Origin: Rossellomorea aquimaris
GTDB taxonomy: Bacteria > Bacillota > Bacilli > Bacillales > Bacillaceae_B
Length of the DNA stretch: 64,000 nucleotides
Direction: 5' to 3'
Assembly: GCF_000935355.1 (NCBI RefSeq)
Contig: NZ_JXZC01000001.1
Span: 1,364,001 to 1,428,000, forward strand
Made by a program: the position numbers and the translations under genes. The notes beneath the pieces are model-generated. The model saw only the letters and a list, made by a program, of their open reading frames with translations. It was not told where the DNA came from and ran no database searches. How positions within the stretch are numbered: the stretch's first letter is position 1; each line of letters begins with the position of its first letter. Positions 1 through 64,000 of the stretch are shown here, one piece after another.

Positions 1-176
1 ACAGGCATCATTAAATCCATCAAGATGATATCGGGCTTCAATGTTTGGGCCAATTGAACGGCTTCTGCACCATTCTTCGCTTCGCCCACGATGTCCAGGT
101 CCTTTTGTGTTTTCAAAAAGAAGACAAGGCCTCTTCGTACGACATGATGGTCATCGGCTATTAACACTCTGATCAT
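1..176 (-). CDS. yhcZ: NarL/LuxR-type response regulator YhcZ, N-terminal part
   Basis: Only the first 58 codons lie in the window; the gene runs off its left edge. The peptide starts MIRVLIADDHHVVRRG and reaches LKPDIILMDLMMPV, which is the receiver domain with the acidic pair (ADD) and the phospho-accepting Asp before LMMP. I chose the ATG at 176 because an AGGAGG lies 8 bases upstream; the ATG at 180 is in another frame. It follows the histidine kinase gene by 12 bases, so the two form one operon. The order pgcA-yhcY-yhcZ and the receiver sequence match B. subtilis, where the output domain is a LuxR-type helix-turn-helix; that part is not visible here. The signal is unknown. Confidence 0.88.
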   Translation of the reverse strand, partial: MIRVLIADDHHVVRRGLVFFLKTQKDLDIVGEAKNGAEAVQLAQTLKPDIILMDLMMP

Positions 177-188
177 GCATGGCACCTC

Positions 189-1310
189 CTAATAGGGTAT
201 TTGAACTGAAATACTCGTTCCTTTTCCTAGTTGACTGTTTATCGTTAGTTCTCCACCAATGCTTTTCACACGTTCCTCCATACTCTGTATCCCCACAGAA
301 GGCAGTGAATGTTTGGTGTCATAATGAAACCCGTAACCTCTATCTTCAATCATTAAATGAATGAAATGTGATTCACTTTTTAATGTATAAAAAATGTTCT
401 TTTCACCAGAATGCTTTTTACAATTATTAAGGGCTTCCTGGCTCACCCGCCACAGGACTTCTTCTATCCTGGAACTAAGGGAGATGACTCCCTCTACTTT
501 CGTTTCAAGGGTCAACCCCAGCATTTCTGCGTATCCTTTAACGGCTTCAACTACTCCATTTTCCAAACCATGGGGTCTTAATTGCCAGATGAGGGCCCTC
601 ATTTCCGATAGGGCTTCCTGGGCAAGATTTTGAATGGTCTTGAAGGTGCCCTTCACTTCCTCTTCCCCGGTCATCTCCGCTCCGCCTCTTGCTGTTAACG
701 TAAGCGAAAACAACAGTTGGTTCACTGAGTCATGAAGATCCCTTGCCAATCGGTTCCTTTCACCGATAAGAGCAACTTCCTGTTCCTTCTTCGTCAGTGT
801 AATTCTTTTGATGGCGGAACCGATTTGAAACGCAACTGATTCCAGAAGAGCAAGTTCATCGGTTGAGAAGTGGGTTTTATTCGGAGCTGCAACATTTAAT
901 AACCCGAAGGATTCATTTCCGGACTGCAACGGGACCGTTGCATGATACGTGATTTCGTCTGTATCCCCTCTCTTTTCTTCAATGGCCTGCTCGATCCGCT
1001 GACATTCAATGATATTGGAGGCTTTCGTAAGCTTTCCATTTCGAAAACGATTGACACACCAGCAGCCGCCCTTTTTCATCAGTTCACATTTCCGGTCAGA
1101 TAGTGACTTCGGGAGATTCTCATAGGAGACAAGCTCGTGACTGCCTTCCTCTTCAATAAAGAAAATCCATCCCGTTGTGAAGCTTGTGCCTCTGATCAGC
1201 TTCTTCAATGCCCCTGAAAGCATAGAAGAAAGCTCTGTTTCATTGTTCAGCAATTCGGCTATCTCTTTCAAAAGCTCGATATTTGAAAGGGATTCTTGAT
1301 TCATCTTCAT
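189..1310 (-). CDS. yhcY: cytoplasmic GAF-domain sensor histidine kinase YhcY
   Basis: A 373-residue kinase without membrane segments. A GAF-like sensor domain fills about residues 20-165 and contains a cysteine cluster (CELMKKGGCWC, residues 75-85) that could bind a cofactor or sense redox state. The dimerisation and phospho-acceptor region follows, with His193 in ARDLHDSVNQLLFSL, then the ATPase domain with EALNNCKKHS (N box), DRGYGF and GKGTSI. This is the HisKA_3 (NarX/LiaS/DesK) type. It is cotranscribed with the response regulator downstream and sits next to pgcA as in B. subtilis. Two in-frame ATGs (1310 and 1304) compete; the AGAGG element is better spaced for 1304. The ligand is not known. 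Confidence 0.88.
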   Translation of the reverse strand: MKMNQESLSNIELLKEIAELLNNETELSSMLSGALKKLIRGTSFTTGWIFFIEEEGSHELVSYENLPKSLSDRKCELMKKGGCWCVNRFRNGKLTKASNIIECQRIEQAIEEKRGDTDEITYHATVPLQSGNESFGLLNVAAPNKTHFSTDELALLESVAFQIGSAIKRITLTKKEQEVALIGERNRLARDLHDSVNQLLFSLTLTARGGAEMTGEEEVKGTFKTIQNLAQEALSEMRALIWQLRPHGLENGVVEAVKGYAEMLGLTLETKVEGVISLSSRIEEVLWRVSQEALNNCKKHSGEKNIFYTLKSESHFIHLMIEDRGYGFHYDTKHSLPSVGIQSMEERVKSIGGELTINSQLGKGTSISVQIPY

Positions 1311-1411
1311 CGTCCTCTCCCATCCTTCACTACTATTATATAGATTTTACACAAAACCGGTATTCTCAAAAAGAATGAAACGTTCTACGACCTTTGACTG
1401 AAAACGTATGT

Positions 1412-1474
1412 TCCGACCCTAAACAAAAACAAGAGATGTGTTGGCACATCTCTTGTTTTTTGTTTAGGGTCGGA
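1412..1474 (-). terminator. long bidirectional-looking terminator hairpin after pgcA
   Basis: Arms of about 29 bases (TCCGACCCTAAACA... and its complement ending TGTTTAGGGTCGGA) surround a TTGG loop with one bulged base. The core stem CAAGAGATGTG/CACATCTCTTG is followed by a T-rich run on either strand. It lies downstream of pgcA and upstream of yhcY, so it should separate the two units. Confidence 0.8.
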
Positions 1475-1554
1475 TATAGCACGGCAAATTGGTAAACAGC
1501 ATAGGTTTAGCCTGTTTTTATCAGCACTGCAATGCCAGGGAAAAAGGAAAGGCT

Positions 1555-3306
1555 TTAGGCCTCTCCTACAGATGAACTGATCATCGTTTCCACTTTCGCC
1601 ATGATGGCTTTTTGCAGAACATGTAATTTATTATCGCTATCGCTTTGTGTCTGACCAATTACGCTGAAATAGAATTTGATCTTCGGTTCCGTTCCTGAAG
1701 GACGCAGGCAGATCCATGATCCGTCTTCAAGATGGTATTTCAGGACATTGGATGACGGTAGGTGAATACTTGATTCTACACCAGTTTGTAATTCAACCTT
1801 CTTACTTACCTTATAGTCTTCCGATGATACGACCTTCAAGCCGGCTACTTCTTTCAAAGGCTCGTTTCTGAAATCCTTCAGAATTCCCTGGATTTGTTCA
1901 GCGCCTTCTTTTCCTTTAAGAGTCAAGCTCTTAAGCCCTTCTTGATAGAAGCCATGCTGCTCGAATAAATCATTCAGCACATTATAGAGAGTTTTGCCCT
2001 GCTTCTTATAATATGCAGCCGCTTCCGCTGCCATCAGTACGGCTTGAATCGCATCTTTATCCCGGGCAAAGTCGCCGATTAAATAACCATAGCTTTCTTC
2101 GTATCCGAATAAGAATGAGTATTCGCCTGTTTCTTCATATTTTTTGATTTTTTCACCGATGAATTTAAAGCCTGTCAGTACATCTTCCACTGAAGCTCCG
2201 TAATGTTCAGCCACTTTACGGCCTAGTTCTGATGTAACGATCGTCTTAAATACACGCCCATTCTCAGGAATCATATTTTTTTCCTGTTTACGCGCCAGGA
2301 TATAATCTAGTAGAATCGCACCTGTTTGGTTTCCAGTGAGAAGAATATACTCACCTGAATCTCCTTTTACAGCTACTCCTAATCGGTCTGCATCAGGATC
2401 TGTCGCAATCAGGATATCAGCGTCGATTTCCTTCCCGTAACGGATGGCATATTCAAAGGCCGCTTTATCTTCCGGGTTCGGGGATTTCACAGTCGTAAAC
2501 TCAGGATCTGGAATCGCCTGTTCCTTTACAATGTGAACCGACTCGTATCCCAATGCTTTAAGACCCTTTTCAGCCATCTTTAAAGCAGTTCCATGTAATG
2601 GGGAAAACACGATTTTTAAATCGACTTCCTTGGCGATTTGCGGTTTTTCAGAAATCGAAATCAGATGCTCCAGATATGATTGATCAATTTCTTCGCCAAT
2701 CATTTTAATCAGGCCTGATGATTTCAATTCTTCTTCGGATTTAACCTCGATTTCAAGCTCATTTTCCACTTCATTCACTTTATCGATCACGGCATCTGCT
2801 ACGTGTGGAGGCAGCTGAGCCCCATCCTCACCGTATACTTTGTATCCATTATATTCAGGTGGATTGTGGCTTGCCGTCACCACGATCCCGGAGAATGCCT
2901 TTAATTGTCTAAGGGCAAATGAAAGCTCCGGAGTTGGTTTGAGTTCGTCGAACACATATGTTTGAATACCGTGTGTAGCCAATGTCTTTGCTGATTCCAT
3001 GGCAAATTCAGGTGATTTATAACGGGAATCGTAAGCGATTACAACTCCGCGCTTTTTAGCCTCATCACCTTGTTCTTCTATGTATCGCGCTAATCCTTCA
3101 GAGGCCTTTCTGACTGTATAAATGTTCATTCGATTGGTTCCGGGACCAATTTCTCCTCTCATTCCACCAGTACCAAATTCAAGGTTTTTGTAGAATGCGT
3201 CTTCTAAGGTTTTTTCGTCGTCTTTCATTGCTACTAAAAGCTCGTTGATCTCCTGATCCAGATGCAAGTAGTCGCTCCATTTTTCCCATGATGTTTTCCA
3301 ACTCAA
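1555..3306 (-). CDS. pgcA: alpha-phosphoglucomutase PgcA
   Basis: Phospho-sugar mutase of 583 residues that interconverts glucose 6-phosphate and glucose 1-phosphate, feeding UDP-glucose, glucolipid and wall teichoic acid synthesis. The phosphoserine loop is [13 protein letters not shown] (Ser146), the metal-binding loop is DPDADR (303-308), and the phosphate-binding [12 protein letters not shown] motif is near the C-terminus. Length and sequence agree closely with B. subtilis PgcA (YhxB). The start codon is TTG: AGGAGG lies 8 bases upstream of TTG-AGT-TGG and there is no better ATG. It precedes yhcYZ as in B. subtilis but is separated from them by a strong hairpin. Confidence 0.96.
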
Positions 3307-3461
3307 AACGATCCCCTCCTAATGCTGTATAATAATAAATTCTATCACAAATTGTAGAAATCCTGCTAAAACAATCCGTCACATGTCGACAAGATTTTCA
3401 CAATTTTATTCTAGCATAATTTTTAAAGGTTAAAGGACGAAAAATCACATAGGAAAATAAA

Positions 3462-3490
3462 AAACGAACTACCCCTCTTATAAGTAGTTC
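3462..3490 (-). terminator. terminator of the membrane protein gene
   Basis: Read on the minus strand, GAACTAC ... GTAGTTC is followed by GTTTTTTATTTT, a classic stem plus U-run placed just after the stop codon of the gene ending at 3498. Confidence 0.75.
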
Positions 3491-3497
3491 ATCTCCC

Positions 3498-3995
3498 TCA
3501 ATCCTTATATTCATCTTGAGTTATTGGTTCAAGACCCTCTTCCTGCCACACTTGATACCCATAAATCACAACAGATATGGCGACAAACAATCCCCACCTT
3601 TCCCAAGGTGAAATAGTCACAAGTTGGTAGATCTGTAGTTTTTCTTGAAGTAAATAATGAAACGGAAAAACGGCAAACATAAAATCGGCTACGATATTAA
3701 CCAGGAGATATTTCCAAAAATGGCCGAATGAATAGGTAAAGATCCAAATTGTCACTACTAAAAATGCACCTAAAACACCCGATACAAAGGCAGGATTTAG
3801 TGATGGTATAATGGAAACATTTATTTTCCAGTGCTGATGGTTGTAAGCAACTAAATTATATAAAACCATTATAAAAGAAGCTAATATCCCTACAGGCATA
3901 AACCGTTTAATTTCTCTCTTCTTCAAGAAAAATAAAGTAATCCAGGGTATAATGAGTATCAACCACAGAATCATTTTGACCGACACACTCTTCAC
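3498..3995 (-). CDS. small multi-pass membrane protein of unknown function
   Basis: A 165-residue, very hydrophobic protein with about five membrane segments (residues 7-24, 34-52, 68-88, 95-115, 135-152), positively charged loops such as KKREIKR, and a short acidic tail ending TQDEYKD. It resembles the unnamed CBO0543-type membrane proteins of spore-forming Firmicutes, but I cannot give a function. It stands alone with its own terminator between pgcA and yhcX. Confidence 0.7.
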   Translation of the reverse strand: MKSVSVKMILWLILIIPWITLFFLKKREIKRFMPVGILASFIMVLYNLVAYNHQHWKINVSIIPSLNPAFVSGVLGAFLVVTIWIFTYSFGHFWKYLLVNIVADFMFAVFPFHYLLQEKLQIYQLVTISPWERWGLFVAISVVIYGYQVWQEEGLEPITQDEYKD

Positions 3996-4101
3996 TCCTT
4001 CAAGTTCCTACTATTAGTCATAGTATTTTCAAATTGTTTTCATCTAAACATCCCTTTTTCTTCACTCAGGCATTACTAGACAAATATAAGTAATTTTCAT
4101 C

Positions 4102-4133
4102 AAAAAAACTCACCGGATTTTTCTCCGGTAAGT
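4102..4133 (-). terminator. yhcX terminator
   Basis: Stem ACTTACCGGA/TCCGGTGAGT with a GAAAAA loop, followed on the minus strand by seven T residues. It lies directly downstream of the yhcX stop codon. Confidence 0.85.
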
Positions 4134-4146
4134 TTTCATTACACTT

Positions 4147-5688
4147 TTATTTTTTATAGTTCACTCCGTACACATCATGCCTGCGATCTTTGAGCTGGCG
4201 TACCGTACCCGATTGACGCTGGCGTCGCAGTACTTCGAGATCGACGTCTCCGATCATGACCATTTCAATGTTGGGATTGGTTTCGCCGACGATTCCGTCA
4301 CGTGCGAATTCAAAGTCGGACGGAGCAAAGATACCGGACTGAGCATATTGAATGTCCATATTTTCCGTTTGTGGAAGATTTCCGACCGTACCGGAAATGA
4401 CCGTATAGATTTGGTTTTCAACGGCGCGGGCTTGTGCACAGTATCTGACACGAAGATAGCCTTGGCGATCTTCTGTACAGAATGGGGTAAAGATGATTTT
4501 CGCCCCTTTGTCTGTTGCGATTCGGGCAAGTTCAGGGAATTCAATATCATAGCAGATTTGAATTGCAATCTTACCGCAATCCGTATCGAACACCCTTACA
4601 GAATCTCCAGGGCTGATTCCCCACCATTTTCGTTCATTTGGTGTGATATGAACCTTGTACTGCTTCTCTATTGTTCCATCACGGCGGAAGAGATACGCGA
4701 TATTGTAAATTTCATCGTTTTCTTCCTTAACGAAGTGAGACCCACCAATGATATTGACGTTGTAACGAACCGCTAAATCCGTGAATAATTCAATGTATTC
4801 CTCTGTAAAATCAGTCAGCTTTCTTACAGCAAGGCTGGGTGATTGAATATTCAGGAATGACATCAGCTGTGTAGTGAAGATTTCAGGGAACACTACGAAA
4901 TCTGATTTTGCATCTGATGCTACATCTGTGAAATATTCAACCTGATTCGCAAACTCTTCAAAGGAATTGATTTTACGCATCATATATTGTACAACACAGA
5001 TTCGGACCGGATAACTTGTTTTGAAATGCCGCTTGCTGGACGGACGGTAATCGACGTTATTCCATTCCATTAAAGTGGCATATTTATGGGATCGTTTGTC
5101 ATCAGGTAAATAATTAGGGTTAATCCGCATCAGGGTGAAGCCATTCAATAGCTGGAATGAAAGTACAGGGTCATAAATCTTATGACGCCCCACCGAATCC
5201 ACGTACTCCCGTGGAGTCATCTCCTCTGAGTGCTTGTGGTAATTCGGAATGCGACCTCCTATGATGATACTCTTTAAGTTCCACTTCCGCGCAAGATCCT
5301 TCCTTGCTTCATATAAACGGTGTCCTACCTTCATACGTCGGTATTCAGGGTGCACCATGACTTCAATTCCGTAAAGGTTATAGCCATCGGGATTGTGATT
5401 CGTTATGTAACCATTATCCGTTACATCATCCCATGTGTGGCGGTCGTCATACTCGTCAAAGTTAATGATCAAACTTGAACATGACGCGATGATTTCCCCA
5501 TCTAGTTCTGCTACCAGCTGCCCCTCGGGAAATACGTCCAAATGACTTTCCAAGTGCTCCACTTTCCATGGATCCATCCCCGGAAAGCAGACAGACTGCA
5601 TGTTAATGATATCTTGAATGTCCTTATGTTCCATTGGACGAATGATCATTTTCTTTTCGAACTGTGATAAGTCTAGCTTTTCTGCCAT
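4147..5688 (-). CDS. yhcX: GNAT acetyltransferase-nitrilase fusion protein YhcX
   Basis: A 513-residue two-domain cytoplasmic protein. Residues 12-200 form a GNAT N-acetyltransferase with the acetyl-CoA loop RRMKVGHRLY (117-126). Residues 228-510 form a carbon-nitrogen hydrolase of the nitrilase superfamily with the catalytic triad Glu269 (FPEIF), Lys345 (YKVHITP) and Cys379 (IQICYDIEFPE). Length and sequence match B. subtilis YhcX almost end to end. The substrate is not established; the fusion implies that one small amine or amide passes between the two active sites, which is inference. It is a single-gene unit with its own terminator. Confidence 0.93.
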   Translation of the reverse strand: MAEKLDLSQFEKKMIIRPMEHKDIQDIINMQSVCFPGMDPWKVEHLESHLDVFPEGQLVAELDGEIIASCSSLIINFDEYDDRHTWDDVTDNGYITNHNPDGYNLYGIEVMVHPEYRRMKVGHRLYEARKDLARKWNLKSIIIGGRIPNYHKHSEEMTPREYVDSVGRHKIYDPVLSFQLLNGFTLMRINPNYLPDDKRSHKYATLMEWNNVDYRPSSKRHFKTSYPVRICVVQYMMRKINSFEEFANQVEYFTDVASDAKSDFVVFPEIFTTQLMSFLNIQSPSLAVRKLTDFTEEYIELFTDLAVRYNVNIIGGSHFVKEENDEIYNIAYLFRRDGTIEKQYKVHITPNERKWWGISPGDSVRVFDTDCGKIAIQICYDIEFPELARIATDKGAKIIFTPFCTEDRQGYLRVRYCAQARAVENQIYTVISGTVGNLPQTENMDIQYAQSGIFAPSDFEFARDGIVGETNPNIEMVMIGDVDLEVLRRQRQSGTVRQLKDRRHDVYGVNYKK

Positions 5689-5839
5689 CTATGATCTACT
5701 CCTTCATAAAATACCTGAATTATATACCCTTATAGTGCACTGTTGAAACGAAGTTCATGACAGTCCATCCCTTTTATTTTAGCAAAGGGGGGTGTATGAT
5801 TTGAAGAAATTTGATTTGACTGTAAATTTTCAACTTAAA

Positions 5840-6150
5840 GAGGCTGGGACAAAACTAAAAATCCATGATATAAAGACGAACAATTAGAAGTGTAGGTTCT
5901 TAATACCGCTCATGATTTCCGTGCAAGACTACGCTTTCCGCGGGTAGCCCGTGAGCCTCCTCGGCAAGCCTGCGGGGTCTCACATAAGCTACATTTCCCG
6001 CAGGAGTCTTCGTCTTGCACTCCAATCAACCGCTGGAAATAGCTAAAATAAAATGTACCGAAATAAATAATAAACCCGACCAAATCTGCTTCCTAGAAGG
6101 CAGATTTGGTCGGGTTTTACTTAGACTAATACACTTTTGTCCCTGCCTCC
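5840..6150. repeat. MITE-like intergenic repeat with terminal inverted repeats
   Basis: The 465-base gap between yhcX and malL holds no gene. GAGGCTGGGACAAAA at 5840 and its inverted copy ending at 6149 differ at one base and bound a 310-bp element. Inside, GTGCAAGAC near 5931 pairs with GTCTTGCAC near 6012, around a G+C-rich core (CGCTTTCCGCGGG, GAGCCTCCTCGG, GCCTGCGGGG, CCCGCAGGAGTC) that can fold into nested stems. A second, 18-bp hairpin lies at its right end. Elements carrying this core are widespread in Bacillaceae intergenic regions. No open frame of note lies inside. Confidence 0.75.
6072..6117 (-). terminator. 18-bp perfect hairpin, probable malL terminator
   Basis: AAACCCGACCAAATCTGC pairs perfectly with GCAGATTTGGTCGGGTTT across a 10-base loop. 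It lies 40 bases beyond the malL stop codon and inside the MITE-like repeat, so the repeat seems to supply the terminator. The T-run on the minus strand is short (TTTATTATTT). Confidence 0.7.
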
Positions 6151-6155
6151 TTCCA

Positions 6156-7829
6156 TTACCCTTTAAAATAGTAAGCTGTTGCTTCCCAAGGATTTAATGT
6201 AAAGGCATCATCTTTATTGTTTTCTTCGTTGGTGATCAGAACATCAGCCTGTTTGATATCAAATGAAGCCACGTTTTCGATGACTTGCTTTTCTCCTGAC
6301 ACATTGCAAAGAACCAGGATTTTCTCACTTCCATGCGTTCTCGTATAAGCATACACGGAAGGGTGATCTGCGTAATGAAGATCGAATGATCCGTATGGAA
6401 TAATTTCATGCTCCTTACGGAGAGCGATCAGTTTTTGATAGTAGTAAAAAATGGACCCGGGATCATTCAGTGCCTTTTCTGCATTAATATCTTTGTAGTT
6501 CGGGTTAAGCGCAATCCATGGATCTCCTTCTGTGAATCCACCATGGTCCCCGCTGTTCCATTGCATAGGGGTTCTCGCGTTGTCTCTTCCCTTAACATAG
6601 ATGGCCTTCATGATTTCTTCCGGATCTATGCCTTCCGCTATTTTTTCACGATACATGTTCAGTGTTTCAATATCCTTGTACTCATCAATGGACGAAAACC
6701 TGACATTCGTCATTCCAAGTTCCTCCCCTTGATAAATGTAAGGTGTCCCTTGCATCAGATGAAGGAGGGTGGAGAGCATTTTCGCGGATTTCACGCGGTA
6801 CCCCCCATCGTCACCCAGTCGCGACACAATCCTTGGCTGATCGTGGTTGTTCCAGTACAAACTGTTCCAGCCTTTCCCGTGAAGTTCTGTCTGCCACTTC
6901 GTTAAAATGGTTTTCAATTTTACGAGGTCGAATGGAATGACGTCCCATTTCCCTCCAGGCCCTGAGTCCACATCCATATGCTCAAACTGAAATACCATAT
7001 TCACTTCATTGCGGTCTTCACCTGTGTAAAGTACGGCTTCGTCCGGTGTCACACCCGGCATTTCACCAACCGTCATCGCATCATATTGAGAGATGACCTC
7101 TTGATTCATTTCCTGGAGAAATTCATGAATGCGAGGACCGTTCATAAAGTACTCATGACCGGAAGCATACTTTTTGCCTTCAGGGTTCGGGGCATCAGGC
7201 AATGTAGGCACTTTTGAAATAAAGTTGATGACGTCCATACGGAAACCATTGATTCCTTTATCAAGCCAGAATTTCATCATGTCATATATTTCCTCACGCA
7301 GCTTCTTATTTTCCCAGTTTAGATCCGGCTGCTTTTTTGAGAAGAGATGCAGGAAATATTCCCCCGTCTTTTCATCGTATTCCCAAGCAGAACCGCTAAA
7401 TACTGACTCCCAGTTATTCGGCTCTTTCCCGTCTTTTCCTTCACGCCAAATATAATAATCACGATAAGGATTGTCCTTTGATTTCCTTGATTCCACGAAC
7501 CAGCCGTGCTCATCGGAAGAGTGATTCACTACCAGATCCATGACAAGCTTCAAATCACGCTTATGCATTTCCGCGAGCATTTCTTCCCAATCAGCCATTG
7601 TGCCGAACTCATCCATAACCTTTTTATAGTTGCTGATATCATATCCATTGTCATCATTCGGGGATTCATAGACAGGAGATAACCAGATCACATCAATGCC
7701 CAGTTCTTTCAGATAATCCAATTTTGAAATGATACCCCTTATATCTCCAATACCATCACCGTTCGAATCCATGAAGCTGCGGGGATAAATTTGATAGACC
7801 ACCGATTCTTTCCACCACTGTTTTGTCAA
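6156..7829 (-). CDS. malL: oligo-1,6-glucosidase (GH13 alpha-glucosidase)
   Basis: A 557-residue intracellular GH13 enzyme that hydrolyses alpha-1,6 and probably alpha-1,4 links at the non-reducing ends of isomalto- and malto-oligosaccharides. Catalytic residues are visible: nucleophile Asp199 in GFRMDVINF, acid/base Glu255 in VGEMPG, and Asp330 in NNHDQPR. Val200 after the nucleophile is the residue seen in oligo-1,6-glucosidases; maltases usually have Thr. No signal peptide is present. The start is TTG with AGGAGG 9 bases upstream. The leader carries a LacI/CcpA-type operator and a terminator-like hairpin, so sugar-dependent control is likely. No transporter gene adjoins it. Confidence 0.92.
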   Translation of the reverse strand: MTKQWWKESVVYQIYPRSFMDSNGDGIGDIRGIISKLDYLKELGIDVIWLSPVYESPNDDNGYDISNYKKVMDEFGTMADWEEMLAEMHKRDLKLVMDLVVNHSSDEHGWFVESRKSKDNPYRDYYIWREGKDGKEPNNWESVFSGSAWEYDEKTGEYFLHLFSKKQPDLNWENKKLREEIYDMMKFWLDKGINGFRMDVINFISKVPTLPDAPNPEGKKYASGHEYFMNGPRIHEFLQEMNQEVISQYDAMTVGEMPGVTPDEAVLYTGEDRNEVNMVFQFEHMDVDSGPGGKWDVIPFDLVKLKTILTKWQTELHGKGWNSLYWNNHDQPRIVSRLGDDGGYRVKSAKMLSTLLHLMQGTPYIYQGEELGMTNVRFSSIDEYKDIETLNMYREKIAEGIDPEEIMKAIYVKGRDNARTPMQWNSGDHGGFTEGDPWIALNPNYKDINAEKALNDPGSIFYYYQKLIALRKEHEIIPYGSFDLHYADHPSVYAYTRTHGSEKILVLCNVSGEKQVIENVASFDIKQADVLITNEENNKDDAFTLNPWEATAYYFKG

Positions 7830-7858
7830 GTGTATTTCCCTCCTGTAAAAGCAATTTT

Positions 7859-7883
7859 AAAAAAAGAGCGGTTTCTGCAACCG
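7859..7883 (-). terminator. terminator-like hairpin in the malL leader
   Basis: On the minus strand AGCGGTT-GCAGA-AACCGCT is followed by C and seven T residues, ending 29 bases before the malL start codon. That leaves too little room for a promoter between it and the gene. It may be an attenuator. Alternatively its arms are simply part of the overlapping operator. Confidence 0.5.
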
Positions 7884-7889
7884 CTTGCA
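7876..7889. promoter_or_regulatory. LacI-family operator (cre- or MalR-like) upstream of malL
   Basis: TGCAACCGCTTGCA is a near-perfect palindrome with a central CG, the form bound by LacI-family regulators such as CcpA and maltose repressors. It differs from the B. subtilis cre consensus at positions 3 and 12. It lies about 47 bases before malL and 107 before bdbC. A maltose-type or catabolite repressor is inferred. Confidence 0.5.
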
Positions 7890-7995
7890 CAAATCGTTAA
7901 AAAAATATCACATTTCCTCATAAAGATTTCTCATTTTACTTTTATAATAATAACATACTATAATTTGATAGAATATATGAAGAAAGGAATTCTAT

Positions 7996-8421
7996 ATGAA
8001 TAAAAAAGCAGATTCTTTGTTATTCCTCGCATGGGCTTCCTCTCTTGTGGCATCTCTGGGGAGTTTATACTTCTCGGAAATCATGAAATATGAGCCATGT
8101 GAATTATGCTGGTATCAGCGTATTTTAATGTATCCGATGGTCATTCTATTAGGTGTGGCTTATGTTCGCAAAGATTTTCAAGCGGCATTATATTCTACTA
8201 TTTTTTCCGGAATCGGTATCCTCGTTTCCTTGTATCACTACTCTATTCAAAAAGTATCATTCCTATCAGAGAGTGCACCAGCCTGTGGACGTGTCCCATG
8301 TACAGGCGAATACATTAACATGTTCGGATTTATCACCATCCCATTCTTGGCATTGACCGGTTTCATCACCATCTTTATCGCAAGTGTAATGATAGTAAAA
8401 GCATTAAAGGAGGACAAATAG
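7996..8421 (+). CDS. bdbC: disulfide bond oxidoreductase BdbC (DsbB family)
   Basis: A 141-residue membrane protein with four hydrophobic segments. It re-oxidises extracytoplasmic thiol-disulfide proteins and passes electrons to quinone. The two redox cysteine pairs of the DsbB fold are present: CELC in the first outer loop and CGRVPC in the second. The opening (SLYFSEIMKYEPCELCWYQR) is nearly the same as B. subtilis BdbC. An AAAGGA element precedes the ATG at 7996. The gene for a membrane-anchored thioredoxin starts one base after its stop codon, so the two are one operon and likely a functional pair. This gene, rather than bdbDC, would serve late competence and secretion disulfides. Confidence 0.93.
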   Translation: MNKKADSLLFLAWASSLVASLGSLYFSEIMKYEPCELCWYQRILMYPMVILLGVAYVRKDFQAALYSTIFSGIGILVSLYHYSIQKVSFLSESAPACGRVPCTGEYINMFGFITIPFLALTGFITIFIASVMIVKALKEDK

Positions 8422-8422
8422 A

Positions 8423-8896
8423 TTGAAGAAGATCATTATATTTCTAGTAGCGATTGTCGCACTATTTGCTGCCATCGCGCTCATAACAAGCATGCAAAAC
8501 AGTCAAAAGGCAGAGGGAAATAAGTTCAAAAAAGCGAATCTTAACCCAGCCACAGTCGAACTGCTGGACGATCCAAATTATCAGAATGTGATCCTGCCAG
8601 AAGAATTAGAAGAGAAACTGAAGAATAACGAAGACGTGACTGTGTATTTCTATAGCTCAACATGTGTTCACTGTAAGAGAACGACCCCTACTCTGGCACC
8701 TCTTGCAGAAGACATGGGAGTAGACATGGTTCAGTACAATCTACTTGAATTCGAACAAGGATGGGACCAATACCGAATCGAAGCTACACCAACACTGATA
8801 CATTTCGAAAATGGCAAAGAAGTGGCAAGAATTGTAGGAGGACAACCTGAAGAAGAATTCAAGAAGTTTTTTGAAGAGAACGTTACGAAAGAATGA
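8423..8896 (+). CDS. membrane-anchored thioredoxin-like thiol-disulfide oxidoreductase
   Basis: A 157-residue protein with an N-terminal signal anchor (residues 4-22) and an extracytoplasmic thioredoxin fold. The active site is CVHC in YSSTCVHCKRTTP, and the cis-proline loop is ATPTL. It begins at a TTG with AGGAGG 9 bases upstream, one base after bdbC. In known pairs a DsbB-like protein oxidises such a partner, so this is a plausible BdbA/BdbD-like substrate oxidase; a reductase or chaperone role is also possible. A strong hairpin follows it. Confidence 0.85.
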   Translation: MKKIIIFLVAIVALFAAIALITSMQNSQKAEGNKFKKANLNPATVELLDDPNYQNVILPEELEEKLKNNEDVTVYFYSSTCVHCKRTTPTLAPLAEDMGVDMVQYNLLEFEQGWDQYRIEATPTLIHFENGKEVARIVGGQPEEEFKKFFEENVTKE

Positions 8897-8909
8897 TAAA
8901 GCAAAAAAG

Positions 8910-8939
8910 AGGGGCTGACTTTTCCACGAGTCAGCCCCT
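8910..8939. terminator. bidirectional terminator between bdbC operon and yhcU
   Basis: AGGGGCTGACT/AGTCAGCCCCT, an 11-bp perfect stem with an 8-base loop. A T-run follows on the minus strand (CTTTTTT) and a short one on the plus strand. It lies between convergent genes. Confidence 0.8.
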
Positions 8940-9081
8940 TTCAAGTGAGGAGGAATTTCAAGATGAAGATACTGTGTATCTTCAAAATCAACTTATTACA
9001 AGCTATTTTCCCCTCACTGGAATCTTCTAAACATTTTTATGCGAATTTTCTAAAGTATCTAACTTTTCCCGCGGGATTTTT

Positions 9082-9483
9082 CTAAACCAGCAGCTGGTTA
9101 TCCGCTCTGGAATAAATACTTAAACTATGCTTGCAATCCGATTCTTCGCTGAATTGATCATACGACAGTGGGAAAAACATACCAAAGCCTTGAAGAATTT
9201 CAGCATTGTGGTAAAACATTTCTTCATACACATCTTCTTTTGATCCGCTCTCTACAATGGAAATCAATGTTTGTAAGCTTGAAATCACCTGAAATGCTTC
9301 CTTAAGGGTACCAAAGTATTCAAAATTTCTCGTCGTCGTATGTAGTACTTGCATATCATCGAATTGTTCGATTTCATCATCTGTGAAATAATCAGGGAAA
9401 ATAGTACAATACATGTACTGTATGAGCTCTTGAATTTTGTCTTCCTGTTCATGTGTTGATGCTAGTAAAACTTTCACCGTCAT
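9082..9483 (-). CDS. yhcU: YhcU family protein of unknown function
   Basis: A 133-residue soluble acidic protein (DUF5365 type). No catalytic motif or membrane segment is visible. It begins MTVKVLLASTHEQEDKIQEL, contains a Phe/Tyr-rich middle and ends in a basic-hydrophobic tail. It is identified by resemblance to B. subtilis YhcU and by its position divergent from yhcT. AAAGGTGGG precedes the ATG. Function unknown. Confidence 0.75.
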   Translation of the reverse strand: MTVKVLLASTHEQEDKIQELIQYMYCTIFPDYFTDDEIEQFDDMQVLHTTTRNFEYFGTLKEAFQVISSLQTLISIVESGSKEDVYEEMFYHNAEILQGFGMFFPLSYDQFSEESDCKHSLSIYSRADNQLLV

Positions 9484-9654
9484 AACCCACCTTTGTAATG
9501 GTTGTAATCTCTCTGTAATAGATATATTAAGGATAACATAGAAGTAGAACCAACAGCGTGGTAATTATACCCATGGATTGGGTTGAATAGGAGTTAAATT
9601 AGGTTTAAATACCCACGTAAGTATAAGAATTTTGTCATTTGAAGGAGTTTTTTG

Positions 9655-10539
9655 ATGAATACACAGAAAAAAGGAGAACTATTTGAACTAGTCATTCCAG
9701 ATAAATGGAAAAATGTAACGATTGATTCAATTCTTAGAAATCACTGGCAAGCACCTAAGAAACTGATTCATTCCATGAGGATGGAGGGTGATATTAAAGT
9801 GAACGGGGTATTGATTTCCTGGTCACAGCCCCTCTCTCCGGGAGATACGATACAGCTTCATTTATTCAAAGAAGTCGAATACGATGTCCCTCCGACCTAC
9901 GGAGAAATCGATGTGTTATTTGAAGATGATCATCTGATTGTCGTCAACAAACCTGCCGGGATCGATACTCACACAAATCATCCTAATGAGACGCATTCCC
10001 TTGCGAATCTGGTGGCCTTTCATCACCAGGCGCAGGGAGAGAGTTGCCGAGTGCTGCATATTCATCGTTTGGATCATGATACATCGGGAGCGATCATCTT
10101 CGCCAAGCACCCTTTAAGTAAAGCGATTCTGGACCGCCTTCTCACTGAGAGGCAGATCAAGCGTACATACCACGCTCTTGTTCATGGTCGATTGAAGCAG
10201 AAAAAAGGCACCATCTCTGATCCGATAGGTAGGGACCGCCATCACAATACAAGAAGAAGAGTTTCACCTTCTGGTCAGGATGCAGTCACCCACTACAAGG
10301 TGCTGGAGTACAAAGATACTTATACTCTAGTGGAAATTCAGCTTGATACGGGACGCACCCACCAGATTCGCGTCCATATGAGTCACATCGGTCACCCTTT
10401 GGTCGGAGACACATTATATGGAGGAAAACCGATTTTGAGAAGGCAGGCCCTGCATGCGGCACGAATTTCATTCCCTCATCCGCTGACGGGCGAGTGGATC
10501 GAATGTGAGGCTGATTGCGATGATGATATTTGGCTGTGA
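9655..10539 (+). CDS. yhcT: RluA-family pseudouridine synthase YhcT
   Basis: An RNA pseudouridine synthase of 294 residues, probably acting on rRNA or tRNA. An S4-like N-terminal region (about residues 20-85, HSMRMEGDIKVNG) precedes the catalytic domain. The RluA signature is HIHRLDHDTSGAIIFAK, with its Asp as the catalytic residue, followed by TYHALVHGRL and GRTHQIRVHMSHIGHPLVGD. GAAGGAG sits 7 bases before the ATG at 9655; an in-frame TTG three bases earlier is too close to it. It is divergent from yhcU, as in B. subtilis. Confidence 0.93.
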   Translation: MNTQKKGELFELVIPDKWKNVTIDSILRNHWQAPKKLIHSMRMEGDIKVNGVLISWSQPLSPGDTIQLHLFKEVEYDVPPTYGEIDVLFEDDHLIVVNKPAGIDTHTNHPNETHSLANLVAFHHQAQGESCRVLHIHRLDHDTSGAIIFAKHPLSKAILDRLLTERQIKRTYHALVHGRLKQKKGTISDPIGRDRHHNTRRRVSPSGQDAVTHYKVLEYKDTYTLVEIQLDTGRTHQIRVHMSHIGHPLVGDTLYGGKPILRRQALHAARISFPHPLTGEWIECEADCDDDIWL

Positions 10540-10545
10540 GAACAC

Positions 10546-10587
10546 AATACAAAAACGAGCCGCTCTCGAGCGACTCGTTTTTGTATT
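10546..10587. terminator. bidirectional terminator between yhcT and wrbA
   Basis: AATACAAAAACGAG and CTCGTTTTTGTATT form a 14-bp perfect stem between convergent genes, with A/T runs inside the arms that serve as U-runs in both directions. Confidence 0.85.
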
Positions 10588-10594
10588 AGGTTAA

Positions 10595-11209
10595 TTATTT
10601 CAATCCGTTTTTAACCGCTTCGGCGATTTGGATCGTACGGCGAGTTTGGTGTTTCACTGCAGGTTCTACGGATTCAACCATATTGCCCTCTTGATCGACT
10701 GTTACACTCGTTCCGTATGGGTTTCCACCAGTAGTAAAGCTTGATTGGTCTGTGTATCCAGGAGCTGCGATGATTGCACCCCAGTGCATCATGGTTGTGT
10801 ATAGAGCCAGAACCGTCTGCTCCTGGCCACCGTGTGAGTTACTTGCAGATGATGTGGCGCTCACTACTTTGTTTGCCAATTTCCCATTGAACCAAAGGCC
10901 TCCAGTGGTATCCAGGAAGGCTTTAACTTGAGAAGGAACGTTTCCGAATCGTGTCGGTATATTGAAAAGGTAGGCGTCTGCCCATTCAAGATCATCAAGT
11001 GTCGCAACAGGTACAGTATCTTTTGTTTCATTATAATGCTTTTCCCATGCCGGGTTTGAAGCAATGGCTGCTTCAGGTGCTGTTTCTTCAAAACGGAGTA
11101 CCTTCACTTCGGCTCCAGCTTCTTTCGCAGCCTCTTCTGCCCATTTCGCCATCTGATAATTTGTTCCTGTTGAACTGTAATACATGATTGCCAATTTTAC
11201 GTTAGACAT
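10595..11209 (-). CDS. wrbA: NAD(P)H:quinone oxidoreductase WrbA
   Basis: A 204-residue flavodoxin-like FMN protein that reduces quinones by two electrons and so avoids semiquinone radicals. The FMN phosphate loop is YYSSTGTNYQMA (residues 10-21). Family motifs NIPTRFGNVPSQVKAFLDTTGGLW and the SASNSHGGQEQT loop are intact. An AAGGAG precedes the ATG. A DoxX gene with quinone-repressor-like operators lies upstream on the same strand, 120 bases away, which suggests a shared quinone-stress role. Confidence 0.94.
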   Translation of the reverse strand: MSNVKLAIMYYSSTGTNYQMAKWAEEAAKEAGAEVKVLRFEETAPEAAIASNPAWEKHYNETKDTVPVATLDDLEWADAYLFNIPTRFGNVPSQVKAFLDTTGGLWFNGKLANKVVSATSSASNSHGGQEQTVLALYTTMMHWGAIIAAPGYTDQSSFTTGGNPYGTSVTVDQEGNMVESVEPAVKHQTRRTIQIAEAVKNGLK

Positions 11210-11329
11210 AATCGAAATCTCTCCTTTAAATATGGATTGTATATAGTAAATGGATGAAACACAGAATCAGGATGCCGGTAAATCATTCAGAAAAACCTGC
11301 AAAGCTATAATCGTTTTCACTTTTTCATT

Positions 11330-11737
11330 TTAGAATAATAGTGCGTCTATAGAGAATGACCCTGCCCCTACCAGTGCTACTCCAAGAGCAACGACAATGA
11401 GCATTACATTATATTCTGTACCATTTTGGGTTGCCCAATAACCATTTGATCCGTGAACTTTCACGATCGCTACAATCATCGTTCCAATGATGAACAGGGC
11501 AGCCAGTGGTGTTAGGAAACCTGCTGCGAATAGTAATCCCCCTGCAACTTCAGAAAGTCCTGCAAGTAATGCCATCGTTTTTCCCGGCTTGATTCCAATG
11601 GACTCAAAGAAACCTCCTGTTCCTTGTAGCCCGTGCCCACCAAACCAACCAAATAATTTTTGTGCTCCGTGCGCAGCGAATGTTAACCCCACTACTAAAC
11701 GAATAACCAATAATCCGAACGCAGCTAATGCTGTCAT
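11330..11737 (-). CDS. DoxX family membrane protein (MhqP-like)
   Basis: A 135-residue membrane protein with four hydrophobic helices. The DoxX signature is near the N-terminus (RLVVGLTFAAHGAQKLFGWFGG), and GLSEVAGGLLFAAGFLTPLAAL follows. I chose the ATG at 11737 because AGGAGG lies 7 bases upstream; a longer reading to 11764 has no such site. B. subtilis MhqP, a DoxX protein induced by quinones, is the likely functional analogue. The promoter is overlapped by palindromes that match the MhqR box, so quinone or electrophile induction is likely. Confidence 0.88.
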   Translation of the reverse strand: MTALAAFGLLVIRLVVGLTFAAHGAQKLFGWFGGHGLQGTGGFFESIGIKPGKTMALLAGLSEVAGGLLFAAGFLTPLAALFIIGTMIVAIVKVHGSNGYWATQNGTEYNVMLIVVALGVALVGAGSFSIDALLF

Positions 11738-11811
11738 CTTACTTCCTCCTTTATGTTTTCCCATCGAGATGTAGCTTCAAACATTTCAAATTCAATTATT
11801 CTCAAATCACT

Positions 11812-11829
11812 TATCTTGAATTTGAGATA
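11812..11829. promoter_or_regulatory. MhqR-like operator upstream of doxX
   Basis: TATCTTGAATTTGAGATA agrees at all but two positions with the box I recall for the MarR-family repressor MhqR (TATCTCGAATTCGAGATA). It lies 75 bases before the doxX start, within the predicted 5' leader. No mhqR gene is in the window. Confidence 0.6.
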
Positions 11830-11852
11830 TATGTGTAAAAAAAGAGTACAAG

Positions 11853-11916
11853 TTATCTCGAATGTAATTATTTTGATTTCGAGATAATTGTATACTACTC
11901 CTCACTTCTCTGTCAA
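11853..11916 (-). promoter_or_regulatory. doxX promoter with overlapping inverted repeat
   Basis: On the minus strand TTGACA (11916-11911) and TACAAT (11892-11887) are 18 bases apart, an excellent sigma-A promoter. TTCGAGATAA at 11878-11887 and TTATCTCGAA at 11853-11862 form a perfect 10-bp inverted repeat right at the -10 and start site. A repressor bound there would block initiation. The half-sites are of the MhqR type. Confidence 0.7.
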
Positions 11917-11970
11917 TAACTTTTTTACAAATATTTTTAAATTGGTGGCAGGAAGTTAGGCGGTGAAAAA

Positions 11971-12005
11971 AGAGGTCCGTCCCTCTAGACGGGGGACGGA
12001 CCTCT
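11971..12005 (-). terminator. yvgN terminator built from two GGGACGGACC motifs
   Basis: AGAGGTCCGTCCC and GGGACGGACCTCT form a 13-bp perfect stem, followed on the minus strand by six T residues, just beyond the yvgN stop codon. Each arm contains the GGGACGGACC motif that recurs elsewhere in the window. Confidence 0.88.
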
Positions 12006-12018
12006 TATAATATATCTA

Positions 12019-12849
12019 TTAGAAATCGAAGTTGTCTGGATCTGGACCGAAACGTTCGTCCAGGTTCAATCCGTTGATTTGGTTCATTTCTTCCAGAGAT
12101 AGCTCAAAGTTGAATAGATCTGCGTTTTCTTTGATTCTGCTTTCATGAACAGATTTAGGGATGATGATGACATCATTCTGAAGGTGCCAGCGCAGAATCA
12201 CTTGGGCAGCGGATTTCTCATGCTTTTCAGCAATGTGATTCAGGGTTGGTTCATCCAGTACACGCCCTTGAGCGATTGGTGACCATGCTTCCACTGCGAT
12301 ATTTTGTGATGCACAGAATTCTCTTATTTTTTCCTGATTCAGACGGGGGTGTAATTCGATTTGATTTAATACAGGTTTTTCATTGCCATTCTTCATCAGG
12401 TCTTCAAGGTGATGCTGATGGAAGTTACTTACACCGATGGATTTCACTAATCCTTCGCTATGCAGTCTTTCAAGTGCCTTCCATGTATCATTATACTTTC
12501 CTTCTACCGGCCAGTGAATTAAATAAAGATCCAAGTAGTCCATATCAAGTTTTTTCAGGCTGGTTTCGAATGCTTTCAATGTTGTATCGTAGCCTTGATC
12601 ACTATTCCATACTTTAGAGGTAATGAACAGGTCCTCTCTCGCTACTCCACCTTCTTTCACACCTTGACCTACACTTTCTTCATTGTCGTAGATCGCCGCT
12701 GTATCGATGGAACGGTATCCTGACTCAATCGCTGTTCGAACAGCTTGTACCGTTTCAGACGGATCTTTCATTTGGTAAACTCCTAAACCAACATAAGGAA
12801 TTTCGATTCCATTATGTAATGTCTTCGTACTCTTTAAGTTTTTTAACAT
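12019..12849 (-). CDS. yvgN: aldo/keto reductase, glyoxal/methylglyoxal reductase YvgN
   Basis: A 276-residue NADPH-dependent TIM-barrel reductase of aldehydes such as methylglyoxal. The AKR signature and tetrad are visible: DTAAIYDNE (Asp and catalytic Tyr), TSKVWN (Lys) and LIHWP (His). The cofactor motif IPKSVHESRIKEN lies near the C-terminus. Length and sequence follow B. subtilis YvgN. GGAGGG precedes the ATG. It has its own terminator and lies beside helD (YvgS in B. subtilis). Confidence 0.93.
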   Translation of the reverse strand: MLKNLKSTKTLHNGIEIPYVGLGVYQMKDPSETVQAVRTAIESGYRSIDTAAIYDNEESVGQGVKEGGVAREDLFITSKVWNSDQGYDTTLKAFETSLKKLDMDYLDLYLIHWPVEGKYNDTWKALERLHSEGLVKSIGVSNFHQHHLEDLMKNGNEKPVLNQIELHPRLNQEKIREFCASQNIAVEAWSPIAQGRVLDEPTLNHIAEKHEKSAAQVILRWHLQNDVIIIPKSVHESRIKENADLFNFELSLEEMNQINGLNLDERFGPDPDNFDF

Positions 12850-12937
12850 ATTGCATCCCTCCTGATTTATTATTTTACAAATTCATTCAGCTTTTTGCGA
12901 ATGTTATGATTGAAAGATTTGATTATATACTAAATTT

Positions 12938-12968
12938 AGGTCCGTCCCTCTCCATGAGGGACGGACCT
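12938..12968 (-). terminator. helD terminator built from two GGGACGGACC motifs
   Basis: AGGTCCGTCCCTC and GAGGGACGGACCT form a 13-bp perfect stem with a 5-base loop directly after the helD stop codon. The following tract is AAATTTAG, so the U-run is weak. Both arms carry the recurring motif. Confidence 0.75.
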
Positions 12969-12979
12969 ATTTCGTACAT

Positions 12980-15247
12980 TTACCGGCCGATAAATTGCTT
13001 TCGTCTCTTCCCGATAAACGCGAGCTTATGAAGGGGGCGCGTCATGGCCACGTATTGGAGCTTGATGTCGAGTTCGTTTTCCGGGTTGAATGCTTCATCC
13101 ACCGCTGCGATGATGACCACATCAAATTCAAGCCCTTTTGACAGATAAGATGGGACGACGACAATTTGATCTTTCGGGATCGATTCTTGTTCTTCCAACA
13201 ACTTCACTTTCCCGGGCTGACGTTCTTGAAGGATTTCGCTGATTTTCATACAATCCTTCATGCTTTTGCCGATCACAGCGAAGGTTTGGAATCCTTCTTC
13301 CCGTCCTGCACCCACCTTCTCCTCGATTCCGGAAGCCAATTCTTCCAATTCCACATATTCATCAAAGGTGGGAGAATCTCCGTGTCTCACCACTGGATTC
13401 ACCTTAGGAAAGTCATAAGGTAAGAGATTCAGCAGTTTATTCGCTTCCTCCATGATTTCAATCGTGGTCCGATAGCTTTTCTGGAGCTCAGTATAAGTAG
13501 CCCTCGGAAACACATCTCTATACACCGGTTCCCATGACTGAAGCCCACGATAGGAGTGAATCCCCTGGGCAAGATCCCCCACCAGTGTAAACATGTCGGT
13601 TTCAAGTGCCCTTTTCAAGGAATAAAGCTGCATATAACTATAATCCTGTGCTTCATCGATGACAATGTTTTTCGCTTTATAAAATTTATCGATTCCAAAT
13701 AAGTGAGTTTGCAAGTAAAGAAGAATGGCTAAGTCTTCTACCTCATACTGTTTCTTCTTCGCGTATTTCAACGTATATTGACTTAGCTTTTGTGCCTGCT
13801 GCATGCTTAGCTCACCTTTCGAGTAAGATGCCAGCCGTTTAGGATCTGAGAACAATTCTATGAAGTATTGATCCAGGTTTTTCTTTTCAAACTGCCTCAT
13901 GTAAGTTGTAACGCTTGTTCGGATCGCCTTCTTAATTTCTTCGACCCGCTCAATTTTTTTGTCCAATGCTTTTGATACATAGTCCTTCCGGTTTCCTGCC
14001 TGGGTCCGTTGAAAGAGCGCTGTTTCGATCCGTTCATCGAAAAACTTCTCTACCTTCTCCACCATCTGCTTCTTGTTCGTCCGAACATAGCTCTGTAAGA
14101 GAACCTTGAGTTTTTCCATACGGCGATAGATGGGCATATACGTATATTCATCTTTGAAAAGGTGGGTGAATTTTTTTGCCGTGTAGAGTTTGTATTTATC
14201 CACATAGAAGTCCTTTGACGTATAAAAGCGCTGTTCAATTTCTTCTATATAATAATCAAGTATTCTCCTGAAGGCTTTGGAGCCTTTAAACCCTGATATC
14301 CAGGAGGCAGTCTCTACGTCTCTATCATGGGTTTCAATCAACTGGATGAGCTTGTTATCTTCCACTAAATTCAGCTTTTTCTCTAAGCAGGTCATGACAT
14401 AGTCCGTGAACGTCGTTTGTCTTACCCGCTCCACCCCAAGTTCCGGCAGTGCTTCTGAAATGTAGTCGATAAACAAATTACTTGGTGCTAGGATCATCAG
14501 TTGTTTCGGGTCAAAATGCTGTTTGTAGTTGTAAATAAAGTATGAAATCCGGTGAAGGGCGATGGTGGTCTTTCCGCTTCCAGCGGCCCCTTGAACAATG
14601 ATGGGCTTGTTTAAATCAGCCCGGATGATCCGGTTTTGTTCTTCTTGAATGGTGGAAATGATCTCGGTTAAACGATTGCTGGAGCTTTTGGCTAATGAAT
14701 CCTGAAGCAGTTCATCTGTAGTTGTTAAGTCAATATCCCTGATTTCTTCTAACAAACCATCCTCAATCATGTACTGACGCTTTAATGAAAGATCTCCTTC
14801 ATAGGTCTCATCTTCCGCTTCATACGAAACGTCACCAATTCTTCCTTCATAGTAAAGGTTCGCTATGGGAGAACGCCAATCCACGATGATTTGTTCCTGA
14901 TTCTCCCTCTGATAAAGGGAAGTCTTTCCTATATAATGTTTCTCCACCTTATCAGAACCCTCATGTTGAAAATCAATCCGGGCAAAATAGGGTTTCGTCT
15001 TCGCTTTTGTAAGGGACTCCAGTTCTTCTTTAGACATCTCAAAGAAGCTTGAGTTCGTCAAGATATCGATGTACGCAGCACTCGATTCGCCCCAATCAAT
15101 ATCTCCAAAAGCTTTTTCCATGTTTTCCTTATACTTTTCCTTACTCGTCTGGGATGTGCTGATGACTACATCAATGTAGCGCTTCGTAAACTCCAGGCGT
15201 TCTGATTCAATTGAAAAATCGGGATGAATAGTCGATTCCTTCGTCAT
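12980..15247 (-). CDS. helD: RNA polymerase recycling motor HelD (UvrD/Rep-like ATPase)
   Basis: A 755-residue superfamily 1 helicase-like protein that removes stalled RNA polymerase from nucleic acid using ATP. A long charged N-terminal arm (residues 10-85) precedes the first ATPase lobe with Walker A GAAGSGKT (220-227). The Walker B is VIDEAQDYSYMQLYSLKRA, followed by LVGDLAQGIHSYRG and, in the second lobe, YLSKGLEFDVVIIAAVDEAF and AMTRPLHKLAFIG. Length and layout match B. subtilis HelD (YvgS). AAGGAG stands 6 bases before the ATG. Confidence 0.94.
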   Translation of the reverse strand: MTKESTIHPDFSIESERLEFTKRYIDVVISTSQTSKEKYKENMEKAFGDIDWGESSAAYIDILTNSSFFEMSKEELESLTKAKTKPYFARIDFQHEGSDKVEKHYIGKTSLYQRENQEQIIVDWRSPIANLYYEGRIGDVSYEAEDETYEGDLSLKRQYMIEDGLLEEIRDIDLTTTDELLQDSLAKSSSNRLTEIISTIQEEQNRIIRADLNKPIIVQGAAGSGKTTIALHRISYFIYNYKQHFDPKQLMILAPSNLFIDYISEALPELGVERVRQTTFTDYVMTCLEKKLNLVEDNKLIQLIETHDRDVETASWISGFKGSKAFRRILDYYIEEIEQRFYTSKDFYVDKYKLYTAKKFTHLFKDEYTYMPIYRRMEKLKVLLQSYVRTNKKQMVEKVEKFFDERIETALFQRTQAGNRKDYVSKALDKKIERVEEIKKAIRTSVTTYMRQFEKKNLDQYFIELFSDPKRLASYSKGELSMQQAQKLSQYTLKYAKKKQYEVEDLAILLYLQTHLFGIDKFYKAKNIVIDEAQDYSYMQLYSLKRALETDMFTLVGDLAQGIHSYRGLQSWEPVYRDVFPRATYTELQKSYRTTIEIMEEANKLLNLLPYDFPKVNPVVRHGDSPTFDEYVELEELASGIEEKVGAGREEGFQTFAVIGKSMKDCMKISEILQERQPGKVKLLEEQESIPKDQIVVVPSYLSKGLEFDVVIIAAVDEAFNPENELDIKLQYVAMTRPLHKLAFIGKRRKQFIGR

Positions 15248-15419
15248 ACATTTCTCCTTCCAAATGTTTTAACCACAATGGAGAATAAACGTCTCATCAA
15301 TCCCACTAAGGTAACGACTCTCTGTGGGGAAACGTTTAGAAAGACATATCGAAATCTGGATAAATTATGTAGGCGTTTGGGAGCAGGAATATATATTATC
15401 AGATAATTAGGGAAAGTTC

Positions 15420-15590
15420 AATAGAGAAAAGCGGAAGGGGCTTGCCCTGGGGCGACAAGCATAAGACGAGTAACCCGGAAAGGCGTTCTTTGCCTTTTTG
15501 GGTTACTCGTCTTATGACCTCGAGCCCCAAGCCCCTGGAGCTGGACATAGAGAAAAGCGGAGGCGGCGACAAGCATAAGGCTTAGCTTAA
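15420..15590. repeat. dispersed Bacillaceae repeat with 17-bp hairpin
   Basis: Part of a 900-base stretch without a large gene. AGAGAAAAGCGGA occurs twice (near 15423 and 15551), each followed by CGACAAGCATAAG, giving a direct repeat. Between them CATAAGACGAGTAACCC pairs perfectly with GGGTTACTCGTCTTATG (17 bp), with a second small stem in the loop. The AGAAAAGCGGA...GACAAGCATAAGAC core is a common dispersed intergenic element of Bacillus genomes. A minus-strand frame through it only echoes the repeat. Confidence 0.7.
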
Positions 15591-15742
15591 CAAATTGAAC
15601 ATGATTCATCGTGTGAATTTTCTGTATTTTGAAACTAATCATCTTTCTTTTCGTATGTATTTAGAGAAGGAAATCTTAAAATGGAGACCGACCACTGAAG
15701 TCATTCTGTTGAATATATAAAAATTTTAGGAGGCGAAATGTA

Positions 15743-15819
15743 TGGCTGAAGGTATGTTTTTACTAATGATTGTGTTAATAACTGTTGTAATCATCGGAAA
15801 AAGAAAAAAGAAAAAGTAA
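15743..15819 (+). CDS. possible very short membrane peptide
   Basis: AGGAGG lies 8 bases before an ATG that opens with MAEGMFLLMIVLI, a hydrophobic stretch. As numbered, the frame closes after about 15 codons (15790). A Lys/Arg-rich tail (GKRKKKK then TAA at 15817) lies just downstream but is one base out of frame; a single miscounted base would join them into a 25-residue membrane peptide. I therefore give the outer limits and low confidence. The strong ribosome binding site is the main evidence. Confidence 0.3.
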
Positions 15820-15983
15820 AGAGGGAAATTGACTAATGATATTAGGATGGAGGTAATTCTTTCGGACTAAGTATTAATAAGAATATAAATAATTATATCC
15901 AGTCCCAAAAAAACCGATATAAGTATTCAATTGGTTGAAGATATTTAAGAAGTAGGGACAGTTAATGAAGTAAAGATGGTGAA

Positions 15984-16017
15984 CTTATTCAACAAAAGGG
16001 TGCTTTTACTGAATAAG
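15984..16017. other. nested hairpin in the helD-kinB intergenic region
   Basis: CTTATTCA pairs with TGAATAAG around an inner AAAAG/CTTTT stem. No T-run follows, so it is not an obvious terminator; it may be a repeat remnant. Apart from this, the dispersed repeat and the short ORF, I see nothing else in 15250-16030. Confidence 0.4.
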
Positions 16018-16033
16018 AAGTTGATAAAAACGC

Positions 16034-16068
16034 AAAAAACCCAGAACCATTTAGGGGTCTGGGTTTTT
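16034..16068 (-). terminator. terminator of the KinB-like gene
   Basis: AAAAACCCAGA and TCTGGGTTTTT pair across a 12-base interval that itself pairs in part. A U-run is available in both directions. It lies 89 bases beyond the kinase stop codon. Confidence 0.7.
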
Positions 16069-16156
16069 ACTGTTAATTGCATGTTATTTACACTGTTATT
16101 TCTGATGCTAATTTGATTGTGTTTTAGGTGTTCCCTCCCTAAACGGAACCCGTTAC

Positions 16157-17425
16157 CTATAAAGATGAAGGGCCTTTCATACGATCCACGGGAAACACAA
16201 TCTGAAAACTCGTCCCCTTGCCGACTCTACTTTCAACTGTAATGACGCCTCTCATCGCTTCAATGATACGATAGGAAACCATAAGCCCAAGACCCGTTCC
16301 TTTCTCTTTCGTAGAAAAATAAGGTTCACCCAGCCTGGCTTGTTGTTCAGGGGTCATTCCGACTCCAGTGTCAGTAATGGAGATACTGACGTTCCCCTTT
16401 TGAACCTTCGAAAGTATCGTGAGGGTCCCCCCCTTTGGCATGGATTCAATCGCATTTTTGATGATGTTGAGAAATGCTTGCTGAAAGCTTCGTGTATTGC
16501 CGACGATGGTGGCGTCGCTGATGCTATTATGCACTACCACCGACTGCTGGTTGCTCAGTGGTTCGACCATATCGACGAGCTTATTGAGTTGCTCAGAAAT
16601 GGAGATGTTCTCCACATGATCAGGGTCTGGCTTAGCAAATGTAAGATAGTCGTTGATGATTTCTTCTGCCCGTTTCAGTTCTGAGGATGCGATCGCTAAG
16701 TATTGTTCTTTTTTACCTACCGGAAGATTTTCTTGATTGAGCAGTCTCAGAAACCCTTTAATAACGGTTAAGGGATTCTTCACCTCATGTGAGATGCTGG
16801 CTGCCAACTGAGACAGTACTTCCATTTTTTCTATTTTCACGAGTGCTTGTTTAATTTGGATCTGTTTCAGCAATGTCTCACATATGTATGTCAGGATAAG
16901 CATTCCCAATGAAGGGAGTAAGATGAAATTAATCAAATAGCTTTCATCAATCACGAACACGGTCATGGCATTGGCAATAAGGGCTGCTACTATGGAATGG
17001 ACGGTAAAGAGCATCACTGAGAAAATGATCTTCTTCCGACTGGTTAACCCGTCGAAATCGAACCACTTCATCCCGATAACCGTCAAGATGTAAATCACCA
17101 CATAAATCACAAAAGCCACTATACTCCACCCATATATCATTGTCCTGGAAACCAATAAGACAGCTAAAAGTGCAATCCCCGTATAGGGTCCTCCATACAT
17201 AACCCCGAGTACAAAAGGGATCATCCGTAAATCATGAACGCAGTAAGGATTTTGATAGATAGGGGAAAGCATGCACAGGATAATGGCCACACTCAAAGAA
17301 ATAAGGGTTGCAAACCTTGTATACCAGCCCTGTATCATTTTTCTTTCAACAAGGAAAAAAATTAAAAAAATACTCAAAATGATATAAAAGAAATTATTAA
17401 TAACATCCTGATTAAAGATAATCAT
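16157..17425 (-). CDS. KinB-like membrane sensor histidine kinase
   Basis: About 422 residues. Six hydrophobic segments of the 5TMR-LYT type fill the first 180 residues. The phospho-acceptor His is in QLAASISHEVKNPLTVIKGF, followed by the N box (NIIKNAIESMPKGG) and ATPase motifs TDTGVGM and KGTGLGLMVSYRIIE. This resembles B. subtilis KinB, which feeds the sporulation phosphorelay. No response regulator adjoins it, as expected for a phosphorelay orphan kinase. I prefer the ATG at 17425, preceded by AAAGGTCAAAGGG, over an upstream TTG at 17446 without a ribosome site. The exact input and the phosphorelay role are inference. Confidence 0.85.
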   Translation of the reverse strand: MIIFNQDVINNFFYIILSIFLIFFLVERKMIQGWYTRFATLISLSVAIILCMLSPIYQNPYCVHDLRMIPFVLGVMYGGPYTGIALLAVLLVSRTMIYGWSIVAFVIYVVIYILTVIGMKWFDFDGLTSRKKIIFSVMLFTVHSIVAALIANAMTVFVIDESYLINFILLPSLGMLILTYICETLLKQIQIKQALVKIEKMEVLSQLAASISHEVKNPLTVIKGFLRLLNQENLPVGKKEQYLAIASSELKRAEEIINDYLTFAKPDPDHVENISISEQLNKLVDMVEPLSNQQSVVVHNSISDATIVGNTRSFQQAFLNIIKNAIESMPKGGTLTILSKVQKGNVSISITDTGVGMTPEQQARLGEPYFSTKEKGTGLGLMVSYRIIEAMRGVITVESRVGKGTSFQIVFPVDRMKGPSSL

Positions 17426-17531
17426 ACTTACCCTTTGACCTTTCAAAGATATTGTCTACTTCATAGAAATTCTACCATACTACTACGAGAATCGTTACAA
17501 TTATATGTGTAATCTTGCATTTACATAAGAC

Positions 17532-17559
17532 AACTCTCCTGTAACTGTACAGGAGAGTT
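17532..17559 (-). terminator. hairpin after the ATP-grasp gene
   Basis: AACTCTCCTGTA/TACAGGAGAGTT form a 12-bp perfect stem with a 4-base loop just after the stop codon at 17566. The tract downstream is only moderately T-rich (GTTGTCTT). Confidence 0.65.
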
Positions 17560-17565
17560 ATCAAC

Positions 17566-18504
17566 TTACACAGTTTTTAATTGTTCACCAAGATATTTTG
17601 CCAGCTCAAGCATCCCGTATTGTCCGTACTTCGACTCGGCATCCTTGTTGTAATTTGTATTGGTGTTCACATCATACGTGTAGATGGTGCCTTCTTTGTC
17701 TTGAATGAATTCTATCCCGGCTACATCAATCCGGTTTCCTTTTAAGAATGCTTCGTAGGTTGAAAGGATTTCATGGGAAAAGTTTTCCCTGATTTGGAAC
17801 TTAGGCTTCTCCTCTTGCTCCCCCACTGGACAGAATAAATCATCGACCTGACAGACATCAGCCGGACATAGTTCAAATCCTTTTGACGTATCCACCTTCA
17901 CAGCATAAATGAATTTGCCGCCAATGAACTCACACCGTGTAATCGAAGCGTCTGGTGCTTCGATGTATTCCTGGATAAGCGTCGTTCCGTCTAACGGTTC
18001 TTCAAACGTATCGCTGGATACATAGTTTTTCAAAGCATCAACTGAATGAAACAGCTGAACTCCCAATCCTTTTCCAGCACGATTATGCTTGGTGATAAAG
18101 GATGGTTTATCAAGCTTTTCAGCCGCTTCGATTATTTGCTCTTTTCCAACGGCCGCAATGGTTTTAGGTGTCTTGATGCCTGCAGCGTTCAAGGCCATAT
18201 ACTGATTCACCTTACTCACTTCCAACCGAAGGGCACGGCTTCCATTCAGTACCTTTCTATCATATCTTTCTAACCAAGAAAGAACGCTTTCCGTTAACTC
18301 AGGCGCAAAACGATGATTTCGCGTATGGGAAGATGCACTGATTCGATTATAGAAAACACCTTCTGGCGGTTCTGATGATAAATCGACGACTCCTTGATCC
18401 AGGAACCATTCCTCATAAGGCAATTGAAGCTCGTCGAGACGAGTCGTTAAATGATTGGTCCAATCACTGTTTTCATGAATAATATGAATTTTTTTCACGA
18501 TCAT
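17566..18504 (-). CDS. ATP-grasp ligase, RimK-like
   Basis: A 312-residue ATP-grasp enzyme resembling the RimK/alpha-L-glutamate ligase group, which joins an amino acid to a carboxylate. The central region has KPSFITKHNRAGKGLGVQLF (ATP-binding strands and glycine-rich loop), TTLIQEYI, and the metal site DVAGIEFIQDKEG...YDVNTNTNYN. Its real substrate is unknown. The ATG at 18504 lies only 2 bases after GGGG; a GTG at 18498 is better spaced and may be the true start. It stands alone with its own hairpin. Confidence 0.8.
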   Translation of the reverse strand: MIVKKIHIIHENSDWTNHLTTRLDELQLPYEEWFLDQGVVDLSSEPPEGVFYNRISASSHTRNHRFAPELTESVLSWLERYDRKVLNGSRALRLEVSKVNQYMALNAAGIKTPKTIAAVGKEQIIEAAEKLDKPSFITKHNRAGKGLGVQLFHSVDALKNYVSSDTFEEPLDGTTLIQEYIEAPDASITRCEFIGGKFIYAVKVDTSKGFELCPADVCQVDDLFCPVGEQEEKPKFQIRENFSHEILSTYEAFLKGNRIDVAGIEFIQDKEGTIYTYDVNTNTNYNKDAESKYGQYGMLELAKYLGEQLKTV

Positions 18505-18592
18505 TACCCCATTTGTCTGTAGGATTTAAAATAGTCACACAACACAAAGTAATCCTACTATAAAAGTAGGATTTAGGTCAATGATCATGAAT

Positions 18593-19054
18593 TCACCTTG
18601 TTTTTCTTTCGGTTCTCATTTGAATTTTCATACCACTTTTGGTGAACTGCTCACCCGGTCTCTGGAAATCTTGTCTAAGGGAAGGTTTTTGATCATCTTT
18701 CAAAATATCCCTGATTTCCTGTAAGACCTCAAGGTTCGTCGTTTGCTTCACTTTGTACTGCTTCTCTCCGCCTTTTAAGCGGTTGACCACCTTAATCATC
18801 AGAAAAATGCTCATGGCAACGAGTAGAAAGTCTACAAGGGCTTGAAGAAACTTCCCCAATTCAATCACCTCTGCTCCAATTCGAAGGTGCAGGCCTTCTA
18901 AATTAATGCCGCCAAATAAAACTCCGATTGCCGGCATCATCATGTCTTGAACGAGTGACTCAACTATTTTCCCAAACGCTGAGCCTATGATGACCGCAAT
19001 CGCTAAATCAACGACATTCCCCCTTGAAATGAATTGTTTGAATTCAGACCACAT
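18593..19054 (-). CDS. mscL: large-conductance mechanosensitive channel MscL
   Basis: A pentameric membrane channel that opens under osmotic downshock. It starts MWSEFKQFISRGNVVDLAIAVIIGSAFGKIVESLVQDMMMPAIG, the diagnostic N-terminal helix and first membrane helix. The second membrane helix is FLLVAMSIFLMIKVVNRL, and the cytoplasmic helix is LEVLQEIRDILK. At 154 residues it is about 20 longer than usual, owing to a basic C-terminal tail (QRPGEQFTKSG...). I chose the ATG at 19054, 7 bases after GTAGGTGA; longer readings lack a ribosome site. Confidence 0.95.
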   Translation of the reverse strand: MWSEFKQFISRGNVVDLAIAVIIGSAFGKIVESLVQDMMMPAIGVLFGGINLEGLHLRIGAEVIELGKFLQALVDFLLVAMSIFLMIKVVNRLKGGEKQYKVKQTTNLEVLQEIRDILKDDQKPSLRQDFQRPGEQFTKSGMKIQMRTERKTR

Positions 19055-19132
19055 GATACATTCACCTACCGCTTCACTACTCTTACCATATGGCAGAAAC
19101 AAATGAGTTATGAAGACAAGGTCAAAAAAGTC

Positions 19133-19228
19133 CTAAACAAGATATTTCCCTACTATAACAAGCAACACAATAAAAGCAACAACGCCCATTAAAATGATCA
19201 ACTTTTGTTCATCTTTATTCCCAGGCAT
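19133..19228 (-). CDS. 31-residue single-pass membrane protein
   Basis: A short gene with AGAGGAGGA 8 bases before its ATG. The product has a polar head (MPGNKDEQK) and one membrane segment (LIILMGVVAFIVLLVIVGKYLV). It starts 31 bases downstream of the LacI-type regulator gene and may be cotranscribed with it. I do not recognise a family. Confidence 0.6.
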   Translation of the reverse strand: MPGNKDEQKLIILMGVVAFIVLLVIVGKYLV

Positions 19229-19259
19229 CCTTTTCTCCTCCTCTAATCCCTTGAGGAAC

Positions 19260-20219
19260 TTATACGGTCCCTCTTTCCAATAATGTCGTTTCCAGTAGCA
19301 CCGGTTGAGGATTCCCATTTTCAAGAAATAGTTTAAACGATTCTTCCCCCACTTTTCGTATCGGGACTTCAAAGGACGTAATGTCCATTGCATCGGCAAT
19401 GGGATGATTATCGAAGCTTAGTATAGCCAAATCATCTGGTATCCTGATTCCTCTTTTACCAGCCTCTGTCACCATACCGGCTGAAACCTGATCACTCGTT
19501 ACGATAAGGGCTGAGGGTTTTTCTTTCTTCTGTTCCCAAGCTTTTACCACCTCTCTCCCATCTTGAAGATGATAGCAGTCATTGAAGATCCACTCTTCAC
19601 GCACTGGATGTCCGGCAGCTTCTGAGCTATCGTAGAACCCCCGTATCCTTTCCTCGCTATTCGTCCCGAAAGTCCTGTTCAAGCACAGGCCGATCCTTGA
19701 ATGACCCTTTGAATAAAGGTATTTGAGTCCATTTCTTATTCCCTCGTAGTGATTGATGAACACCTTTTTATATGTGGGATCGTACACATTTTCACAAAAA
19801 ACCACATTGGGACCGATGAATGGGGCAAGTACATCCAGTGAATTGGAGCGCGACGTCAGGATCAATCCATCCACTTCCTTCATTTGCATTCGATGAAAGG
19901 CGTCAAGTTCCGCTCCCCTGTCATAATTCGTTTGGAAAAGCTGAAGATGGTATCCATGTTTCAATGCTTCCCCTGCTATTCCTTGAAGAATCTCTCCGAA
20001 GTAAGGTAGGTTCAAATACGGCAAAACAACTCCTATACTATAGGTCTTGCCTTTGGATAAATGGACAGCGTTTGCGTTTTTTATATAATTTAATTGCTCG
20101 ACGGCCTCGAGAACCTTTTGACGTTTTTCTTCTTTCACATAAGGGTGTTCATTTAATACCCTTGAAACCGTTGAAACCGAGACTCCCGCAAGCTTCGCGA
20201 TACTGCGAATATTTGTCAT
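19260..20219 (-). CDS. LacI-family transcriptional regulator
   Basis: A 319-residue regulator. The helix-turn-helix is MTNIRSIAKLAGVSVSTVSRVLNEHPYV at the N-terminus with hinge helix YIKNANAVHLSKGK, followed by a periplasmic-binding-protein-like sensor core (YSIGVVLPYLNLPYFGEILQGI to the C-terminus). GAGGGG lies 7 bases before the ATG at 20219; an ATG six bases earlier is too close. A 14-bp palindrome upstream suggests autoregulation. No sugar genes adjoin it, so the effector and remote targets are unknown. Confidence 0.88.
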   Translation of the reverse strand: MTNIRSIAKLAGVSVSTVSRVLNEHPYVKEEKRQKVLEAVEQLNYIKNANAVHLSKGKTYSIGVVLPYLNLPYFGEILQGIAGEALKHGYHLQLFQTNYDRGAELDAFHRMQMKEVDGLILTSRSNSLDVLAPFIGPNVVFCENVYDPTYKKVFINHYEGIRNGLKYLYSKGHSRIGLCLNRTFGTNSEERIRGFYDSSEAAGHPVREEWIFNDCYHLQDGREVVKAWEQKKEKPSALIVTSDQVSAGMVTEAGKRGIRIPDDLAILSFDNHPIADAMDITSFEVPIRKVGEESFKLFLENGNPQPVLLETTLLERGTV

Positions 20220-20292
20220 ACTCATACCCCTCGCTAGATATTCTGAATGGCCCCTACTGATTGTGCACAAAACTCAAATAAAACGCTTGCTC

Positions 20293-20306
20293 TGAAACGC
20301 GTTTCA
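20293..20306. promoter_or_regulatory. probable operator of the LacI-family regulator
   Basis: TGAAACGCGTTTCA is a perfect 14-bp palindrome 74 bases upstream of the regulator start and 73 before the divergent small gene. The symmetry centre is GC, unlike CcpA cre sites (CG). That points to the local regulator rather than CcpA. Confidence 0.6.
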
Positions 20307-20379
20307 CACTTTAGAGTTAATCGTGAAAGGGGCCAGAATGGCATTTCCAATCCCTAAAACATGATAAGGAGGCTATACT

Positions 20380-20523
20380 ATGCTCGGCATTTTATACTTA
20401 CCCGTTCTCTGTGCCATCATCATCGGAGGAAGCTACGCTGCATTAAAGCCCATCCATTTCTCTGATCCCCGCGATGAAGAGGATCCATTTGAGCACATAT
20501 ACAACAATAAACTTAAATTATAG
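20380..20523 (+). CDS. 47-residue membrane-anchored protein
   Basis: AGGAGG lies 7 bases before the ATG. The product MLGILYLPVLCAIIIGGSYAAL is a membrane segment followed by an acidic tail (FSDPRDEEDPFEHIYNN). It is divergent from the LacI-type gene, with the palindromic operator between them, and is followed by a terminator. Not recognised as a named family. Confidence 0.65.
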   Translation: MLGILYLPVLCAIIIGGSYAALKPIHFSDPRDEEDPFEHIYNNKLKL

Positions 20524-20554
20524 CCTGCCCTCAATGAAGCAGGCTTTTATTTTA
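20523..20554. terminator. terminator between the small gene and yodB-like gene
   Basis: GCCTGC/GCAGGC stem followed on the plus strand by TTTTATTTT. It begins at the last base of the small gene and overlaps the 3' end of the convergent repressor gene. Confidence 0.75.
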
Positions 20555-20861
20555 CCCATTTCACTGCCCAGACCTGGACGGCATCCATCACCTGCTCTAG
20601 TTCTCTACCTTTTTTCGTCAGGCTATAGAGTACCTTGACCGGCTTTTCGTCGAGAACTTCCCTGAACACTATCCCATGGTCCTCCAATTCCTTCAACCTG
20701 TCAGTCAACACCTTTTGACTGATAGTTGGTATTTCTTCATTTATATCTTTAAAACGGCATGTTCCTTCAAATAATACCTTTATAATCATACCGATCCAGC
20801 GCTTCCCTAATAATTCAAAGGCAGAGGCGTATTTCGGACAAAGTTTTGTTTCCATTTTCAT
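20547..20861 (-). CDS. yodB: HxlR/YodB-family redox-sensing repressor
   Basis: A 104-residue winged-helix repressor of the MarR/DUF24 type. The core LCPKYASAFELLGKRWIGMIIKVL aligns with B. subtilis YodB, including the conserved redox Cys (residue 8 here). The recognition region is TISQKVLTDRLKELEDHGIV, followed by the wing KVLYSLTKKGREL. It ends at WAVKWVK and lacks the C-terminal cysteines with which YodB forms intersubunit disulfides; a second Cys at 35 is present. It is divergent from a YodC-like nitroreductase, as in B. subtilis, with a palindrome between them. The name is assigned on these grounds; a CatR-like sensor is the alternative. Confidence 0.82.
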   Translation of the reverse strand: MKMETKLCPKYASAFELLGKRWIGMIIKVLFEGTCRFKDINEEIPTISQKVLTDRLKELEDHGIVFREVLDEKPVKVLYSLTKKGRELEQVMDAVQVWAVKWVK

Positions 20862-20931
20862 TCACACATCCTAAATCTTTAACCCTTGACGCAAAATAAA
20901 ACGTCGGTTATATTGTTCATATTGCTTATAC

Positions 20932-20948
20932 ACTTACAAAAAGTAAGT
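20932..20948. promoter_or_regulatory. candidate operator between yodB-like and yodC
   Basis: ACTTAC-AAAAA-GTAAGT is a perfect inverted repeat of 6-base arms, 71 bases upstream of the repressor gene and 58 before yodC. Size and position fit a DUF24-type repressor controlling both genes. Confidence 0.55.
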
Positions 20949-21005
20949 AACATACAAATATATACCATATTATAACACTTTTTTAAACATCAAGGAGGCT
21001 TTATC

Positions 21006-21617
21006 ATGGATAATTTCTTTCAAGTAGTCGATGAACGACGCTCAACGAAAGTGTACGACCCTCAAGTGGAGATCCCCCACGAGGAATTAGTCAGCCTGCT
21101 CGAAACAGCAGGGAAAGCTCCCTCTGCCTGGAATCTTCAACAGTGGAAATTCCTTGTATTCGATCATAAAGAAGTTCAAGAACGACTACTTCCGATTGCC
21201 TATCACCAGCAGCAAGTACATGATGCATCTGCCGTTGTGGCTATACTTGGTGACTTGGAAGCCAATAAGAACATCGACCCTGTTTTTGACCCGGCCATTG
21301 AAAAAGGGGAAATGACGGCTGAAATTAAAGAGGTCCTGAAGAAACAAATCAACGGGGCATACAGCCGTGACGAATACCCACGGGACGCAGCATTCAGTAA
21401 TGCTTCCCTTGCTGCCATGCAATTCATGCTTGCTGCGAAGGCGAAGGGCTGGGATACTTGCCCGATCGGCGGCTTCAATCCGGCAGCTCTCACAAGCGAA
21501 TTCAATGTGTCGGAGCGTTATATCCCGATCATGCTGATTACGATTGGGAAACCGCTTCAAAAAGCACGTAAGTCAGATCGTTTAGATATCCGTAACTTAA
21601 TTGATTGGGCAGAATAA
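21006..21617 (+). CDS. yodC: nitroreductase family protein YodC
   Basis: A 203-residue FMN-dependent nitroreductase, presumably reducing nitro compounds or quinones with NAD(P)H. The family motifs are RRSTKVYDP near the N-terminus, KAPSAWNLQQWKFLVF, and GWDTCPIGGF. The sequence tracks B. subtilis YodC throughout. AAGGAGG precedes the ATG. It is divergent from the redox repressor gene, whose operator lies in its promoter region, so induction by electrophiles is likely. Confidence 0.9.
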   Translation: MDNFFQVVDERRSTKVYDPQVEIPHEELVSLLETAGKAPSAWNLQQWKFLVFDHKEVQERLLPIAYHQQQVHDASAVVAILGDLEANKNIDPVFDPAIEKGEMTAEIKEVLKKQINGAYSRDEYPRDAAFSNASLAAMQFMLAAKAKGWDTCPIGGFNPAALTSEFNVSERYIPIMLITIGKPLQKARKSDRLDIRNLIDWAE

Positions 21618-21623
21618 GCTTAT

Positions 21624-21657
21624 GAAAAAGCCGCATCCGAGGGGATGCGGCTTTTTC
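21624..21657. terminator. bidirectional terminator between yodC and cydC
   Basis: GAAAAAGCCGCATCC and GGATGCGGCTTTTTC form a 15-bp perfect stem with a 4-base loop between convergent genes. Confidence 0.9.
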
Positions 21658-21663
21658 AATCCC

Positions 21664-23382
21664 TTAAAAGAGCACGCTCTTTTCAATCTGCTTCATTTCA
21701 TAGAAGTATCCTTTTGCCTTCATTAGCTCTTCAAACCCTCCTGCCTCCACAACCTTTCCTTGATCCATGACGATGATTTGATCCATTTCCTCAAGTCCTG
21801 TCAAGCGGTGACTGATCAGGATCAGTGTATCACCATCCGCTTCTGTATAAAGATGATTAAAAATCTCTCTTTCCATCAAAGCATCTACAGAAGATGTCGG
21901 TTCATCGAGCATCCATAAGGTTGATCCTTTCAATAGGGCCCTGGCAATCGCTAATCGCTGCTTTTCTCCACCAGAAAGATTCTCGCCTTTTTCTAATACG
22001 GTGTCCTCTAAAGAAAAGTGATCCAACTTCACTATTCCAAGTGCCGATTCCATTTCCCCGTCTGTCAGATCATCACGCACCAGCATAAGATTTTCCTTCA
22101 TTGTGCCGTAGAAGAAATGATTTTCTTGAAGAACCACATTGGCATGCTCCCATAACGACTCTTTATCGATATCTTTCATTGAAGCATCATTCACGAAAAT
22201 CGATCCCTGATCCGCTGAGTAAAAGTTTAATAACAATTGAAGCAATGTGGACTTCCCTGATCCCGAAGGTCCCACGATCGCCGTTTTCGAGCCTGCAGGC
22301 AGCTCAAGACTCACCTCTTCCAATGCCTTTCTTTCCTCTCCGTCGAAGGAAAAGCTGACATCCTTCATGCTGAATGATGGAGCATCCCCATCAAGAGTCC
22401 CGCATAATGAAGGTCCGTCCCTCTCGATGCGTTCTTCGGGAAAAACAGAAGAGAGTCTGGCTGCCGCTCTTCGTGAATCTTCATAGTGTATAGGCAGAAT
22501 CGCCATTGGTGTGGCATTTTCGAATACGGTTAAAGAGATCATGACAAGCATCGCAAGATATATTCCATCCATTTGACCTGCCCCGACTGAATAAGCTCCT
22601 AAAGCCAAAACGATCCATGAAATGAGCTGGGAAACCAGGATGTTCGTTGAATGACTATAGAGAGAATAGATGCTCTCCCGTTTTTGCTCGCTCACATATC
22701 CTGCTGCTGCTTGAACAAGACTTTTCTCTTTGTCCTCCAATCTTTGATATATTTTCAGATCTCTGAATCCATAAAGAAATTCAGTTACCTCTGTGGATAA
22801 ATCCCCTCGTCTTTCCCGTAAGGTCGTTTCTATTTTTCTCTGTTTAAAAGCAAAATAAGCCGGGACCATAAATCCCGTCAACAGAAGCCCCCCAATAAGG
22901 ATCAATGCAACAGAAACAGAATAAAACATCGTAAACAAGATCGTACTTAAGAACACCATCACCAGGATAATCGGTGGATAGAAGACACGAAGAAAGAAAT
23001 TCTGTAAACTCTCTACATCTCCTACGATTCTTGAAAGAAGATCTCCACTTCGATATCGCCCGAAAATCCCCGGCGCCAGCGGCTCGATTTTTTCATAGAT
23101 GGAAACCCGCAAGTTCGAAAGAATCGTGAACGTAGCCCGATGGGAGAAATAACGTTCCGCATACCGGCTTAATGCCTTCGTGAAACCGAACAGCTTCAAG
23201 AGAGCAATCATTACCGTCAGAGCATAAAGAGGTACCTCCAAGGCCGCTTTAGAAATTAAATAGCCACTGGAGGCAAATAGTCCGACCGAGGTTAACCCGG
23301 CCAAAAAGCCAAAAAGAATAGAATACACCATATCCTTCTTTTCCTTCATCATCAGCCTTACGACAAACCCTAACTCTTTCAT
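21664..23382 (-). CDS. cydC: thiol reductant ABC exporter subunit CydC
   Basis: A 572-residue half-transporter with six membrane helices (1-310) and an ABC domain: Walker A GPSGSGKST, signature LSGGEKQRLAIARALL, Walker B TLWMLDEPTS. CydDC exports glutathione or cysteine-like thiols and is needed for assembly of cytochrome bd. Its ATG follows the cydD stop codon without a gap, so the two are translated from one message. The linker between the domains (ERIERDGPSLCGTL) is encoded by DNA carrying a GGGACGGACC copy. Confidence 0.92.
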   Translation of the reverse strand: MKELGFVVRLMMKEKKDMVYSILFGFLAGLTSVGLFASSGYLISKAALEVPLYALTVMIALLKLFGFTKALSRYAERYFSHRATFTILSNLRVSIYEKIEPLAPGIFGRYRSGDLLSRIVGDVESLQNFFLRVFYPPIILVMVFLSTILFTMFYSVSVALILIGGLLLTGFMVPAYFAFKQRKIETTLRERRGDLSTEVTEFLYGFRDLKIYQRLEDKEKSLVQAAAGYVSEQKRESIYSLYSHSTNILVSQLISWIVLALGAYSVGAGQMDGIYLAMLVMISLTVFENATPMAILPIHYEDSRRAAARLSSVFPEERIERDGPSLCGTLDGDAPSFSMKDVSFSFDGEERKALEEVSLELPAGSKTAIVGPSGSGKSTLLQLLLNFYSADQGSIFVNDASMKDIDKESLWEHANVVLQENHFFYGTMKENLMLVRDDLTDGEMESALGIVKLDHFSLEDTVLEKGENLSGGEKQRLAIARALLKGSTLWMLDEPTSSVDALMEREIFNHLYTEADGDTLILISHRLTGLEEMDQIIVMDQGKVVEAGGFEELMKAKGYFYEMKQIEKSVLF

Positions 23383-25113
23383 CTAACGTTTCACTCCTTG
23401 CTGTACAGTCACCATATCACGATAGTGAGAAGTAGACTTCATTAATTCCTCATGATTTCCTATGCCCGCTAATCTCCCATTTTCCAAAAACAAAATTTGA
23501 TCCGCTTCACGAATTGTATGAAGACGGTGAGCTACTGTAATCACTGTTGAATTCTTTGATAATTCCTGTATGGATGATTGCAGTATCCTCTCCGTTTGAA
23601 GATCCAATCCCGTTGTCGGTTCGTCGAAGAGAATAAGAGCCGGCTTTTTGAGAAAAGCCCTGGCTAAGGCCATTCGCTGTTTTTCTCCACCAGAAAGCCC
23701 TCTCCCTGCTTCACCAATCGGGGTCTCATATCCTTTATCGAGACCTGCAATCATTTGTGAGATTCCTGCTTTTTCAGCAGCGTATTCAATCTCTTCCAGG
23801 GTGACACCCTCTCGTCCGCCAACGGCAATATTCTCGGCAATCGTGCCCGAGAATAAGTAAGGATTCTGTGAGATATAACTTAGTTGATCAAACCAGTCTC
23901 TCTCCCCATAATCACTTCTCGAAAGTCCATCCACTAAAATGTCTCCCTCAGAGGGGTTCAGAAGACCTGATAAAAGGTGAAGGAGCGTAGTTTTTCCTGC
24001 TCCACTTTGTCCGACGATCGCCACTTGGCTGCAGGAAGGAAAAGCAGCCGTAATTCCTCGAAGATTAAATCCCTTATCCCCGTAGGAAAACCCTGCATTA
24101 CATAGGGTAATTGTAGGAGGAGTCCCACTCTTTTCAAACTTCTTCTCTCCCCATTTTGCTGGTTGATCCTTCTCTTCAAGCTCTTCAAAGACCTTCTTAC
24201 CGGCTCCCATGCTCCCGCGCCCGGTATGAAAGGCATGCCCCAGCTCTTTTAATGAAAGATAGAACTCTGGTGCAAGAACGAGAACAAAGAATGCTGTGAA
24301 AAATGAAATACTTTCAAAGACGACTAATCGAAGCCCCACTTCCAGGGCAATCAATCCAATGCTTAACATTGAGATGAACTCTAGCATCAAGGAAGATAAG
24401 AAGGCAGTCTTTAACACTTCCATCGTGGCTTCACGAAAGTCAAGGCTGGCAGAACGTATCCCCTCTTTTTGTTGCTCCCCTCTCCCAAGTAGCTTCAAGG
24501 TAGTCAACCCTTGCAGGGTATCGAGAAATCGTCCCGAAAAAGCCGTCAGCCTATCCATTTGCTTCTCGGATTTATTCTTTGTCATGACTCCGATAATCGC
24601 CATAAACAAAGGAATGAACGGAGCTGTAATCACCATGATCAGACCCGTATACACATGCTCAGTAAAAATAGTCATTAAAAGGATCAACGGGACAATCGTC
24701 GTTTGAATTCTTTGAGGTACATACTGACTGTAATACCCGTCCAAACCATCGACTGCATCCATCATCGTACTGACCTTTTGTCCCGACTGACCTTGAATGG
24801 ATGCTTGAAGTGGATTTTTTGCCCACTTAATTAATAGCCGTTTTCTCAAATCACTCTTTACCTTCGAAGCCATCCTGATTCCTGTTCGTCCGTTCACATA
24901 AGAAAGTGCTGCCCTTCCCACTAGAATAAGGAGCAAAGCACCAAGCATTGGGAGGATGTCTTGAAACAGAGCTCCCTCTATAAACATTTTATCTACAATG
25001 CTGACCAGCAAATAAGCTTGTCCAATCACGACTCCTCCCATCATAAGGGACGTTCCGTAAAGGGTCATCATGGATGATTTCTGCTGTTTAGCCATTTGAT
25101 TAAGCTCTTTCAT
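23383..25113 (-). CDS. cydD: thiol reductant ABC exporter subunit CydD
   Basis: A 576-residue half-transporter: six membrane helices (residues 15-305) and an ABC domain with Walker A GQSGAGKTT, signature GLSGGEKQRMALARAFL, Walker B LILFDEPTTG and switch His (VAHRL). It pairs with CydC as a heterodimer. In B. subtilis the two follow cydAB; here no cytochrome bd genes adjoin. The start ATG has only a distant GGAG. The upstream gap contains a 21-bp repeat array. Confidence 0.92.
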   Translation of the reverse strand: MKELNQMAKQQKSSMMTLYGTSLMMGGVVIGQAYLLVSIVDKMFIEGALFQDILPMLGALLLILVGRAALSYVNGRTGIRMASKVKSDLRKRLLIKWAKNPLQASIQGQSGQKVSTMMDAVDGLDGYYSQYVPQRIQTTIVPLILLMTIFTEHVYTGLIMVITAPFIPLFMAIIGVMTKNKSEKQMDRLTAFSGRFLDTLQGLTTLKLLGRGEQQKEGIRSASLDFREATMEVLKTAFLSSLMLEFISMLSIGLIALEVGLRLVVFESISFFTAFFVLVLAPEFYLSLKELGHAFHTGRGSMGAGKKVFEELEEKDQPAKWGEKKFEKSGTPPTITLCNAGFSYGDKGFNLRGITAAFPSCSQVAIVGQSGAGKTTLLHLLSGLLNPSEGDILVDGLSRSDYGERDWFDQLSYISQNPYLFSGTIAENIAVGGREGVTLEEIEYAAEKAGISQMIAGLDKGYETPIGEAGRGLSGGEKQRMALARAFLKKPALILFDEPTTGLDLQTERILQSSIQELSKNSTVITVAHRLHTIREADQILFLENGRLAGIGNHEELMKSTSHYRDMVTVQQGVKR

Positions 25114-25386
25114 AACTTATCTCAACTCCAAAAGATAAAAAGTTAGTGAAACATTTCACAAATCAATATCTCTATTATAGTAAACTTGTTCCCTTCTTGC
25201 ATCTTTTAGGATTGACCTTTTTATGACAATTTAAGAATACAGGCAGATTTGAATGCGGTGTGAGGGGATAATTTACAATTAAATGTCTCATCAATTCATA
25301 GGAAATATGGATACTTCATTTGAAATCAACTTTTTCAATGGATTTGTGGCGATATCAAGGTCCGGTACTTCATTGATGTCCTATCG

Positions 25387-25512
25387 AATCCAGCCGAAAT
25401 CATCAAAAATCCGGCCGGTTTTCTGGATAATCCGGCGGAAATCATCAATAATCCAGCCGATTCTAACGAAAATCCAGCCGTTTTCTTAATTAATCCAGCC
25501 AATCTACAAAAA
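25387..25512. repeat. 21-bp tandem repeat array, six units
   Basis: Six consecutive 21-base units start at 25387, 25408, 25429, 25450, 25471 and 25492. Each opens with AATCC(A/G)GCCG or a one-base variant, and the following 11 bases vary. A second array of the same period and core lies at 54873. The array occupies the 477-base gap between cydD and the rocB-like gene. A plus-strand frame reading I-Q-P/I-R-P heptads is only its translation. Confidence 0.8.
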
Positions 25513-25530
25513 TTGTAAAATAGCCAATTA

Positions 25531-25571
25531 AAAAAGAGAGGCCGTTTGCTAAGCGAACGGCCTCTCTTTTT
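25531..25571 (-). terminator. terminator of the rocB-like gene
   Basis: AAAAAGAGAGGCCGTT and AACGGCCTCTCTTTTT form a 16-bp perfect stem with a 9-base loop, 20 bases beyond the stop codon. Confidence 0.88.
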
Positions 25572-25590
25572 GTTTTGTTATTCCCGCACT

Positions 25591-27234
25591 TCATATCTTC
25601 AATAAATCCTTCGTCACCCGCTGGATGATCTCCGGCAGTACCGAGAATGTGTAAGGCTTATACACTCTCTCTGTCCACTGATGCCCATCCTTTCCATATA
25701 CTCCTATATTAATAGAAGGGATGTTCAGCTTGCGGATCATTTCGATAGGGACAGGATACAAATGATCGATCAGTGGCAGGTTCTTTTTAAAGACCTCGAT
25801 ATCCTCGTCTTCTTCATGAAGAGAGAGAAAACTGCCATCTGCGAGATAAGGGAAAAACCGTTTAATGATGAATTCTTCACCGGTTTCATTTGCTATATCG
25901 TTTAAACATGCCCCCAATACTTCCCGTACCTTTTTGCCATACTCATTTTCTTCATTCACAAAGTTGTGAGGCAAAAATGGAGGTGCGAAAAAGATGATCA
26001 CCCTGGGTGTTCGATCGGGATCCAGATGCTGCAATGCTTCCACCATGGTATATGCAATCGTTCTTCTATCCTCCCCCTCCATATCATGAAAGATCTTTTT
26101 CATGACAGGATCCGGATCGATGCCTCTTTCCTTCAGCCAGAAGATATACTCCCGTAACGTCAGCACTTCTACTCCCCAAGAAAACTCCCTTTCAGGGAAG
26201 CCATGATAGCTCCGATACTCTTCAAACTGTTTTTTACTCCGTTCTTCCAGTTCATTTACTGCCTTTAATGCTGCCTTCTTCATATCGTAGAGTACTTCCC
26301 GTGCGGTTCTCTCGTATACAAAATAGTTGAAGTATAGAGAGGCGCTAAGAGGGGTTTGGACATTATACGTATGCTTATCATCCTTGAAATACAAGCAAGA
26401 TGGCGGAAGCGTGAATTCACCTGGTATATCCTCCAGATAATCTAAGTTCTGATTGATTTCGAGATTGATTTTGGAAGCGATCACAGTTGGATCGATGGAT
26501 GTCAGCACATCCCCTACATGCGCCTCTCTTCCATATATATAGAAGCTTGGCAGAAGCTTTCCTGCAGCACCCGTGTAAATATATCGTTTACAGTCCCCGT
26601 CATAGATCGGAGAGATGAAATCCGTATTGATCGCTGCCAAATAATCAAAGCCCTCTTTCTTTAAACGATAGAGATCACTTAAAGCAGTAATCATTCCGGC
26701 ATGTTCACTTTCTTCGTCACCATTAAATAGGAAGAGTAAATTCCCATCTGGGGTTGCTTGCTCCGTATGGTGTAAAAGGTTGGCAATGTGGACGGCGATC
26801 CCGCTCTGCATATCCAAAGCCCCTCTTCCAAATAGCCAGTTTCCAGATAGTGCATCATCCCTTACCTTTTCCTCTCCTTCATAATCCATAAAGAATTTCT
26901 GAAGAAAGTCGGGATCATGAGCCATATCTTGAAGTGCCCCATAATCATCCGTCCCCACCGTATCATAGTGGGCATGGAATAATACAGTTTTCGAGGACGT
27001 TCCTTCCACAAGGGCAAACACGTTTTTCCTCCCTGTCGGATCGTTCGGGACTTCTTGAAGCCAGACTCGGTCAGGATGCTCCTGAAAATAAGGAAATGAG
27101 GAAATCATTTCATATATATACTGGGCTTTTTCACGTTCGCCTGTTGTTCCGTTATAGCTTTTCAGAGCGACTAAGGATCGTGTGATCAGTTCAATCTGCT
27201 CAGAGATTGATTTGTTTTTCAATTTTGTATACAC
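25591..27234 (-). CDS. M20-family peptidase, RocB-like
   Basis: About 547 residues. Zinc-site motifs of the M20 fold are visible: VLFHAHYDTVG, GRGALDMQSGIAVH, NGDEESEHAG and a later GKDGHQWTERVY. It resembles B. subtilis RocB, named for arginine utilisation although its reaction is unproven. AAAGGAG sits 10 bases before the GTG at 27234; a longer frame to 27267 overlaps that site and is less likely. No other arginine catabolic genes adjoin it. It is divergent from the purine permease gene. Confidence 0.85.
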   Translation of the reverse strand: MYTKLKNKSISEQIELITRSLVALKSYNGTTGEREKAQYIYEMISSFPYFQEHPDRVWLQEVPNDPTGRKNVFALVEGTSSKTVLFHAHYDTVGTDDYGALQDMAHDPDFLQKFFMDYEGEEKVRDDALSGNWLFGRGALDMQSGIAVHIANLLHHTEQATPDGNLLFLFNGDEESEHAGMITALSDLYRLKKEGFDYLAAINTDFISPIYDGDCKRYIYTGAAGKLLPSFYIYGREAHVGDVLTSIDPTVIASKINLEINQNLDYLEDIPGEFTLPPSCLYFKDDKHTYNVQTPLSASLYFNYFVYERTAREVLYDMKKAALKAVNELEERSKKQFEEYRSYHGFPEREFSWGVEVLTLREYIFWLKERGIDPDPVMKKIFHDMEGEDRRTIAYTMVEALQHLDPDRTPRVIIFFAPPFLPHNFVNEENEYGKKVREVLGACLNDIANETGEEFIIKRFFPYLADGSFLSLHEEDEDIEVFKKNLPLIDHLYPVPIEMIRKLNIPSINIGVYGKDGHQWTERVYKPYTFSVLPEIIQRVTKDLLKI

Positions 27235-27417
27235 GTTAGTACCGCTCCTTTCCGTAAGAGATGTCACTTTTTCTTGGTAAATCGTTTATTGCCTGGGCAT
27301 TATAGAGACTGATTCTTCTATAATTGATAACATCTTATCGAAAACGAAAGGGGTTTGGAAGGGGTTTCAATATATTTTCTTAAAAAAATTTCGGTTTTTC
27401 CTATTGAAATCCAACCT

Positions 27418-27430
27418 ATTACCGAATATT
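27418..27430 (+). promoter_or_regulatory. candidate PurR box before the purine permease
   Basis: ATTACCGAATATT matches the B. subtilis PurBox (AWWWCCGAACWWT) except for one base, 48 bases before the permease start. PurR controls such permeases in B. subtilis. I see only one clear box, whereas PurR usually needs two. Confidence 0.35.
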
Positions 27431-27477
27431 ATAGAAGTTGCGTGTTTTTAATGTTCGTTTTTATTGGAGGTATTACC

Positions 27478-28779
27478 ATGTTTAAATTGAAGGAACACGG
27501 CACTGATCCTAAAACTGAAATACTGGCAGGTATTACAACATTTTTAACGATGGTTTACATCGTCGTTGTGAATCCCATTATTTTGGCTGATGCAGGTGTC
27601 CCATTTGACCAAGTCTTCTTAGCAACCATTATTTCAGCCGTAGCCGGAACGTTATGGATGGCCTTGTTCGCAAACTACCCGATCGCCATCGCACCAGGGA
27701 TGGGATTGAATGCTTACTTTACGTACTCAGTAGTCGGGGCGAATGATGATATTTCTTATATCGTTGCGTTTTCTGCCGTTTTTGTAGCAGGGATCATCTT
27801 TATCATTCTCTCTTTAACACCGTTCAGAAAAAAATTAATCGAAGCCATTCCTCAAAATCTAAAGCACGGTATAACAGCAGGAATCGGTTTATTTATTGCT
27901 TTTATTGGATTACGATTGACTGGCCTTATCCAGGCTCACCCTACCAATCTGGTACAGCTTGGGGATCTGCATTCATCCTCGGCGATCTTAGCGTTGATCG
28001 GGTTGGCTGTAACACTCATCCTCATGGTGTTACGTGTCCATGGAGCTTTATTTATCGGAATGATTGTCACTGGACTCGTTGCATTTTTCACGGGAGAATT
28101 GTCATTTAAGGAGGGGTTTGTCGCTCTCCCACATCTTCCAGAAGGATTGATCGTAGCAAATCCGGTAACTGCTTTTGCTGATGTCTTCCAGTATGGATTA
28201 TATGCGGTTGTCTTCTCTTTCTTGCTTGTGACCATCTTTGACACAACAGGAACAATGATTGGAGTGGCTCAACAAGCAGGTCTTATGAAAGGCAACACAA
28301 TGCCAAGAGCACGTGAAGCACTTCTCGCGGATTCCATTGCAACGACTGTTGGAGCGATGTTTGGAACAAGTCCTACGTCCGCTTACATTGAATCTTCAGC
28401 CGGTGTTTCCGCTGGAGGAAGAACAGGATTAACAACATTAACCGTTTCTGTGTTGTTCATCGCCGCTGCATTCTTCGGACCTCTTGTCAGTGCCGTATCA
28501 GGAATTTCAGCCATTACTGCTCCCGCACTTATCATCGTCGGAAGCCTTATGATGGGAAGTATCTCCCAAATTAAGTGGGATCAATTAGATGAAGCCTTCC
28601 CTGCGTTTTTAATCATCCTGAGCATGCCATTAACATCAAGCATCGCAACTGGAATTGCACTGGGATTCATTTCTTATCCCTTATTAAAAGTAGTAAAAGG
28701 ACAATGGAAGCAGGTACACCCACTCGTGTATATCTTTGCCGTCCTGTTCTTCTATCAGCTGGCATTCCTGCCTCATTGA
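27478..28779 (+). CDS. guanine/hypoxanthine permease (AzgA type, PbuG/PbuO-like)
   Basis: A 433-residue membrane permease with about 12 helices for uptake of purine bases. AzgA-type signatures are present: ANYPIAIAPGMGLNAYFTY, FSFLLVTIFDTTGTMIGVAQQAG, GTSPTSAYIESSAGVSAGGRTGL. It starts MFKLKEHGTDPKTEILAGITTFLTM. The ATG at 27478 has GGAGG 7 bases upstream; a longer frame from 27355 lacks one. It cannot be told from sequence whether PbuG or PbuO is the ortholog. Confidence 0.9.
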   Translation: MFKLKEHGTDPKTEILAGITTFLTMVYIVVVNPIILADAGVPFDQVFLATIISAVAGTLWMALFANYPIAIAPGMGLNAYFTYSVVGANDDISYIVAFSAVFVAGIIFIILSLTPFRKKLIEAIPQNLKHGITAGIGLFIAFIGLRLTGLIQAHPTNLVQLGDLHSSSAILALIGLAVTLILMVLRVHGALFIGMIVTGLVAFFTGELSFKEGFVALPHLPEGLIVANPVTAFADVFQYGLYAVVFSFLLVTIFDTTGTMIGVAQQAGLMKGNTMPRAREALLADSIATTVGAMFGTSPTSAYIESSAGVSAGGRTGLTTLTVSVLFIAAAFFGPLVSAVSGISAITAPALIIVGSLMMGSISQIKWDQLDEAFPAFLIILSMPLTSSIATGIALGFISYPLLKVVKGQWKQVHPLVYIFAVLFFYQLAFLPH

Positions 28780-28796
28780 TTTTATATCGATACTCG

Positions 28797-28826
28797 AAAG
28801 ACCGTTCACCATGAACGGTCTTTTTT
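28797..28826 (+). terminator. purine permease terminator
   Basis: AAAGACCGTTCA/TGAACGGTCTTT, a 12-bp stem with a 3-base loop followed by further T residues, 18 bases after the stop codon. Confidence 0.88.
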
Positions 28827-28893
28827 CATCTTCTCTTTCTATACATATTTTAGCCCTTAATACACCACTCTATGATTATATGGAGGTGATACA

Positions 28894-30393
28894 GTGTCTG
28901 AATATAAGGAAACCTTATTAGTTAACTATGATATGGAAGAAAATATCCGTTACATTGAAAAAATGTTCACTTACCCTGTTAACCAAGATTTGAACAAAAG
29001 AGAATTAAATATACCAACCATAAATAAAAAAGCTGTTCTGTATTTTTTAAATGGGATGTATAACAATGACTTCCTTGAAAAAACACTGATTCCTTCTTTT
29101 GAAAATATAGATAACAAGGAAAACGTTTCGGATTCTCTTCTAATTCTCCTAAAAAACAACATACCTTCGTCTTCCATTGATTCTGAAGTGAACCTGCCAA
29201 AATTGGTGAATGGGATTCTTATGGGTAATACCATTCTTCTGATTGAAGAAGTGTATGTCGCATTCGTGATCGGTACGACTTCTTTTGAAAAAAGGAATGT
29301 AGACAAGCCTCAGGACGAAAATGTCCTGAAAGGCCCGAAAGAAGCATTTGTGGAGTCGATCAGTACTAACATTTCACTCATTCGCAAACAACTTCGTTCA
29401 AGTAATTTATTGACGGAATATATCCAAGTGGGTGAAAGGGGTATCAGTAATATAGGGTTACTGTACATGAATGAAATCGTAAATCCTGCATTATTGGAAA
29501 AAGTAAAAAAGCGCCTGGAGCAGATCACAACCGATGAAATACTAAACTTGGGCATTTTGGAACAACACTTGGAAGAGCGTCCTTATTCAATTGTGCCTAC
29601 TATATTATATACAGAAAGACCCGATCGGGCAGTTTCATTCCTAAGTGAAGGTCATGTCATTTTATTAATGGATAGTTCACCGAGTTGCCTGGTTCTTCCC
29701 GTAACTTTCTGGTCTTTCTTCCATACCCCTGAAGAACACTATTCCAGATGGATATATGGAAACTTTTCACGTCTATTAAGGATCATCGCAATCTTCATTA
29801 CTGCCCTGACACCTGCCATCTATATTGCAGCAACGAATTATCATGTTGAAATGCTACCGACCGATCTGGCATTAGCCATCTCCTCCACACGAGAAGAAGT
29901 CCCCTTTCCGGCCATTTTGGAAGTTTTACTCCTTCTTGGTTCATTTGAATTGATCCGGGAGGGGGGAATTCGGGTACCAACTCCAATTGGACCGACAATT
30001 GGGATTGTAGGGGCATTGATATTGGGTCAGGCTGCAGTTGAAGCAAGTATTATCAGTCCCATCCTTGTGATAGTCATTGCCATTACTGGTTTAGCTTCAT
30101 TTGCGATTCCTAACCTCTCCCTTAATTATATGGTTCGTATGTCCACTTATATTTTTCTACTATTCGCGGGCTTATGGGGCTTTTTTGGAATTGCGGTCTG
30201 TTTGACCGTCAGTATCGGATACTTGACCTCCATCACTTCTTTCGATGTCCCTTTCTTATCACCCATGGCTCCCCATTATGCATCCTCTAGTGACATGGTA
30301 TTCAGGAGAGTAGCTTGGAGAGAATGGATGCGTCCCAAAAACCTATGGCAAACGGATACTCAGCGTATGAGAAAACCAGAAAGGAGAGAATAA
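28894..30393 (+). CDS. spore germinant receptor subunit A (GerA family)
   Basis: A 499-residue A subunit of a nutrient germinant receptor in the inner spore membrane. A soluble N-terminal domain (residues 1-290) contains VGERGISNIGLLYMNEIVNP and VSFLSEGHVILLMDSSPSCLVLPVTFW. About five membrane helices follow (FIREGGIRVPTPIGPTIGIVGALILGQAAVEA is the family hallmark). A GTG start has GGAGG 7 bases upstream. It is first of four genes ordered A-B-C-D. The nutrient recognised cannot be read from sequence. Expression in the forespore under sigma-G is expected; I could not identify the promoter with confidence. Confidence 0.95.
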   Translation: MSEYKETLLVNYDMEENIRYIEKMFTYPVNQDLNKRELNIPTINKKAVLYFLNGMYNNDFLEKTLIPSFENIDNKENVSDSLLILLKNNIPSSSIDSEVNLPKLVNGILMGNTILLIEEVYVAFVIGTTSFEKRNVDKPQDENVLKGPKEAFVESISTNISLIRKQLRSSNLLTEYIQVGERGISNIGLLYMNEIVNPALLEKVKKRLEQITTDEILNLGILEQHLEERPYSIVPTILYTERPDRAVSFLSEGHVILLMDSSPSCLVLPVTFWSFFHTPEEHYSRWIYGNFSRLLRIIAIFITALTPAIYIAATNYHVEMLPTDLALAISSTREEVPFPAILEVLLLLGSFELIREGGIRVPTPIGPTIGIVGALILGQAAVEASIISPILVIVIAITGLASFAIPNLSLNYMVRMSTYIFLLFAGLWGFFGIAVCLTVSIGYLTSITSFDVPFLSPMAPHYASSSDMVFRRVAWREWMRPKNLWQTDTQRMRKPERRE

Positions 30394-30397
30394 GTTT

Positions 30398-31504
30398 ATG
30401 AGAATCAAGGAGGATCAGAAGGTAAGAACAAGGGAATTTGTTGCGATTATCATGCTGATTCTTGGGATAAAGTTCACTGATATGACCGCTACCATCCTTT
30501 TTAAAGAGACGACTACTGCAACCTGGATGATTCCGTTTATATCAGCGGTCATTATCATCATTCCACTTGTGACTATTCTTTCCTTAGTGAAGCAGTACAA
30601 AGATTTAAACATTATTGAAATTGCCAACCAGGTAACCGGCAAGTATATAGGGTTCTTCATAGGGATGATATTATTTCTGATTGCTTATTCTTCAACTATC
30701 GTAAACACAAGAGGTTATGTTGATATTATCACGTCAATGTACTTCCAGGAATCTACAAACCTAACCTACTATATTCTACTCGTAGGAGCTTCCTATTATT
30801 TAGCAAATCGTGGATTATTGGCTATTGGGCGTACAGCTTGGATTTGTATTCCATATGTAAAAATCTCGTTATTATTGGTCATCATTCTAATGTGGAATAA
30901 ACTCTATTTCAGTCATCTTTTTCCTATACTGGGTCCCGGGCTCAAGCCATTGCTGATGGAAAGCGCAAAATACTCATCCATATCAGGAGATATATTGTAT
31001 ATGGCCATGATTTTTCCATTCGTTAAAGGTTTCAACTCCTTTAAAAAGGGAATTCTTATCGGCTATGGAATCGTTGTAATGGAATTGTCTTTATTTCTTG
31101 CCGTATTCATCGCATTCTTCGATTACCCTACATTCGAATTTATCGCTTATCCTTTTCATGAACTATTACGCATGATTAGGTTGGGAAGGTTTGTTTCTCA
31201 TGTTGAATCTCTTTTCTTTGCTTTTTGGTGTGTAGCGAGCATTATTCGCTTTTCATTTTATCTGTATATCTCTGCTTATGTATTCTCTGCTACGCTTAAA
31301 ATAAAAGAATTTGAACCTTTATTGCTCCCTTTGGCAGCCCTGACTGTGGTCATTGGCATATTACCTGAGAACAATATCAAAAACATGCTTTACTTTAGGG
31401 GAGATTTCATTTTAACATTCGGTTCCCTGCTGCTTTTCTTGATTCCTATATTGATTTACCTTGTTTCTAAAGGAAAAGAGGTTTTAAAGAATGAAAAGGG
31501 CTAA
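30398..31504 (+). CDS. spore germinant receptor subunit B (GerB family permease-like)
   Basis: A 368-residue APC-superfamily membrane protein with about ten helices, the subunit thought to bind the germinant. It begins with a polar stretch (MRIKEDQKVRTREF), then FVAIIMLILGIKFTDM. Family features SSTIVNTRGYVDIITSMYF and LFPILGPGLKPL are intact. AGGAG precedes the ATG, four bases after the A subunit stop codon. Its 3' end overlaps the C subunit gene by 14 bases. Confidence 0.94.
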   Translation: MRIKEDQKVRTREFVAIIMLILGIKFTDMTATILFKETTTATWMIPFISAVIIIIPLVTILSLVKQYKDLNIIEIANQVTGKYIGFFIGMILFLIAYSSTIVNTRGYVDIITSMYFQESTNLTYYILLVGASYYLANRGLLAIGRTAWICIPYVKISLLLVIILMWNKLYFSHLFPILGPGLKPLLMESAKYSSISGDILYMAMIFPFVKGFNSFKKGILIGYGIVVMELSLFLAVFIAFFDYPTFEFIAYPFHELLRMIRLGRFVSHVESLFFAFWCVASIIRFSFYLYISAYVFSATLKIKEFEPLLLPLAALTVVIGILPENNIKNMLYFRGDFILTFGSLLLFLIPILIYLVSKGKEVLKNEKG

Positions 31505-32720
31505 GGTGCTGTCCATTTTTATAGTCTTCGTGTTTTTAAGTGGATGTGCCAATAAAATTGAAATAGAGGAAGCTGGTTTTGTACTGGTCATCGGCTTGGA
31601 CAAACCTGTTGACGGAAAGGGAATCGTCATTACATTTCAACTGGCAGACCCGTTGTCGGGAAGTCCTGGAAGTCAGCCTGCAGGTCAACAAGAGGAAAAA
31701 ACAATCACCCTCCAGGCTCCAGACCTCATTACGGCTAAATACTTATTAAACGTATCTGAAACGAGGAAGATTAACTTTTTCCATACTAAAGCCATGGTAG
31801 TAGGTGAAGAATTCGCCAGATCAAAGGAGTTCCTCCCTTTAATCAGTACACTAGCCAGGGATCCACAAGTCAGAAGGGATATGTTTATGATTGTGTCGAA
31901 AGAAAGGGCTGAAGATTATCTCAGAAACAACAAGCCCGCATTTGAAACAAGTCCACACAAATATTACGATTTCATGTCGCGTAGGTGGGATATCAGCTCC
32001 ATGGTCCCACCCTCAACTTATCACCAATTTTTAACTCAGACAGAAGCAGATGCAGGTCTTTCACTCAGTATTTATTCTACCGGGATTAAAAAAGAAGCAA
32101 AAAACACATTGAATGAAGATGATATTCTTTCTGGACAGCTTGATAAAAAAGGGGGGACACCCACACAAATGATTGGAGCAGCGGTTTTTAAAGAAGGGAA
32201 GATGATCGATACTTTTACCGGGGAAGAAGTCAGGCTGATTTCCGTATTGACCACTGGAAAAAAACCTCAACAAATGCGCTTTTCCTTTCCCGATCCCTTA
32301 AATGAGGAATTTAGAGTGATAGGGAATTCAAGAAATATTAGTACGAAGGTTCATGTCGATGTTTCAAAGCCGTCCCCATCCATCCAAGTCGATGTGTGGA
32401 TGTCCGTGACGATTCTTTCTATTCCAAGTGCCGTCAATTACGTTGAAGACATCCGTAAGCAAGAGCTACTTGATGAGCATCTACAAGAACGGTATAAAGA
32501 AATCAGTAACAGGTTCATCATAAAAACTCAAGAATTAGGCGCAGAGCCCTTTAGATGGTATTTAGAAGGTAGGAAACAATTTTTAACATTGGATGATTAT
32601 CAAAAATACGACTGGATGAAATCCTATCCCGATGCAGATGTGGATGTGAACTTCCACATCAGGCTTGATCAATTCGGAAAACATTTACGACCGAGGAATC
32701 TTGAAAAAATTAGAGATTGA
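31491..32720 (+). CDS. spore germinant receptor subunit C (GerC family lipoprotein)
   Basis: A 409-residue lipoprotein. The signal peptide ends in a lipobox (VFVFLSGC, Cys19), so the mature protein is lipidated and faces the outer side of the inner spore membrane. The Ger(x)C domains follow: NKIEIEEAGFVLVIGLDKP, RDPQVRRDMFMIVSK and GAAVFKEGKMID. It overlaps the B gene by 14 bases and is followed 13 bases later by a small membrane gene. Length and order are normal for the family. Confidence 0.94.
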   Translation: MKRAKVLSIFIVFVFLSGCANKIEIEEAGFVLVIGLDKPVDGKGIVITFQLADPLSGSPGSQPAGQQEEKTITLQAPDLITAKYLLNVSETRKINFFHTKAMVVGEEFARSKEFLPLISTLARDPQVRRDMFMIVSKERAEDYLRNNKPAFETSPHKYYDFMSRRWDISSMVPPSTYHQFLTQTEADAGLSLSIYSTGIKKEAKNTLNEDDILSGQLDKKGGTPTQMIGAAVFKEGKMIDTFTGEEVRLISVLTTGKKPQQMRFSFPDPLNEEFRVIGNSRNISTKVHVDVSKPSPSIQVDVWMSVTILSIPSAVNYVEDIRKQELLDEHLQERYKEISNRFIIKTQELGAEPFRWYLEGRKQFLTLDDYQKYDWMKSYPDADVDVNFHIRLDQFGKHLRPRNLEKIRD

Positions 32721-32733
32721 TGGAGGGATGGGC

Positions 32734-32904
32734 ATGGACACATTTTTGTATTTTTTTATCGTCTTGATTTCCCTCTACACTTTCAGATTTACAAAGTTCG
32801 TTTGGAAGGATGGGAATAAGTCGGGAGCGGTTTTTGTAGCTACCCTTGCAGTGTTGCTTTTAATCCTACCTTTAGTCAATCGATTTATTTTTAATAATCG
32901 CTAA
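32734..32904 (+). CDS. small two-helix membrane protein, candidate germinant receptor D subunit
   Basis: A 56-residue protein with two membrane segments (about residues 3-18 and 33-52) separated by a basic loop (RFTKFVWKDGNKSG). GGAGG lies 7 bases before the ATG at 32734; an ATG six bases earlier is too close. It is the fourth gene of the germinant receptor operon, ahead of the terminator. Short two-helix D subunits that tune receptor activity are known from several Bacillus ger operons; assignment rests on size, topology and position. Confidence 0.75.
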   Translation: MDTFLYFFIVLISLYTFRFTKFVWKDGNKSGAVFVATLAVLLLILPLVNRFIFNNR

Positions 32905-32912
32905 TAAAAATG

Positions 32913-32941
32913 ACCTGTGCATAACTAATACACAGGTTTTT
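32913..32941 (+). terminator. ger operon terminator
   Basis: ACCTGTG/CACAGGT stem followed by five T residues, just after the last ger gene. It overlaps the 3' end of the convergent phosphatase gene. Confidence 0.8.
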
Positions 32942-33479
32942 CCACGTCGACCAGCCTTTCATGATCAAATGTAAGCCTATAGACATCCGGCATCTCAAGA
33001 TTCTTCCAAAAATCATAGTCAAATCGTTTATCGAAGTGATTCAAAACAAGGACCATAAGATTTCCATGTGTACCTACGGCCACTCTTTTCCCCCGATATG
33101 TATTCAACAACGAAAAAGTAGCACTCACACCTCTTTTCTGGGCAAGGAGATTTGATTCTCCTCCTTGAAACGCAAAAGAAGGACACTTCCAAACTTTACA
33201 AATAGCTGAATCGAAGTCCTCCACCGGTTTTGTCGACAACAATCGCTCTTTAAGGCCATCTAGAAGGATTATTTCTTTATCCTTATCGACCACCAGTCCT
33301 TCTACTGTTTGTATGGCTCTTCTATAAGGACTTGAACAGACGACTTCTATTTTTTCTTTTTTTAACTTATCGGTGATTCTTTCTGCATCACGCTTTCCTC
33401 GTTCCGATAACGGTCTGTTTAATTCATCCGGAGTATATACAGAATGTGCGTGCCTGATAAAATATAAAAATGTTTTCAT
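32925..33479 (-). CDS. histidine phosphatase superfamily protein
   Basis: A 184-residue phosphoglycerate-mutase-like phosphatase. The catalytic motif is FIRHAHS (RHG variant, RHA), with LSERGKRDAERI, SSPYRRAIQTVEGL and the second His in VAVGTHGNLMVLVLNHF. The substrate is unknown. The ATG at 33479 has AAGGGA 6 bases upstream. It is a single gene convergent with the ger operon, sharing the hairpin. Confidence 0.88.
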   Translation of the reverse strand: MKTFLYFIRHAHSVYTPDELNRPLSERGKRDAERITDKLKKEKIEVVCSSPYRRAIQTVEGLVVDKDKEIILLDGLKERLLSTKPVEDFDSAICKVWKCPSFAFQGGESNLLAQKRGVSATFSLLNTYRGKRVAVGTHGNLMVLVLNHFDKRFDYDFWKNLEMPDVYRLTFDHERLVDVEKPVY

Positions 33480-33527
33480 ATTGTGTCCCTTCACGTCTTA
33501 AATATGTTTCGATAAATGTATCGCTTA

Positions 33528-34013
33528 CTATTTCCACACCTTATCCAATTGATTGGAATAGTATAAAATCGCCTTATGATAAGCTTGTATGTCAGCGTCA
33601 CAAGATGTATTACAAATACTTATCAATAGCAGCTCCATCGCTTGACTGTGTTTGTTCAAATTGTAGAGGGTCATGGCATAAAAGACCGACATCGCTTTAT
33701 TTTCAGGGAATCGTCGGATTCCTTCCTCGAACACGGATTTACTTTTTTCATACTCACCCAATGTCCGATATGTACTACCCAATCCAAGGTAGGCGCCTTG
33801 TAAATCTTTATCATCCAGTCCCAATTGAATCGAATTCTCGTAATAAGGAACGGCTTCGCTTTCGAGTCCCATTTTGTCATGGGTCCATGCACATTGGTAA
33901 TGCAGAAAACCATTATCTGGGTCTCCCTGAATCAATCGCTTCCACCTTTCAATGGAAGCTTGGCATTCTCCCGACTCTCTCAATTCAATGGCTTCTTCTA
34001 TTTTTTTATTCAT
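33528..34013 (-). CDS. tetratricopeptide repeat protein
   Basis: A 161-residue soluble helical protein with about four TPR units (for example AIELRESGECQASIERWKRLIQGDPDN and GLGSTYRTLGEYEKSKSVFEEGIRRFPEN). It is probably a protein-binding adaptor; partner unknown. I chose the ATG at 34013, after GGGAG, which overlaps the end of the acetyltransferase gene; the two are likely cotranslated. Similar proteins are annotated only as TPR proteins. Confidence 0.8.
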   Translation of the reverse strand: MNKKIEEAIELRESGECQASIERWKRLIQGDPDNGFLHYQCAWTHDKMGLESEAVPYYENSIQLGLDDKDLQGAYLGLGSTYRTLGEYEKSKSVFEEGIRRFPENKAMSVFYAMTLYNLNKHSQAMELLLISICNTSCDADIQAYHKAILYYSNQLDKVWK

Positions 34014-34028
34014 CTTAAAGTCTCCCAT

Positions 34029-34565
34029 TTATTCGGGAATGAACTCCATCAGCCAGGAATCATGATGTTCCCCTTCATGAAGCTCATGCTCCCGCAGTAT
34101 TCTCGCTTTACAGTATCCACATTTCTCATAGCATCGGATCGCCCTGGTGTTCCAGGTCATGGGATCCACCACAAGGCGGTGGACCCCCTCTTTCTTAAGC
34201 AAGTACTCTACTACAGTTCGAATGAGTTGCGTCCCTATTCCCCGGTTCCAATATGTCGCTTCTCCGATGAATTGATCCGTACCGTAGATCACTTCATCTA
34301 AATTCGAGTAACCATACCGGATCATTGTTTCTTCATCGAGCTGGTAATACTGGAGATAACCGATTTCATCCCCCTTATACTCAACCAGACAACCTGAGAC
34401 GTCCCTTTCCGCAAGGAATTTCTCCTCCACCAGCTGAAGGGTGAAGGGGCGGTCCCTCCCTTCATAAAACTCCAGTACTTCGGGATCCTGCAACCACCTT
34501 GCCAACGTGTATTTATCCCCCTCCACTAAAGGGCGGATAAATAAGTCCCCACTCCTGACATTCAT
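34029..34565 (-). CDS. GNAT acetyltransferase resembling AAC(6')
   Basis: A 178-residue N-acetyltransferase. It begins MNVRSGDLFIRPLVEGDKYTLARWLQDPEVLEFYEGRD, the layout of aminoglycoside 6'-N-acetyltransferases and relatives. The acetyl-CoA loop is RGIGTQLIRTVVEYL, and VDPMTWNTRAIRCYEKCGY is the conserved C-terminal part. Sequence cannot show whether it modifies antibiotics or a housekeeping amine. GGGAGG lies 7 bases before the ATG at 34565. It precedes the TPR gene in one unit. Confidence 0.85.
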   Translation of the reverse strand: MNVRSGDLFIRPLVEGDKYTLARWLQDPEVLEFYEGRDRPFTLQLVEEKFLAERDVSGCLVEYKGDEIGYLQYYQLDEETMIRYGYSNLDEVIYGTDQFIGEATYWNRGIGTQLIRTVVEYLLKKEGVHRLVVDPMTWNTRAIRCYEKCGYCKARILREHELHEGEHHDSWLMEFIPE

Positions 34566-34677
34566 ACACACACCTCCCATAACTCTCATCTTCCTCTATA
34601 CATTCATCACACATCAGAAAAAACCCTTTTTTCTTTGAGGGACAAGTCACCTGGACAAGTCTTTGTATATGTCAATA

Positions 34678-34695
34678 TTGTGAATTAATTCACAA
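34678..34695. promoter_or_regulatory. Rex operator 1 of ldh
   Basis: TTGTGAATTAATTCACAA is a perfect 18-bp palindrome fitting the Rex box TTGTGAAnnnnTTCACAA. It overlaps the -35 element. Rex releases DNA when NADH rises. Confidence 0.9.
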
Positions 34696-34716
34696 TCAAG
34701 TATGTTATGCTATATT
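34689..34716 (+). promoter_or_regulatory. ldh promoter
   Basis: TTCACA (34689-34694) and TATATT (34711-34716) are 16 bases apart. The -35 lies inside Rex operator 1, which explains how Rex would repress. Confidence 0.6.
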
Positions 34717-34755
34717 TCAGAGTAGAATATCAATGTGTTTCATGTTATCATTTGG

Positions 34756-34773
34756 TTGTGAATTACTTCACAA
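34756..34773. promoter_or_regulatory. Rex operator 2 of ldh
   Basis: TTGTGAATTACTTCACAA, a second Rex box with perfect 7-base arms, 78 bases after the first and within the leader of ldh, 100 bases before the start codon. Two boxes suggest cooperative binding or a roadblock. Confidence 0.88.
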
Positions 34774-34869
34774 TGTACTGACCAAATATCTTTCAACTCT
34801 CATTTCATTCTTTAAAAACTTAACATTGCTATGAATCATACTACCAAAAAACTTATGAATAGGTGATGA

Positions 34870-35823
<954 letters not shown>

Positions 35824-35864
35824 TTCATTCCCTTAGCTAACTTAATAGACACGCACGCCCACCC

Positions 35865-35905
35865 AACCTCCTCATAAGATAAAGAGAATTCTTTATGAGG
35901 AGGTT
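35865..35905 (+). other. 13-bp hairpin that buries the ribosome binding site of the Gly/Pro-rich gene
   Basis: AACCTCCTCATAA (35865-35877) pairs perfectly with TTATGAGGAGGTT (35893-35905). The 3' arm contains the AGGAGG that serves the gene starting at 35911. No T-run follows, so it is a poor terminator for ldh. An alternative inner pairing ATAAAG/CTTTAT competes with the long stem. Confidence 0.6.
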
Positions 35906-35910
35906 CTTCT

Positions 35911-36342
35911 ATGTACGATCACAGACAATTATTCCCTGGTTTTCCAGGCGGAGGAGGCGGCGGCTTTCCTGGATTCCCTGGAGGTGGCCAAGGTTCAGGT
36001 GGCGGCTTTCCCGGTTTTCCTGGTGGAGGACAAGGCGCCCCGAGCTCTCCACCACCTGCAGGCGGACAAAATCAACCACCACCCGGACCACCACCGAACT
36101 TCCAACCGCAAAAAACGGTGATGCAAGGAACCCAAGGTGGACCTAGTGTCTTTGCAGTAGATCCAGGTGCCATCAGGAGATGTTTATTCAGGTACACTTA
36201 TATTTGGTTAAGAAGAGATGCTTTCTGGTTCTATCCTGTCTTTGTCGGACGCCGTTCCATTGCCGGATGGAGATGGATCGGATTCACATGGGTTTACTTC
36301 GGTATCGACTTGGATAAAATTGAATCCTTTACGTGCGTGTAG
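35911..36342 (+). CDS. Gly/Pro-rich protein with FPGFPGGG repeats
   Basis: A 143-residue protein in two parts. Residues 8-70 are low complexity, with three FPGFPGGG-type repeats followed by a proline run (PPPAGGQNQPPPGPPPNFQPQK). Residues 78-143 are rich in aromatics and Arg (RRCLFRYTYIWLRRDAFWFY, GWRWIGFTWVYFGIDLDKI). There is no signal peptide. The composition resembles spore-coat or surface proteins of Bacillaceae, but I do not recognise a family. AGGAGG lies 7 bases before the ATG, inside a stable hairpin. The SIMPL gene follows within 8 bases, so the two are one unit. Confidence 0.75.
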   Translation: MYDHRQLFPGFPGGGGGGFPGFPGGGQGSGGGFPGFPGGGQGAPSSPPPAGGQNQPPPGPPPNFQPQKTVMQGTQGGPSVFAVDPGAIRRCLFRYTYIWLRRDAFWFYPVFVGRRSIAGWRWIGFTWVYFGIDLDKIESFTCV

Positions 36343-36350
36343 GACTGCTC

Positions 36351-37004
36351 ATGTATTCATATCCATACTATAGGACCGGCAACACCAATGGGACGATTAC
36401 TGTAACAGGTGAGCATACACTTTATGTAGATCCTGATCAAGCCATTGTCTCTATCGGCGTCGTCACTAAAGATGAAGAGCTTGAAGCGGCCCAAAGCCAG
36501 AACCAGCAACAATCGAGTAAAGTCATTCAATCCCTGTTAAACAATGGAGTGTCACAAAAGGATATCCAAACCACCACCTATCAAGTGTTCCCACAATACA
36601 ACTATGAGGACGGGAAGCAGATTTTCACAGGATATGAGGTTCGCCAAGTATTCAGGGTTACCATTCAGGACATTGAAAAAGTCGGGATGATTATTGATGA
36701 TGCTATAAAGAGCGGTGCGAATCGTGTAGAAAACATTTCATTTGTCAATTCAAATCCCATCGAATCTTATCAGCAGGCCCTTGCTATCGCATATCAAAAG
36801 GCCTATCAAAAAGCACTCACATTATCCAGCCAATCGGGGCAGCAGCTCAATCCCCAGCCAAAGTCCATCACAGAGCAATCAAGCCCAATCGTCACCCCCT
36901 TTATGACTACCGGATTTGTGAAAGCCGCTGAAGAAAGTACAGCCGTCCAGCCAGGACAAATTGCCGTCACAGCCATCCTGACAGTAGAATTTCATAGCAG
37001 CTAA
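36351..37004 (+). CDS. SIMPL (DUF541) domain protein
   Basis: A 217-residue protein with the SIMPL fold: GTITVTGEHTLYVDPDQAIVSIGVVT opens it, then VIQSLLNNGVSQKDIQTTTYQVFPQY and the C-terminal VTAILTVEFH. No clear signal peptide precedes the domain, unlike many Gram-negative relatives. Function unknown. I chose the ATG at 36351, after AGGA, over a GTG at 36333 that would overlap the preceding gene. It is cotranscribed with the Gly/Pro-rich gene. Confidence 0.82.
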   Translation: MYSYPYYRTGNTNGTITVTGEHTLYVDPDQAIVSIGVVTKDEELEAAQSQNQQQSSKVIQSLLNNGVSQKDIQTTTYQVFPQYNYEDGKQIFTGYEVRQVFRVTIQDIEKVGMIIDDAIKSGANRVENISFVNSNPIESYQQALAIAYQKAYQKALTLSSQSGQQLNPQPKSITEQSSPIVTPFMTTGFVKAAEESTAVQPGQIAVTAILTVEFHSS

Positions 37005-37009
37005 ACAAT

Positions 37010-37043
37010 AAACTGCCAAAGCAGATCACTACTTTGGCAGTTT
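37010..37043 (+). terminator. hairpin after the SIMPL gene
   Basis: AAACTGCCAAAG/CTTTGGCAGTTT, a 12-bp perfect stem just after the stop codon. The U-run is short (TTTGAATAAA). Confidence 0.6.
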
Positions 37044-37176
37044 GAATAAAGTGAAGGTGGACGGACCTTCAGGCTTTGTGTTTTATAAGAAGGGTTCTTC
37101 TTTTATGTATCAAAACCCTCTTCCCCCATGAAAATAGTAAAGAGCCCCTCCCCAGAACGAATGAGCTCTTCCTATC

Positions 37177-37716
37177 CTATCGACCAAACTTCAACTCAGG
37201 ATTCACCACATGTGCTGCCACTTTTTCAGCAGACGCAACCACTTCATCGTCACTCATCATTCGAACCCCATGCTCTACATAAGCAGGCAAGAAAGTCATT
37301 CCCGTTAAGTTGGCAGTAGCCTGCAGTGGTTTCAGCAGTTCACTCATTGAGTAGTGATTAAAGCCTCCTGATCGGTAAGCTCCGCCCGGACCACCGGTTG
37401 AAGTCACGACTAAGAATTCTTTTCCGTGAAGCTTCGTCCCCTCTGCCCCATAAGCCCATCCATATTCTAACACCTTATCCTGCCATTCTTTCAACATCGC
37501 CGGTGTGCTGTACCAGAAGAATGGAAATTGGAAGACGATTCGGTCATGTTCCAATAAAAGATTTTGTTCTCTCTTAACATCAATGTTCATGTTCGGATAC
37601 TCTTTATATAAGTCATGCACAGTAACGTTCTCTTCCTTTTCCAAACGTTCTGACCAGGCTTTGTTCATTGTTGATTCTTGTAAATCTGGATGTCCTACTA
37701 AAACTAGTGTTTTCAA
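37177..37716 (-). CDS. flavodoxin-fold NAD(P)H oxidoreductase (YwrO/KefF-like)
   Basis: A 179-residue FMN quinone reductase. It begins KTLVLVGHPDLQESTMNKAW, with IVFQFPFFWYSTPAMLKEWQDKVL and the GGPGGAYRSGGFNHYS loop that binds FMN and substrate. AAGGAG lies 8 bases before a TTG at 37716, the most likely start; the GTG nine bases upstream overlaps that site. Two MarR-type palindromes sit in its promoter region, and the MarR gene lies just upstream on the same strand. It is likely induced by an electrophile. Confidence 0.88.
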   Translation of the reverse strand: MKTLVLVGHPDLQESTMNKAWSERLEKEENVTVHDLYKEYPNMNIDVKREQNLLLEHDRIVFQFPFFWYSTPAMLKEWQDKVLEYGWAYGAEGTKLHGKEFLVVTSTGGPGGAYRSGGFNHYSMSELLKPLQATANLTGMTFLPAYVEHGVRMMSDDEVVASAEKVAAHVVNPELKFGR

Positions 37717-37730
37717 TTCAATCACTCCTT

Positions 37731-37775
37731 ATTTGTATGTACAAATAATATCATCATTTGTTTGTACATACAAAT
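37731..37775. promoter_or_regulatory. two MarR-type operators before the oxidoreductase
   Basis: ATTTGTATGTACAAAT (37731-37746) and ATTTGTTTGTACATACAAAT (37756-37775) share the core TTTGTA-n-TACAAAT. A third copy precedes the marR gene itself, so this regulator probably controls both. Confidence 0.7.
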
Positions 37776-37791
37776 ATAACATTAAAAAATT

Positions 37792-38217
37792 TTATTTTTT
37801 ATTTTCCAATATCGAATTTGCTTCGTTCACATCACGCGTCAGCTTCCGGGCCTGTTCCTCACCCATGATTTCAGCATAGCGTTTAAACAGGTTCTTCCAG
37901 CACTGAGAAATGTCATCCTGCATGCTATAGCCTTTGTCCGTCAGGGCAATGATTGCTAGCTTTCCTTTGTTCTTTCGTGTAACAAGTCCCTTCATTTCTA
38001 ATTTATCTACAAATCGGGTACTTGTTGAAGGAGCGATATTTAAAGCTCCACTAAGCTCTTTTTGTGTTAGACCGTCTTTATCCTTTAAGGTCATCAACAA
38101 AAATGCATAAGTGGGAGACAAACCGATTGGGGCAAACTCTTCCTCCGCCATCTTGTTCATCATTCTTGCCAAGTGATTGGCAGAGAAATAGAGACAGTTA
38201 CAGAATTGATCTTCCAC
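37792..38217 (-). CDS. MarR-family repressor
   Basis: A 141-residue winged-helix regulator. The DNA-binding region is GLTQKELSGALNIAPSTSTRFVDKLEMKGLVTRKNK. The N-terminus carries two cysteines (QFCNCLYF) that could sense electrophiles; a third lies in the C-terminal helix. GGAGG lies 9 bases before a GTG at 38217; a longer frame to 38265 overlaps the operator. Palindromes upstream of itself and of the oxidoreductase gene indicate autoregulation and local control. Confidence 0.87.
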   Translation of the reverse strand: MEDQFCNCLYFSANHLARMMNKMAEEEFAPIGLSPTYAFLLMTLKDKDGLTQKELSGALNIAPSTSTRFVDKLEMKGLVTRKNKGKLAIIALTDKGYSMQDDISQCWKNLFKRYAEIMGEEQARKLTRDVNEANSILENKK

Positions 38218-38238
38218 TATCCTCGACCTCCGTTTATG

Positions 38239-38253
38239 TTTGTATGTACAAAC
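38239..38253. promoter_or_regulatory. MarR-type operator upstream of marR
   Basis: TTTGTATGTACAAAC repeats the core found before the oxidoreductase gene, 22 bases before the marR start codon. This is the expected position for autorepression. Confidence 0.7.
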
Positions 38254-38289
38254 TACATCAGTCATGAGTATTTGTCAATGGTTTCCACT

Positions 38290-39096
38290 CTACTCACCCA
38301 GGGAATTCGATTTACGGCTGCATGCTTCCATTGCCGTTAAAATGGCTCCTTTAAAATTATTTTTCTCCAGAGCTGACACTGCTTCTATCGTTGCTCCGCC
38401 CGGTGAACAAACGGCATCCTTCAGTTCCCCTGGATGAGTGCCCGTTTCAAGGACCATTTTCGCCGCTCCAAGTACAGCCTGTGATGCCAGCTGGTAGGCT
38501 AGATTTCTCGGGATGCCCTCGAGAACGGCTCCATCAGCGAGTGCTTCTATGAACATAAATACATATGCAGGAGATGATCCGCTAACAGCAGGAATGGCAT
38601 TCATCAAGCCTTCTTCCACTTTCTCAGCCTTTCCGAAGCTTTCTAAAATAGCTCGCACAGCTTCGAGATCCACTTCTTTTACTTCCTCATTCACACAATA
38701 GGCTGTCATGCCTTCCCCGACAAGAGACGGTGTATTAGGCATGGTCCGGACGATTTTCATCGATTTAGAAAGCTGATTCTCCATCCATTCAATCGTGATT
38801 CCCGCTGCAATGGTAATGATGATGGCATCCTCTTTCAAAGAATCCTTTATCGATTCGATAATGCTTTGATATTGGTCAGGTTTCACTGATAAAAACACAA
38901 TGTCTGAAAAGGCTGCTACGCTTTTATTATCTCTCGTAACACCTACTCCAAATTCACCTGCTACTTTTTCCAGCGTCTCTTCGGTTCTGGCACTTGCTTT
39001 AACCGAACGTTTATCAACTAAACCGGACTGCAATATTCCACCCATGATCGCTTGTGCCATATTTCCACACCCTATAAATCCAATGGTTTTATCCAT
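38290..39096 (-). CDS. proC: pyrroline-5-carboxylate reductase
   Basis: A 268-residue NAD(P)H enzyme making proline, the last biosynthetic step. The Rossmann motif is IGFIGCGNMAQAIMGGIL (residues 4-21). VRTMPNTPSLVGEGMTAY and the family signature PAVSGSSPAYVFMFIEALADGAVLEGIPR are intact, as is SPGGATIEAVSALE. AGAGGTGG precedes the ATG. Bacillus species carry several paralogs (ProG, ProH, ProI); which one this is cannot be told from sequence. A MarR-like half-matched site lies 17 bases upstream of the start codon. Confidence 0.93.
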   Translation of the reverse strand: MDKTIGFIGCGNMAQAIMGGILQSGLVDKRSVKASARTEETLEKVAGEFGVGVTRDNKSVAAFSDIVFLSVKPDQYQSIIESIKDSLKEDAIIITIAAGITIEWMENQLSKSMKIVRTMPNTPSLVGEGMTAYCVNEEVKEVDLEAVRAILESFGKAEKVEEGLMNAIPAVSGSSPAYVFMFIEALADGAVLEGIPRNLAYQLASQAVLGAAKMVLETGTHPGELKDAVCSPGGATIEAVSALEKNNFKGAILTAMEACSRKSNSLGE

Positions 39097-39214
39097 TTTT
39101 CCACCTCTTCAGTTTGTATGTAAATAGTCTTTAGCATCATATCAAATTTATCTCCAAATATAAAATGAACGGCATTTAAAAAGGTTCAAAGGAGAAATCC
39201 TTCAAACCTTTCCA

Positions 39215-39418
39215 TCATTCCACCAGCTTCCCGCAATGGGGACAAAGAGATTTTTGATAATCCTTTGGAATCTTCCTGTGACAATGATTGCATGTCTTCA
39301 CATACACAGGCTGATCAAATAAATCCTCAGACATACCATACCCACTCTTATAGGTCGTCCTCATAAGCCGGACTAATAATCCGATGATCACACCTGTCAT
39401 AAGGAGTGCCCAAATCAT
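39215..39418 (-). CDS. small membrane protein with zinc ribbon
   Basis: A 67-residue protein: one N-terminal membrane helix (MIWALLMTGVIIGLLVRLM), then a cytoplasmic zinc ribbon with two Cys pairs (CNHCHRKIP and CPHCGKLVE). Its start ATG overlaps the stop codon of the kinase-like gene by 4 bases, so the two are translationally coupled. Function unknown. Confidence 0.8.
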   Translation of the reverse strand: MIWALLMTGVIIGLLVRLMRTTYKSGYGMSEDLFDQPVYVKTCNHCHRKIPKDYQKSLCPHCGKLVE

Positions 39419-40437
39419 TCCGCTCTCGCTTTTTCAAGAATTTCACCGTAGTCCAGATCAACGATTGGCTCATCTTTGAGCAATCTGTCCCTGACCTGAG
39501 AAAGAAGCGACTCTTCGACCTCCGATAAATTCTCAAGATCCCACTTTTTATGAAAAACAGAATACAGTGTTAAATCCCTGAGCAGCAGGAAATGAGGGAT
39601 TCGGCCCACCCACTCTTCTTCTAAATCACACTCTGTCAGATATCCTTTTAAAAATGAAACGAGAAACTTTCTGCCAAATTCACTGCGGATATCTAAGTTC
39701 TCATTACGAAACTTCCACCATACGGAGTAGTAAAGTGGAATGGCGACGTCACTTATAAAAAAGAACTGTGTACTATCATCAAAGTCAAACACATGAATAG
39801 TACCCTCATCATAAAAAAAGTTCCCTGGATGGATGTCTGAGTGAATCAGTCCAAAGGTATCTTTCGTTTCCTCATAGCTTTTGATCGTTTTTTTATTTAT
39901 CTCACCTTTTTCAATGATGTACTCATCTTTCACAGGAGATAAATACTTCTCATAATTCAACACATCATCCTCTTCCCAGCGGTCACGACGATCTTCACCC
40001 TGGACATATTCTTTTGTCACCCGATGCATATGTCCGGTGACTTTCCCCCATTTGTAGAAAAGTTCCTCATCGAACAATGGATCAATTATTTTAACCGGAC
40101 TGCCTGGGGCTTTATGAAACAAACACACATAGAAATACGTGTCTTCTGCTTTGATCACTTCTACGAGCTTTCCTTTATCAGATTGATTGACTAATGATAC
40201 ATTCACTCCGTGTTTATGTAGGTAGTTAATCCACTTCAGTTCTGCTGTCACTTCTCTTTCTGATCGATGAGAGCAGTGGGTGAGGCGGAGGATATAAGGG
40301 GTGTCTCCCTTATGCACCTCATACACATAATTTTCAAAGTCTCCGAGTTTCTTCGCTTTGGCAGTGTTACAGCCATATCGTGAGGCTGCTTCCGCCAATA
40401 CCCCTTCTGTAAAAAGTTCTTCAATCCATTTTTCCAT
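39415..40437 (-). CDS. APH-type phosphotransferase family protein
   Basis: A 340-residue protein-kinase-like small-molecule kinase. The Brenner-type motif is GLIHSDIHPGNFFYD with catalytic Asp, followed by IHVFDFDDSTQ (metal-binding Asp). The N-lobe is GDFENYVYEVHKGDTPYILRLTH. Relatives phosphorylate choline, homoserine, aminoglycosides and others; the substrate here is unknown. GGAGAAGG precedes the ATG. It is followed, with coupling, by the zinc-ribbon gene. Confidence 0.85.
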   Translation of the reverse strand: MEKWIEELFTEGVLAEAASRYGCNTAKAKKLGDFENYVYEVHKGDTPYILRLTHCSHRSEREVTAELKWINYLHKHGVNVSLVNQSDKGKLVEVIKAEDTYFYVCLFHKAPGSPVKIIDPLFDEELFYKWGKVTGHMHRVTKEYVQGEDRRDRWEEDDVLNYEKYLSPVKDEYIIEKGEINKKTIKSYEETKDTFGLIHSDIHPGNFFYDEGTIHVFDFDDSTQFFFISDVAIPLYYSVWWKFRNENLDIRSEFGRKFLVSFLKGYLTECDLEEEWVGRIPHFLLLRDLTLYSVFHKKWDLENLSEVEESLLSQVRDRLLKDEPIVDLDYGEILEKARAE

Positions 40438-40448
40438 CGAACCTTCTC

Positions 40449-40769
40449 CTACTCTACTAAAGTATTGGATTCTTTTCTCAGGAGAGCCACTCGATACGGA
40501 TACAGTTCTGCTGTCATGATCCCCTCTTTCACGGCGGGATCTTCCTGCATGAAAGCCCTGGCTTTTTCCCCATCTTCCACTTCAAAAATAACGATTCCAA
40601 AAGCATTTTCTTCTTCATTTAAAGTTCTGCCGGCAAGGATCACCTCTCCGGAGCCCGTAAGCTCCTTCAGCCTCTCAAAATGACGTTGTACAATCCCCTC
40701 ATCCACGGTTGTCCAATTTTCTTCTTTATGTAAGCGCGGGATGAGCTTTAAAACATAGATAAATTCCAT
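40449..40769 (-). CDS. YciI family protein
   Basis: A 106-residue ferredoxin-like alpha/beta barrel protein of the YciI family (FERLKELTGSGEVILAGRTL, AFGIVIFEVEDGEKARAFMQEDPAVKEGIMTAELYPYRVAL). His30 (VQRHFERL) and the Asp in EDPAVKEG match the conserved pair proposed as catalytic. AAGGAGG precedes the ATG at 40769, whereas longer readings cross the neighbouring hydrolase and its terminator. It lies 11 bases upstream of the kinase-like gene. Confidence 0.8.
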   Translation of the reverse strand: MEFIYVLKLIPRLHKEENWTTVDEGIVQRHFERLKELTGSGEVILAGRTLNEEENAFGIVIFEVEDGEKARAFMQEDPAVKEGIMTAELYPYRVALLRKESNTLVE

Positions 40770-40838
40770 CTGTATCGAACCTCCTTCTTCTCTATATATA
40801 CTACCTCCCTTAACAGGATTCCTCCATCTTGACATGTA

Positions 40839-40868
40839 AAAAAGCTGTTGAGCGTGCTCAACAGCTTT
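40839..40868 (-). terminator. terminator of the alpha/beta hydrolase
   Basis: AAAGCTGTTGAGC and GCTCAACAGCTTT form a 13-bp stem with a 2-base interval, followed on the minus strand by six T residues. Confidence 0.85.
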
Positions 40869-40884
40869 CATGATAAAAATGGAA

Positions 40885-41628
40885 TCAATGTTCTCTGATC
40901 CATTCATCCATCGTCCGTATGATTTCATCCTGCTGCTCCCAAGATGGAATATCCGCTTCCAGATCTCCCTTTTGCGGACCATACATTCCGAAGCCTGCAT
41001 GATTTCCCCCTTCAATTTCGTGGTAAACCGTTGATGGTGGCAATAACTTTTTACTTTCTTCAATATCATCCCCTGTAGTAAGCCCATCATTCTCGGCAAA
41101 GATGCTGAGGAAAGGAACATCACTAGAGGAAAAATCCGCTGAGTTTGTCGGATAGGAAGCCAGGAAAATGACCCCTTTTACCACATCCTGATGATCATAC
41201 GCGTATGAAGCAGCTGCAACGCCACCTAATGAGTGACCTGACACATACCAATCAAGCTTCTCATCAATACCGTTTATGATCTTTTCAGCCTCGTCAACAC
41301 CAAGAAAAGCGATATGAAGGGGCATCCTTGGAATGACGACGGTATATCCCTTCTCAGAAAGTGACTTACCTAAATACCCGTAGGCCTCGACCTCCACCTT
41401 TGCTCCTGGATATATAATGAGCCCTTTGCCGTTAGACTCTCGGCTATCAAAAATAAGCCAGTCGTTTTTTTCTTGAATCAATGGATCCTCTTTGATTCTG
41501 ATTGTCTTCATTACCTCTTCTGTAGCTGAATATGTCTGTTCTGACCAAACATAAAATCCGAGGCCACCTACAACTAAAATCCCCAGAAGAACAACTACAG
41601 TCCATTTGAGTAGCTTTTGCACAGGCAT
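40885..41628 (-). CDS. membrane-anchored alpha/beta hydrolase
   Basis: About 247 residues. One N-terminal membrane helix (LLKWTVVVLLGILVVGGLGFYVW) anchors an extracytoplasmic alpha/beta hydrolase domain. The nucleophile elbow is SGHSLGGVAA, the acid region FLSIFAENDGLTT, and the His GGNHAGFGMYG. Relatives are dienelactone-hydrolase-like esterases; substrate unknown. Start is uncertain: ATG at 41628 overlaps the AAAGGTG site, and a GTG at 41622 is better spaced. Single-gene unit. Confidence 0.82.
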   Translation of the reverse strand: MPVQKLLKWTVVVLLGILVVGGLGFYVWSEQTYSATEEVMKTIRIKEDPLIQEKNDWLIFDSRESNGKGLIIYPGAKVEVEAYGYLGKSLSEKGYTVVIPRMPLHIAFLGVDEAEKIINGIDEKLDWYVSGHSLGGVAAASYAYDHQDVVKGVIFLASYPTNSADFSSSDVPFLSIFAENDGLTTGDDIEESKKLLPPSTVYHEIEGGNHAGFGMYGPQKGDLEADIPSWEQQDEIIRTMDEWIREH

Positions 41629-41683
41629 CACCTTTTTTGCTTCTAGTATACTCCTCTAACCTGATTTTTTCTTTTATGAATGC

Positions 41684-42400
41684 TCAGTTAAAGAAATCAG
41701 GATAGGTATGAATATCAGGTGTTTTCACAATATGGATTTCTTTCCTTGCATTGATGGAGGCATAGAATACCTCATCGATTGAAGTGAAGCCCGCTTTTTC
41801 TATTTCCCCCCATACCCACTTTTCCTCCACGTTTAATTTATCTAAAACGCTGGTATGCAGTACTCCATCTACAATAAGGGGGTATGCAAGGCTCGATCGC
41901 TTCATGATTCCTGCGTCTTCAGCTGTAACTGTTTGCTTTGAAGGCATCTTATGAATCGATAAACTTCCGTTCGGCTCAATGATTCCTATTTGCACATCTT
42001 CCAGTAGAAAAACTTCTTTTTCCCGAAGGAGCATCAAGATATTATCAATTGTATAACCAGTTTTCTTTAATTCTTTTTTTAGAATCTGACCGTTTTCAAT
42101 GACAACAGTAGGTTCAAAGGAAAGAAGTTTTCCCATTTTTCGCGAGGAAATTTTCATTTTGGTCAAGATTTTTTGTAGTATACCAATCAGAATCATTGCC
42201 ACGATCGTATGGATATGATTAATGTCAGGATCCGCTATATCAGCTCCTACGACAGAACCGAATACGAGTACCACTAAAAAATCAAATACCGGCAATTCCC
42301 CAATCGATCGCTTTCCCATATATAATGTGACAAAAATCATAAATGGAAGAATTGTAAAGATCCTTAATCCTACGATACCTAAGTCTTTAATATCTACCAA
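41684..42400 (-). CDS. DUF421 family membrane protein (YetF-like)
   Basis: A 238-residue protein with three N-terminal membrane helices (LRIFTILPFMIFVTLYMGKRSIGEL, FDFLVVLVFGSVVGADIADP, IHTIVAMILIGILQKIL). The DUF421 cytoplasmic domain follows (GKLLSFEPTVVIENGQILKKELKKTGYTIDNILMLLREKEV). B. subtilis has several paralogs including YetF. It starts at TTG, with AAGGA 11 bases upstream. Function unclear. Confidence 0.87.
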   Translation of the reverse strand: MVDIKDLGIVGLRIFTILPFMIFVTLYMGKRSIGELPVFDFLVVLVFGSVVGADIADPDINHIHTIVAMILIGILQKILTKMKISSRKMGKLLSFEPTVVIENGQILKKELKKTGYTIDNILMLLREKEVFLLEDVQIGIIEPNGSLSIHKMPSKQTVTAEDAGIMKRSSLAYPLIVDGVLHTSVLDKLNVEEKWVWGEIEKAGFTSIDEVFYASINARKEIHIVKTPDIHTYPDFFN

Positions 42401-42478
42401 CGCAACTCAAATCCTTTATGTGTCAATTAAGGATAGCTTTCCCTATCACACATCAATCATGAAGGCTTTTTCCAATTA

Positions 42479-42512
42479 TAAAAAAGAACCAACCGTTTAG
42501 GCTGGTTCTTTT
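42479..42512 (-). terminator. terminator of the STAS gene
   Basis: AAAAGAACCAGCC ... GGTTGGTTCTTTT on the minus strand, ending in TTTTTTAT. It begins at the stop codon of the STAS gene. Confidence 0.8.
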
Positions 42513-43002
42513 ACTCATTTATCTTTTGAAATGTAAGGTTCTTTTCCCTCATTAAGTACTGCAAAGCTGTACGGAATGTCAAGAAGCTTTTGATACTGTG
42601 AAGCTCCCTTACACCTGAATTGATCATCACTCGAGTCAGAGACGGGGTAAATCCGACAAAGAGGGTTTCGATCCCCATTAAGCTGACAGATTTTTCTATA
42701 TTGTGGATGTAAGTACCGAAGATGTCAATTTCGCCGATTTCTTTTTCTGATATGGCTGAGAAGTCTACAATGATTGTGTTAATATCCTCTCCATACGATA
42801 CATCCAATATTTTTGAAATGATTTTTTCAAACCGCTCTGGGCTCAGTCTGCCCGTAATCGGGATCAAGATCGTTTCCGGGATGATGGATGGGATGATGGG
42901 GGCAGAGATCTCCATGATTAGCTGCTCTGATTGAGCAAGCTGTTCTTTCAATTCTTTAATTTCCTGCTTTAATTGTTGAGTTTCTTGACCTTCAGTTATC
43001 AT
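42511..43002 (-). CDS. STAS-domain protein (RsbR-like C-terminal half)
   Basis: A 163-residue protein. A coiled-coil segment (residues 5-33, QETQQLKQEIKELKEQLAQSEQLIMEI) leads into a STAS domain resembling the RsbR family of stressosome proteins (ISAPIIPSIIPETILIPITGRLSPERFEKI, TIIVDFSAISEKEIGEIDIFGTYI). It lacks the N-terminal globin-like sensor of RsbR, as stand-alone paralogs do. GTGAGG lies 6 bases before the ATG at 43002. No kinase or RsbS gene adjoins it, so a stressosome role is inference. Confidence 0.82.
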   Translation of the reverse strand: MITEGQETQQLKQEIKELKEQLAQSEQLIMEISAPIIPSIIPETILIPITGRLSPERFEKIISKILDVSYGEDINTIIVDFSAISEKEIGEIDIFGTYIHNIEKSVSLMGIETLFVGFTPSLTRVMINSGVRELHSIKSFLTFRTALQYLMREKNLTFQKINE

Positions 43003-43116
43003 GATAAACCTCACCACTTATAGAATGTTTTTAAAAGTACCTTTCTCTATTCTAGCATTTTGCATACAGAATAGCCTAATTTTTTAATATGTAAGCAGAT
43101 AAGTAGATGACAATGA

Positions 43117-43141
43117 AAAACCAGCCTCATCGGCTGGTTTT
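43117..43141 (-). terminator. yhbH terminator
   Basis: AAAACCAGCC/GGCTGGTTTT stem with a 5-base loop and a U-run on the minus strand. It begins 2 bases after the yhbH stop codon. Confidence 0.85.
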
Positions 43142-43142
43142 C

Positions 43143-44312
43143 TCATGCGAATGCTTTGTCCTGTTCCTTGTGGAAGAAACTTTTCATTGCGTGGAACACA
43201 TCGGCTTTTTGTTTGAGAATATAGTAGCGGAAATCGTCGTTTTTAATGTTCTTGTAGGCTGACATGAGAGTGGAATGACGGTTATACTGATTTACTTCCC
43301 CGTATCCAAACATGCTGGATACTTTCATTAATTCTTCTACAAGCTTGACACATCTCACGTTATCAGACGTTAGATTATCTCCATCAGAGAAGTGGAACGG
43401 ATAGATGTTGTAGCGGCTCGGTGTGTACTTTCCATCGATGAGTTCCAACGCTTTACGATAAGCTGATGAACAGATGGTTCCTCCGCTTTCCCCTTTGGAG
43501 AAGAAATGCTCTTCTGACACCACTTTGGCTTCGGTATGATGTGCGATGAATTCAATTTCAACGGTTTCATATTTAGTGCGTAAGAAGCGGGTCATCCAGA
43601 AGAAAAAGCTTCGTGCCATATATTTCTCCCATACTCCCATACTTCCACTCGTATCCATCATGGCCAATACGACCGCTTTGGATTCAGGTTTCAACACTTC
43701 ATTCCATGTTCTGAATTTCAAGTCTTCTGTATAGATCGGATGAAAGCTTGGTGCTCCTTTCATGGCATTCCTCTTAAAGGCAGACATCATCGTTTTCTTT
43801 TTATCTATATTCCCCATTAGGCCTGTTTTGCGGATATCGTTGAATTCAATGTGCTCGACGGTTTGAACATCTTGCTCCTTCTTCTTTAGGTTCGGAAGTT
43901 CCAATTGGCTAAATAAGGCTTCTTCAATCTCCAGCATCGACACTTCTGCTTCATAGTAATCTTCACCGGCTTTATCTCCGGCCCCTTGACCTTTTCCAGG
44001 ACCCTGCTGCTGTGGTGAGCCGTCTCTTGCAATGACGTCACCTACCTGACTCTCACCGTCTCCCTGCCCGACATGTTTATTCTTATCATAGTTGTAACGA
44101 ATTTTATATTCATCTAAAGAACGAATCGGGATCTTGACGACGTCTCGACCATTGGACATGACAATGTTTTCTTCCGTAATCAAATCAGGTAAGTTATTTC
44201 GAATCGCATCCTGTACCTTCTCTTGATGTCTTTGTTGATCATCGTGACCTTTGCGGTGGAGGGCCCAATCTTCCTTGGAAATGACAAACTGATGATTATC
44301 CATTTGACTCAA
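43143..44312 (-). CDS. yhbH: sporulation-associated protein YhbH (DUF444)
   Basis: A 389-residue soluble protein. After a charged N-terminal region with a Gly/Gln-rich linker (about 100-115), a von Willebrand A-like domain carries the metal-ion site (MMDTSGSMG, near residue 223). It is a partner of PrkA in spore formers, and prkA lies upstream on the same strand. In B. subtilis the two genes are adjacent; here two small genes lie between them. Exact biochemical role unknown. Confidence 0.92.
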
Positions 44313-44589
44313 ATAATTCCCCTCCTTAAAGTTTTTTCACATTTCTTCATTCTCCTGCATACACTATGTTGACTGTCTAAACTGCTTTTATCCCATGAAG
44401 TGAAACGGGGATTACTCTATCCTATGCAGAAGTATTGATAAATTTACAAATAATTTCGACAATTAAACGTTCTTTTTTGATTGGACAAGCCTATTTTTCT
44501 GACAGGTTGTGTGGAAGTCATTGATCGTTCTATAGAAATGACTAAAAGGCGCGCTCAGGCAAAAAAAATAACCAGGCAGAAACACCTGA

Positions 44590-44763
44590 TTAAGCTTCTT
44601 CTTCATATTGAGCCGGGTCTGATACTCGATTGTGTATCTTTAATTCGCCACTGGAACGTAATTTATCCATTTGCTTCCCTAACTTAATGACTTCCTCCAT
44701 ATTGGAGGCCATGCTTCCGTTAAGAGGTTCTGCTTCTTCTCGACGATGAGGTTTAGAAGACAT
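44590..44763 (-). CDS. small charged protein, paralog 1
   Basis: A 57-residue acidic/basic protein containing NGSMASNMEEVIKLGKQMDKLRSSGEL. It shares NGSMA-x-x-MEE-x-x-x-LGKQMDKLR with the next upstream gene, so the pair arose by duplication. A GTG nine bases earlier is an alternative start, since the GGAGAGG is very close to the ATG. It has no membrane segment and lies between prkA and yhbH. Function unknown; the composition is typical of small sporulation proteins. Confidence 0.65.
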   Translation of the reverse strand: MSSKPHRREEAEPLNGSMASNMEEVIKLGKQMDKLRSSGELKIHNRVSDPAQYEEEA

Positions 44764-44841
44764 CCTCTCCACCCACTTTCATTTAAGATAATGGGCCCAG
44801 CTCTCTATCTATAGACTATTATATTCAGAGTTTTCTGTCAA

Positions 44842-45024
44842 CTATTCCTTGTCTTTGTCTTTAAATTGAACAGGATCGGGTTGTTTCTGGTCTTCTTTTA
44901 GCTCTTCATTCGTTCTGAGCTTGTCCATTTGCTTCCCCAGCTGCTCCATCTCTTCCATATCATGTGCCATGGAACCATTTTCAGGTTCATAGTTTTTATC
45001 CAGTTCATGTTTGTTTTTACTCAT
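44842..45024 (-). CDS. small charged protein, paralog 2
   Basis: A 60-residue hydrophilic protein: MSKNKHELDKNYEPENGSMAHDMEE then LGKQMDKLRTNEELKEDQKQPDP and a Lys/Asp tail. AGAGGTGA stands 5 bases before the ATG. It is clearly related to the adjacent gene at 44590. It lies just downstream of the hairpin that follows prkA. Not recognised by name. Confidence 0.68.
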   Translation of the reverse strand: MSKNKHELDKNYEPENGSMAHDMEEMEQLGKQMDKLRTNEELKEDQKQPDPVQFKDKDKE

Positions 45025-45080
45025 TTTTCTCACCTCTTGGCTACTACTTTTCCCGTTAGGTGAGAGATTTAAACTACAAT

Positions 45081-45117
45081 GTGAAATCGGGAGGTGACTG
45101 GCACCTCCCGATTTCAC
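45081..45117 (-). terminator. 16-bp perfect hairpin after prkA
   Basis: GTGAAATCGGGAGGTG pairs perfectly with CACCTCCCGATTTCAC across a 5-base loop, directly after the prkA stop codon. No T-run follows on the minus strand. It may be a processing or stability element instead of a terminator. Confidence 0.6.
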
Positions 45118-45122
45118 TTCTA

Positions 45123-47018
45123 TTATCGATTCAACAAGCTTCCTACGTAGCGCAGAAGTTCATTTGCGGAAGTTGAGTTGTAGCCGTGTTCATCGATGAG
45201 ACGGGCAACGACTTCGTTTACTTTCTTCAGCTGCTGTTCGTCTGGCGTTTTGGATGAAGTCGTGATTTTCACTACATCCTTCAAGTCAGCAAATAGCTTC
45301 TTCTGAATGGCTTCTCGCAGACGATCATGTGAATTGTAGTCGAATCGCTTCCCTTTACGGGCATAAGCAGAAATACGGATAAGAATTTCTTCACGGAATG
45401 CTTTCTTCGCATTTTCCGAAATACCGATTTGTTCCTCGATCGAACGCATCAGCTTTTCATCCGGATTGATTTCTTCACCGGTTAACGGATCATGAAGCTT
45501 TGCCTTATTGCAGTATGCTTCAACGTTATCAAGATAGTTATCCATAAGCGTCTTCGCGGACTCCTCATATGAATACACGAATGCTTTCTGAACTTCTTTC
45601 TTGGCAATATCATCGTATTCTTTACGGGCAAGAGAGATAAAGTTCAAATACTTATCACGAAGTTCATTCGTAATGGATGGGTGCTGATCCAGTCCTTCTT
45701 TCAGGGCACGGAGAACGTCTAACGCGTTAATGGTCGGTATCTCTTTTCGGATGATCGTAGATGAGATACGGTTAATGACATAACGCGGATCGATTCCACT
45801 CATCCCTTCATCCTGGTACTCCTTCTTCATTTCATCCACATCAGCAGAGTTAAAACCTTCGACATTTTCACCGTCATACAAGCGCATTTTCTTGATCAGA
45901 TCAATGTCACCGCGTTTTGGTTCTTTCAGACGAGTCAGAATCGTGAACATCGCCGCGACCCTTAACGTATGAGGAGCGACATGGACGTTTGACACATCAC
46001 TTTCGTTAATCATTTTCTCATATATTTTCTCTTCCTGGGTGACCTTCAGGTTATATGGGACAGGCATGACGATGATACGGGAGTGTAAGGCTTCATTCTT
46101 CTTATTGGAAATGAAGGATCGATACTCCGTTTCATTCGTATGGGCCACAATCAGCTCATCAGCCGAAATCAGTGCAAACCGCCCTGCCTTGAAGTTCCCT
46201 TCCTGAGTAAGGGATAATAAATGCCATAAGAATTTTTCATCACACTTCAGCATTTCCTGGAATTCCATCAATCCCCGGTTTGCTTTATTTAATTCACCAT
46301 CAAATCGGTAAGCCCGTGGATCTGATTCAGAACCAAATTCAGCAATAGTGGAGAAGTCGATACTTCCCGTTAAATCGGCGATATCCTGTGACTTTGGATC
46401 AGATGGACTGAACGTACCGATTCCGACACGTTTATCTTCAGAGAAAAAGACTCTTTCAACCTGGACGTCTTCTATGCGGCCATGATATTCTTTCTCCAAA
46501 CGCATTGTATTTAACGGAGAGAGATTCCCTTCAATTCGAATGCCATATTCGTTGTAAAAATCTTCACGTAAATGTTGAGGAATCAAATGCAATGGATCTT
46601 CATGCATCGGACAGCCTTTGATTGAAAAGACGCCTCCTCTTTCAGTCCGGGAATACTGCTCCAACCCGCGTTTAAGCATGGAAACAAGGGTTGATTTCCC
46701 TCCACTGACTGGCCCCATCAATAACAAGATTCTCTTTCTGACATCTAATCGCTTCGCAGCAGGATGAAAGTATTCTTCAACGAGTCTTTCCAGCGCCTCT
46801 TCTAAGCCAAATAATTGATTGCTGAAGAACTTATACTTTCGTTTCCCCTCGACCTCCTCAACCCCGGCATCCTTAATCATATTAAAGACTCTTGAATGAG
46901 CGGATTGCCCAACCCAAGGCTTCTCTTTCAGCAGGTCTAAATACTGAGCAAACGTCCCTTCCCATTTCAGTTTCTCTTCTTCTTCTCGGTAATGTTCGAT
47001 TTTTTTTAAAATATCCAT
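45123..47018 (-). CDS. prkA: PrkA protein kinase/AAA+ ATPase
   Basis: A 631-residue protein. An N-terminal AAA domain has Walker A MGPVSGGKST (102-110) and a zinc-like CPMHEDPLH segment. The C-terminal half resembles protein kinases. PrkA works in sporulation, and was described as a serine kinase and later as an AAA+ Lon-like protease. GGGGAGG precedes the ATG. It lies upstream of the two small genes and yhbH on the same strand. Length and sequence are normal for the family. Confidence 0.94.
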   Translation of the reverse strand: MDILKKIEHYREEEEKLKWEGTFAQYLDLLKEKPWVGQSAHSRVFNMIKDAGVEEVEGKRKYKFFSNQLFGLEEALERLVEEYFHPAAKRLDVRKRILLLMGPVSGGKSTLVSMLKRGLEQYSRTERGGVFSIKGCPMHEDPLHLIPQHLREDFYNEYGIRIEGNLSPLNTMRLEKEYHGRIEDVQVERVFFSEDKRVGIGTFSPSDPKSQDIADLTGSIDFSTIAEFGSESDPRAYRFDGELNKANRGLMEFQEMLKCDEKFLWHLLSLTQEGNFKAGRFALISADELIVAHTNETEYRSFISNKKNEALHSRIIVMPVPYNLKVTQEEKIYEKMINESDVSNVHVAPHTLRVAAMFTILTRLKEPKRGDIDLIKKMRLYDGENVEGFNSADVDEMKKEYQDEGMSGIDPRYVINRISSTIIRKEIPTINALDVLRALKEGLDQHPSITNELRDKYLNFISLARKEYDDIAKKEVQKAFVYSYEESAKTLMDNYLDNVEAYCNKAKLHDPLTGEEINPDEKLMRSIEEQIGISENAKKAFREEILIRISAYARKGKRFDYNSHDRLREAIQKKLFADLKDVVKITTSSKTPDEQQLKKVNEVVARLIDEHGYNSTSANELLRYVGSLLNR

Positions 47019-47220
47019 AAGGACCTCCCCCTGTCGCTTAATGAGAGACGATTAATATACTGTATGCGCTTGGTCAACTGAACATGTTAACAAGATATAT
47101 TTATTACAGACAAAGGTCCGATATTCATGGCAAACAATAGGGCCTGCCTGTGGAATAAAAAGGTTTCCATTTTCAATTCATCAAGCTGCCATCGTTTCAG
47201 TAAAAAAATGACTGATTTCA

Positions 47221-47249
47221 TTCACATCAAATAAAAAATAGGCTATACT
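47221..47249 (+). promoter_or_regulatory. promoter of the 29-residue ORF
   Basis: TTCACA (47221-47226) and TATACT (47244-47249) are 17 bases apart, 44 bases before the start codon of the small gene at 47293. It lies in the 274-base gap after prkA. Confidence 0.5.
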
Positions 47250-47292
47250 AAAGACAGACTGTGGAATAAGTGAAACTGGGAGGTTACCAAAC

Positions 47293-47382
47293 ATGGGTAC
47301 TGTAATGATTTTAGGTGTATCTTTAGCGTTTTTAGTAGCGATTTTCACTGCTGGATACAATGATAAACCCGGCTCTAACTAA
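47293..47382 (+). CDS. 29-residue single-pass membrane protein
   Basis: GGGAGG lies 9 bases before the ATG. The product is one membrane helix, MGTVMILGVSLAFLVAIFTAG, with a short polar tail (YNDKPGSN). It has its own promoter and a strong terminator, which argues for a real gene. It is of the size often missed in annotation. Function unknown. Confidence 0.6.
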   Translation: MGTVMILGVSLAFLVAIFTAGYNDKPGSN

Positions 47383-47391
47383 TTCATAACC

Positions 47392-47419
47392 AAAAAAACT
47401 GGCCTTGGCCAGTTTTTTT
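47392..47419. terminator. terminator between the small gene and the permease
   Basis: AAAAAAACTGGCC/GGCCAGTTTTTTT, a 13-bp stem with a 2-base interval. It serves the small plus-strand gene and the convergent permease gene. Confidence 0.88.
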
Positions 47420-48707
47420 AGTTATTGCGCCATATTAAATTAAGAGCTATCACTACAACCGTCCCCACGATCAACCCATTACTCATTACAATTTGAAGCG
47501 AATTCGGAAGGTCTTTGAAAAGATCCTGGGATTGAAAGAAGAGACTCGTGCCAGCCAAAAGCGAAACACCAATGATCGATAATTCCCTTTGTTTCAACTC
47601 AATCGAAGTTATCTTTTTTACCGAAATGATAAACATATTCACAATTGTTGAAAGTAACGCTGCACTTGCGATGGCTACGGGCAAAGTAGATACTACATGC
47701 ACCACTTGTGGTATAAAGGATATGAGTAATAAACTGCCTGCTGCTATAAGAAATGGCAACCCGCTTCTTTGTTTCGTCGTTTGTACGAAACCGGATGTAA
47801 CCGGTAAGGGCACAATGGCAAGAGCAGAGAAAATGGACGATAACCAATGATTGATCCCTCCGACAACAAACCCTCTTCTTATACTGTCTTGTTTATTGAT
47901 TTTTTCCCCGTCGTAAACATCATACATCGAATCAATAGCTGCAATATTGTTTAGAATCAAGGTAAAAGAAAAAAGAATGGTCGCAATGATGATACTACCA
48001 TTGATTGCAGGCGTCCCCCATGAAAATAATTCAGGCACAGCTGCACTATTAAGACTTCTCTGTCCAAAAGGGTTGGCAGCCCCACCGAACATGGCAAACA
48101 CACCCCAGCCGACAATAATGCCGATCAAGAGTGAAAACTGCCTCCCCCATCCTTTTGCTTTAATTGACAGAATCACAATAAAGACAAAAACGAATATGGA
48201 AAGCATCGTCAGTTTCCAGTCAACGTTTCCTTCTTCCTGCACGATCATCCCATTAAAAAAGATACCACTAAGCTGAATCGCTAGAAGAAACAAAAATACA
48301 CCTGAAACCAATGGTGGAAATACTCTTTGGTAAAATGATTTATTTTTCACTGCTCCCATGAGGATCAGTATACAACCTGCTAAAGCAAGTGAGCCCATAC
48401 CAAGTGATAGTGATTCTTCAACCGACAGACCATTTCGCTCGGAAAAGGCTGCCAAAATAACAAACACACTTACCCAGGATCCAGCCGGTCCTTCAATGAT
48501 CGGAAGGGAGTGTCCAATCACTTTCTGGAGTATCGAGCCGAGAGCAACCAGGAAAAGTGTTCTTTGCATTAACCCTGATATCTCGGTCTCACTTAATCCA
48601 AACACGCTACCGATTACAACCGGAAGAGCAATCGACGTTCCGATTAAAAACATGAGCCATTGAATGCTTTGTAGAGCGATTCCTACGCTCTGCCCTTTGT
48701 ATTTCAT
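47418..48707 (-). CDS. NCS2-type purine/pyrimidine permease
   Basis: A 429-residue membrane protein of the nucleobase:cation symporter 2 family with about 12-14 helices. Family features include QSIQWLMFLIGTSIALPVVIGSVFGL, LPIIEGPAGSWVSVFVIL and PVTSGFVQTTKQRSGLPFLIAAG. The substrate (uracil, xanthine or another base) cannot be read. Its start codon overlaps the stop codon of the ankyrin lipoprotein gene by 4 bases, so they are coupled. A LysR-type gene is divergent upstream. Confidence 0.85.
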   Translation of the reverse strand: MKYKGQSVGIALQSIQWLMFLIGTSIALPVVIGSVFGLSETEISGLMQRTLFLVALGSILQKVIGHSLPIIEGPAGSWVSVFVILAAFSERNGLSVEESLSLGMGSLALAGCILILMGAVKNKSFYQRVFPPLVSGVFLFLLAIQLSGIFFNGMIVQEEGNVDWKLTMLSIFVFVFIVILSIKAKGWGRQFSLLIGIIVGWGVFAMFGGAANPFGQRSLNSAAVPELFSWGTPAINGSIIIATILFSFTLILNNIAAIDSMYDVYDGEKINKQDSIRRGFVVGGINHWLSSIFSALAIVPLPVTSGFVQTTKQRSGLPFLIAAGSLLLISFIPQVVHVVSTLPVAIASAALLSTIVNMFIISVKKITSIELKQRELSIIGVSLLAGTSLFFQSQDLFKDLPNSLQIVMSNGLIVGTVVVIALNLIWRNN

Positions 48708-49375
48708 GATCCTTTAACGGCTCCTGCTTTTAAGAGCATCTTCTCCATTTCAACATAACCTCTTTCCCTGGCATGCTCAATTGGTGATTTCCCTTCCCGA
48801 TCAGGAATCGTTACATCTGCACCATGCTCGATTAATGTGGCAATGATCTCTTGATGCACCTCTCCACCATCACTCAATACGATGGCCTCCATCAAGGCCG
48901 TCCAGCCAAGATCATTTACATGATTGATATCGACGTTTGTTTTATCCAGTAAAAGTTTGACGGTCTCACCGTGGCCTTTTTCCGCAGCTGGAATGAGAGC
49001 GGTTCCGCCATATCGGTTCAGTAAAGCAGGATTTGCTCCCGCTTCGATCGTGAGAAGAAGGATGTCATTCATTCCTTCTGCACCAGCATACAGGAAGGGA
49101 TTGTTTTTTAATTCATCCTTTAAATGAATATCAGCTCCCTTATCAATAAGCAATCGGACCATATCCGGATTATTTTGATACGTCGCCAGCATCACAGGCG
49201 TTCTACCAAGGGCATCCTGTTGATTAATATCGGCTCCTTCATCAATTAACGTTTCTACCTCTTCAATATATCCTTCTTTTATATAGGTGAAAATCACTTC
49301 TTTTTCCTCCTCTTGTGCATTTAACGAACATCCAGCTAGAGAACTGATAAAGATAGCAATGAGCATTTTCTTCAT
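48704..49375 (-). CDS. ankyrin-repeat lipoprotein
   Basis: A 223-residue protein with a short lipoprotein signal (MKKMLIAIFISSLAGC, Cys16 in the lipobox). About five ankyrin repeats follow (for example DALGRTPVMLATYQNNPDMVRLLIDKGADI). It would sit on the outer face of the membrane. GGGGGAG precedes the ATG at 49375. It is coupled to the permease gene and divergent from lysR. Ankyrin lipoproteins beside nucleobase permeases may deliver or gate substrate; that is inference. Confidence 0.85.
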   Translation of the reverse strand: MKKMLIAIFISSLAGCSLNAQEEEKEVIFTYIKEGYIEEVETLIDEGADINQQDALGRTPVMLATYQNNPDMVRLLIDKGADIHLKDELKNNPFLYAGAEGMNDILLLTIEAGANPALLNRYGGTALIPAAEKGHGETVKLLLDKTNVDINHVNDLGWTALMEAIVLSDGGEVHQEIIATLIEHGADVTIPDREGKSPIEHARERGYVEMEKMLLKAGAVKGS

Positions 49376-49471
49376 TTTCACTCCCCCTAACAACTTTTAG
49401 GGTATCACGGCTTGATTTATATGAATAATATCTATTAAATTGTATTATTATATATTTTTTATATAAGAGAG

Positions 49472-50377
49472 GTGATTTCCATTCTGGACCTTAAACAACT
49501 GCGCTACTTCATGACGATTGTGGAAGAGAAAACTATACTTGCTGCAGCAAAACGACTGCATATGTCTCAGCCCCCCCTGAGTCAGCAGCTTCGCACGATG
49601 GAAAGGGATCTCGGTGTGAGCTTGTTTTACCGGAGGGGAAGAAAACTGGTGATTACTGAGGCTGGTAAAGCCCTATACCAGCATGCTTATCAAATGCTCA
49701 AGCTAATGGAGGCTGCAGAAGCAGAAGTAAAAGAAGTTGGTTCAGGAGAAAAAGGCAAGCTGAGGATTGGTGTAAATACATTATCTGATAGTGATTTGCC
49801 ACATATTTTAACAAAGTATGAAAAGAACTTCCCGAACATCACCTATAACATTCATCAAAACGAATCCTCACAGCTCATTCATCTTTTAGAATTACGCGAG
49901 ATTGATGCTGCTCTGATCCGACTGCCTTTTTCAGCAGACAATATAGCGAAGGTGATCCTTCAAGATGAGCCATTTTTCTACATCACAAATGTTCCGACTT
50001 CAAGTCATGACAGGATTACATTAGAAGATATTGTTCAAAAGCCATTGATCCTTCCCAGTACACAAAGTTTGGGCTTGTACGAAATGATCGTCCAGTCATT
50101 TATATCAATAGGGTTGACGCCTTATATAAAGGCAGAATGTTCGGATACCGTCCTCCTTGCCAATCTTGTAGAACAGGGATTCGCTTCCTCCATCGTTCCC
50201 CATAGTGCTCTGCAAGTATTTAAGCATAAAGATGTTCAACTGTTGGAAATCGAGAACATGAACAACGCAAGCTACGGGATCGTATGGAAAAAAGACTTCT
50301 ATCTGCCTAAGACAACAAGGGAGTTCATACGGTTAGTCACAGAACATTTTAAAGTCGAGTTTCCGGAGATGGATTGA
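49472..50377 (+). CDS. LysR-family transcriptional regulator
   Basis: About 300 residues. The N-terminal helix-turn-helix is DLKQLRYFMTIVEEKTILAAAKRLHMSQPPLSQQLRTMERDLGV, and the effector domain follows (KGKLRIGVNTLSDSDLPHIL). The start is unusual. An AGAGAGGTG is followed by ATT and CTG codons at 49481 and 49484, and the only standard start, GTG at 49472, lies inside that site. It is divergent from the ankyrin/permease operon, which it probably activates; the ligand could be a nucleobase or a precursor. Confidence 0.87.
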   Translation: MISILDLKQLRYFMTIVEEKTILAAAKRLHMSQPPLSQQLRTMERDLGVSLFYRRGRKLVITEAGKALYQHAYQMLKLMEAAEAEVKEVGSGEKGKLRIGVNTLSDSDLPHILTKYEKNFPNITYNIHQNESSQLIHLLELREIDAALIRLPFSADNIAKVILQDEPFFYITNVPTSSHDRITLEDIVQKPLILPSTQSLGLYEMIVQSFISIGLTPYIKAECSDTVLLANLVEQGFASSIVPHSALQVFKHKDVQLLEIENMNNASYGIVWKKDFYLPKTTREFIRLVTEHFKVEFPEMD

Positions 50378-50380
50378 AAT

Positions 50381-50412
50381 AAGCCCGAAAAGGATTTGAG
50401 CCTTTCGGGCTT
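50381..50412. terminator. terminator between lysR and the nitroreductase
   Basis: AAGCCCGAAAAGG/CCTTTCGGGCTT stem followed by TTTTTC on the plus strand, in the gap between convergent genes. Confidence 0.85.
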
Positions 50413-50442
50413 TTTCTATGATTATTTATCTGAACACGGTTT

Positions 50443-51192
50443 CTACCTTTTATTAAACCCTTTCTTCTCCACAAATTCCTTCATATACATGCGTTTCTTT
50501 CCTGACAGCATCTTGGCCATTTGCTCTGTCCATCGATCTGATCGTTTACCCGCCGTTCGTGCATGATAATAGGAAGAGATGGTTTCGTCATAACGGTCGA
50601 GTCCCTCTTTCATGACCCCTTCCTCACGTTGGTATGAATCCTCATGGTAAATGGCTTCCATCGGCAACCTCGGCTTCATATCAGAACTTCCTTCAGGGAA
50701 ACCGACAGCCAGCCCGAATAAAGGAATGACGCGATCAGGAAGCTCCAGCAGTTCACTCACTGATTCCAGATCATTCCGGATCCCACCAATATAGCAAATG
50801 CCCAATCCCATGGATTCAGCGGCAATGGACGCATTTTGAGCCGCTAGGGAAGCGTCAATCAAAGCCACCATGAATTTCTCCGTGCTTTCAAGTGTTGGAA
50901 TGACATCTGCATTTTCCCATTCTCCTATTTTTTCGTGGCGGTACAAATCGGCACAGAATACAAAGAAATGACCATTTTCTTCTACATATGATTGTGGACC
51001 GGCAAGCTCTGAAAGCTTCTTCTTTTTAGCAGGATCCTTTACACCGATGATGGTATATGCTTGAATATAACTCGACGTACTCGCAGCCTGGGCACTCGAG
51101 ACAATTGTCCGGATTTGCTCCTCTGTTAAAGGCTCATTCTTGAAATGACGAATGGACCGATGCTTAAGAATCGTTTCAATGGTTTCGTTCAT
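50443..51192 (-). CDS. NADPH-dependent FMN nitroreductase (NfrA/NfsA type)
   Basis: A 249-residue FMN oxidoreductase. Family motifs: KHRSIRHFKNEPLTEEQI at the N-terminus, SSAQAASTSSYIQAYTIIGV, SIAAESMGLGICYIGGIRND, PLFGLAVGFPEG and the basic C-terminal segment. This group includes B. subtilis NfrA1, which reduces nitro compounds, quinones and FMN. GAAGGAG precedes the ATG. Single-gene unit. Confidence 0.9.
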   Translation of the reverse strand: MNETIETILKHRSIRHFKNEPLTEEQIRTIVSSAQAASTSSYIQAYTIIGVKDPAKKKKLSELAGPQSYVEENGHFFVFCADLYRHEKIGEWENADVIPTLESTEKFMVALIDASLAAQNASIAAESMGLGICYIGGIRNDLESVSELLELPDRVIPLFGLAVGFPEGSSDMKPRLPMEAIYHEDSYQREEGVMKEGLDRYDETISSYYHARTAGKRSDRWTEQMAKMLSGKKRMYMKEFVEKKGFNKR

Positions 51193-51237
51193 TATGTACT
51201 CTCTCCTTCACATTCTTTCCCTTAGTATAATCCAAAT

Positions 51238-51272
51238 AAAAAAAGGAATGAAAATCATATGATCCTCATTCC
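51238..51272 (-). terminator. trmL terminator
   Basis: GGAATGA ... TCATTCC with an AT-rich inner part, followed on the minus strand by seven T residues, 8 bases after the trmL stop codon. Confidence 0.75.
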
Positions 51273-51279
51273 TCGTTTT

Positions 51280-51753
51280 TTATAAAAGACCCGGATAATT
51301 TCTTTGCCTTAATGCTTCATAAATCAAAATTGCCGCTGTATTGGAGAGGTTCAATGAACGGACGTTTTCGTTCATTGGAATCCGCAGGGCTCGATCTAAG
51401 TTATTTTGGATGATGTCATCCGGCAATCCGGATGTTTCCCTTCCAAAAATAAAGAAGTAATCCTTCTCTTCCACACTGTAATCAAAGTCAGTGTGAGGGA
51501 TCTTTCCATATTTTGTTAAGTAGAAGAATTCACCGCCATCGTTTTTCTCGAAAAACTCCTCAAGCGAATCATAGTATACAATGTTTACAAACTGCCAATA
51601 ATCAAGGCCGGCCCGCTTTAACATTTTATCATCTGTAGAGAATCCGAGCGGACGGATCAAGTGCAGAGTGGTATCCGTTGCTGCACACGTTCTCGCAATA
51701 TTCCCTGTGTTGGCAGGGATCTCTGGTTGATATAATACAACATGTACTCCCAT
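51280..51753 (-). CDS. trmL: tRNA (cytidine(34)-2'-O)-methyltransferase TrmL
   Basis: A 157-residue SPOUT-fold methyltransferase that 2'-O-methylates the wobble base of certain leucine tRNAs with S-adenosylmethionine. Motif 1 is YQPEIPANTGNIARTCAAT, motif 2 FIFGRETSGLP, motif 3 IPMNENVRSLNLSNTAAILIYEAL, which forms the knot. B. subtilis CspR is the ortholog, also next to yhbB. AGGTGA stands 7 bases before the ATG. Confidence 0.95.
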   Translation of the reverse strand: MGVHVVLYQPEIPANTGNIARTCAATDTTLHLIRPLGFSTDDKMLKRAGLDYWQFVNIVYYDSLEEFFEKNDGGEFFYLTKYGKIPHTDFDYSVEEKDYFFIFGRETSGLPDDIIQNNLDRALRIPMNENVRSLNLSNTAAILIYEALRQRNYPGLL

Positions 51754-51819
51754 GTTACTGTCACCTCATTCATAAAACTCTAAGTGACATTATACCATTT
51801 CCTCCCCACAGAACAAGAC

Positions 51820-52695
51820 TTAGCGGTCATCTACTATTGTAAAAAATCTATATTTGATATTTGGTGTATAGGCAGTCGAGTCCTCATACTTCCAATATCG
51901 CATTCTGCTATTGAACGTATGGGCATTCACCAGAGGCTCCCCTGCAGCATCTTTACCCGTTACGATCGTTGTATGGTCAAAGCGCCCATCCCCTTCGAAG
52001 TCATAGCAAATGACATCTCCGAGCTTTAACTCTTTAGCATCATTCACCTGTCTACCCCTTAACCCCACCGTCGAGTTCGGGATATACCATCTCATGGAAT
52101 TCGCCACCGTCCAGCTATAGCTCCAGTTCTGATTTCTCATCCACCAGCCCTTTCCCTTGGCCGGATATCCACGCATGGGGGCATCCCCGGCATGGAGGCA
52201 TTGAGAAATATAATTCGTACAATCATTCTCAAACTTCTTATACGCAGGATTATAGCTGTTCCACCATCGTTCAGCATACCGCACCGCACTCAGACGATCA
52301 TAATGGTAGTTCACTCTTTCCTCATTCTCGTAGAGGGAGAAGCTATCTTCATGTTCCATTTCTTCATAGTGAATCGGAATCTCTCTGTCTTCATAGATTT
52401 TATCCTTATAAAAAGTTGCACACCTCTTCTCTACTTCTTCTTCCAAATAAAGAAGATCACCCTGCTTAATAAGATATTTATAGTGAACATCGTATAAAAT
52501 GGTTTGTGTTTCATTACGCTGTGGTGTCATGCCTCGGATTTTCCCTGCTGCATCCACCTTCACAATCTCCGCATTCCGCTGAAGACAAGATTCCTTCTTT
52601 CTTTTCACTTTGTCACTGTGATAGTCTGACTGACTGCGTGATGTGTATTCATCAATCACATGTTGGACATTTTCCATTAACAGCTTTCTGATCAT
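51820..52695 (-). CDS. yhbB: putative amidase-domain protein YhbB
   Basis: A 291-residue protein ending in an Amidase_6-type papain-like domain. The proposed catalytic Cys is in FENDCTNYISQCLHAG, the His in GRFDHTTIVTG and the Asn in LVNAHT. The first 130 residues are charged and mostly helical. There is no clear signal peptide (MIRKLLMENVQHV). It probably cleaves a peptidoglycan or small amide bond. GGAGGG precedes the ATG. It lies between trmL and queG, as in B. subtilis. Confidence 0.85.
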   Translation of the reverse strand: MIRKLLMENVQHVIDEYTSRSQSDYHSDKVKRKKESCLQRNAEIVKVDAAGKIRGMTPQRNETQTILYDVHYKYLIKQGDLLYLEEEVEKRCATFYKDKIYEDREIPIHYEEMEHEDSFSLYENEERVNYHYDRLSAVRYAERWWNSYNPAYKKFENDCTNYISQCLHAGDAPMRGYPAKGKGWWMRNQNWSYSWTVANSMRWYIPNSTVGLRGRQVNDAKELKLGDVICYDFEGDGRFDHTTIVTGKDAAGEPLVNAHTFNSRMRYWKYEDSTAYTPNIKYRFFTIVDDR

Positions 52696-52744
52696 TGTCT
52701 TCCCTCCTCCCTAATGGTTATGCGGGGAGAGGACTGTTCAAAAC

Positions 52745-52783
52745 AAAAAAGGATAAACTCAGGTGAATTGAGCTTATCCTTTT
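52745..52783 (-). terminator. queG terminator
   Basis: AAAAGGATAAGCTCA ... TGAGTTTATCCTTTT with one mismatch, followed by TTTGTTTTG on the minus strand, just after the queG stop codon. Confidence 0.82.
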
Positions 52784-52786
52784 GGA

Positions 52787-53920
52787 CTATTTGATTATAA
52801 GGTTTAGACCCTTTTGAATTTCGTTTAGTACATCGTCATCTGTTTCCACTGACTGTTGTTTCAGTAGTGCCTCTTGTGCTTCTCCCCCGCCTATTTTGCC
52901 CAGGGCCCAGGCAGAGGTACCCCGGATGACAGGCCGCACATCTTTTTTCATCACATCAACGAGATCTTTAATGGCGGTTGTATCCTTATAATGGGCGAGT
53001 GCGATGATCGCGTTTCGCTGAATCGGCTTCTTTCCTCTCCATGAACCGGATACATGACCGTACTTTTCTTTAAACTCACGATTACTGATCGTTAACAGCG
53101 GTTTTAATAGCGGCTTCGCAATCTCTGGATCAGGCTCCATCTCTTCATGGAAGTGAAAGTCCATTCCTTTATTTTCAGGACATACCGTTTGGCAGGTGTC
53201 ACATCCATAAAGGCGGTTCCCAAGCTTTACCCGATACTCATCCGCAAGAAAGCCCTTTGTTTGCGTCAAAAAGGCAATGCATTTCTGAGCATCCAGCTGA
53301 CCGCCTTCGATGAGGGCGCCCGTTGGACAGACATCCACGCATTTATTGCATGTGCCGCATTGGTCTTCCATCGGTGTATCAGGGGCAAACGGAAGGTTCG
53401 TCACCATTTCTCCGAGGTATACATAGGATCCGAACTCAGGTGTGATAATCGAACAGTTTTTTCCGCTCCAACCAATCCCGGCACGCTCTGCCACGGCACG
53501 GTCAACGAGTTCACCCGTATCTACCATCGATTTGAAACGTGCCTGAGGAACTCTTGATACGATATATTCTTCCAGTTTTGAAAGACGATCCCGGAGCACA
53601 TGGTGATAATCCGTCCCCCATGATGCCCGGCAGAATATCCCCCGTCTCTCTCCCCGTTTGCTTTGTGGAGCGTCCTTCATCTTGGAAGGATAGGCGAGAG
53701 CAATGGCGATGATCGATTTCGGTTTATCGAATATCAAAGAAGGATCAACCCGCTTTTCTATGTCCTTTTCCTCGAACCCGGATTGATATCCGAGCATTTC
53801 CTGGCGCAGGAGTCTGTTTTTCATTTCGGAAAACGTATCCGCCGTTGTAAAGCCAATCTTATCAATGCCGATTTCCTTGCTGTACGCAATAATATCCTGC
53901 TTTAATCGATCCATATCCAT
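52787..53920 (-). CDS. queG: epoxyqueuosine reductase QueG
   Basis: A 377-residue cobalamin and iron-sulfur enzyme, the last step in making queuosine in tRNA. The catalytic Asp134 is in SMVDTGELVDRA. Two ferredoxin-type clusters are clear: CGTCNKCVDVCPTGAL (Cys188, 191, 194, 198) and CDTCQTVCPENKG with Cys214. HEAT-like repeats follow (residues 300-375, RNAIIALAHYK and GTSAWALGKIGGGEAQEAL). In B. subtilis it is yhbA. AGGAGG lies 8 bases before the ATG. Confidence 0.95.
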   Translation of the reverse strand: MDMDRLKQDIIAYSKEIGIDKIGFTTADTFSEMKNRLLRQEMLGYQSGFEEKDIEKRVDPSLIFDKPKSIIAIALAYPSKMKDAPQSKRGERRGIFCRASWGTDYHHVLRDRLSKLEEYIVSRVPQARFKSMVDTGELVDRAVAERAGIGWSGKNCSIITPEFGSYVYLGEMVTNLPFAPDTPMEDQCGTCNKCVDVCPTGALIEGGQLDAQKCIAFLTQTKGFLADEYRVKLGNRLYGCDTCQTVCPENKGMDFHFHEEMEPDPEIAKPLLKPLLTISNREFKEKYGHVSGSWRGKKPIQRNAIIALAHYKDTTAIKDLVDVMKKDVRPVIRGTSAWALGKIGGGEAQEALLKQQSVETDDDVLNEIQKGLNLIIK

Positions 53921-54040
53921 TGCCCTTTCCTCCTTTCTGATTCTGATGATATATTTTATAAGCGCTTATAAATAAGCTTACGTGAAATAGCAATGTGTAT
54001 TATGATAAACTATTTTAAAACAAATGTGGAGGGAAAATAA

Positions 54041-54712
54041 GTGGAAATCACGATCGATTCATCCATAACGTCCAAAATCCCTGATTTTAAAGTGGGCTTC
54101 ATTCAATACCATCATATCGAAGTCGGAGCTTCTCCTCAAATGCTGAAAGGCAGACTTCAGCTATTCCAGGAATCCATCTTCTTTGATCTTCATGATAAAA
54201 ATGTGACAGAACTGGAAGGGATCGCGGCGTGGAGGGATATCTTCAAGAAAACAGGAAAAGATCCGAATCGCTACCGTCATTCAGCCGAAGCCCTCTTTCG
54301 CCGGGTTAAAAAACAGAACTACCTGAGCACCATAAATTCAGCCATCGATCTCAACAACTTCTTCTCCCTTCAATACGAAGTGCCCATCGGCATCTACGAC
54401 TGTTCAGGTCTCAAGGGGGATGGCATCGAGTTAAAAGTGGGGGAAACAGGACAAACCTACATAGGGCTCAACGGGCGGGAAAATTCCCTTGAAAACCTGA
54501 TTGTCGCATGTGACGGGGACGGACCTTTCGGAAGTCCATTCGTCGACTCAGACCGGGCCCCCGTCGGTGAGGGAACCAAAAATGCCGTTCAGATCATCTT
54601 TCTGAAGCCTTTCCTTTCTATAGAAGAAAGCGGGAAACTGACGAAATCGTTGATGGATATGTTCATCAGGATCCATGGTGGAGAAGGATCGTTTGAAGTG
54701 GTGTGCGGATAG
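54041..54712 (+). CDS. B3/4 (tRNA editing-like) domain protein
   Basis: A 223-residue protein with the B3/B4 fold of the editing site of phenylalanyl-tRNA synthetase beta (KTGKDPNRYRHSAEALFRRVKKQNYLSTINSAIDLNNFFSLQYEVPIGIYD). Free-standing versions may clear mischarged tRNA; that is inference. GGAGGG lies 7 bases before a GTG start. A GGGACGGACC copy sits in-frame at 54515, encoding DGDGPFG. Single-gene unit divergent from queG. Confidence 0.85.
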   Translation: MEITIDSSITSKIPDFKVGFIQYHHIEVGASPQMLKGRLQLFQESIFFDLHDKNVTELEGIAAWRDIFKKTGKDPNRYRHSAEALFRRVKKQNYLSTINSAIDLNNFFSLQYEVPIGIYDCSGLKGDGIELKVGETGQTYIGLNGRENSLENLIVACDGDGPFGSPFVDSDRAPVGEGTKNAVQIIFLKPFLSIEESGKLTKSLMDMFIRIHGGEGSFEVVCG

Positions 54713-54721
54713 AAATTTGTG

Positions 54722-54751
54722 CAAGGTCCCTGGTTGGGGTCTTGTTTTTTT
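54722..54751 (+). terminator. terminator of the B3/4 gene
   Basis: CAAGGTCCC/GGGGTCTTG stem with G-T pairs and seven following T residues, 10 bases after the stop codon. Confidence 0.78.
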
Positions 54752-54872
54752 ATGGAGATTGTACGATAATCCATTGCTGATCTTCAGAAATCTCAGCCGA
54801 TCTTAAAGTTCTAAAGCATATTCCATAGACAAAGTGGCATTTCCAGCCCGATTTCGACCATGGCCGCGAGTC

Positions 54873-54998
54873 AATCCGGCGGAAAGCCACGATGATCCAG
54901 CCGTTTTTCCCGATAATCCAGCCGAAATCACAATTAATCCGGCCATTTCTTGTGAAAATCCGGTCGATTTTACAAATAATCCAGCCGATTTACATTAA
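54873..54998. repeat. second 21-bp tandem repeat array, six units
   Basis: Six 21-base units start at 54873, 54894, 54915, 54936, 54957 and 54978. They open with AATCC(A/G)G(C/T)C(G/A) or close variants. The period, core and A/T-rich variable tail equal those of the array at 25387. It lies in the 378-base gap between two convergent genes, the only other content of which is the terminators. Confidence 0.8.
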
Positions 54999-55052
54999 CT
55001 GCAAATTAAACACTGCATATGAGCGACTATCACTATCGCGCCAGTACCCCAC

Positions 55053-55079
55053 AAAAAAAAGAGAGCCCAATGGACTCCC
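55053..55079 (-). terminator. terminator of the carbohydrate cluster
   Basis: On the minus strand GGAGTCC-ATT-GGGCTCT is followed by C and eight T residues, just beyond the isomerase stop codon. The stem uses G-T pairs. Confidence 0.65.
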
Positions 55080-55090
55080 TTCTTACCAAT

Positions 55091-56059
55091 CTACACCCAC
55101 CACATATCCGACGGCTGCTCTTCAATCAAGATAGATTTCAAATTCTTCACCGCACGTCCAAAGCCTTCTTCAATCGACATGATCGGATCCTCGTGCTCAA
55201 TGCTTACGACATAATCGTATCCGAATGTGCGCAGCGCACTCATCATGTCGGACCATTCCTGCAAGCTGTGCCCACAGCCCACTGAGCGGAATGACCAAGC
55301 TCTTGTCTGGATGCTGCCGTAGGGCTGCATATCCGTCAGACCGTACATGTTGACGTTATCCTGGTCGATATACGTATCTTTCGCATGGAAATGGTGAATC
55401 GCATTTTCTTTTCCCAGGATTTTAATCGCGGCAACCGGATCGATTCCTTGCCACCAAAGGTGACTGGGATCCAGATTCGCACCGATCGCGTCACATGTTT
55501 CTTCACGAAGCTTCAACAACGTATATGGAGTATGGACAAGGAAACCTCCGTGCAGTTCAAGACCGATCTTAACATTATGATCCTCTGCAAGCTGACCCAT
55601 CTCTTTCCAATATGGAATCAACTTTTCTTCCCATTGCCATTTAAGGATATCCCCATATTCATTCGGCCAAGGGGATACAGGCCAGTTTGGGTGCTTTGCT
55701 CCTTCATGGTCGCCTGCCGTTCCTGAGAAACAATTCACGACAGGTACGTTCATCAGTCCGGCAAGCTTGATCGTTTTCTGAAGTGCCACATGGGATTCTT
55801 CCGCAAAAGCTGCATCTGGCGAGATCGGATTTCCGTGACAGCTGAAGGCACTGATTTGAAGTCCTCTCGATGTTACTTTTTCTAAGTATTCGTTTCTCTT
55901 TTCTTCACTTTCTAAAAGAGCGTCCAGGTCACAGTGAGCATTTCCAGGATATCCTCCCGTGCCGATTTCAACTGCGTGAAGTCCGGCTTCTTTTACATAA
56001 TCCAGCATTTCATCAAGATTCTTCTGTGAAAATAATACAGTAAATACACCTAGTTTCAT
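55091..56059 (-). CDS. sugar phosphate isomerase/epimerase (TIM-barrel)
   Basis: A 322-residue xylose-isomerase-like TIM barrel. Predicted metal ligands: Glu in IGLELHGGFLVH, Asp/His in ANLDPSHLWWQG, His in HHFHAKDTYID and Glu near the C-terminus (VVSIEHEDP). Members include IolE, hydroxypyruvate isomerase, and the YcjR epimerase of 3-keto sugars. AGGAGG precedes the ATG. It is last in the run ThuA - dehydrogenase - dehydrogenase - isomerase. Confidence 0.85.
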   Translation of the reverse strand: MKLGVFTVLFSQKNLDEMLDYVKEAGLHAVEIGTGGYPGNAHCDLDALLESEEKRNEYLEKVTSRGLQISAFSCHGNPISPDAAFAEESHVALQKTIKLAGLMNVPVVNCFSGTAGDHEGAKHPNWPVSPWPNEYGDILKWQWEEKLIPYWKEMGQLAEDHNVKIGLELHGGFLVHTPYTLLKLREETCDAIGANLDPSHLWWQGIDPVAAIKILGKENAIHHFHAKDTYIDQDNVNMYGLTDMQPYGSIQTRAWSFRSVGCGHSLQEWSDMMSALRTFGYDYVVSIEHEDPIMSIEEGFGRAVKNLKSILIEEQPSDMWWV

Positions 56060-56071
56060 TTGTGCTTCCTC

Positions 56072-57112
56072 CTATTTCAATCGGATGCTTTGTCCGGTTT
56101 CACTGCTTTTGTAAATGGCATCAATGATTTGAGACACTTGCATGGCTTCCTGGGGCTTCACAACCAGCTCCTCTAAACCGAGACAGCTGTTGATAAAGTT
56201 CCGGGCTTGTGGAAGACTCGGATCATCTTCACCGGGAACCCAATCCGCTTCACTATTCAAAAGCATGCCATGTTTCATTTGGTTCATTTGGAACGGGAAT
56301 AGATCGATTCCCCCCGTTTCGCCTGAAATGCTCATGCTTTCTTCATCGCTCTTGACGTTTGCAGACCAAGACGTTTCAAAGAGCATGGAAGCACCGTTAT
56401 CGAACTTGATATAAGCCGTGACATGGTCGTCGACTTCAAATTTCTCTTTATCAAAGTCTCCCCACAGATTCACTTGATCTGGCATTCTACTAAGCTTGTT
56501 ATAGGCCGTCCCTGTTACTTCGACAGGTGCAGGGTTCCCAAGGAGCCATATGGATAGATCCAGAAAGTGACACCCGTAGTCGATCAGGCTGCCACCACCT
56601 TGAAGCTCCTTATTGGTAAATACTCCCCAGCCAGGAACTTTGCGGCGACGTATCGCCCTTGCCCGTGCGACCATTGGTTCACCGATTTCATCTTCCAGGA
56701 TGACACGCTTTGCCGCACGTGAATCCTTCATGAAACGATAATGATAGGCGATAGCCAGAACCTTCCCTGACTGTTCCGCAGCTTCGATCATCATTTCACA
56801 TTCTTCAGGAGTCATGGCCATCGGTTTCTCACAAAACACATGGAGCCCGGCTTTGAGCGCTGCAATCGTGATTTCCGCATGAAATTTATTCGGAGTACAG
56901 ATCGTCACAGCATCCACATGCCCGAACATGTCCCGATAGTCACTGAACACGTTCGGAATGCTAAAGGTTTCTGCCACGGTTTGAGCAGTGACAGGATTGA
57001 TATCACTGATCGCTTCAATGGATACAGAATCTGAAAGTTTTATAAAAGTAGGGATGTGGCGCGTTTGGGCAATGCCCCCTACGCCGATCACTCCCATCCG
57101 AAGTTTAGTCAT
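56072..57112 (-). CDS. Gfo/Idh/MocA-family dehydrogenase A
   Basis: A 346-residue NAD(P)-dependent sugar dehydrogenase. Rossmann loop GVGGIAQTRHIPTF at the N-terminus, the catalytic Lys in FCEKPMAMTPEE, and the substrate-domain motif GGGSLIDYGCHFLDLSIWLLG with a conserved Asp/His. I chose the ATG at 57112, about 9 bases after AGAGGTG; a GTG at 57124 overlaps that site. It may oxidise a sugar ring hydroxyl. Next to a second paralog and an isomerase. Confidence 0.87.
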   Translation of the reverse strand: MTKLRMGVIGVGGIAQTRHIPTFIKLSDSVSIEAISDINPVTAQTVAETFSIPNVFSDYRDMFGHVDAVTICTPNKFHAEITIAALKAGLHVFCEKPMAMTPEECEMMIEAAEQSGKVLAIAYHYRFMKDSRAAKRVILEDEIGEPMVARARAIRRRKVPGWGVFTNKELQGGGSLIDYGCHFLDLSIWLLGNPAPVEVTGTAYNKLSRMPDQVNLWGDFDKEKFEVDDHVTAYIKFDNGASMLFETSWSANVKSDEESMSISGETGGIDLFPFQMNQMKHGMLLNSEADWVPGEDDPSLPQARNFINSCLGLEELVVKPQEAMQVSQIIDAIYKSSETGQSIRLK

Positions 57113-57129
57113 TGCTGCATTCACCTCTA

Positions 57130-58155
57130 TTACAATTTTACAATCCGTTTTGTTTCACTTGATTCCAAGGCAGATAATACCACTTCTAACGATTTCTTTC
57201 CTTCTTCCCCTGGAACAGGAGGCTCTGCATCATGAAGGATGCTGTCGACAAATTGATCGATCACACGGGAATTCGTCTGACCGCCCTCGTCATTTGTCTG
57301 AATACCGCCAAGCTCATACTTCACCACTTCTCCGCTTGAGTATTGAACGATGAGAGAGTTGACCGGATCATCCTCTAAACGTAGGATGGCCTTCTCTCCA
57401 TAAATGATCGTAGAGTTGTCTTCTTTCGAAACATAAGACCAGCTTGCTGCAAGGGTACCGATTGTACCGCTTTCGGTTTTCAATACACAGACAGCCGTAT
57501 CATCCACATTTGCATTTTCCTTTGCACTTGTTTCAACAAAGGCACCGACTTCTGCAAATTCTTCCCCTAAGATGTACCGAAGGAGATCGGTTTTGTGTAC
57601 ACCAAGGTCACCCATGGCACCGATGAACGCTTCATCTTTTTTAAAGAACCAGCTGTCTTTCCCGTCAGCACTCCAGCCTTCAGGTCCACCGTGACCAAAT
57701 GCAGAACGGAAGCTGTAGATTTTACCTACTTCACCACTTTCAATCAGCTGCTTCGCTTTTTGATGAGAAGGGACAAATCGCTGGTTATGAGCGATCATCA
57801 GTTTTTTACCGTTTTTAACAGCGGCATCGATCATGCCTTGAGCTTCTTCACTTGAAGTGGCCATAGGCTTCTCACATAATACATGCTTACCCGCGTTAAG
57901 TGCATCGATGGAAATCGGAGCATGCAGGTAGTTCGGTGTACACACACTCACAGCTTCCACTTCAGCGTTTGCCAGTAGTTCTTTATGATTGGTATACGCT
58001 TTCGCTCCGACGGCATCGGCTATTTTCCATGCCCGTTCTTCCACGATGTCACACACTGCTACCACTTCAACGTTTTCATTGTTTGCATATTCCGGCAGAT
58101 GACGATGCTGGGCGATGCTTCCACACCCGATAACCCCGATTTTTAATTTACTCAT
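57130..58155 (-). CDS. Gfo/Idh/MocA-family dehydrogenase B
   Basis: A 341-residue paralog of the next gene: GCGSIAQHRHLPEY (cofactor loop), CEKPMATSSEEA (catalytic Lys), and FIGAMGDLGVHKTDLLRYILG (conserved Asp/His). The pair may work as oxidising and reducing partners, as in known keto-sugar pathways. GAGGAGG precedes the ATG. Eighteen bases separate it from dehydrogenase A, so they share a transcript. Confidence 0.88.
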   Translation of the reverse strand: MSKLKIGVIGCGSIAQHRHLPEYANNENVEVVAVCDIVEERAWKIADAVGAKAYTNHKELLANAEVEAVSVCTPNYLHAPISIDALNAGKHVLCEKPMATSSEEAQGMIDAAVKNGKKLMIAHNQRFVPSHQKAKQLIESGEVGKIYSFRSAFGHGGPEGWSADGKDSWFFKKDEAFIGAMGDLGVHKTDLLRYILGEEFAEVGAFVETSAKENANVDDTAVCVLKTESGTIGTLAASWSYVSKEDNSTIIYGEKAILRLEDDPVNSLIVQYSSGEVVKYELGGIQTNDEGGQTNSRVIDQFVDSILHDAEPPVPGEEGKKSLEVVLSALESSETKRIVKL

Positions 58156-58177
58156 GATTTTTTCCTCCTCTTGTTCT

Positions 58178-58903
58178 TTAGTTAGATCCTTTGATTTCTT
58201 CTAACGGCTGTGCGTTTCCGTATACCGGTCTCGCATGATCTACAGGTGATGCCCATTTCACTGCATTGACGATGACCTTCTGAACGTCTTCATTGTAATA
58301 GGTCGGATACGTTTCATGCCCCGGACGGAAATAGAATACTTTCCCGTTACCACGCTGATACGTACACCCGCTCCTGAATACTTCCCCACCTTCGAACCAG
58401 CTCACCATCACAAGCTGATCAGGGGCCGGGATGTCAAAATGCTCCCCATACATTTCTTCCTTTTCCAGTTCGAAGTATTCCCCTAAACCGGCTGTAATCG
58501 GATGGCTTGGATCGACAATCCAGATGCGTTCTTTCTCATCAGCTTCCCGCCATTTTAAATCACATGAAGTGCCCATCAATGTTTTGAAGATTTTAGAGAA
58601 ATGGCCTGAATGAAGGACGATTAAGCCCATTCCGTCAAGGACACGCTGCTTCACTCTTTCAACCACTTCATCAGACACTTCATCATGGGCGATATGTCCC
58701 CACCACACCAATACGTCTGTACCATCCAACACATCTTCCGTCAATCCATGCTCATTTTCGTCTAATGTAGCCGTTTTCACATTGAATGATGCTTCTCCCA
58801 GGAAGGAGGCAATGGCGCCATGAATTCCTTCAGGGTACACCTCTCTCACTTTCGGATTCTTCTGTTCATGACGATTTTCATTCCATACTGTAACGTTCAA
58901 CAT
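58178..58903 (-). CDS. ThuA domain protein (trehalose utilisation-like)
   Basis: A 241-residue glutamine-amidotransferase-like fold of the ThuA family. Motifs: [66 protein letters not shown] and [22 protein letters not shown] [13 protein letters not shown]. In rhizobia ThuA and ThuB (a Gfo/Idh dehydrogenase) convert trehalose-type disaccharides to 3-keto derivatives. GGAGG precedes the ATG, so it is the first enzyme gene of this run, 15 bases after the regulator gene. Confidence 0.88.
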
Positions 58904-58918
58904 TGTAAAACCTCCAAG

Positions 58919-60493
58919 TTATGTGTTTGATTGTAAGTGCCGGTATTCATTCGGTGTCATACCGACGTGCTTCTTAAATACTTTGCTGAAATATTTCTCA
59001 TTCCCATACCCTACACCATAGGCGACTTCATAGATTTTTAAATAAGGATTTTCAAGCAGTTTCTTTGCTTTTTCCATCCGGATATTCGTAACGTAATCCG
59101 TGATGGTAGATCCATAATCCTGTTTGAACTTACGTGAGATATATTCCCTGCTTAGGTAAAAGCGATCGGCAATGTCTTGAAGATTGATTTCCTCTTGATA
59201 ATGCTGCTGAAGATATTCTTCAATATGCTGCATATTGTTCTTTTCCCGCTGATACTTTGCCTTTGAGAGGGTTTGAATTAATTCACTGAATTCTTTCGCT
59301 TTTTCCTCTTTAAATTTCCTGAACGAAAACGAGCCGTCTTCATTCCAATAATCCAGGCCTCTATAAAATTGTGCTTGATGCTGAATCTCATACTCTTTCA
59401 ACCAATTATTCCGTAATAACTCAAATTGATTTTCCCATACCTGGAGCTGCTCCAGTGAGAGTGCATGACCTGTTTCCAGCTGTGAAAATACCCTGTCCAA
59501 CTGGGATTGAACCTGCTCCCGGCTCCCTGAACGGATTGCCCATTTCAATTCATTGGAGTGATCCAGCAAATGCAGAAGGGGCTGTCTATTGACATCTTTA
59601 TGGGTGACGATTTTCTTTTGATCAAGCAGGGAATGCTTAAGATAAACCTGTAAAGCAGATTCATACGCTTCGTTTACTTTCTTAGACTTCTGTCCAAGTG
59701 CAATGATCGTAAAGAGTTTACTATATTGATAGATCAATGAATAGATTTCTTCTAACAGATACGTCACATTTTTATCGTTCCAGAAGAGAATCACAAGCTC
59801 TTCCTCTTTGTTCCCATTACGGAAGCAAACCCCATCATTTTGCTTTCGCAGCAATTCATTGCAAATATTGCTAAGGGTAAAGAAGGCAAGGTCCCGGTCT
59901 CCTTGAAAGAGCTTCTCCACGATCGGTTTGATGGGGATGAGGGCAACGGTCTTTTGCAACTTTGTAATGGCAATCCCAAACTCCTGTTCAACCTTTTCTA
60001 CCATTTCTGTGGTAATACTCTCCTTCGCACAGAGACTTGAGAATAACCGATCCCAATATAGGGGCTTTACCTCATTCATCACTCGATTTTCCTCGACTTG
60101 GGATTTTCTTGATCGAGCCTGGTCATTCCACTCTTTTACCGCTTTATCCAGCGTTTCATTTAACACATCCGGTTCAATCGGCTTCAGAATATAATCAAAG
60201 CTTTTATAAAAGATCGCGTTTCTCATATACTCGAAATCATCATACCCGCTTACAACGATGGTTTTGCTTTTAAGGTCAGAGGCATGAAGCCATTTCAAAA
60301 GATTGATGCCATCCCGCTTCGGCATCCTCATATCAGTGAAAATGATTTCCGGCCGGTGCTCTGTGATCAATTCGATGGCTTCGTCCCCATCTTCTGCCTC
60401 CAGAATGGTGTGGATCCCATGCTTGTCCCATTCCGCTAATAAAAGTAACCCCTCACGCACATGCTTTTCGTCGTCAATGATGATTGCTTTCAT
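58919..60493 (-). CDS. AraC-type response regulator (YesN-like)
   Basis: A 524-residue regulator. The receiver domain spans residues 1-120 with phospho-acceptor Asp54 in FTDMRMPKRDG and the KPIE segment near 106. A long linker follows. The C-terminal AraC helix-turn-helix pair is LQDIADRFYLSREYISRKFKQDYG and IYEVAYGVGYGNEKYFSKVFKKHVGMTPNEYR. GGAGGG lies 8 bases before the ATG at 60493. It overlaps the kinase gene, and is predicted to activate the surrounding sugar genes. Confidence 0.92.
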   Translation of the reverse strand: MKAIIIDDEKHVREGLLLLAEWDKHGIHTILEAEDGDEAIELITEHRPEIIFTDMRMPKRDGINLLKWLHASDLKSKTIVVSGYDDFEYMRNAIFYKSFDYILKPIEPDVLNETLDKAVKEWNDQARSRKSQVEENRVMNEVKPLYWDRLFSSLCAKESITTEMVEKVEQEFGIAITKLQKTVALIPIKPIVEKLFQGDRDLAFFTLSNICNELLRKQNDGVCFRNGNKEEELVILFWNDKNVTYLLEEIYSLIYQYSKLFTIIALGQKSKKVNEAYESALQVYLKHSLLDQKKIVTHKDVNRQPLLHLLDHSNELKWAIRSGSREQVQSQLDRVFSQLETGHALSLEQLQVWENQFELLRNNWLKEYEIQHQAQFYRGLDYWNEDGSFSFRKFKEEKAKEFSELIQTLSKAKYQREKNNMQHIEEYLQQHYQEEINLQDIADRFYLSREYISRKFKQDYGSTITDYVTNIRMEKAKKLLENPYLKIYEVAYGVGYGNEKYFSKVFKKHVGMTPNEYRHLQSNT

Positions 60494-62285
60494 TTGCTTC
60501 ACCCTCCATTCTTATTGGCAGTCTCATGGTGACCATAAAGCCTCCCTCATCATGATTTTCAAGCTGTAAAGTGGCATGGTGATCATAGTAGAGCTTTAAG
60601 CGAACGTAAACATTCTTCAGCCCAATATTGGTCTCATCCCCTGTTTTATTCCATGCATCTGCTTTAAAATGGTCCCTTATATCAAGAAGTCTGCTTTCCG
60701 TTACTCCAACACCATTATCACGGACAACCATCACCAACTCTTCCTCATCCTGAAAGCAAGATAGCCGTATACGCCCTACCCCGTCCCGGATATCGAATCC
60801 GTGCTTGAAGTAGTTTTCAATGAGAGGCTGAAGGATCATCTTCGGTACTGGGATCTCCATCACCTCATCTTCTACCTCTACACTGTAATCCAGATTTTCA
60901 CCAAAACGTTCTTTTTGTAAAAGAAGGTAGGCGTTCGTGTAATTGATTTCCTTGCTTAATGGAACAACATCCTCCTCCATATTCATCCCGTACCTCATAA
61001 TTTTGGAAAGGTGGGTGATCAGGGAGTAGATTTGCGGAACCTTGTTCTTTAAAGCAATCGTTCCAATGGATTGCAGGGCATTATAGAGAAAATGCGGATT
61101 GATTTGAGACTGGAGGACCTTTAATTGATTCGTCTTGTTCTCAAGTTCGAGCTTGTACTCACGATTGATCAAATGATTGATCCGCTCGATCATCTGCTGA
61201 AACCTGAAGCCAAGGATCCCGATTTCATCGGAACCGAACGATTCAGGCTGCACCTTCATATTCCCTTTTTCAACCTGTTGGATATTTTGAAGCAGAATCC
61301 GTATGGGTGAAGTAATTTTAAAAGAAACAAATAGTGTCGCAAGCACCACAAGGGATAGCCCAAGAACTCCAAACAGGATATTAATCTTTGCGACACTAAA
61401 TGCGCTTTCATAAAGATTTACGTAAGGAACCCGCTTCACTAACAGCCAACCGCCGGCCGAAGCTGGTAGCTGGTCGTACATCATAACCCCGTTGAAGGAG
61501 TCCTCCTTCCACTCGAGGGTGCCTGATACATCCTTTGATTCCATTATCCTCTTAATCCACTTCTGGTTGTTGCCATCGTCCGACACATCCCGGTCCGAGC
61601 TATAAATCATTTCCCCTTCCGAAGAAAGAAGATAAAATTCCTCTGACTTAGCGTTATACAGGTTTCTACTCAAATCTATGATTTTGTCAGGAGAGACCTC
61701 CAGTGAAATATACGCAAGCACCTCATCACCGGGAACGTTTCGGAATGCCCGGTGAATCGTGACAATATCCTTCGAACGGTTAATATTCTTTTCTTCCTGA
61801 CTATGTGTGGGTTCAATATACATGTTATAAGGGCTGCGTTCTGCATTTCTGAAGGATTCCCATTGAGAATCCCTTACCTTACTGGAAAATACGACAGTAG
61901 AGCGCTTTGTTGCCGAAATGACGCGTTCACCATCTGCGAAGGAAATTCGTACCCCGTTAATGGTATCACCCGTGTAGAGAATCGTTTGCACAACATTCTT
62001 TACAATGCCGATCGTCAAGTAATTATTCTCTTGGCCGGGTGATCTCATGAAATTAATAAAATCAGGATTATTATAAAGTGATAGCGTTAACCCGTTGAGC
62101 TCATTAATATAGCTCTCCAGATTCACCTTTCCCTGATAAAGAAGATTGCTGCTCTCCTCCACCACCTGCTCCTCTATGGAATCCTTCGTATACAAATATG
62201 TAATAATAATCGAACTGCCGAACGGCACAATCGTCGTAATCATCAACAACACAATCAACTTATTCCGAATGCTGGTCTTTAACAT
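60474..62285 (-). CDS. YesM-type membrane sensor histidine kinase
   Basis: A 603-residue kinase. Two membrane helices (about residues 12-32 and 295-320) flank an extracytoplasmic Cache-like sensor domain. A HAMP segment (FKITSPIRILLQNIQQVEKGNMKV) follows, then the phospho-acceptor His in QSQINPHFLYNALQSIGTIAL and ATPase motifs (LIENYFKHGF, DNGVGV). The GGAGG used to start it is part of a GGGACGGACC copy. It likely senses an extracellular sugar or its binding protein. Confidence 0.92.
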   Translation of the reverse strand: MLKTSIRNKLIVLLMITTIVPFGSSIIITYLYTKDSIEEQVVEESSNLLYQGKVNLESYINELNGLTLSLYNNPDFINFMRSPGQENNYLTIGIVKNVVQTILYTGDTINGVRISFADGERVISATKRSTVVFSSKVRDSQWESFRNAERSPYNMYIEPTHSQEEKNINRSKDIVTIHRAFRNVPGDEVLAYISLEVSPDKIIDLSRNLYNAKSEEFYLLSSEGEMIYSSDRDVSDDGNNQKWIKRIMESKDVSGTLEWKEDSFNGVMMYDQLPASAGGWLLVKRVPYVNLYESAFSVAKINILFGVLGLSLVVLATLFVSFKITSPIRILLQNIQQVEKGNMKVQPESFGSDEIGILGFRFQQMIERINHLINREYKLELENKTNQLKVLQSQINPHFLYNALQSIGTIALKNKVPQIYSLITHLSKIMRYGMNMEEDVVPLSKEINYTNAYLLLQKERFGENLDYSVEVEDEVMEIPVPKMILQPLIENYFKHGFDIRDGVGRIRLSCFQDEEELVMVVRDNGVGVTESRLLDIRDHFKADAWNKTGDETNIGLKNVYVRLKLYYDHHATLQLENHDEGGFMVTMRLPIRMEGEANESNHH

Positions 62286-62383
62286 GAGGGACGGACCTCC
62301 CAGGTCTCACTTATACACTAGTATAAAGTGTTTTTCCCCGCTCTTGGAAGTATTTTTTCGAAATATTCCTATTAAACTTATAA

Positions 62384-62418
62384 AATAGAAAGCATGCCGG
62401 GTAGACATGCTTTCTATT
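62384..62418 (-). terminator. terminator after the solute-binding protein gene
   Basis: AATAGAAAGCATG/CATGCTTTCTATT, a 13-bp perfect stem with a 9-base loop, just beyond the stop codon at 62426. It may allow partial read-through into the two-component genes. Confidence 0.82.
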
Positions 62419-62425
62419 ATTTCAC

Positions 62426-63703
62426 TTACTTCAAGTTATCCCATGTTTGCTGGAATCGCTCAAGTACAGTATCGTAATCAATTTTGCCCGCAGCATATTC
62501 CTGGATCGTTGCAGCGAATTCCTTATTCGCTCCATCCGGCCATTTGAACCAAGTCCAAGGAATCGTCTTCTCTTCTTTAGAGTAGTCAAGGATGGACTGA
62601 CCTAAGTCACCAAGACCATTCGGCTCGATGTTATCGAATGCCGGGATGAACGCAAACTCTTCCGTGATATAACGCTTACCGGTTTCAGATGAAACCATCC
62701 ACTCCAAGAAAGTTTTTGCTTCTTCAAGATGCTCTGAGTTCTTGTTTAATACCCAGTTATTCGGTACACCTACAGGAAGGCGATCAGCACTATCATCATT
62801 GCTGATAGAAATTGGCAGGAAGCCCATGTTGATCTCAGGATTGATCTCAGTGATCATGTTCTCCGTCCAGTTCCCTTGTTGAAGCATCGCAGTTTCACCA
62901 GAAGCGAAAAGCGTTACTTGTGTATTATAATCCGTCGTTAATGGGTTATCATTTGCATACTTAAGTTCAGCATCTAACACTTCTTTGAATTGCTTGAACT
63001 TTTCATTTCCTACGATTTTCTCAGAACCATCATAAAGTCCAGCGATGAACGCATCCGGATCTTCCTGCTGAGCAAACGGAATGTTAAGTAAATGTTGACC
63101 AATTACCCACCACTCGCCGTAACCGGCTGAGAATGGTGTGATCTTCTTCGCTTCAAGCTTCTTCGCAGCGTCTTTTAACTCATCAATCGTTGCTGGCGGC
63201 TCAGTGATACCCGCTTCTTCAAATAAATCTTTATTGTATACAAATCCATAGCCTTCAAGGTTGACCGGCATACCATAAAGCTTACCGTCTTCATCCGTCA
63301 TCGGAACTTTACCGATTGGAAGAACATGCTCAACCCATGGCTCACCGGAAAGATCCGCTAATTTCTCTTTCCAAAGCTCTAACTCTTTAAAACCACCGTT
63401 GTTGAAAATGTCCGGCTCTTCACCAGAAGCAAATTTCGCTTTTAAAGCGGCACCGTAATCGGCACCTCCACCTACTGTTTCAAGCTTAATCTTAATGTTT
63501 GGATGCTCAGCTTCGAACTCCTTGATCATTTCTTGAAGCTGATCAGCAATTTCAACCTTGAACTGGAAGAAATTAAGGGTTACTACATCGTCACCTGATC
63601 CAGACTCTCCGCCTGATTTGCTTGTAGTGTCTTTAGAAGAACAGCCGGCAATAATTCCAAATACTAAAACCAAAGACATACAAAGTAAAAGTATACGTTT
63701 CAT
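62426..63703 (-). CDS. carbohydrate ABC transporter solute-binding lipoprotein
   Basis: A 425-residue lipoprotein. Signal peptide with lipobox VFGIIAGC (Cys21), a Ser/Gly-rich linker, then the family 1 sugar-binding fold (LNFFQFKVEIADQLQEMIKEFEAEHPNIKIKLETVG). KDLFEEAGITEPPATIDELKDAAKKL and the C-terminal TFLEWMVSSETGKRYITEEFAFIPAF are typical. It faces the cell exterior and hands the sugar to the ABC permeases, one of which lies just upstream. GGGAGG precedes the ATG. Confidence 0.92.
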   Translation of the reverse strand: MKRILLLCMSLVLVFGIIAGCSSKDTTSKSGGESGSGDDVVTLNFFQFKVEIADQLQEMIKEFEAEHPNIKIKLETVGGGADYGAALKAKFASGEEPDIFNNGGFKELELWKEKLADLSGEPWVEHVLPIGKVPMTDEDGKLYGMPVNLEGYGFVYNKDLFEEAGITEPPATIDELKDAAKKLEAKKITPFSAGYGEWWVIGQHLLNIPFAQQEDPDAFIAGLYDGSEKIVGNEKFKQFKEVLDAELKYANDNPLTTDYNTQVTLFASGETAMLQQGNWTENMITEINPEINMGFLPISISNDDSADRLPVGVPNNWVLNKNSEHLEEAKTFLEWMVSSETGKRYITEEFAFIPAFDNIEPNGLGDLGQSILDYSKEEKTIPWTWFKWPDGANKEFAATIQEYAAGKIDYDTVLERFQQTWDNLK

Positions 63704-63785
63704 AAATGGATTGACCTCCCTGATATAAAATATTTTATATAAATTTCTGTATCAATGATAGACCATCTTGACAGAAACTTTATAT

Positions 63786-64000
63786 CTACTTAATTGACCC
63801 TGAAGCAATACCTTTGATGATATGCTTCTGTAAAAACAAGAAGAAAATGATAATGGGAGTAATGCCAAGCACCAATGCTGCCAGACCCATATCCCATTGC
63901 TTCGTATACTGAGCGAAGAACGAGCTTGCTGCGAGTGGAATCGTGCGCAGCTCTGCATCCTGTAAAACAAGAAGCGGAAGCAGATAGTCATTCCATATCC
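63786..64000 (-). CDS. carbohydrate ABC transporter permease, C-terminal part
   Basis: The C-terminal 71 codons of a MalG-like permease; the rest lies beyond the right edge of the window. The reading IWNDYLLPLLVLQDAELRTIPLAA carries part of the EAA loop region. GLAALVLGITPIIIFFLFLQKHIIKGIASGSIK ends the protein as in this family. A longer frame on the same strand in another phase is a shadow. It precedes the solute-binding protein in the operon. Confidence 0.88.
   Translation of the reverse strand, partial: IWNDYLLPLLVLQDAELRTIPLAASSFFAQYTKQWDMGLAALVLGITPIIIFFLFLQKHIIKGIASGSIK

Follow-up and report, generated by a model that had tools for sequence, protein, structure and literature searches.

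A short exact word in Rossellomorea as a putative chromosomal site of a vertically inherited RAYT

The DNA considered here raises the question of why one 10-nt word, GGGACGGACC, should form the arms of hairpins between genes and also stand as single exact copies within genes. The window, that is, the whole 64-kb stretch that was analysed, corresponds to C1:1364001-1428000 of the Rossellomorea aquimaris genome (G000; 4.30 Mb, 44 contigs). Searching it recovered all seven exact copies described in the initial annotation, together with the one-mismatch copy given there, TGGACGGACC at 37058..37067 (plus strand), and two further one-mismatch matches absent from it, at 10350 (plus) and 34451 (minus). 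These ten matches with at most one mismatch compare with a mean of 1.66 and a maximum of 4 in 100 dinucleotide shuffles, none of which (0/100) reached 10. The copy at 37058 was left out of membership, since one-mismatch forms are near chance level.

Four of the exact copies are arms of two inverted pairs. Hairpin 1 (11971-12005), with its left arm at 11974..11983 (minus) and its right arm at 11993..12002 (plus), is followed by a U run and is terminator-like on the minus strand, behind an aldo/keto reductase gene. Hairpin 2, with arms at 12939..12948 (minus) and 12958..12967 (plus), follows the minus-strand gene of a UvrD-like helicase (12980-15247). The folding energies are -28.6 kcal/mol for hairpin 1 and -28.8 kcal/mol for the other pair, and 0/200 shuffles were as good. 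The proposal that the paired copies act as terminator stems is plausible for pair 1, whose U run is clear, and less so for pair 2, which the terminator scan accepted although its U tail is weaker; the single copies do not have the form of a terminator. Both hairpins are kept in three relatives (G032, G016, and G003) with different loops, and their arms are exact in the aligned DNA of all three, except for the right arm of hairpin 2, which is exact in G032 and G003 and carries one mismatch in a long G016 alignment. The remaining three exact copies are single, and the gene contexts first assigned to them (an ABC transporter, cydC; a B3/4 domain; a YesM-like histidine kinase) hold. In the cydC-like transporter gene (21664-23382), the word at 22412..22421 (minus) encodes R-D-G-P in the gene's own sense; in the B3/4-domain gene (54041-54712), the word at 54516..54525 (plus) provides the codons for G-D-G-P and forms no stable hairpin when folded alone. 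The third single, at 62288..62297 (plus), belongs to the kinase gene (60474-62285, minus strand), whose Shine-Dalgarno sequence and spacer it spans, 2 bases upstream of the start codon; it has one mismatch in G032, the sole relative compared.

The exact 10-mer occurs 357 times in the 4.3 Mb of G000 (188 forward, 169 reverse), compared with 7 occurrences of a reversed control. The genome-wide count that the initial annotation had proposed is far above random, and neither near-random numbers nor confinement to hairpins was found. In an 864-kb sample of G000 (C1:1-800000 plus the window), 53 copies were observed for a trinucleotide Markov expectation of 0.51, and one-mismatch forms numbered 26 for 18.4 expected (~1.4x). 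A chance origin of the word is ruled out by the shuffles, the reversed control, and the Markov expectation. The 53 copies resolve into 14 inverted pairs and 25 singles. Seven of the pairs have 16-21 bp between starts and occur in both arrangements, while the other seven have 41-105 bp and are all of the '+ then -' type. Among the singles, 16/25 fall within ORFs of at least 80 codons (16/53 copies, roughly a third), the ORFs of this count being mechanical gene calls and not curated annotation. Coding (38), single intergenic (29), and paired (93) copies of G000 and G032 have the same flanking logo, with (G)A preceding and T(Y) following the 10-mer, which argues for one word of ~12-14 nt; its extended form, GAGGGACGGACCTY, can be read as a mini-hairpin, GAGG-GACGGA-CCTC. 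The coding copies run either with the sense of their gene (28) or against it (10; n = 38, G000 and G032 pooled, some of them orthologous), so that a transcript-level signal is unlikely. A strand-oriented replication signal finds no support in the whole-genome count either, as 188 versus 169 copies represent no overall strand bias.

The distribution of the word within the genus is bimodal. Among 36 Rossellomorea genomes, 22/36 are rich in it (HIGH, 258-391 copies) and 14/36 are poor (LOW, 1-33 copies); 25 genomes from other families contain 0-10 copies. In a tree built quickly from glpK and hutU, 20 HIGH species form one clade (SH-aLRT 94), and the other two, G024 and G030, sit on long branches without firm placement. 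This split has a counterpart in a single gene. G000 contains two Y1-transposase genes; the first (C43, L031) is flanked by five exact words, two inverted pairs among them, and no exact word was found around the second (L032). Orthologs of the L031 RAYT are present in all 22 HIGH genomes with at least 67% identity, whereas the best LOW match reaches at most 59%. Exact words, 2-7 of them within about 3.5 kb, accompany the RAYT in 22/22 HIGH loci, and the five LOW loci inspected with a diverged RAYT carry other words. Since the HIGH/LOW split tracks RAYT identity, the words flank the RAYT, and the inspected LOW loci have different words, GGGACGGACC would most likely be the word that a vertically inherited RAYT recognises. 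The link is suggested by location and by co-variation within one genus, and part of it is explained by common descent, because 20/22 HIGH species form one clade.

The L031 protein belongs nearer to RAYTs than to IS200 transposases. It matches PF01797 with 57.9 bits (cut-off 23), and with NCBIfam models the RAYT of the window genome obtains 76.7 bits for REP_Tyr_transpos, just below the cut-off of 80, and 22 bits for IS200. The motifs N-H-x-H-L and Y-I-H-x-N-P are invariant across 18 aligned RAYTs, and the HUH and Tyr motifs occur together in one frame in 21/22 HIGH loci, the exception being G005, which has 303 words despite a RAYT that reads in two frames. A phmmer search of the RAYT against PDB sequences gave no match; Foldseek, queried with an AlphaFold model (pLDDT 87) of the G010 protein (93% identical), returned as its top match 4er8, a RAYT in complex with a REP hairpin (E 2e-9). 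The median dN/dS of the RAYT is 0.051 at a median dS of 1.29 (143 pairs, 18 HIGH species). The gene lies 3.1 kb from hutU in G000 and 2.4-3.0 kb from it in the LOW genomes G018, G002, G023, G008, and G033, and because these five dialect RAYTs are near hutU as in HIGH species, one vertically inherited locus whose word has changed is suggested. In G030, which has no hutU, the gene beside the RAYT is distantly homologous to the usual neighbour gene. The three LOW genomes G001, G020, and G026, with 9, 10, and 6 words, retain the hut locus and the neighbour gene, and no RAYT was found in the 20 kb read there. The 160-aa protein adjoining the RAYT matches no Pfam or NCBIfam family.

Relatives use dialects of their own. 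GGGACGTACC reaches 221 copies in G023, against 0-11 in each of the other 35 genus genomes; GGGACGGTTCTC has 116 and 118 copies in G018 and G002 and 0-46 in the other 34. The up to 46 copies of HIGH genomes are ascribed to a second RAYT, an attribution based on two genomes, G032 and G004. Both words are found round the RAYTs of their own genomes, and GGGACAGTCC surrounds those of G008 and G033. In G018 and G023 the words lie in long REPs with a recurring pair spacing (38-39 bp and 30 bp, respectively), and dialect words are in ORFs in 0/23 cases (G018), 6/33 (G023), and 0/16 (G033 and G008 together). Elsewhere in the Firmicutes, many RAYT loci are likewise surrounded by a short word of their own (110 loci read, a good part of them without a clear word); in the most word-rich of these the share in ORFs is 2/39, 0/21, 0/17, and 0/13, and it is larger in some word-poor ones (L164, 6/10; L166, 4/6; L188, 4/7). 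At seven HIGH loci, 47/105 words round the RAYT are in ORFs of at least 130 codons. In the HIGH clade, the element is reduced to a bare word of 10-14 nt.

How the word came to lie in genes was followed for 14 coding singles in nine relatives, with ortholog DNA for 12 of them and from HIGH species for 10. All HIGH ortholog alignments are free of gaps (39/39) and 32 contain the exact word. The LOW orthologs have it in 0/24 cases, showing 2-6 mismatches at the same or similar residues; for CydC, TrpF, and one B3/4 protein the LOW alignments contain gaps, one of them at the word itself. For the two coding copies of the window, the word at 22412 is exact in 4/4 HIGH orthologs (G003, G010, G016, and G032) and absent from LOW G026 and G027, in alignments that are both gapped, and the word at 54516 is exact in 4/5 HIGH orthologs, with 3-5 mismatches in four LOW ones. 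The gap-free HIGH alignments rule out the insertion of REPs into genes. As, in addition, the LOW relatives use other codons and the HIGH orthologs keep the exact 10-mer, the coding copies are not insertions and arose by base substitution; several are synonymous recodings.

Conservation was then set against controls for 29 coding words (864 kb of G000 and 220 kb of G032), of which 20 had a HIGH ortholog and the 9 without one were dropped. The exact word is present in 91/106 HIGH orthologs, compared with 2369/7956 (29.8%) for same-phase control 10-mers from the same fragments (Fisher 1e-32, a nominal value as species are not independent), and in 0/23 LOW orthologs, compared with 49/1826 for controls. 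Third-position identity is 0.962 inside the word and 0.706 outside it, in a comparison that counted part of the words twice. Conservation is poor for some coding words, such as C1:22303, exact in 2/5 orthologs. The word of glpK is found in 20/22 HIGH and 0/14 LOW genomes, and the two words of hutU in 21/21 and 19/21 HIGH genomes, respectively, and each in 0/12 LOW; at the first hutU word the residues differ too (GTDLE in HIGH, GTEIE or GLE-type in LOW). Between genes, 12 paired words of one 160-kb stretch were compared with G032, G016, and G003, giving 27/36 exact, 2 inexact, and 7 unaligned cases, in surroundings where flank identity locally falls to 58-66% and the distance between paired words changes (57 and 49 bp). 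Most copies, whether coding or intergenic and alignable, are exact at orthologous sites, and such near letter-perfect conservation between species points to a chromosome-wide function.

The reading preferred here, to which a probability of about 0.62 is given, is that the motif originated as the REP word belonging to one RAYT gene beside the hut operon, vertically inherited in Rossellomorea, and is now a conserved, chromosome-wide putative RAYT site. By its family, the RAYT would be an HUH/Y1 nuclease that binds hairpins in single-stranded DNA, and it may recognise the word, folded as the mini-hairpin GAGG-GACGGA-CCTC, whenever this becomes single-stranded, with single-stranded GAGGGACGGACCTC as the candidate target; folded single-stranded REPs are bound and cut by RAYTs according to PMC8266576. 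Contact with the RAYT would give word-bearing DNA an advantage, either because the dispersed RAYT sites serve the host and are under purifying selection or through a bias in recombination or copying, and some of the inverted pairs may also serve as terminator hairpins. The words kept in G005, the copies of the second dialect word in HIGH genomes, the NCBIfam score below cut-off, the B3/4 word that forms no hairpin, the poorly conserved coding words, and the zones empty of words count against this explanation. A more specific version, which seems rather doubtful, holds that the RAYT reads a genome-wide self word on single-stranded DNA (e.g., imported in transformation, or in gaps) and favours recombination or in-place copying, so that a drive would spread the word and keep its copies exact; an uptake-like system of a Gram-positive would then have evolved from a REPIN.

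The initial annotation had likened the word to the DNA uptake sequences of Haemophilus and Neisseria, and this analogy is partly right, because conserved, substitution-made coding copies resemble such sequences. Taken literally, it means that competent cells prefer word-bearing DNA, that molecular drive acts by substitution, and that the RAYT either just has the word in common with such a system or was its source. The exact, short, dispersed word in genes and between them, on both strands and in both orientations, the hairpin-forming inverted pairs between genes, the conservation at orthologous sites, and the existence of dialects all agree with this; according to PMC1939737, uptake sequences lie in ORFs in 65% of cases in H. 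influenzae and 35% in N. gonorrhoeae, with about 10% as inverted repeats. The dialect, however, follows the RAYT, and in the sampled LOW relatives its copies belong to REPIN-like elements that for the most part avoid ORFs; the extended word is missing from zones of 670 and 589 kb, many words cluster round the RAYT, and one-mismatch forms are hardly over-represented (26 vs 18.4, or 1.4x), in contrast to the similarity-graded over-representation described in PMC1939737. An uptake sequence proper is therefore considered unlikely, if still worth entertaining. The Bacillaceae are not known to have an uptake reader.

A less probable account makes the word the binding site of another chromosome protein, with a role in the nucleoid, segregation, or regulation, the RAYT locus merely containing sites. 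It would suit the regional pattern of dense and empty zones, seemingly common to two species, the exactness and conservation of the word, and the absence of an orientation bias over the whole genome (188 and 169), but not the change of dialect with RAYT divergence at the same locus or the REP-type anatomy in relatives. Least credible is an ordinary selfish REPIN or terminator-derived repeat whose coding copies are insertions or chance. The RAYT with flanking inverted pairs, the 14 inverted pairs in 864 kb, and hairpin 1 as a plausible terminator are what such an element would leave, yet the reading is contradicted by the conservation of the coding copies, which are gap-free against HIGH orthologs (39/39), include several synonymous recodings, and keep the higher third-position identity inside the word (0.962 vs 0.706). 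There is also little decay cloud, and coding, single, and paired copies have one flanking logo. The terminator-derived repeat that the initial annotation had offered as its alternative fails to explain the coding copies.

Compared with known systems, the word and its putative RAYT are closest to REP/REPIN-RAYT systems in having a vertically inherited HUH/Tyr transposase, short repeats that flank it (22/22 HIGH loci), inverted doublets as hairpins, and hundreds of copies; PMC8049555 gives a relevant REPIN range of 91-323 and describes RAYTs as vertically inherited single-copy genes. Unlike REPs, the Rossellomorea singles are exact, have no GTAG tag, and are substitution-born where coding. The extragenic location typical of the class does not hold for HIGH genomes, with 16/25 singles and 47/105 RAYT-locus words in ORFs, and instead of a 20-40 nt palindrome with set doublet spacing and decayed singlets there is a 10-14 nt word with a spacing of 16-105. 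For P. fluorescens, PMC3116915 gives only 14/1,067 REP 16-mers as overlapping genes and regards singlets as decayed remnants. REPs within ORFs, as described in PMC3733652, are insertions: they interrupt the ORF and contribute extra residues, and more than half are dimers or groups that code for 20 to 30 amino acids; the Rossellomorea word is alike in its ORF location and unlike in that it inserts nothing. The uptake sequences of Neisseria and Haemophilus are similar as dispersed exact 9-12 nt words, over-represented in genes and in inverted pairs, substitution-made, and with dialects; the Rossellomorea word differs in being RAYT-tied, patchy along the chromosome, from a Gram-positive genus, and with little graded excess of mismatched forms. 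HIP1 of cyanobacteria (GCGATCGC) is also a very frequent short word of unsettled function, according to PMC4390886, but it is a perfect palindrome linked to methyltransferases, whereas the present word is non-palindromic and RAYT-linked.

Among the search results listed, no such case was found in the literature on RAYTs, REPINs, uptake sequences, and coding REPs, and of the papers listed that contain either 10-mer none is, by title, on bacterial repeats. The clade-specific shift from a REPIN to a conserved chromosomal word would thus be new: a RAYT word seems to have left its REPIN, entered coding sequence by substitution, and stayed exact although the dS of the RAYT gene (1.29) is near saturation. 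What function REPs and the long-lived RAYT genes serve is still unsettled. Rossellomorea offers hundreds of defined sites, natural controls in the species with a RAYT-less hut locus, and sister species with REPIN-like elements of another word, and therefore makes this question directly testable.

The regional pattern was read mainly in G032, a complete genome, where the 14-nt form is missing over 670 kb and 589 kb (among 100 of 120 places), the largest gap having a simulation P of 0.0001. The 10-mer has one copy in a 20-kb sample at 1.6 Mb, inside the first empty zone, and none in six samples of empty or sparse zones at 1.8, 2.0, 3.0, 3.2, 3.4, and 3.6 Mb; in G000, no exact copy lies between C1:660595 and 1045275. 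GC content or divergence as the cause of the empty zones was not supported in the few stretches compared. A 58-kb stretch containing the RAYT gene has 31 words, against a genome average of ~1 per 12.6 kb. The pattern of dense and empty zones looks shared between the two species.

The gene that adjoins the RAYT, the REP-associated tyrosine transposase encoded beside the hut operon, encodes a protein of 160 amino acids that belongs to no known family (positions 703-1185 of L031, the RAYT locus of the source genome G000) and has homologs in other genomes. It is found next to the RAYT in G000, G032, G024, G023, G018 and G030, and hut loci that lack the RAYT still hold it, while the same search found no homolog at the G033 and G008 loci. 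In G005, the RAYT itself (L091) is split over two reading frames, because the gene was lost recently or because the sequence contains an error, and 303 copies of the main word are still present in that genome. Where this word lies within open reading frames, 28 copies in G000 and G032 taken together follow the sense of the gene versus 10 in the opposite orientation.

A second RAYT is surrounded by a cluster of a different word, GGGACGGTTCTC, with all copies of the cluster on the same strand, both in G032 (7/7; C1:4156164-4178579, partly covered by locus L284) and in G004 (8/8; C5:181-36184). A further cluster of G032 (C1:815261-880508) likewise has 7/7 copies on one strand. At the sites where the sequence was read, this second word sits within hairpins.

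In the window, the intergenic stretch behind the B3/4-domain gene (54860-55000) contains, as judged by eye, several repeat units resembling aatccagccgattt.
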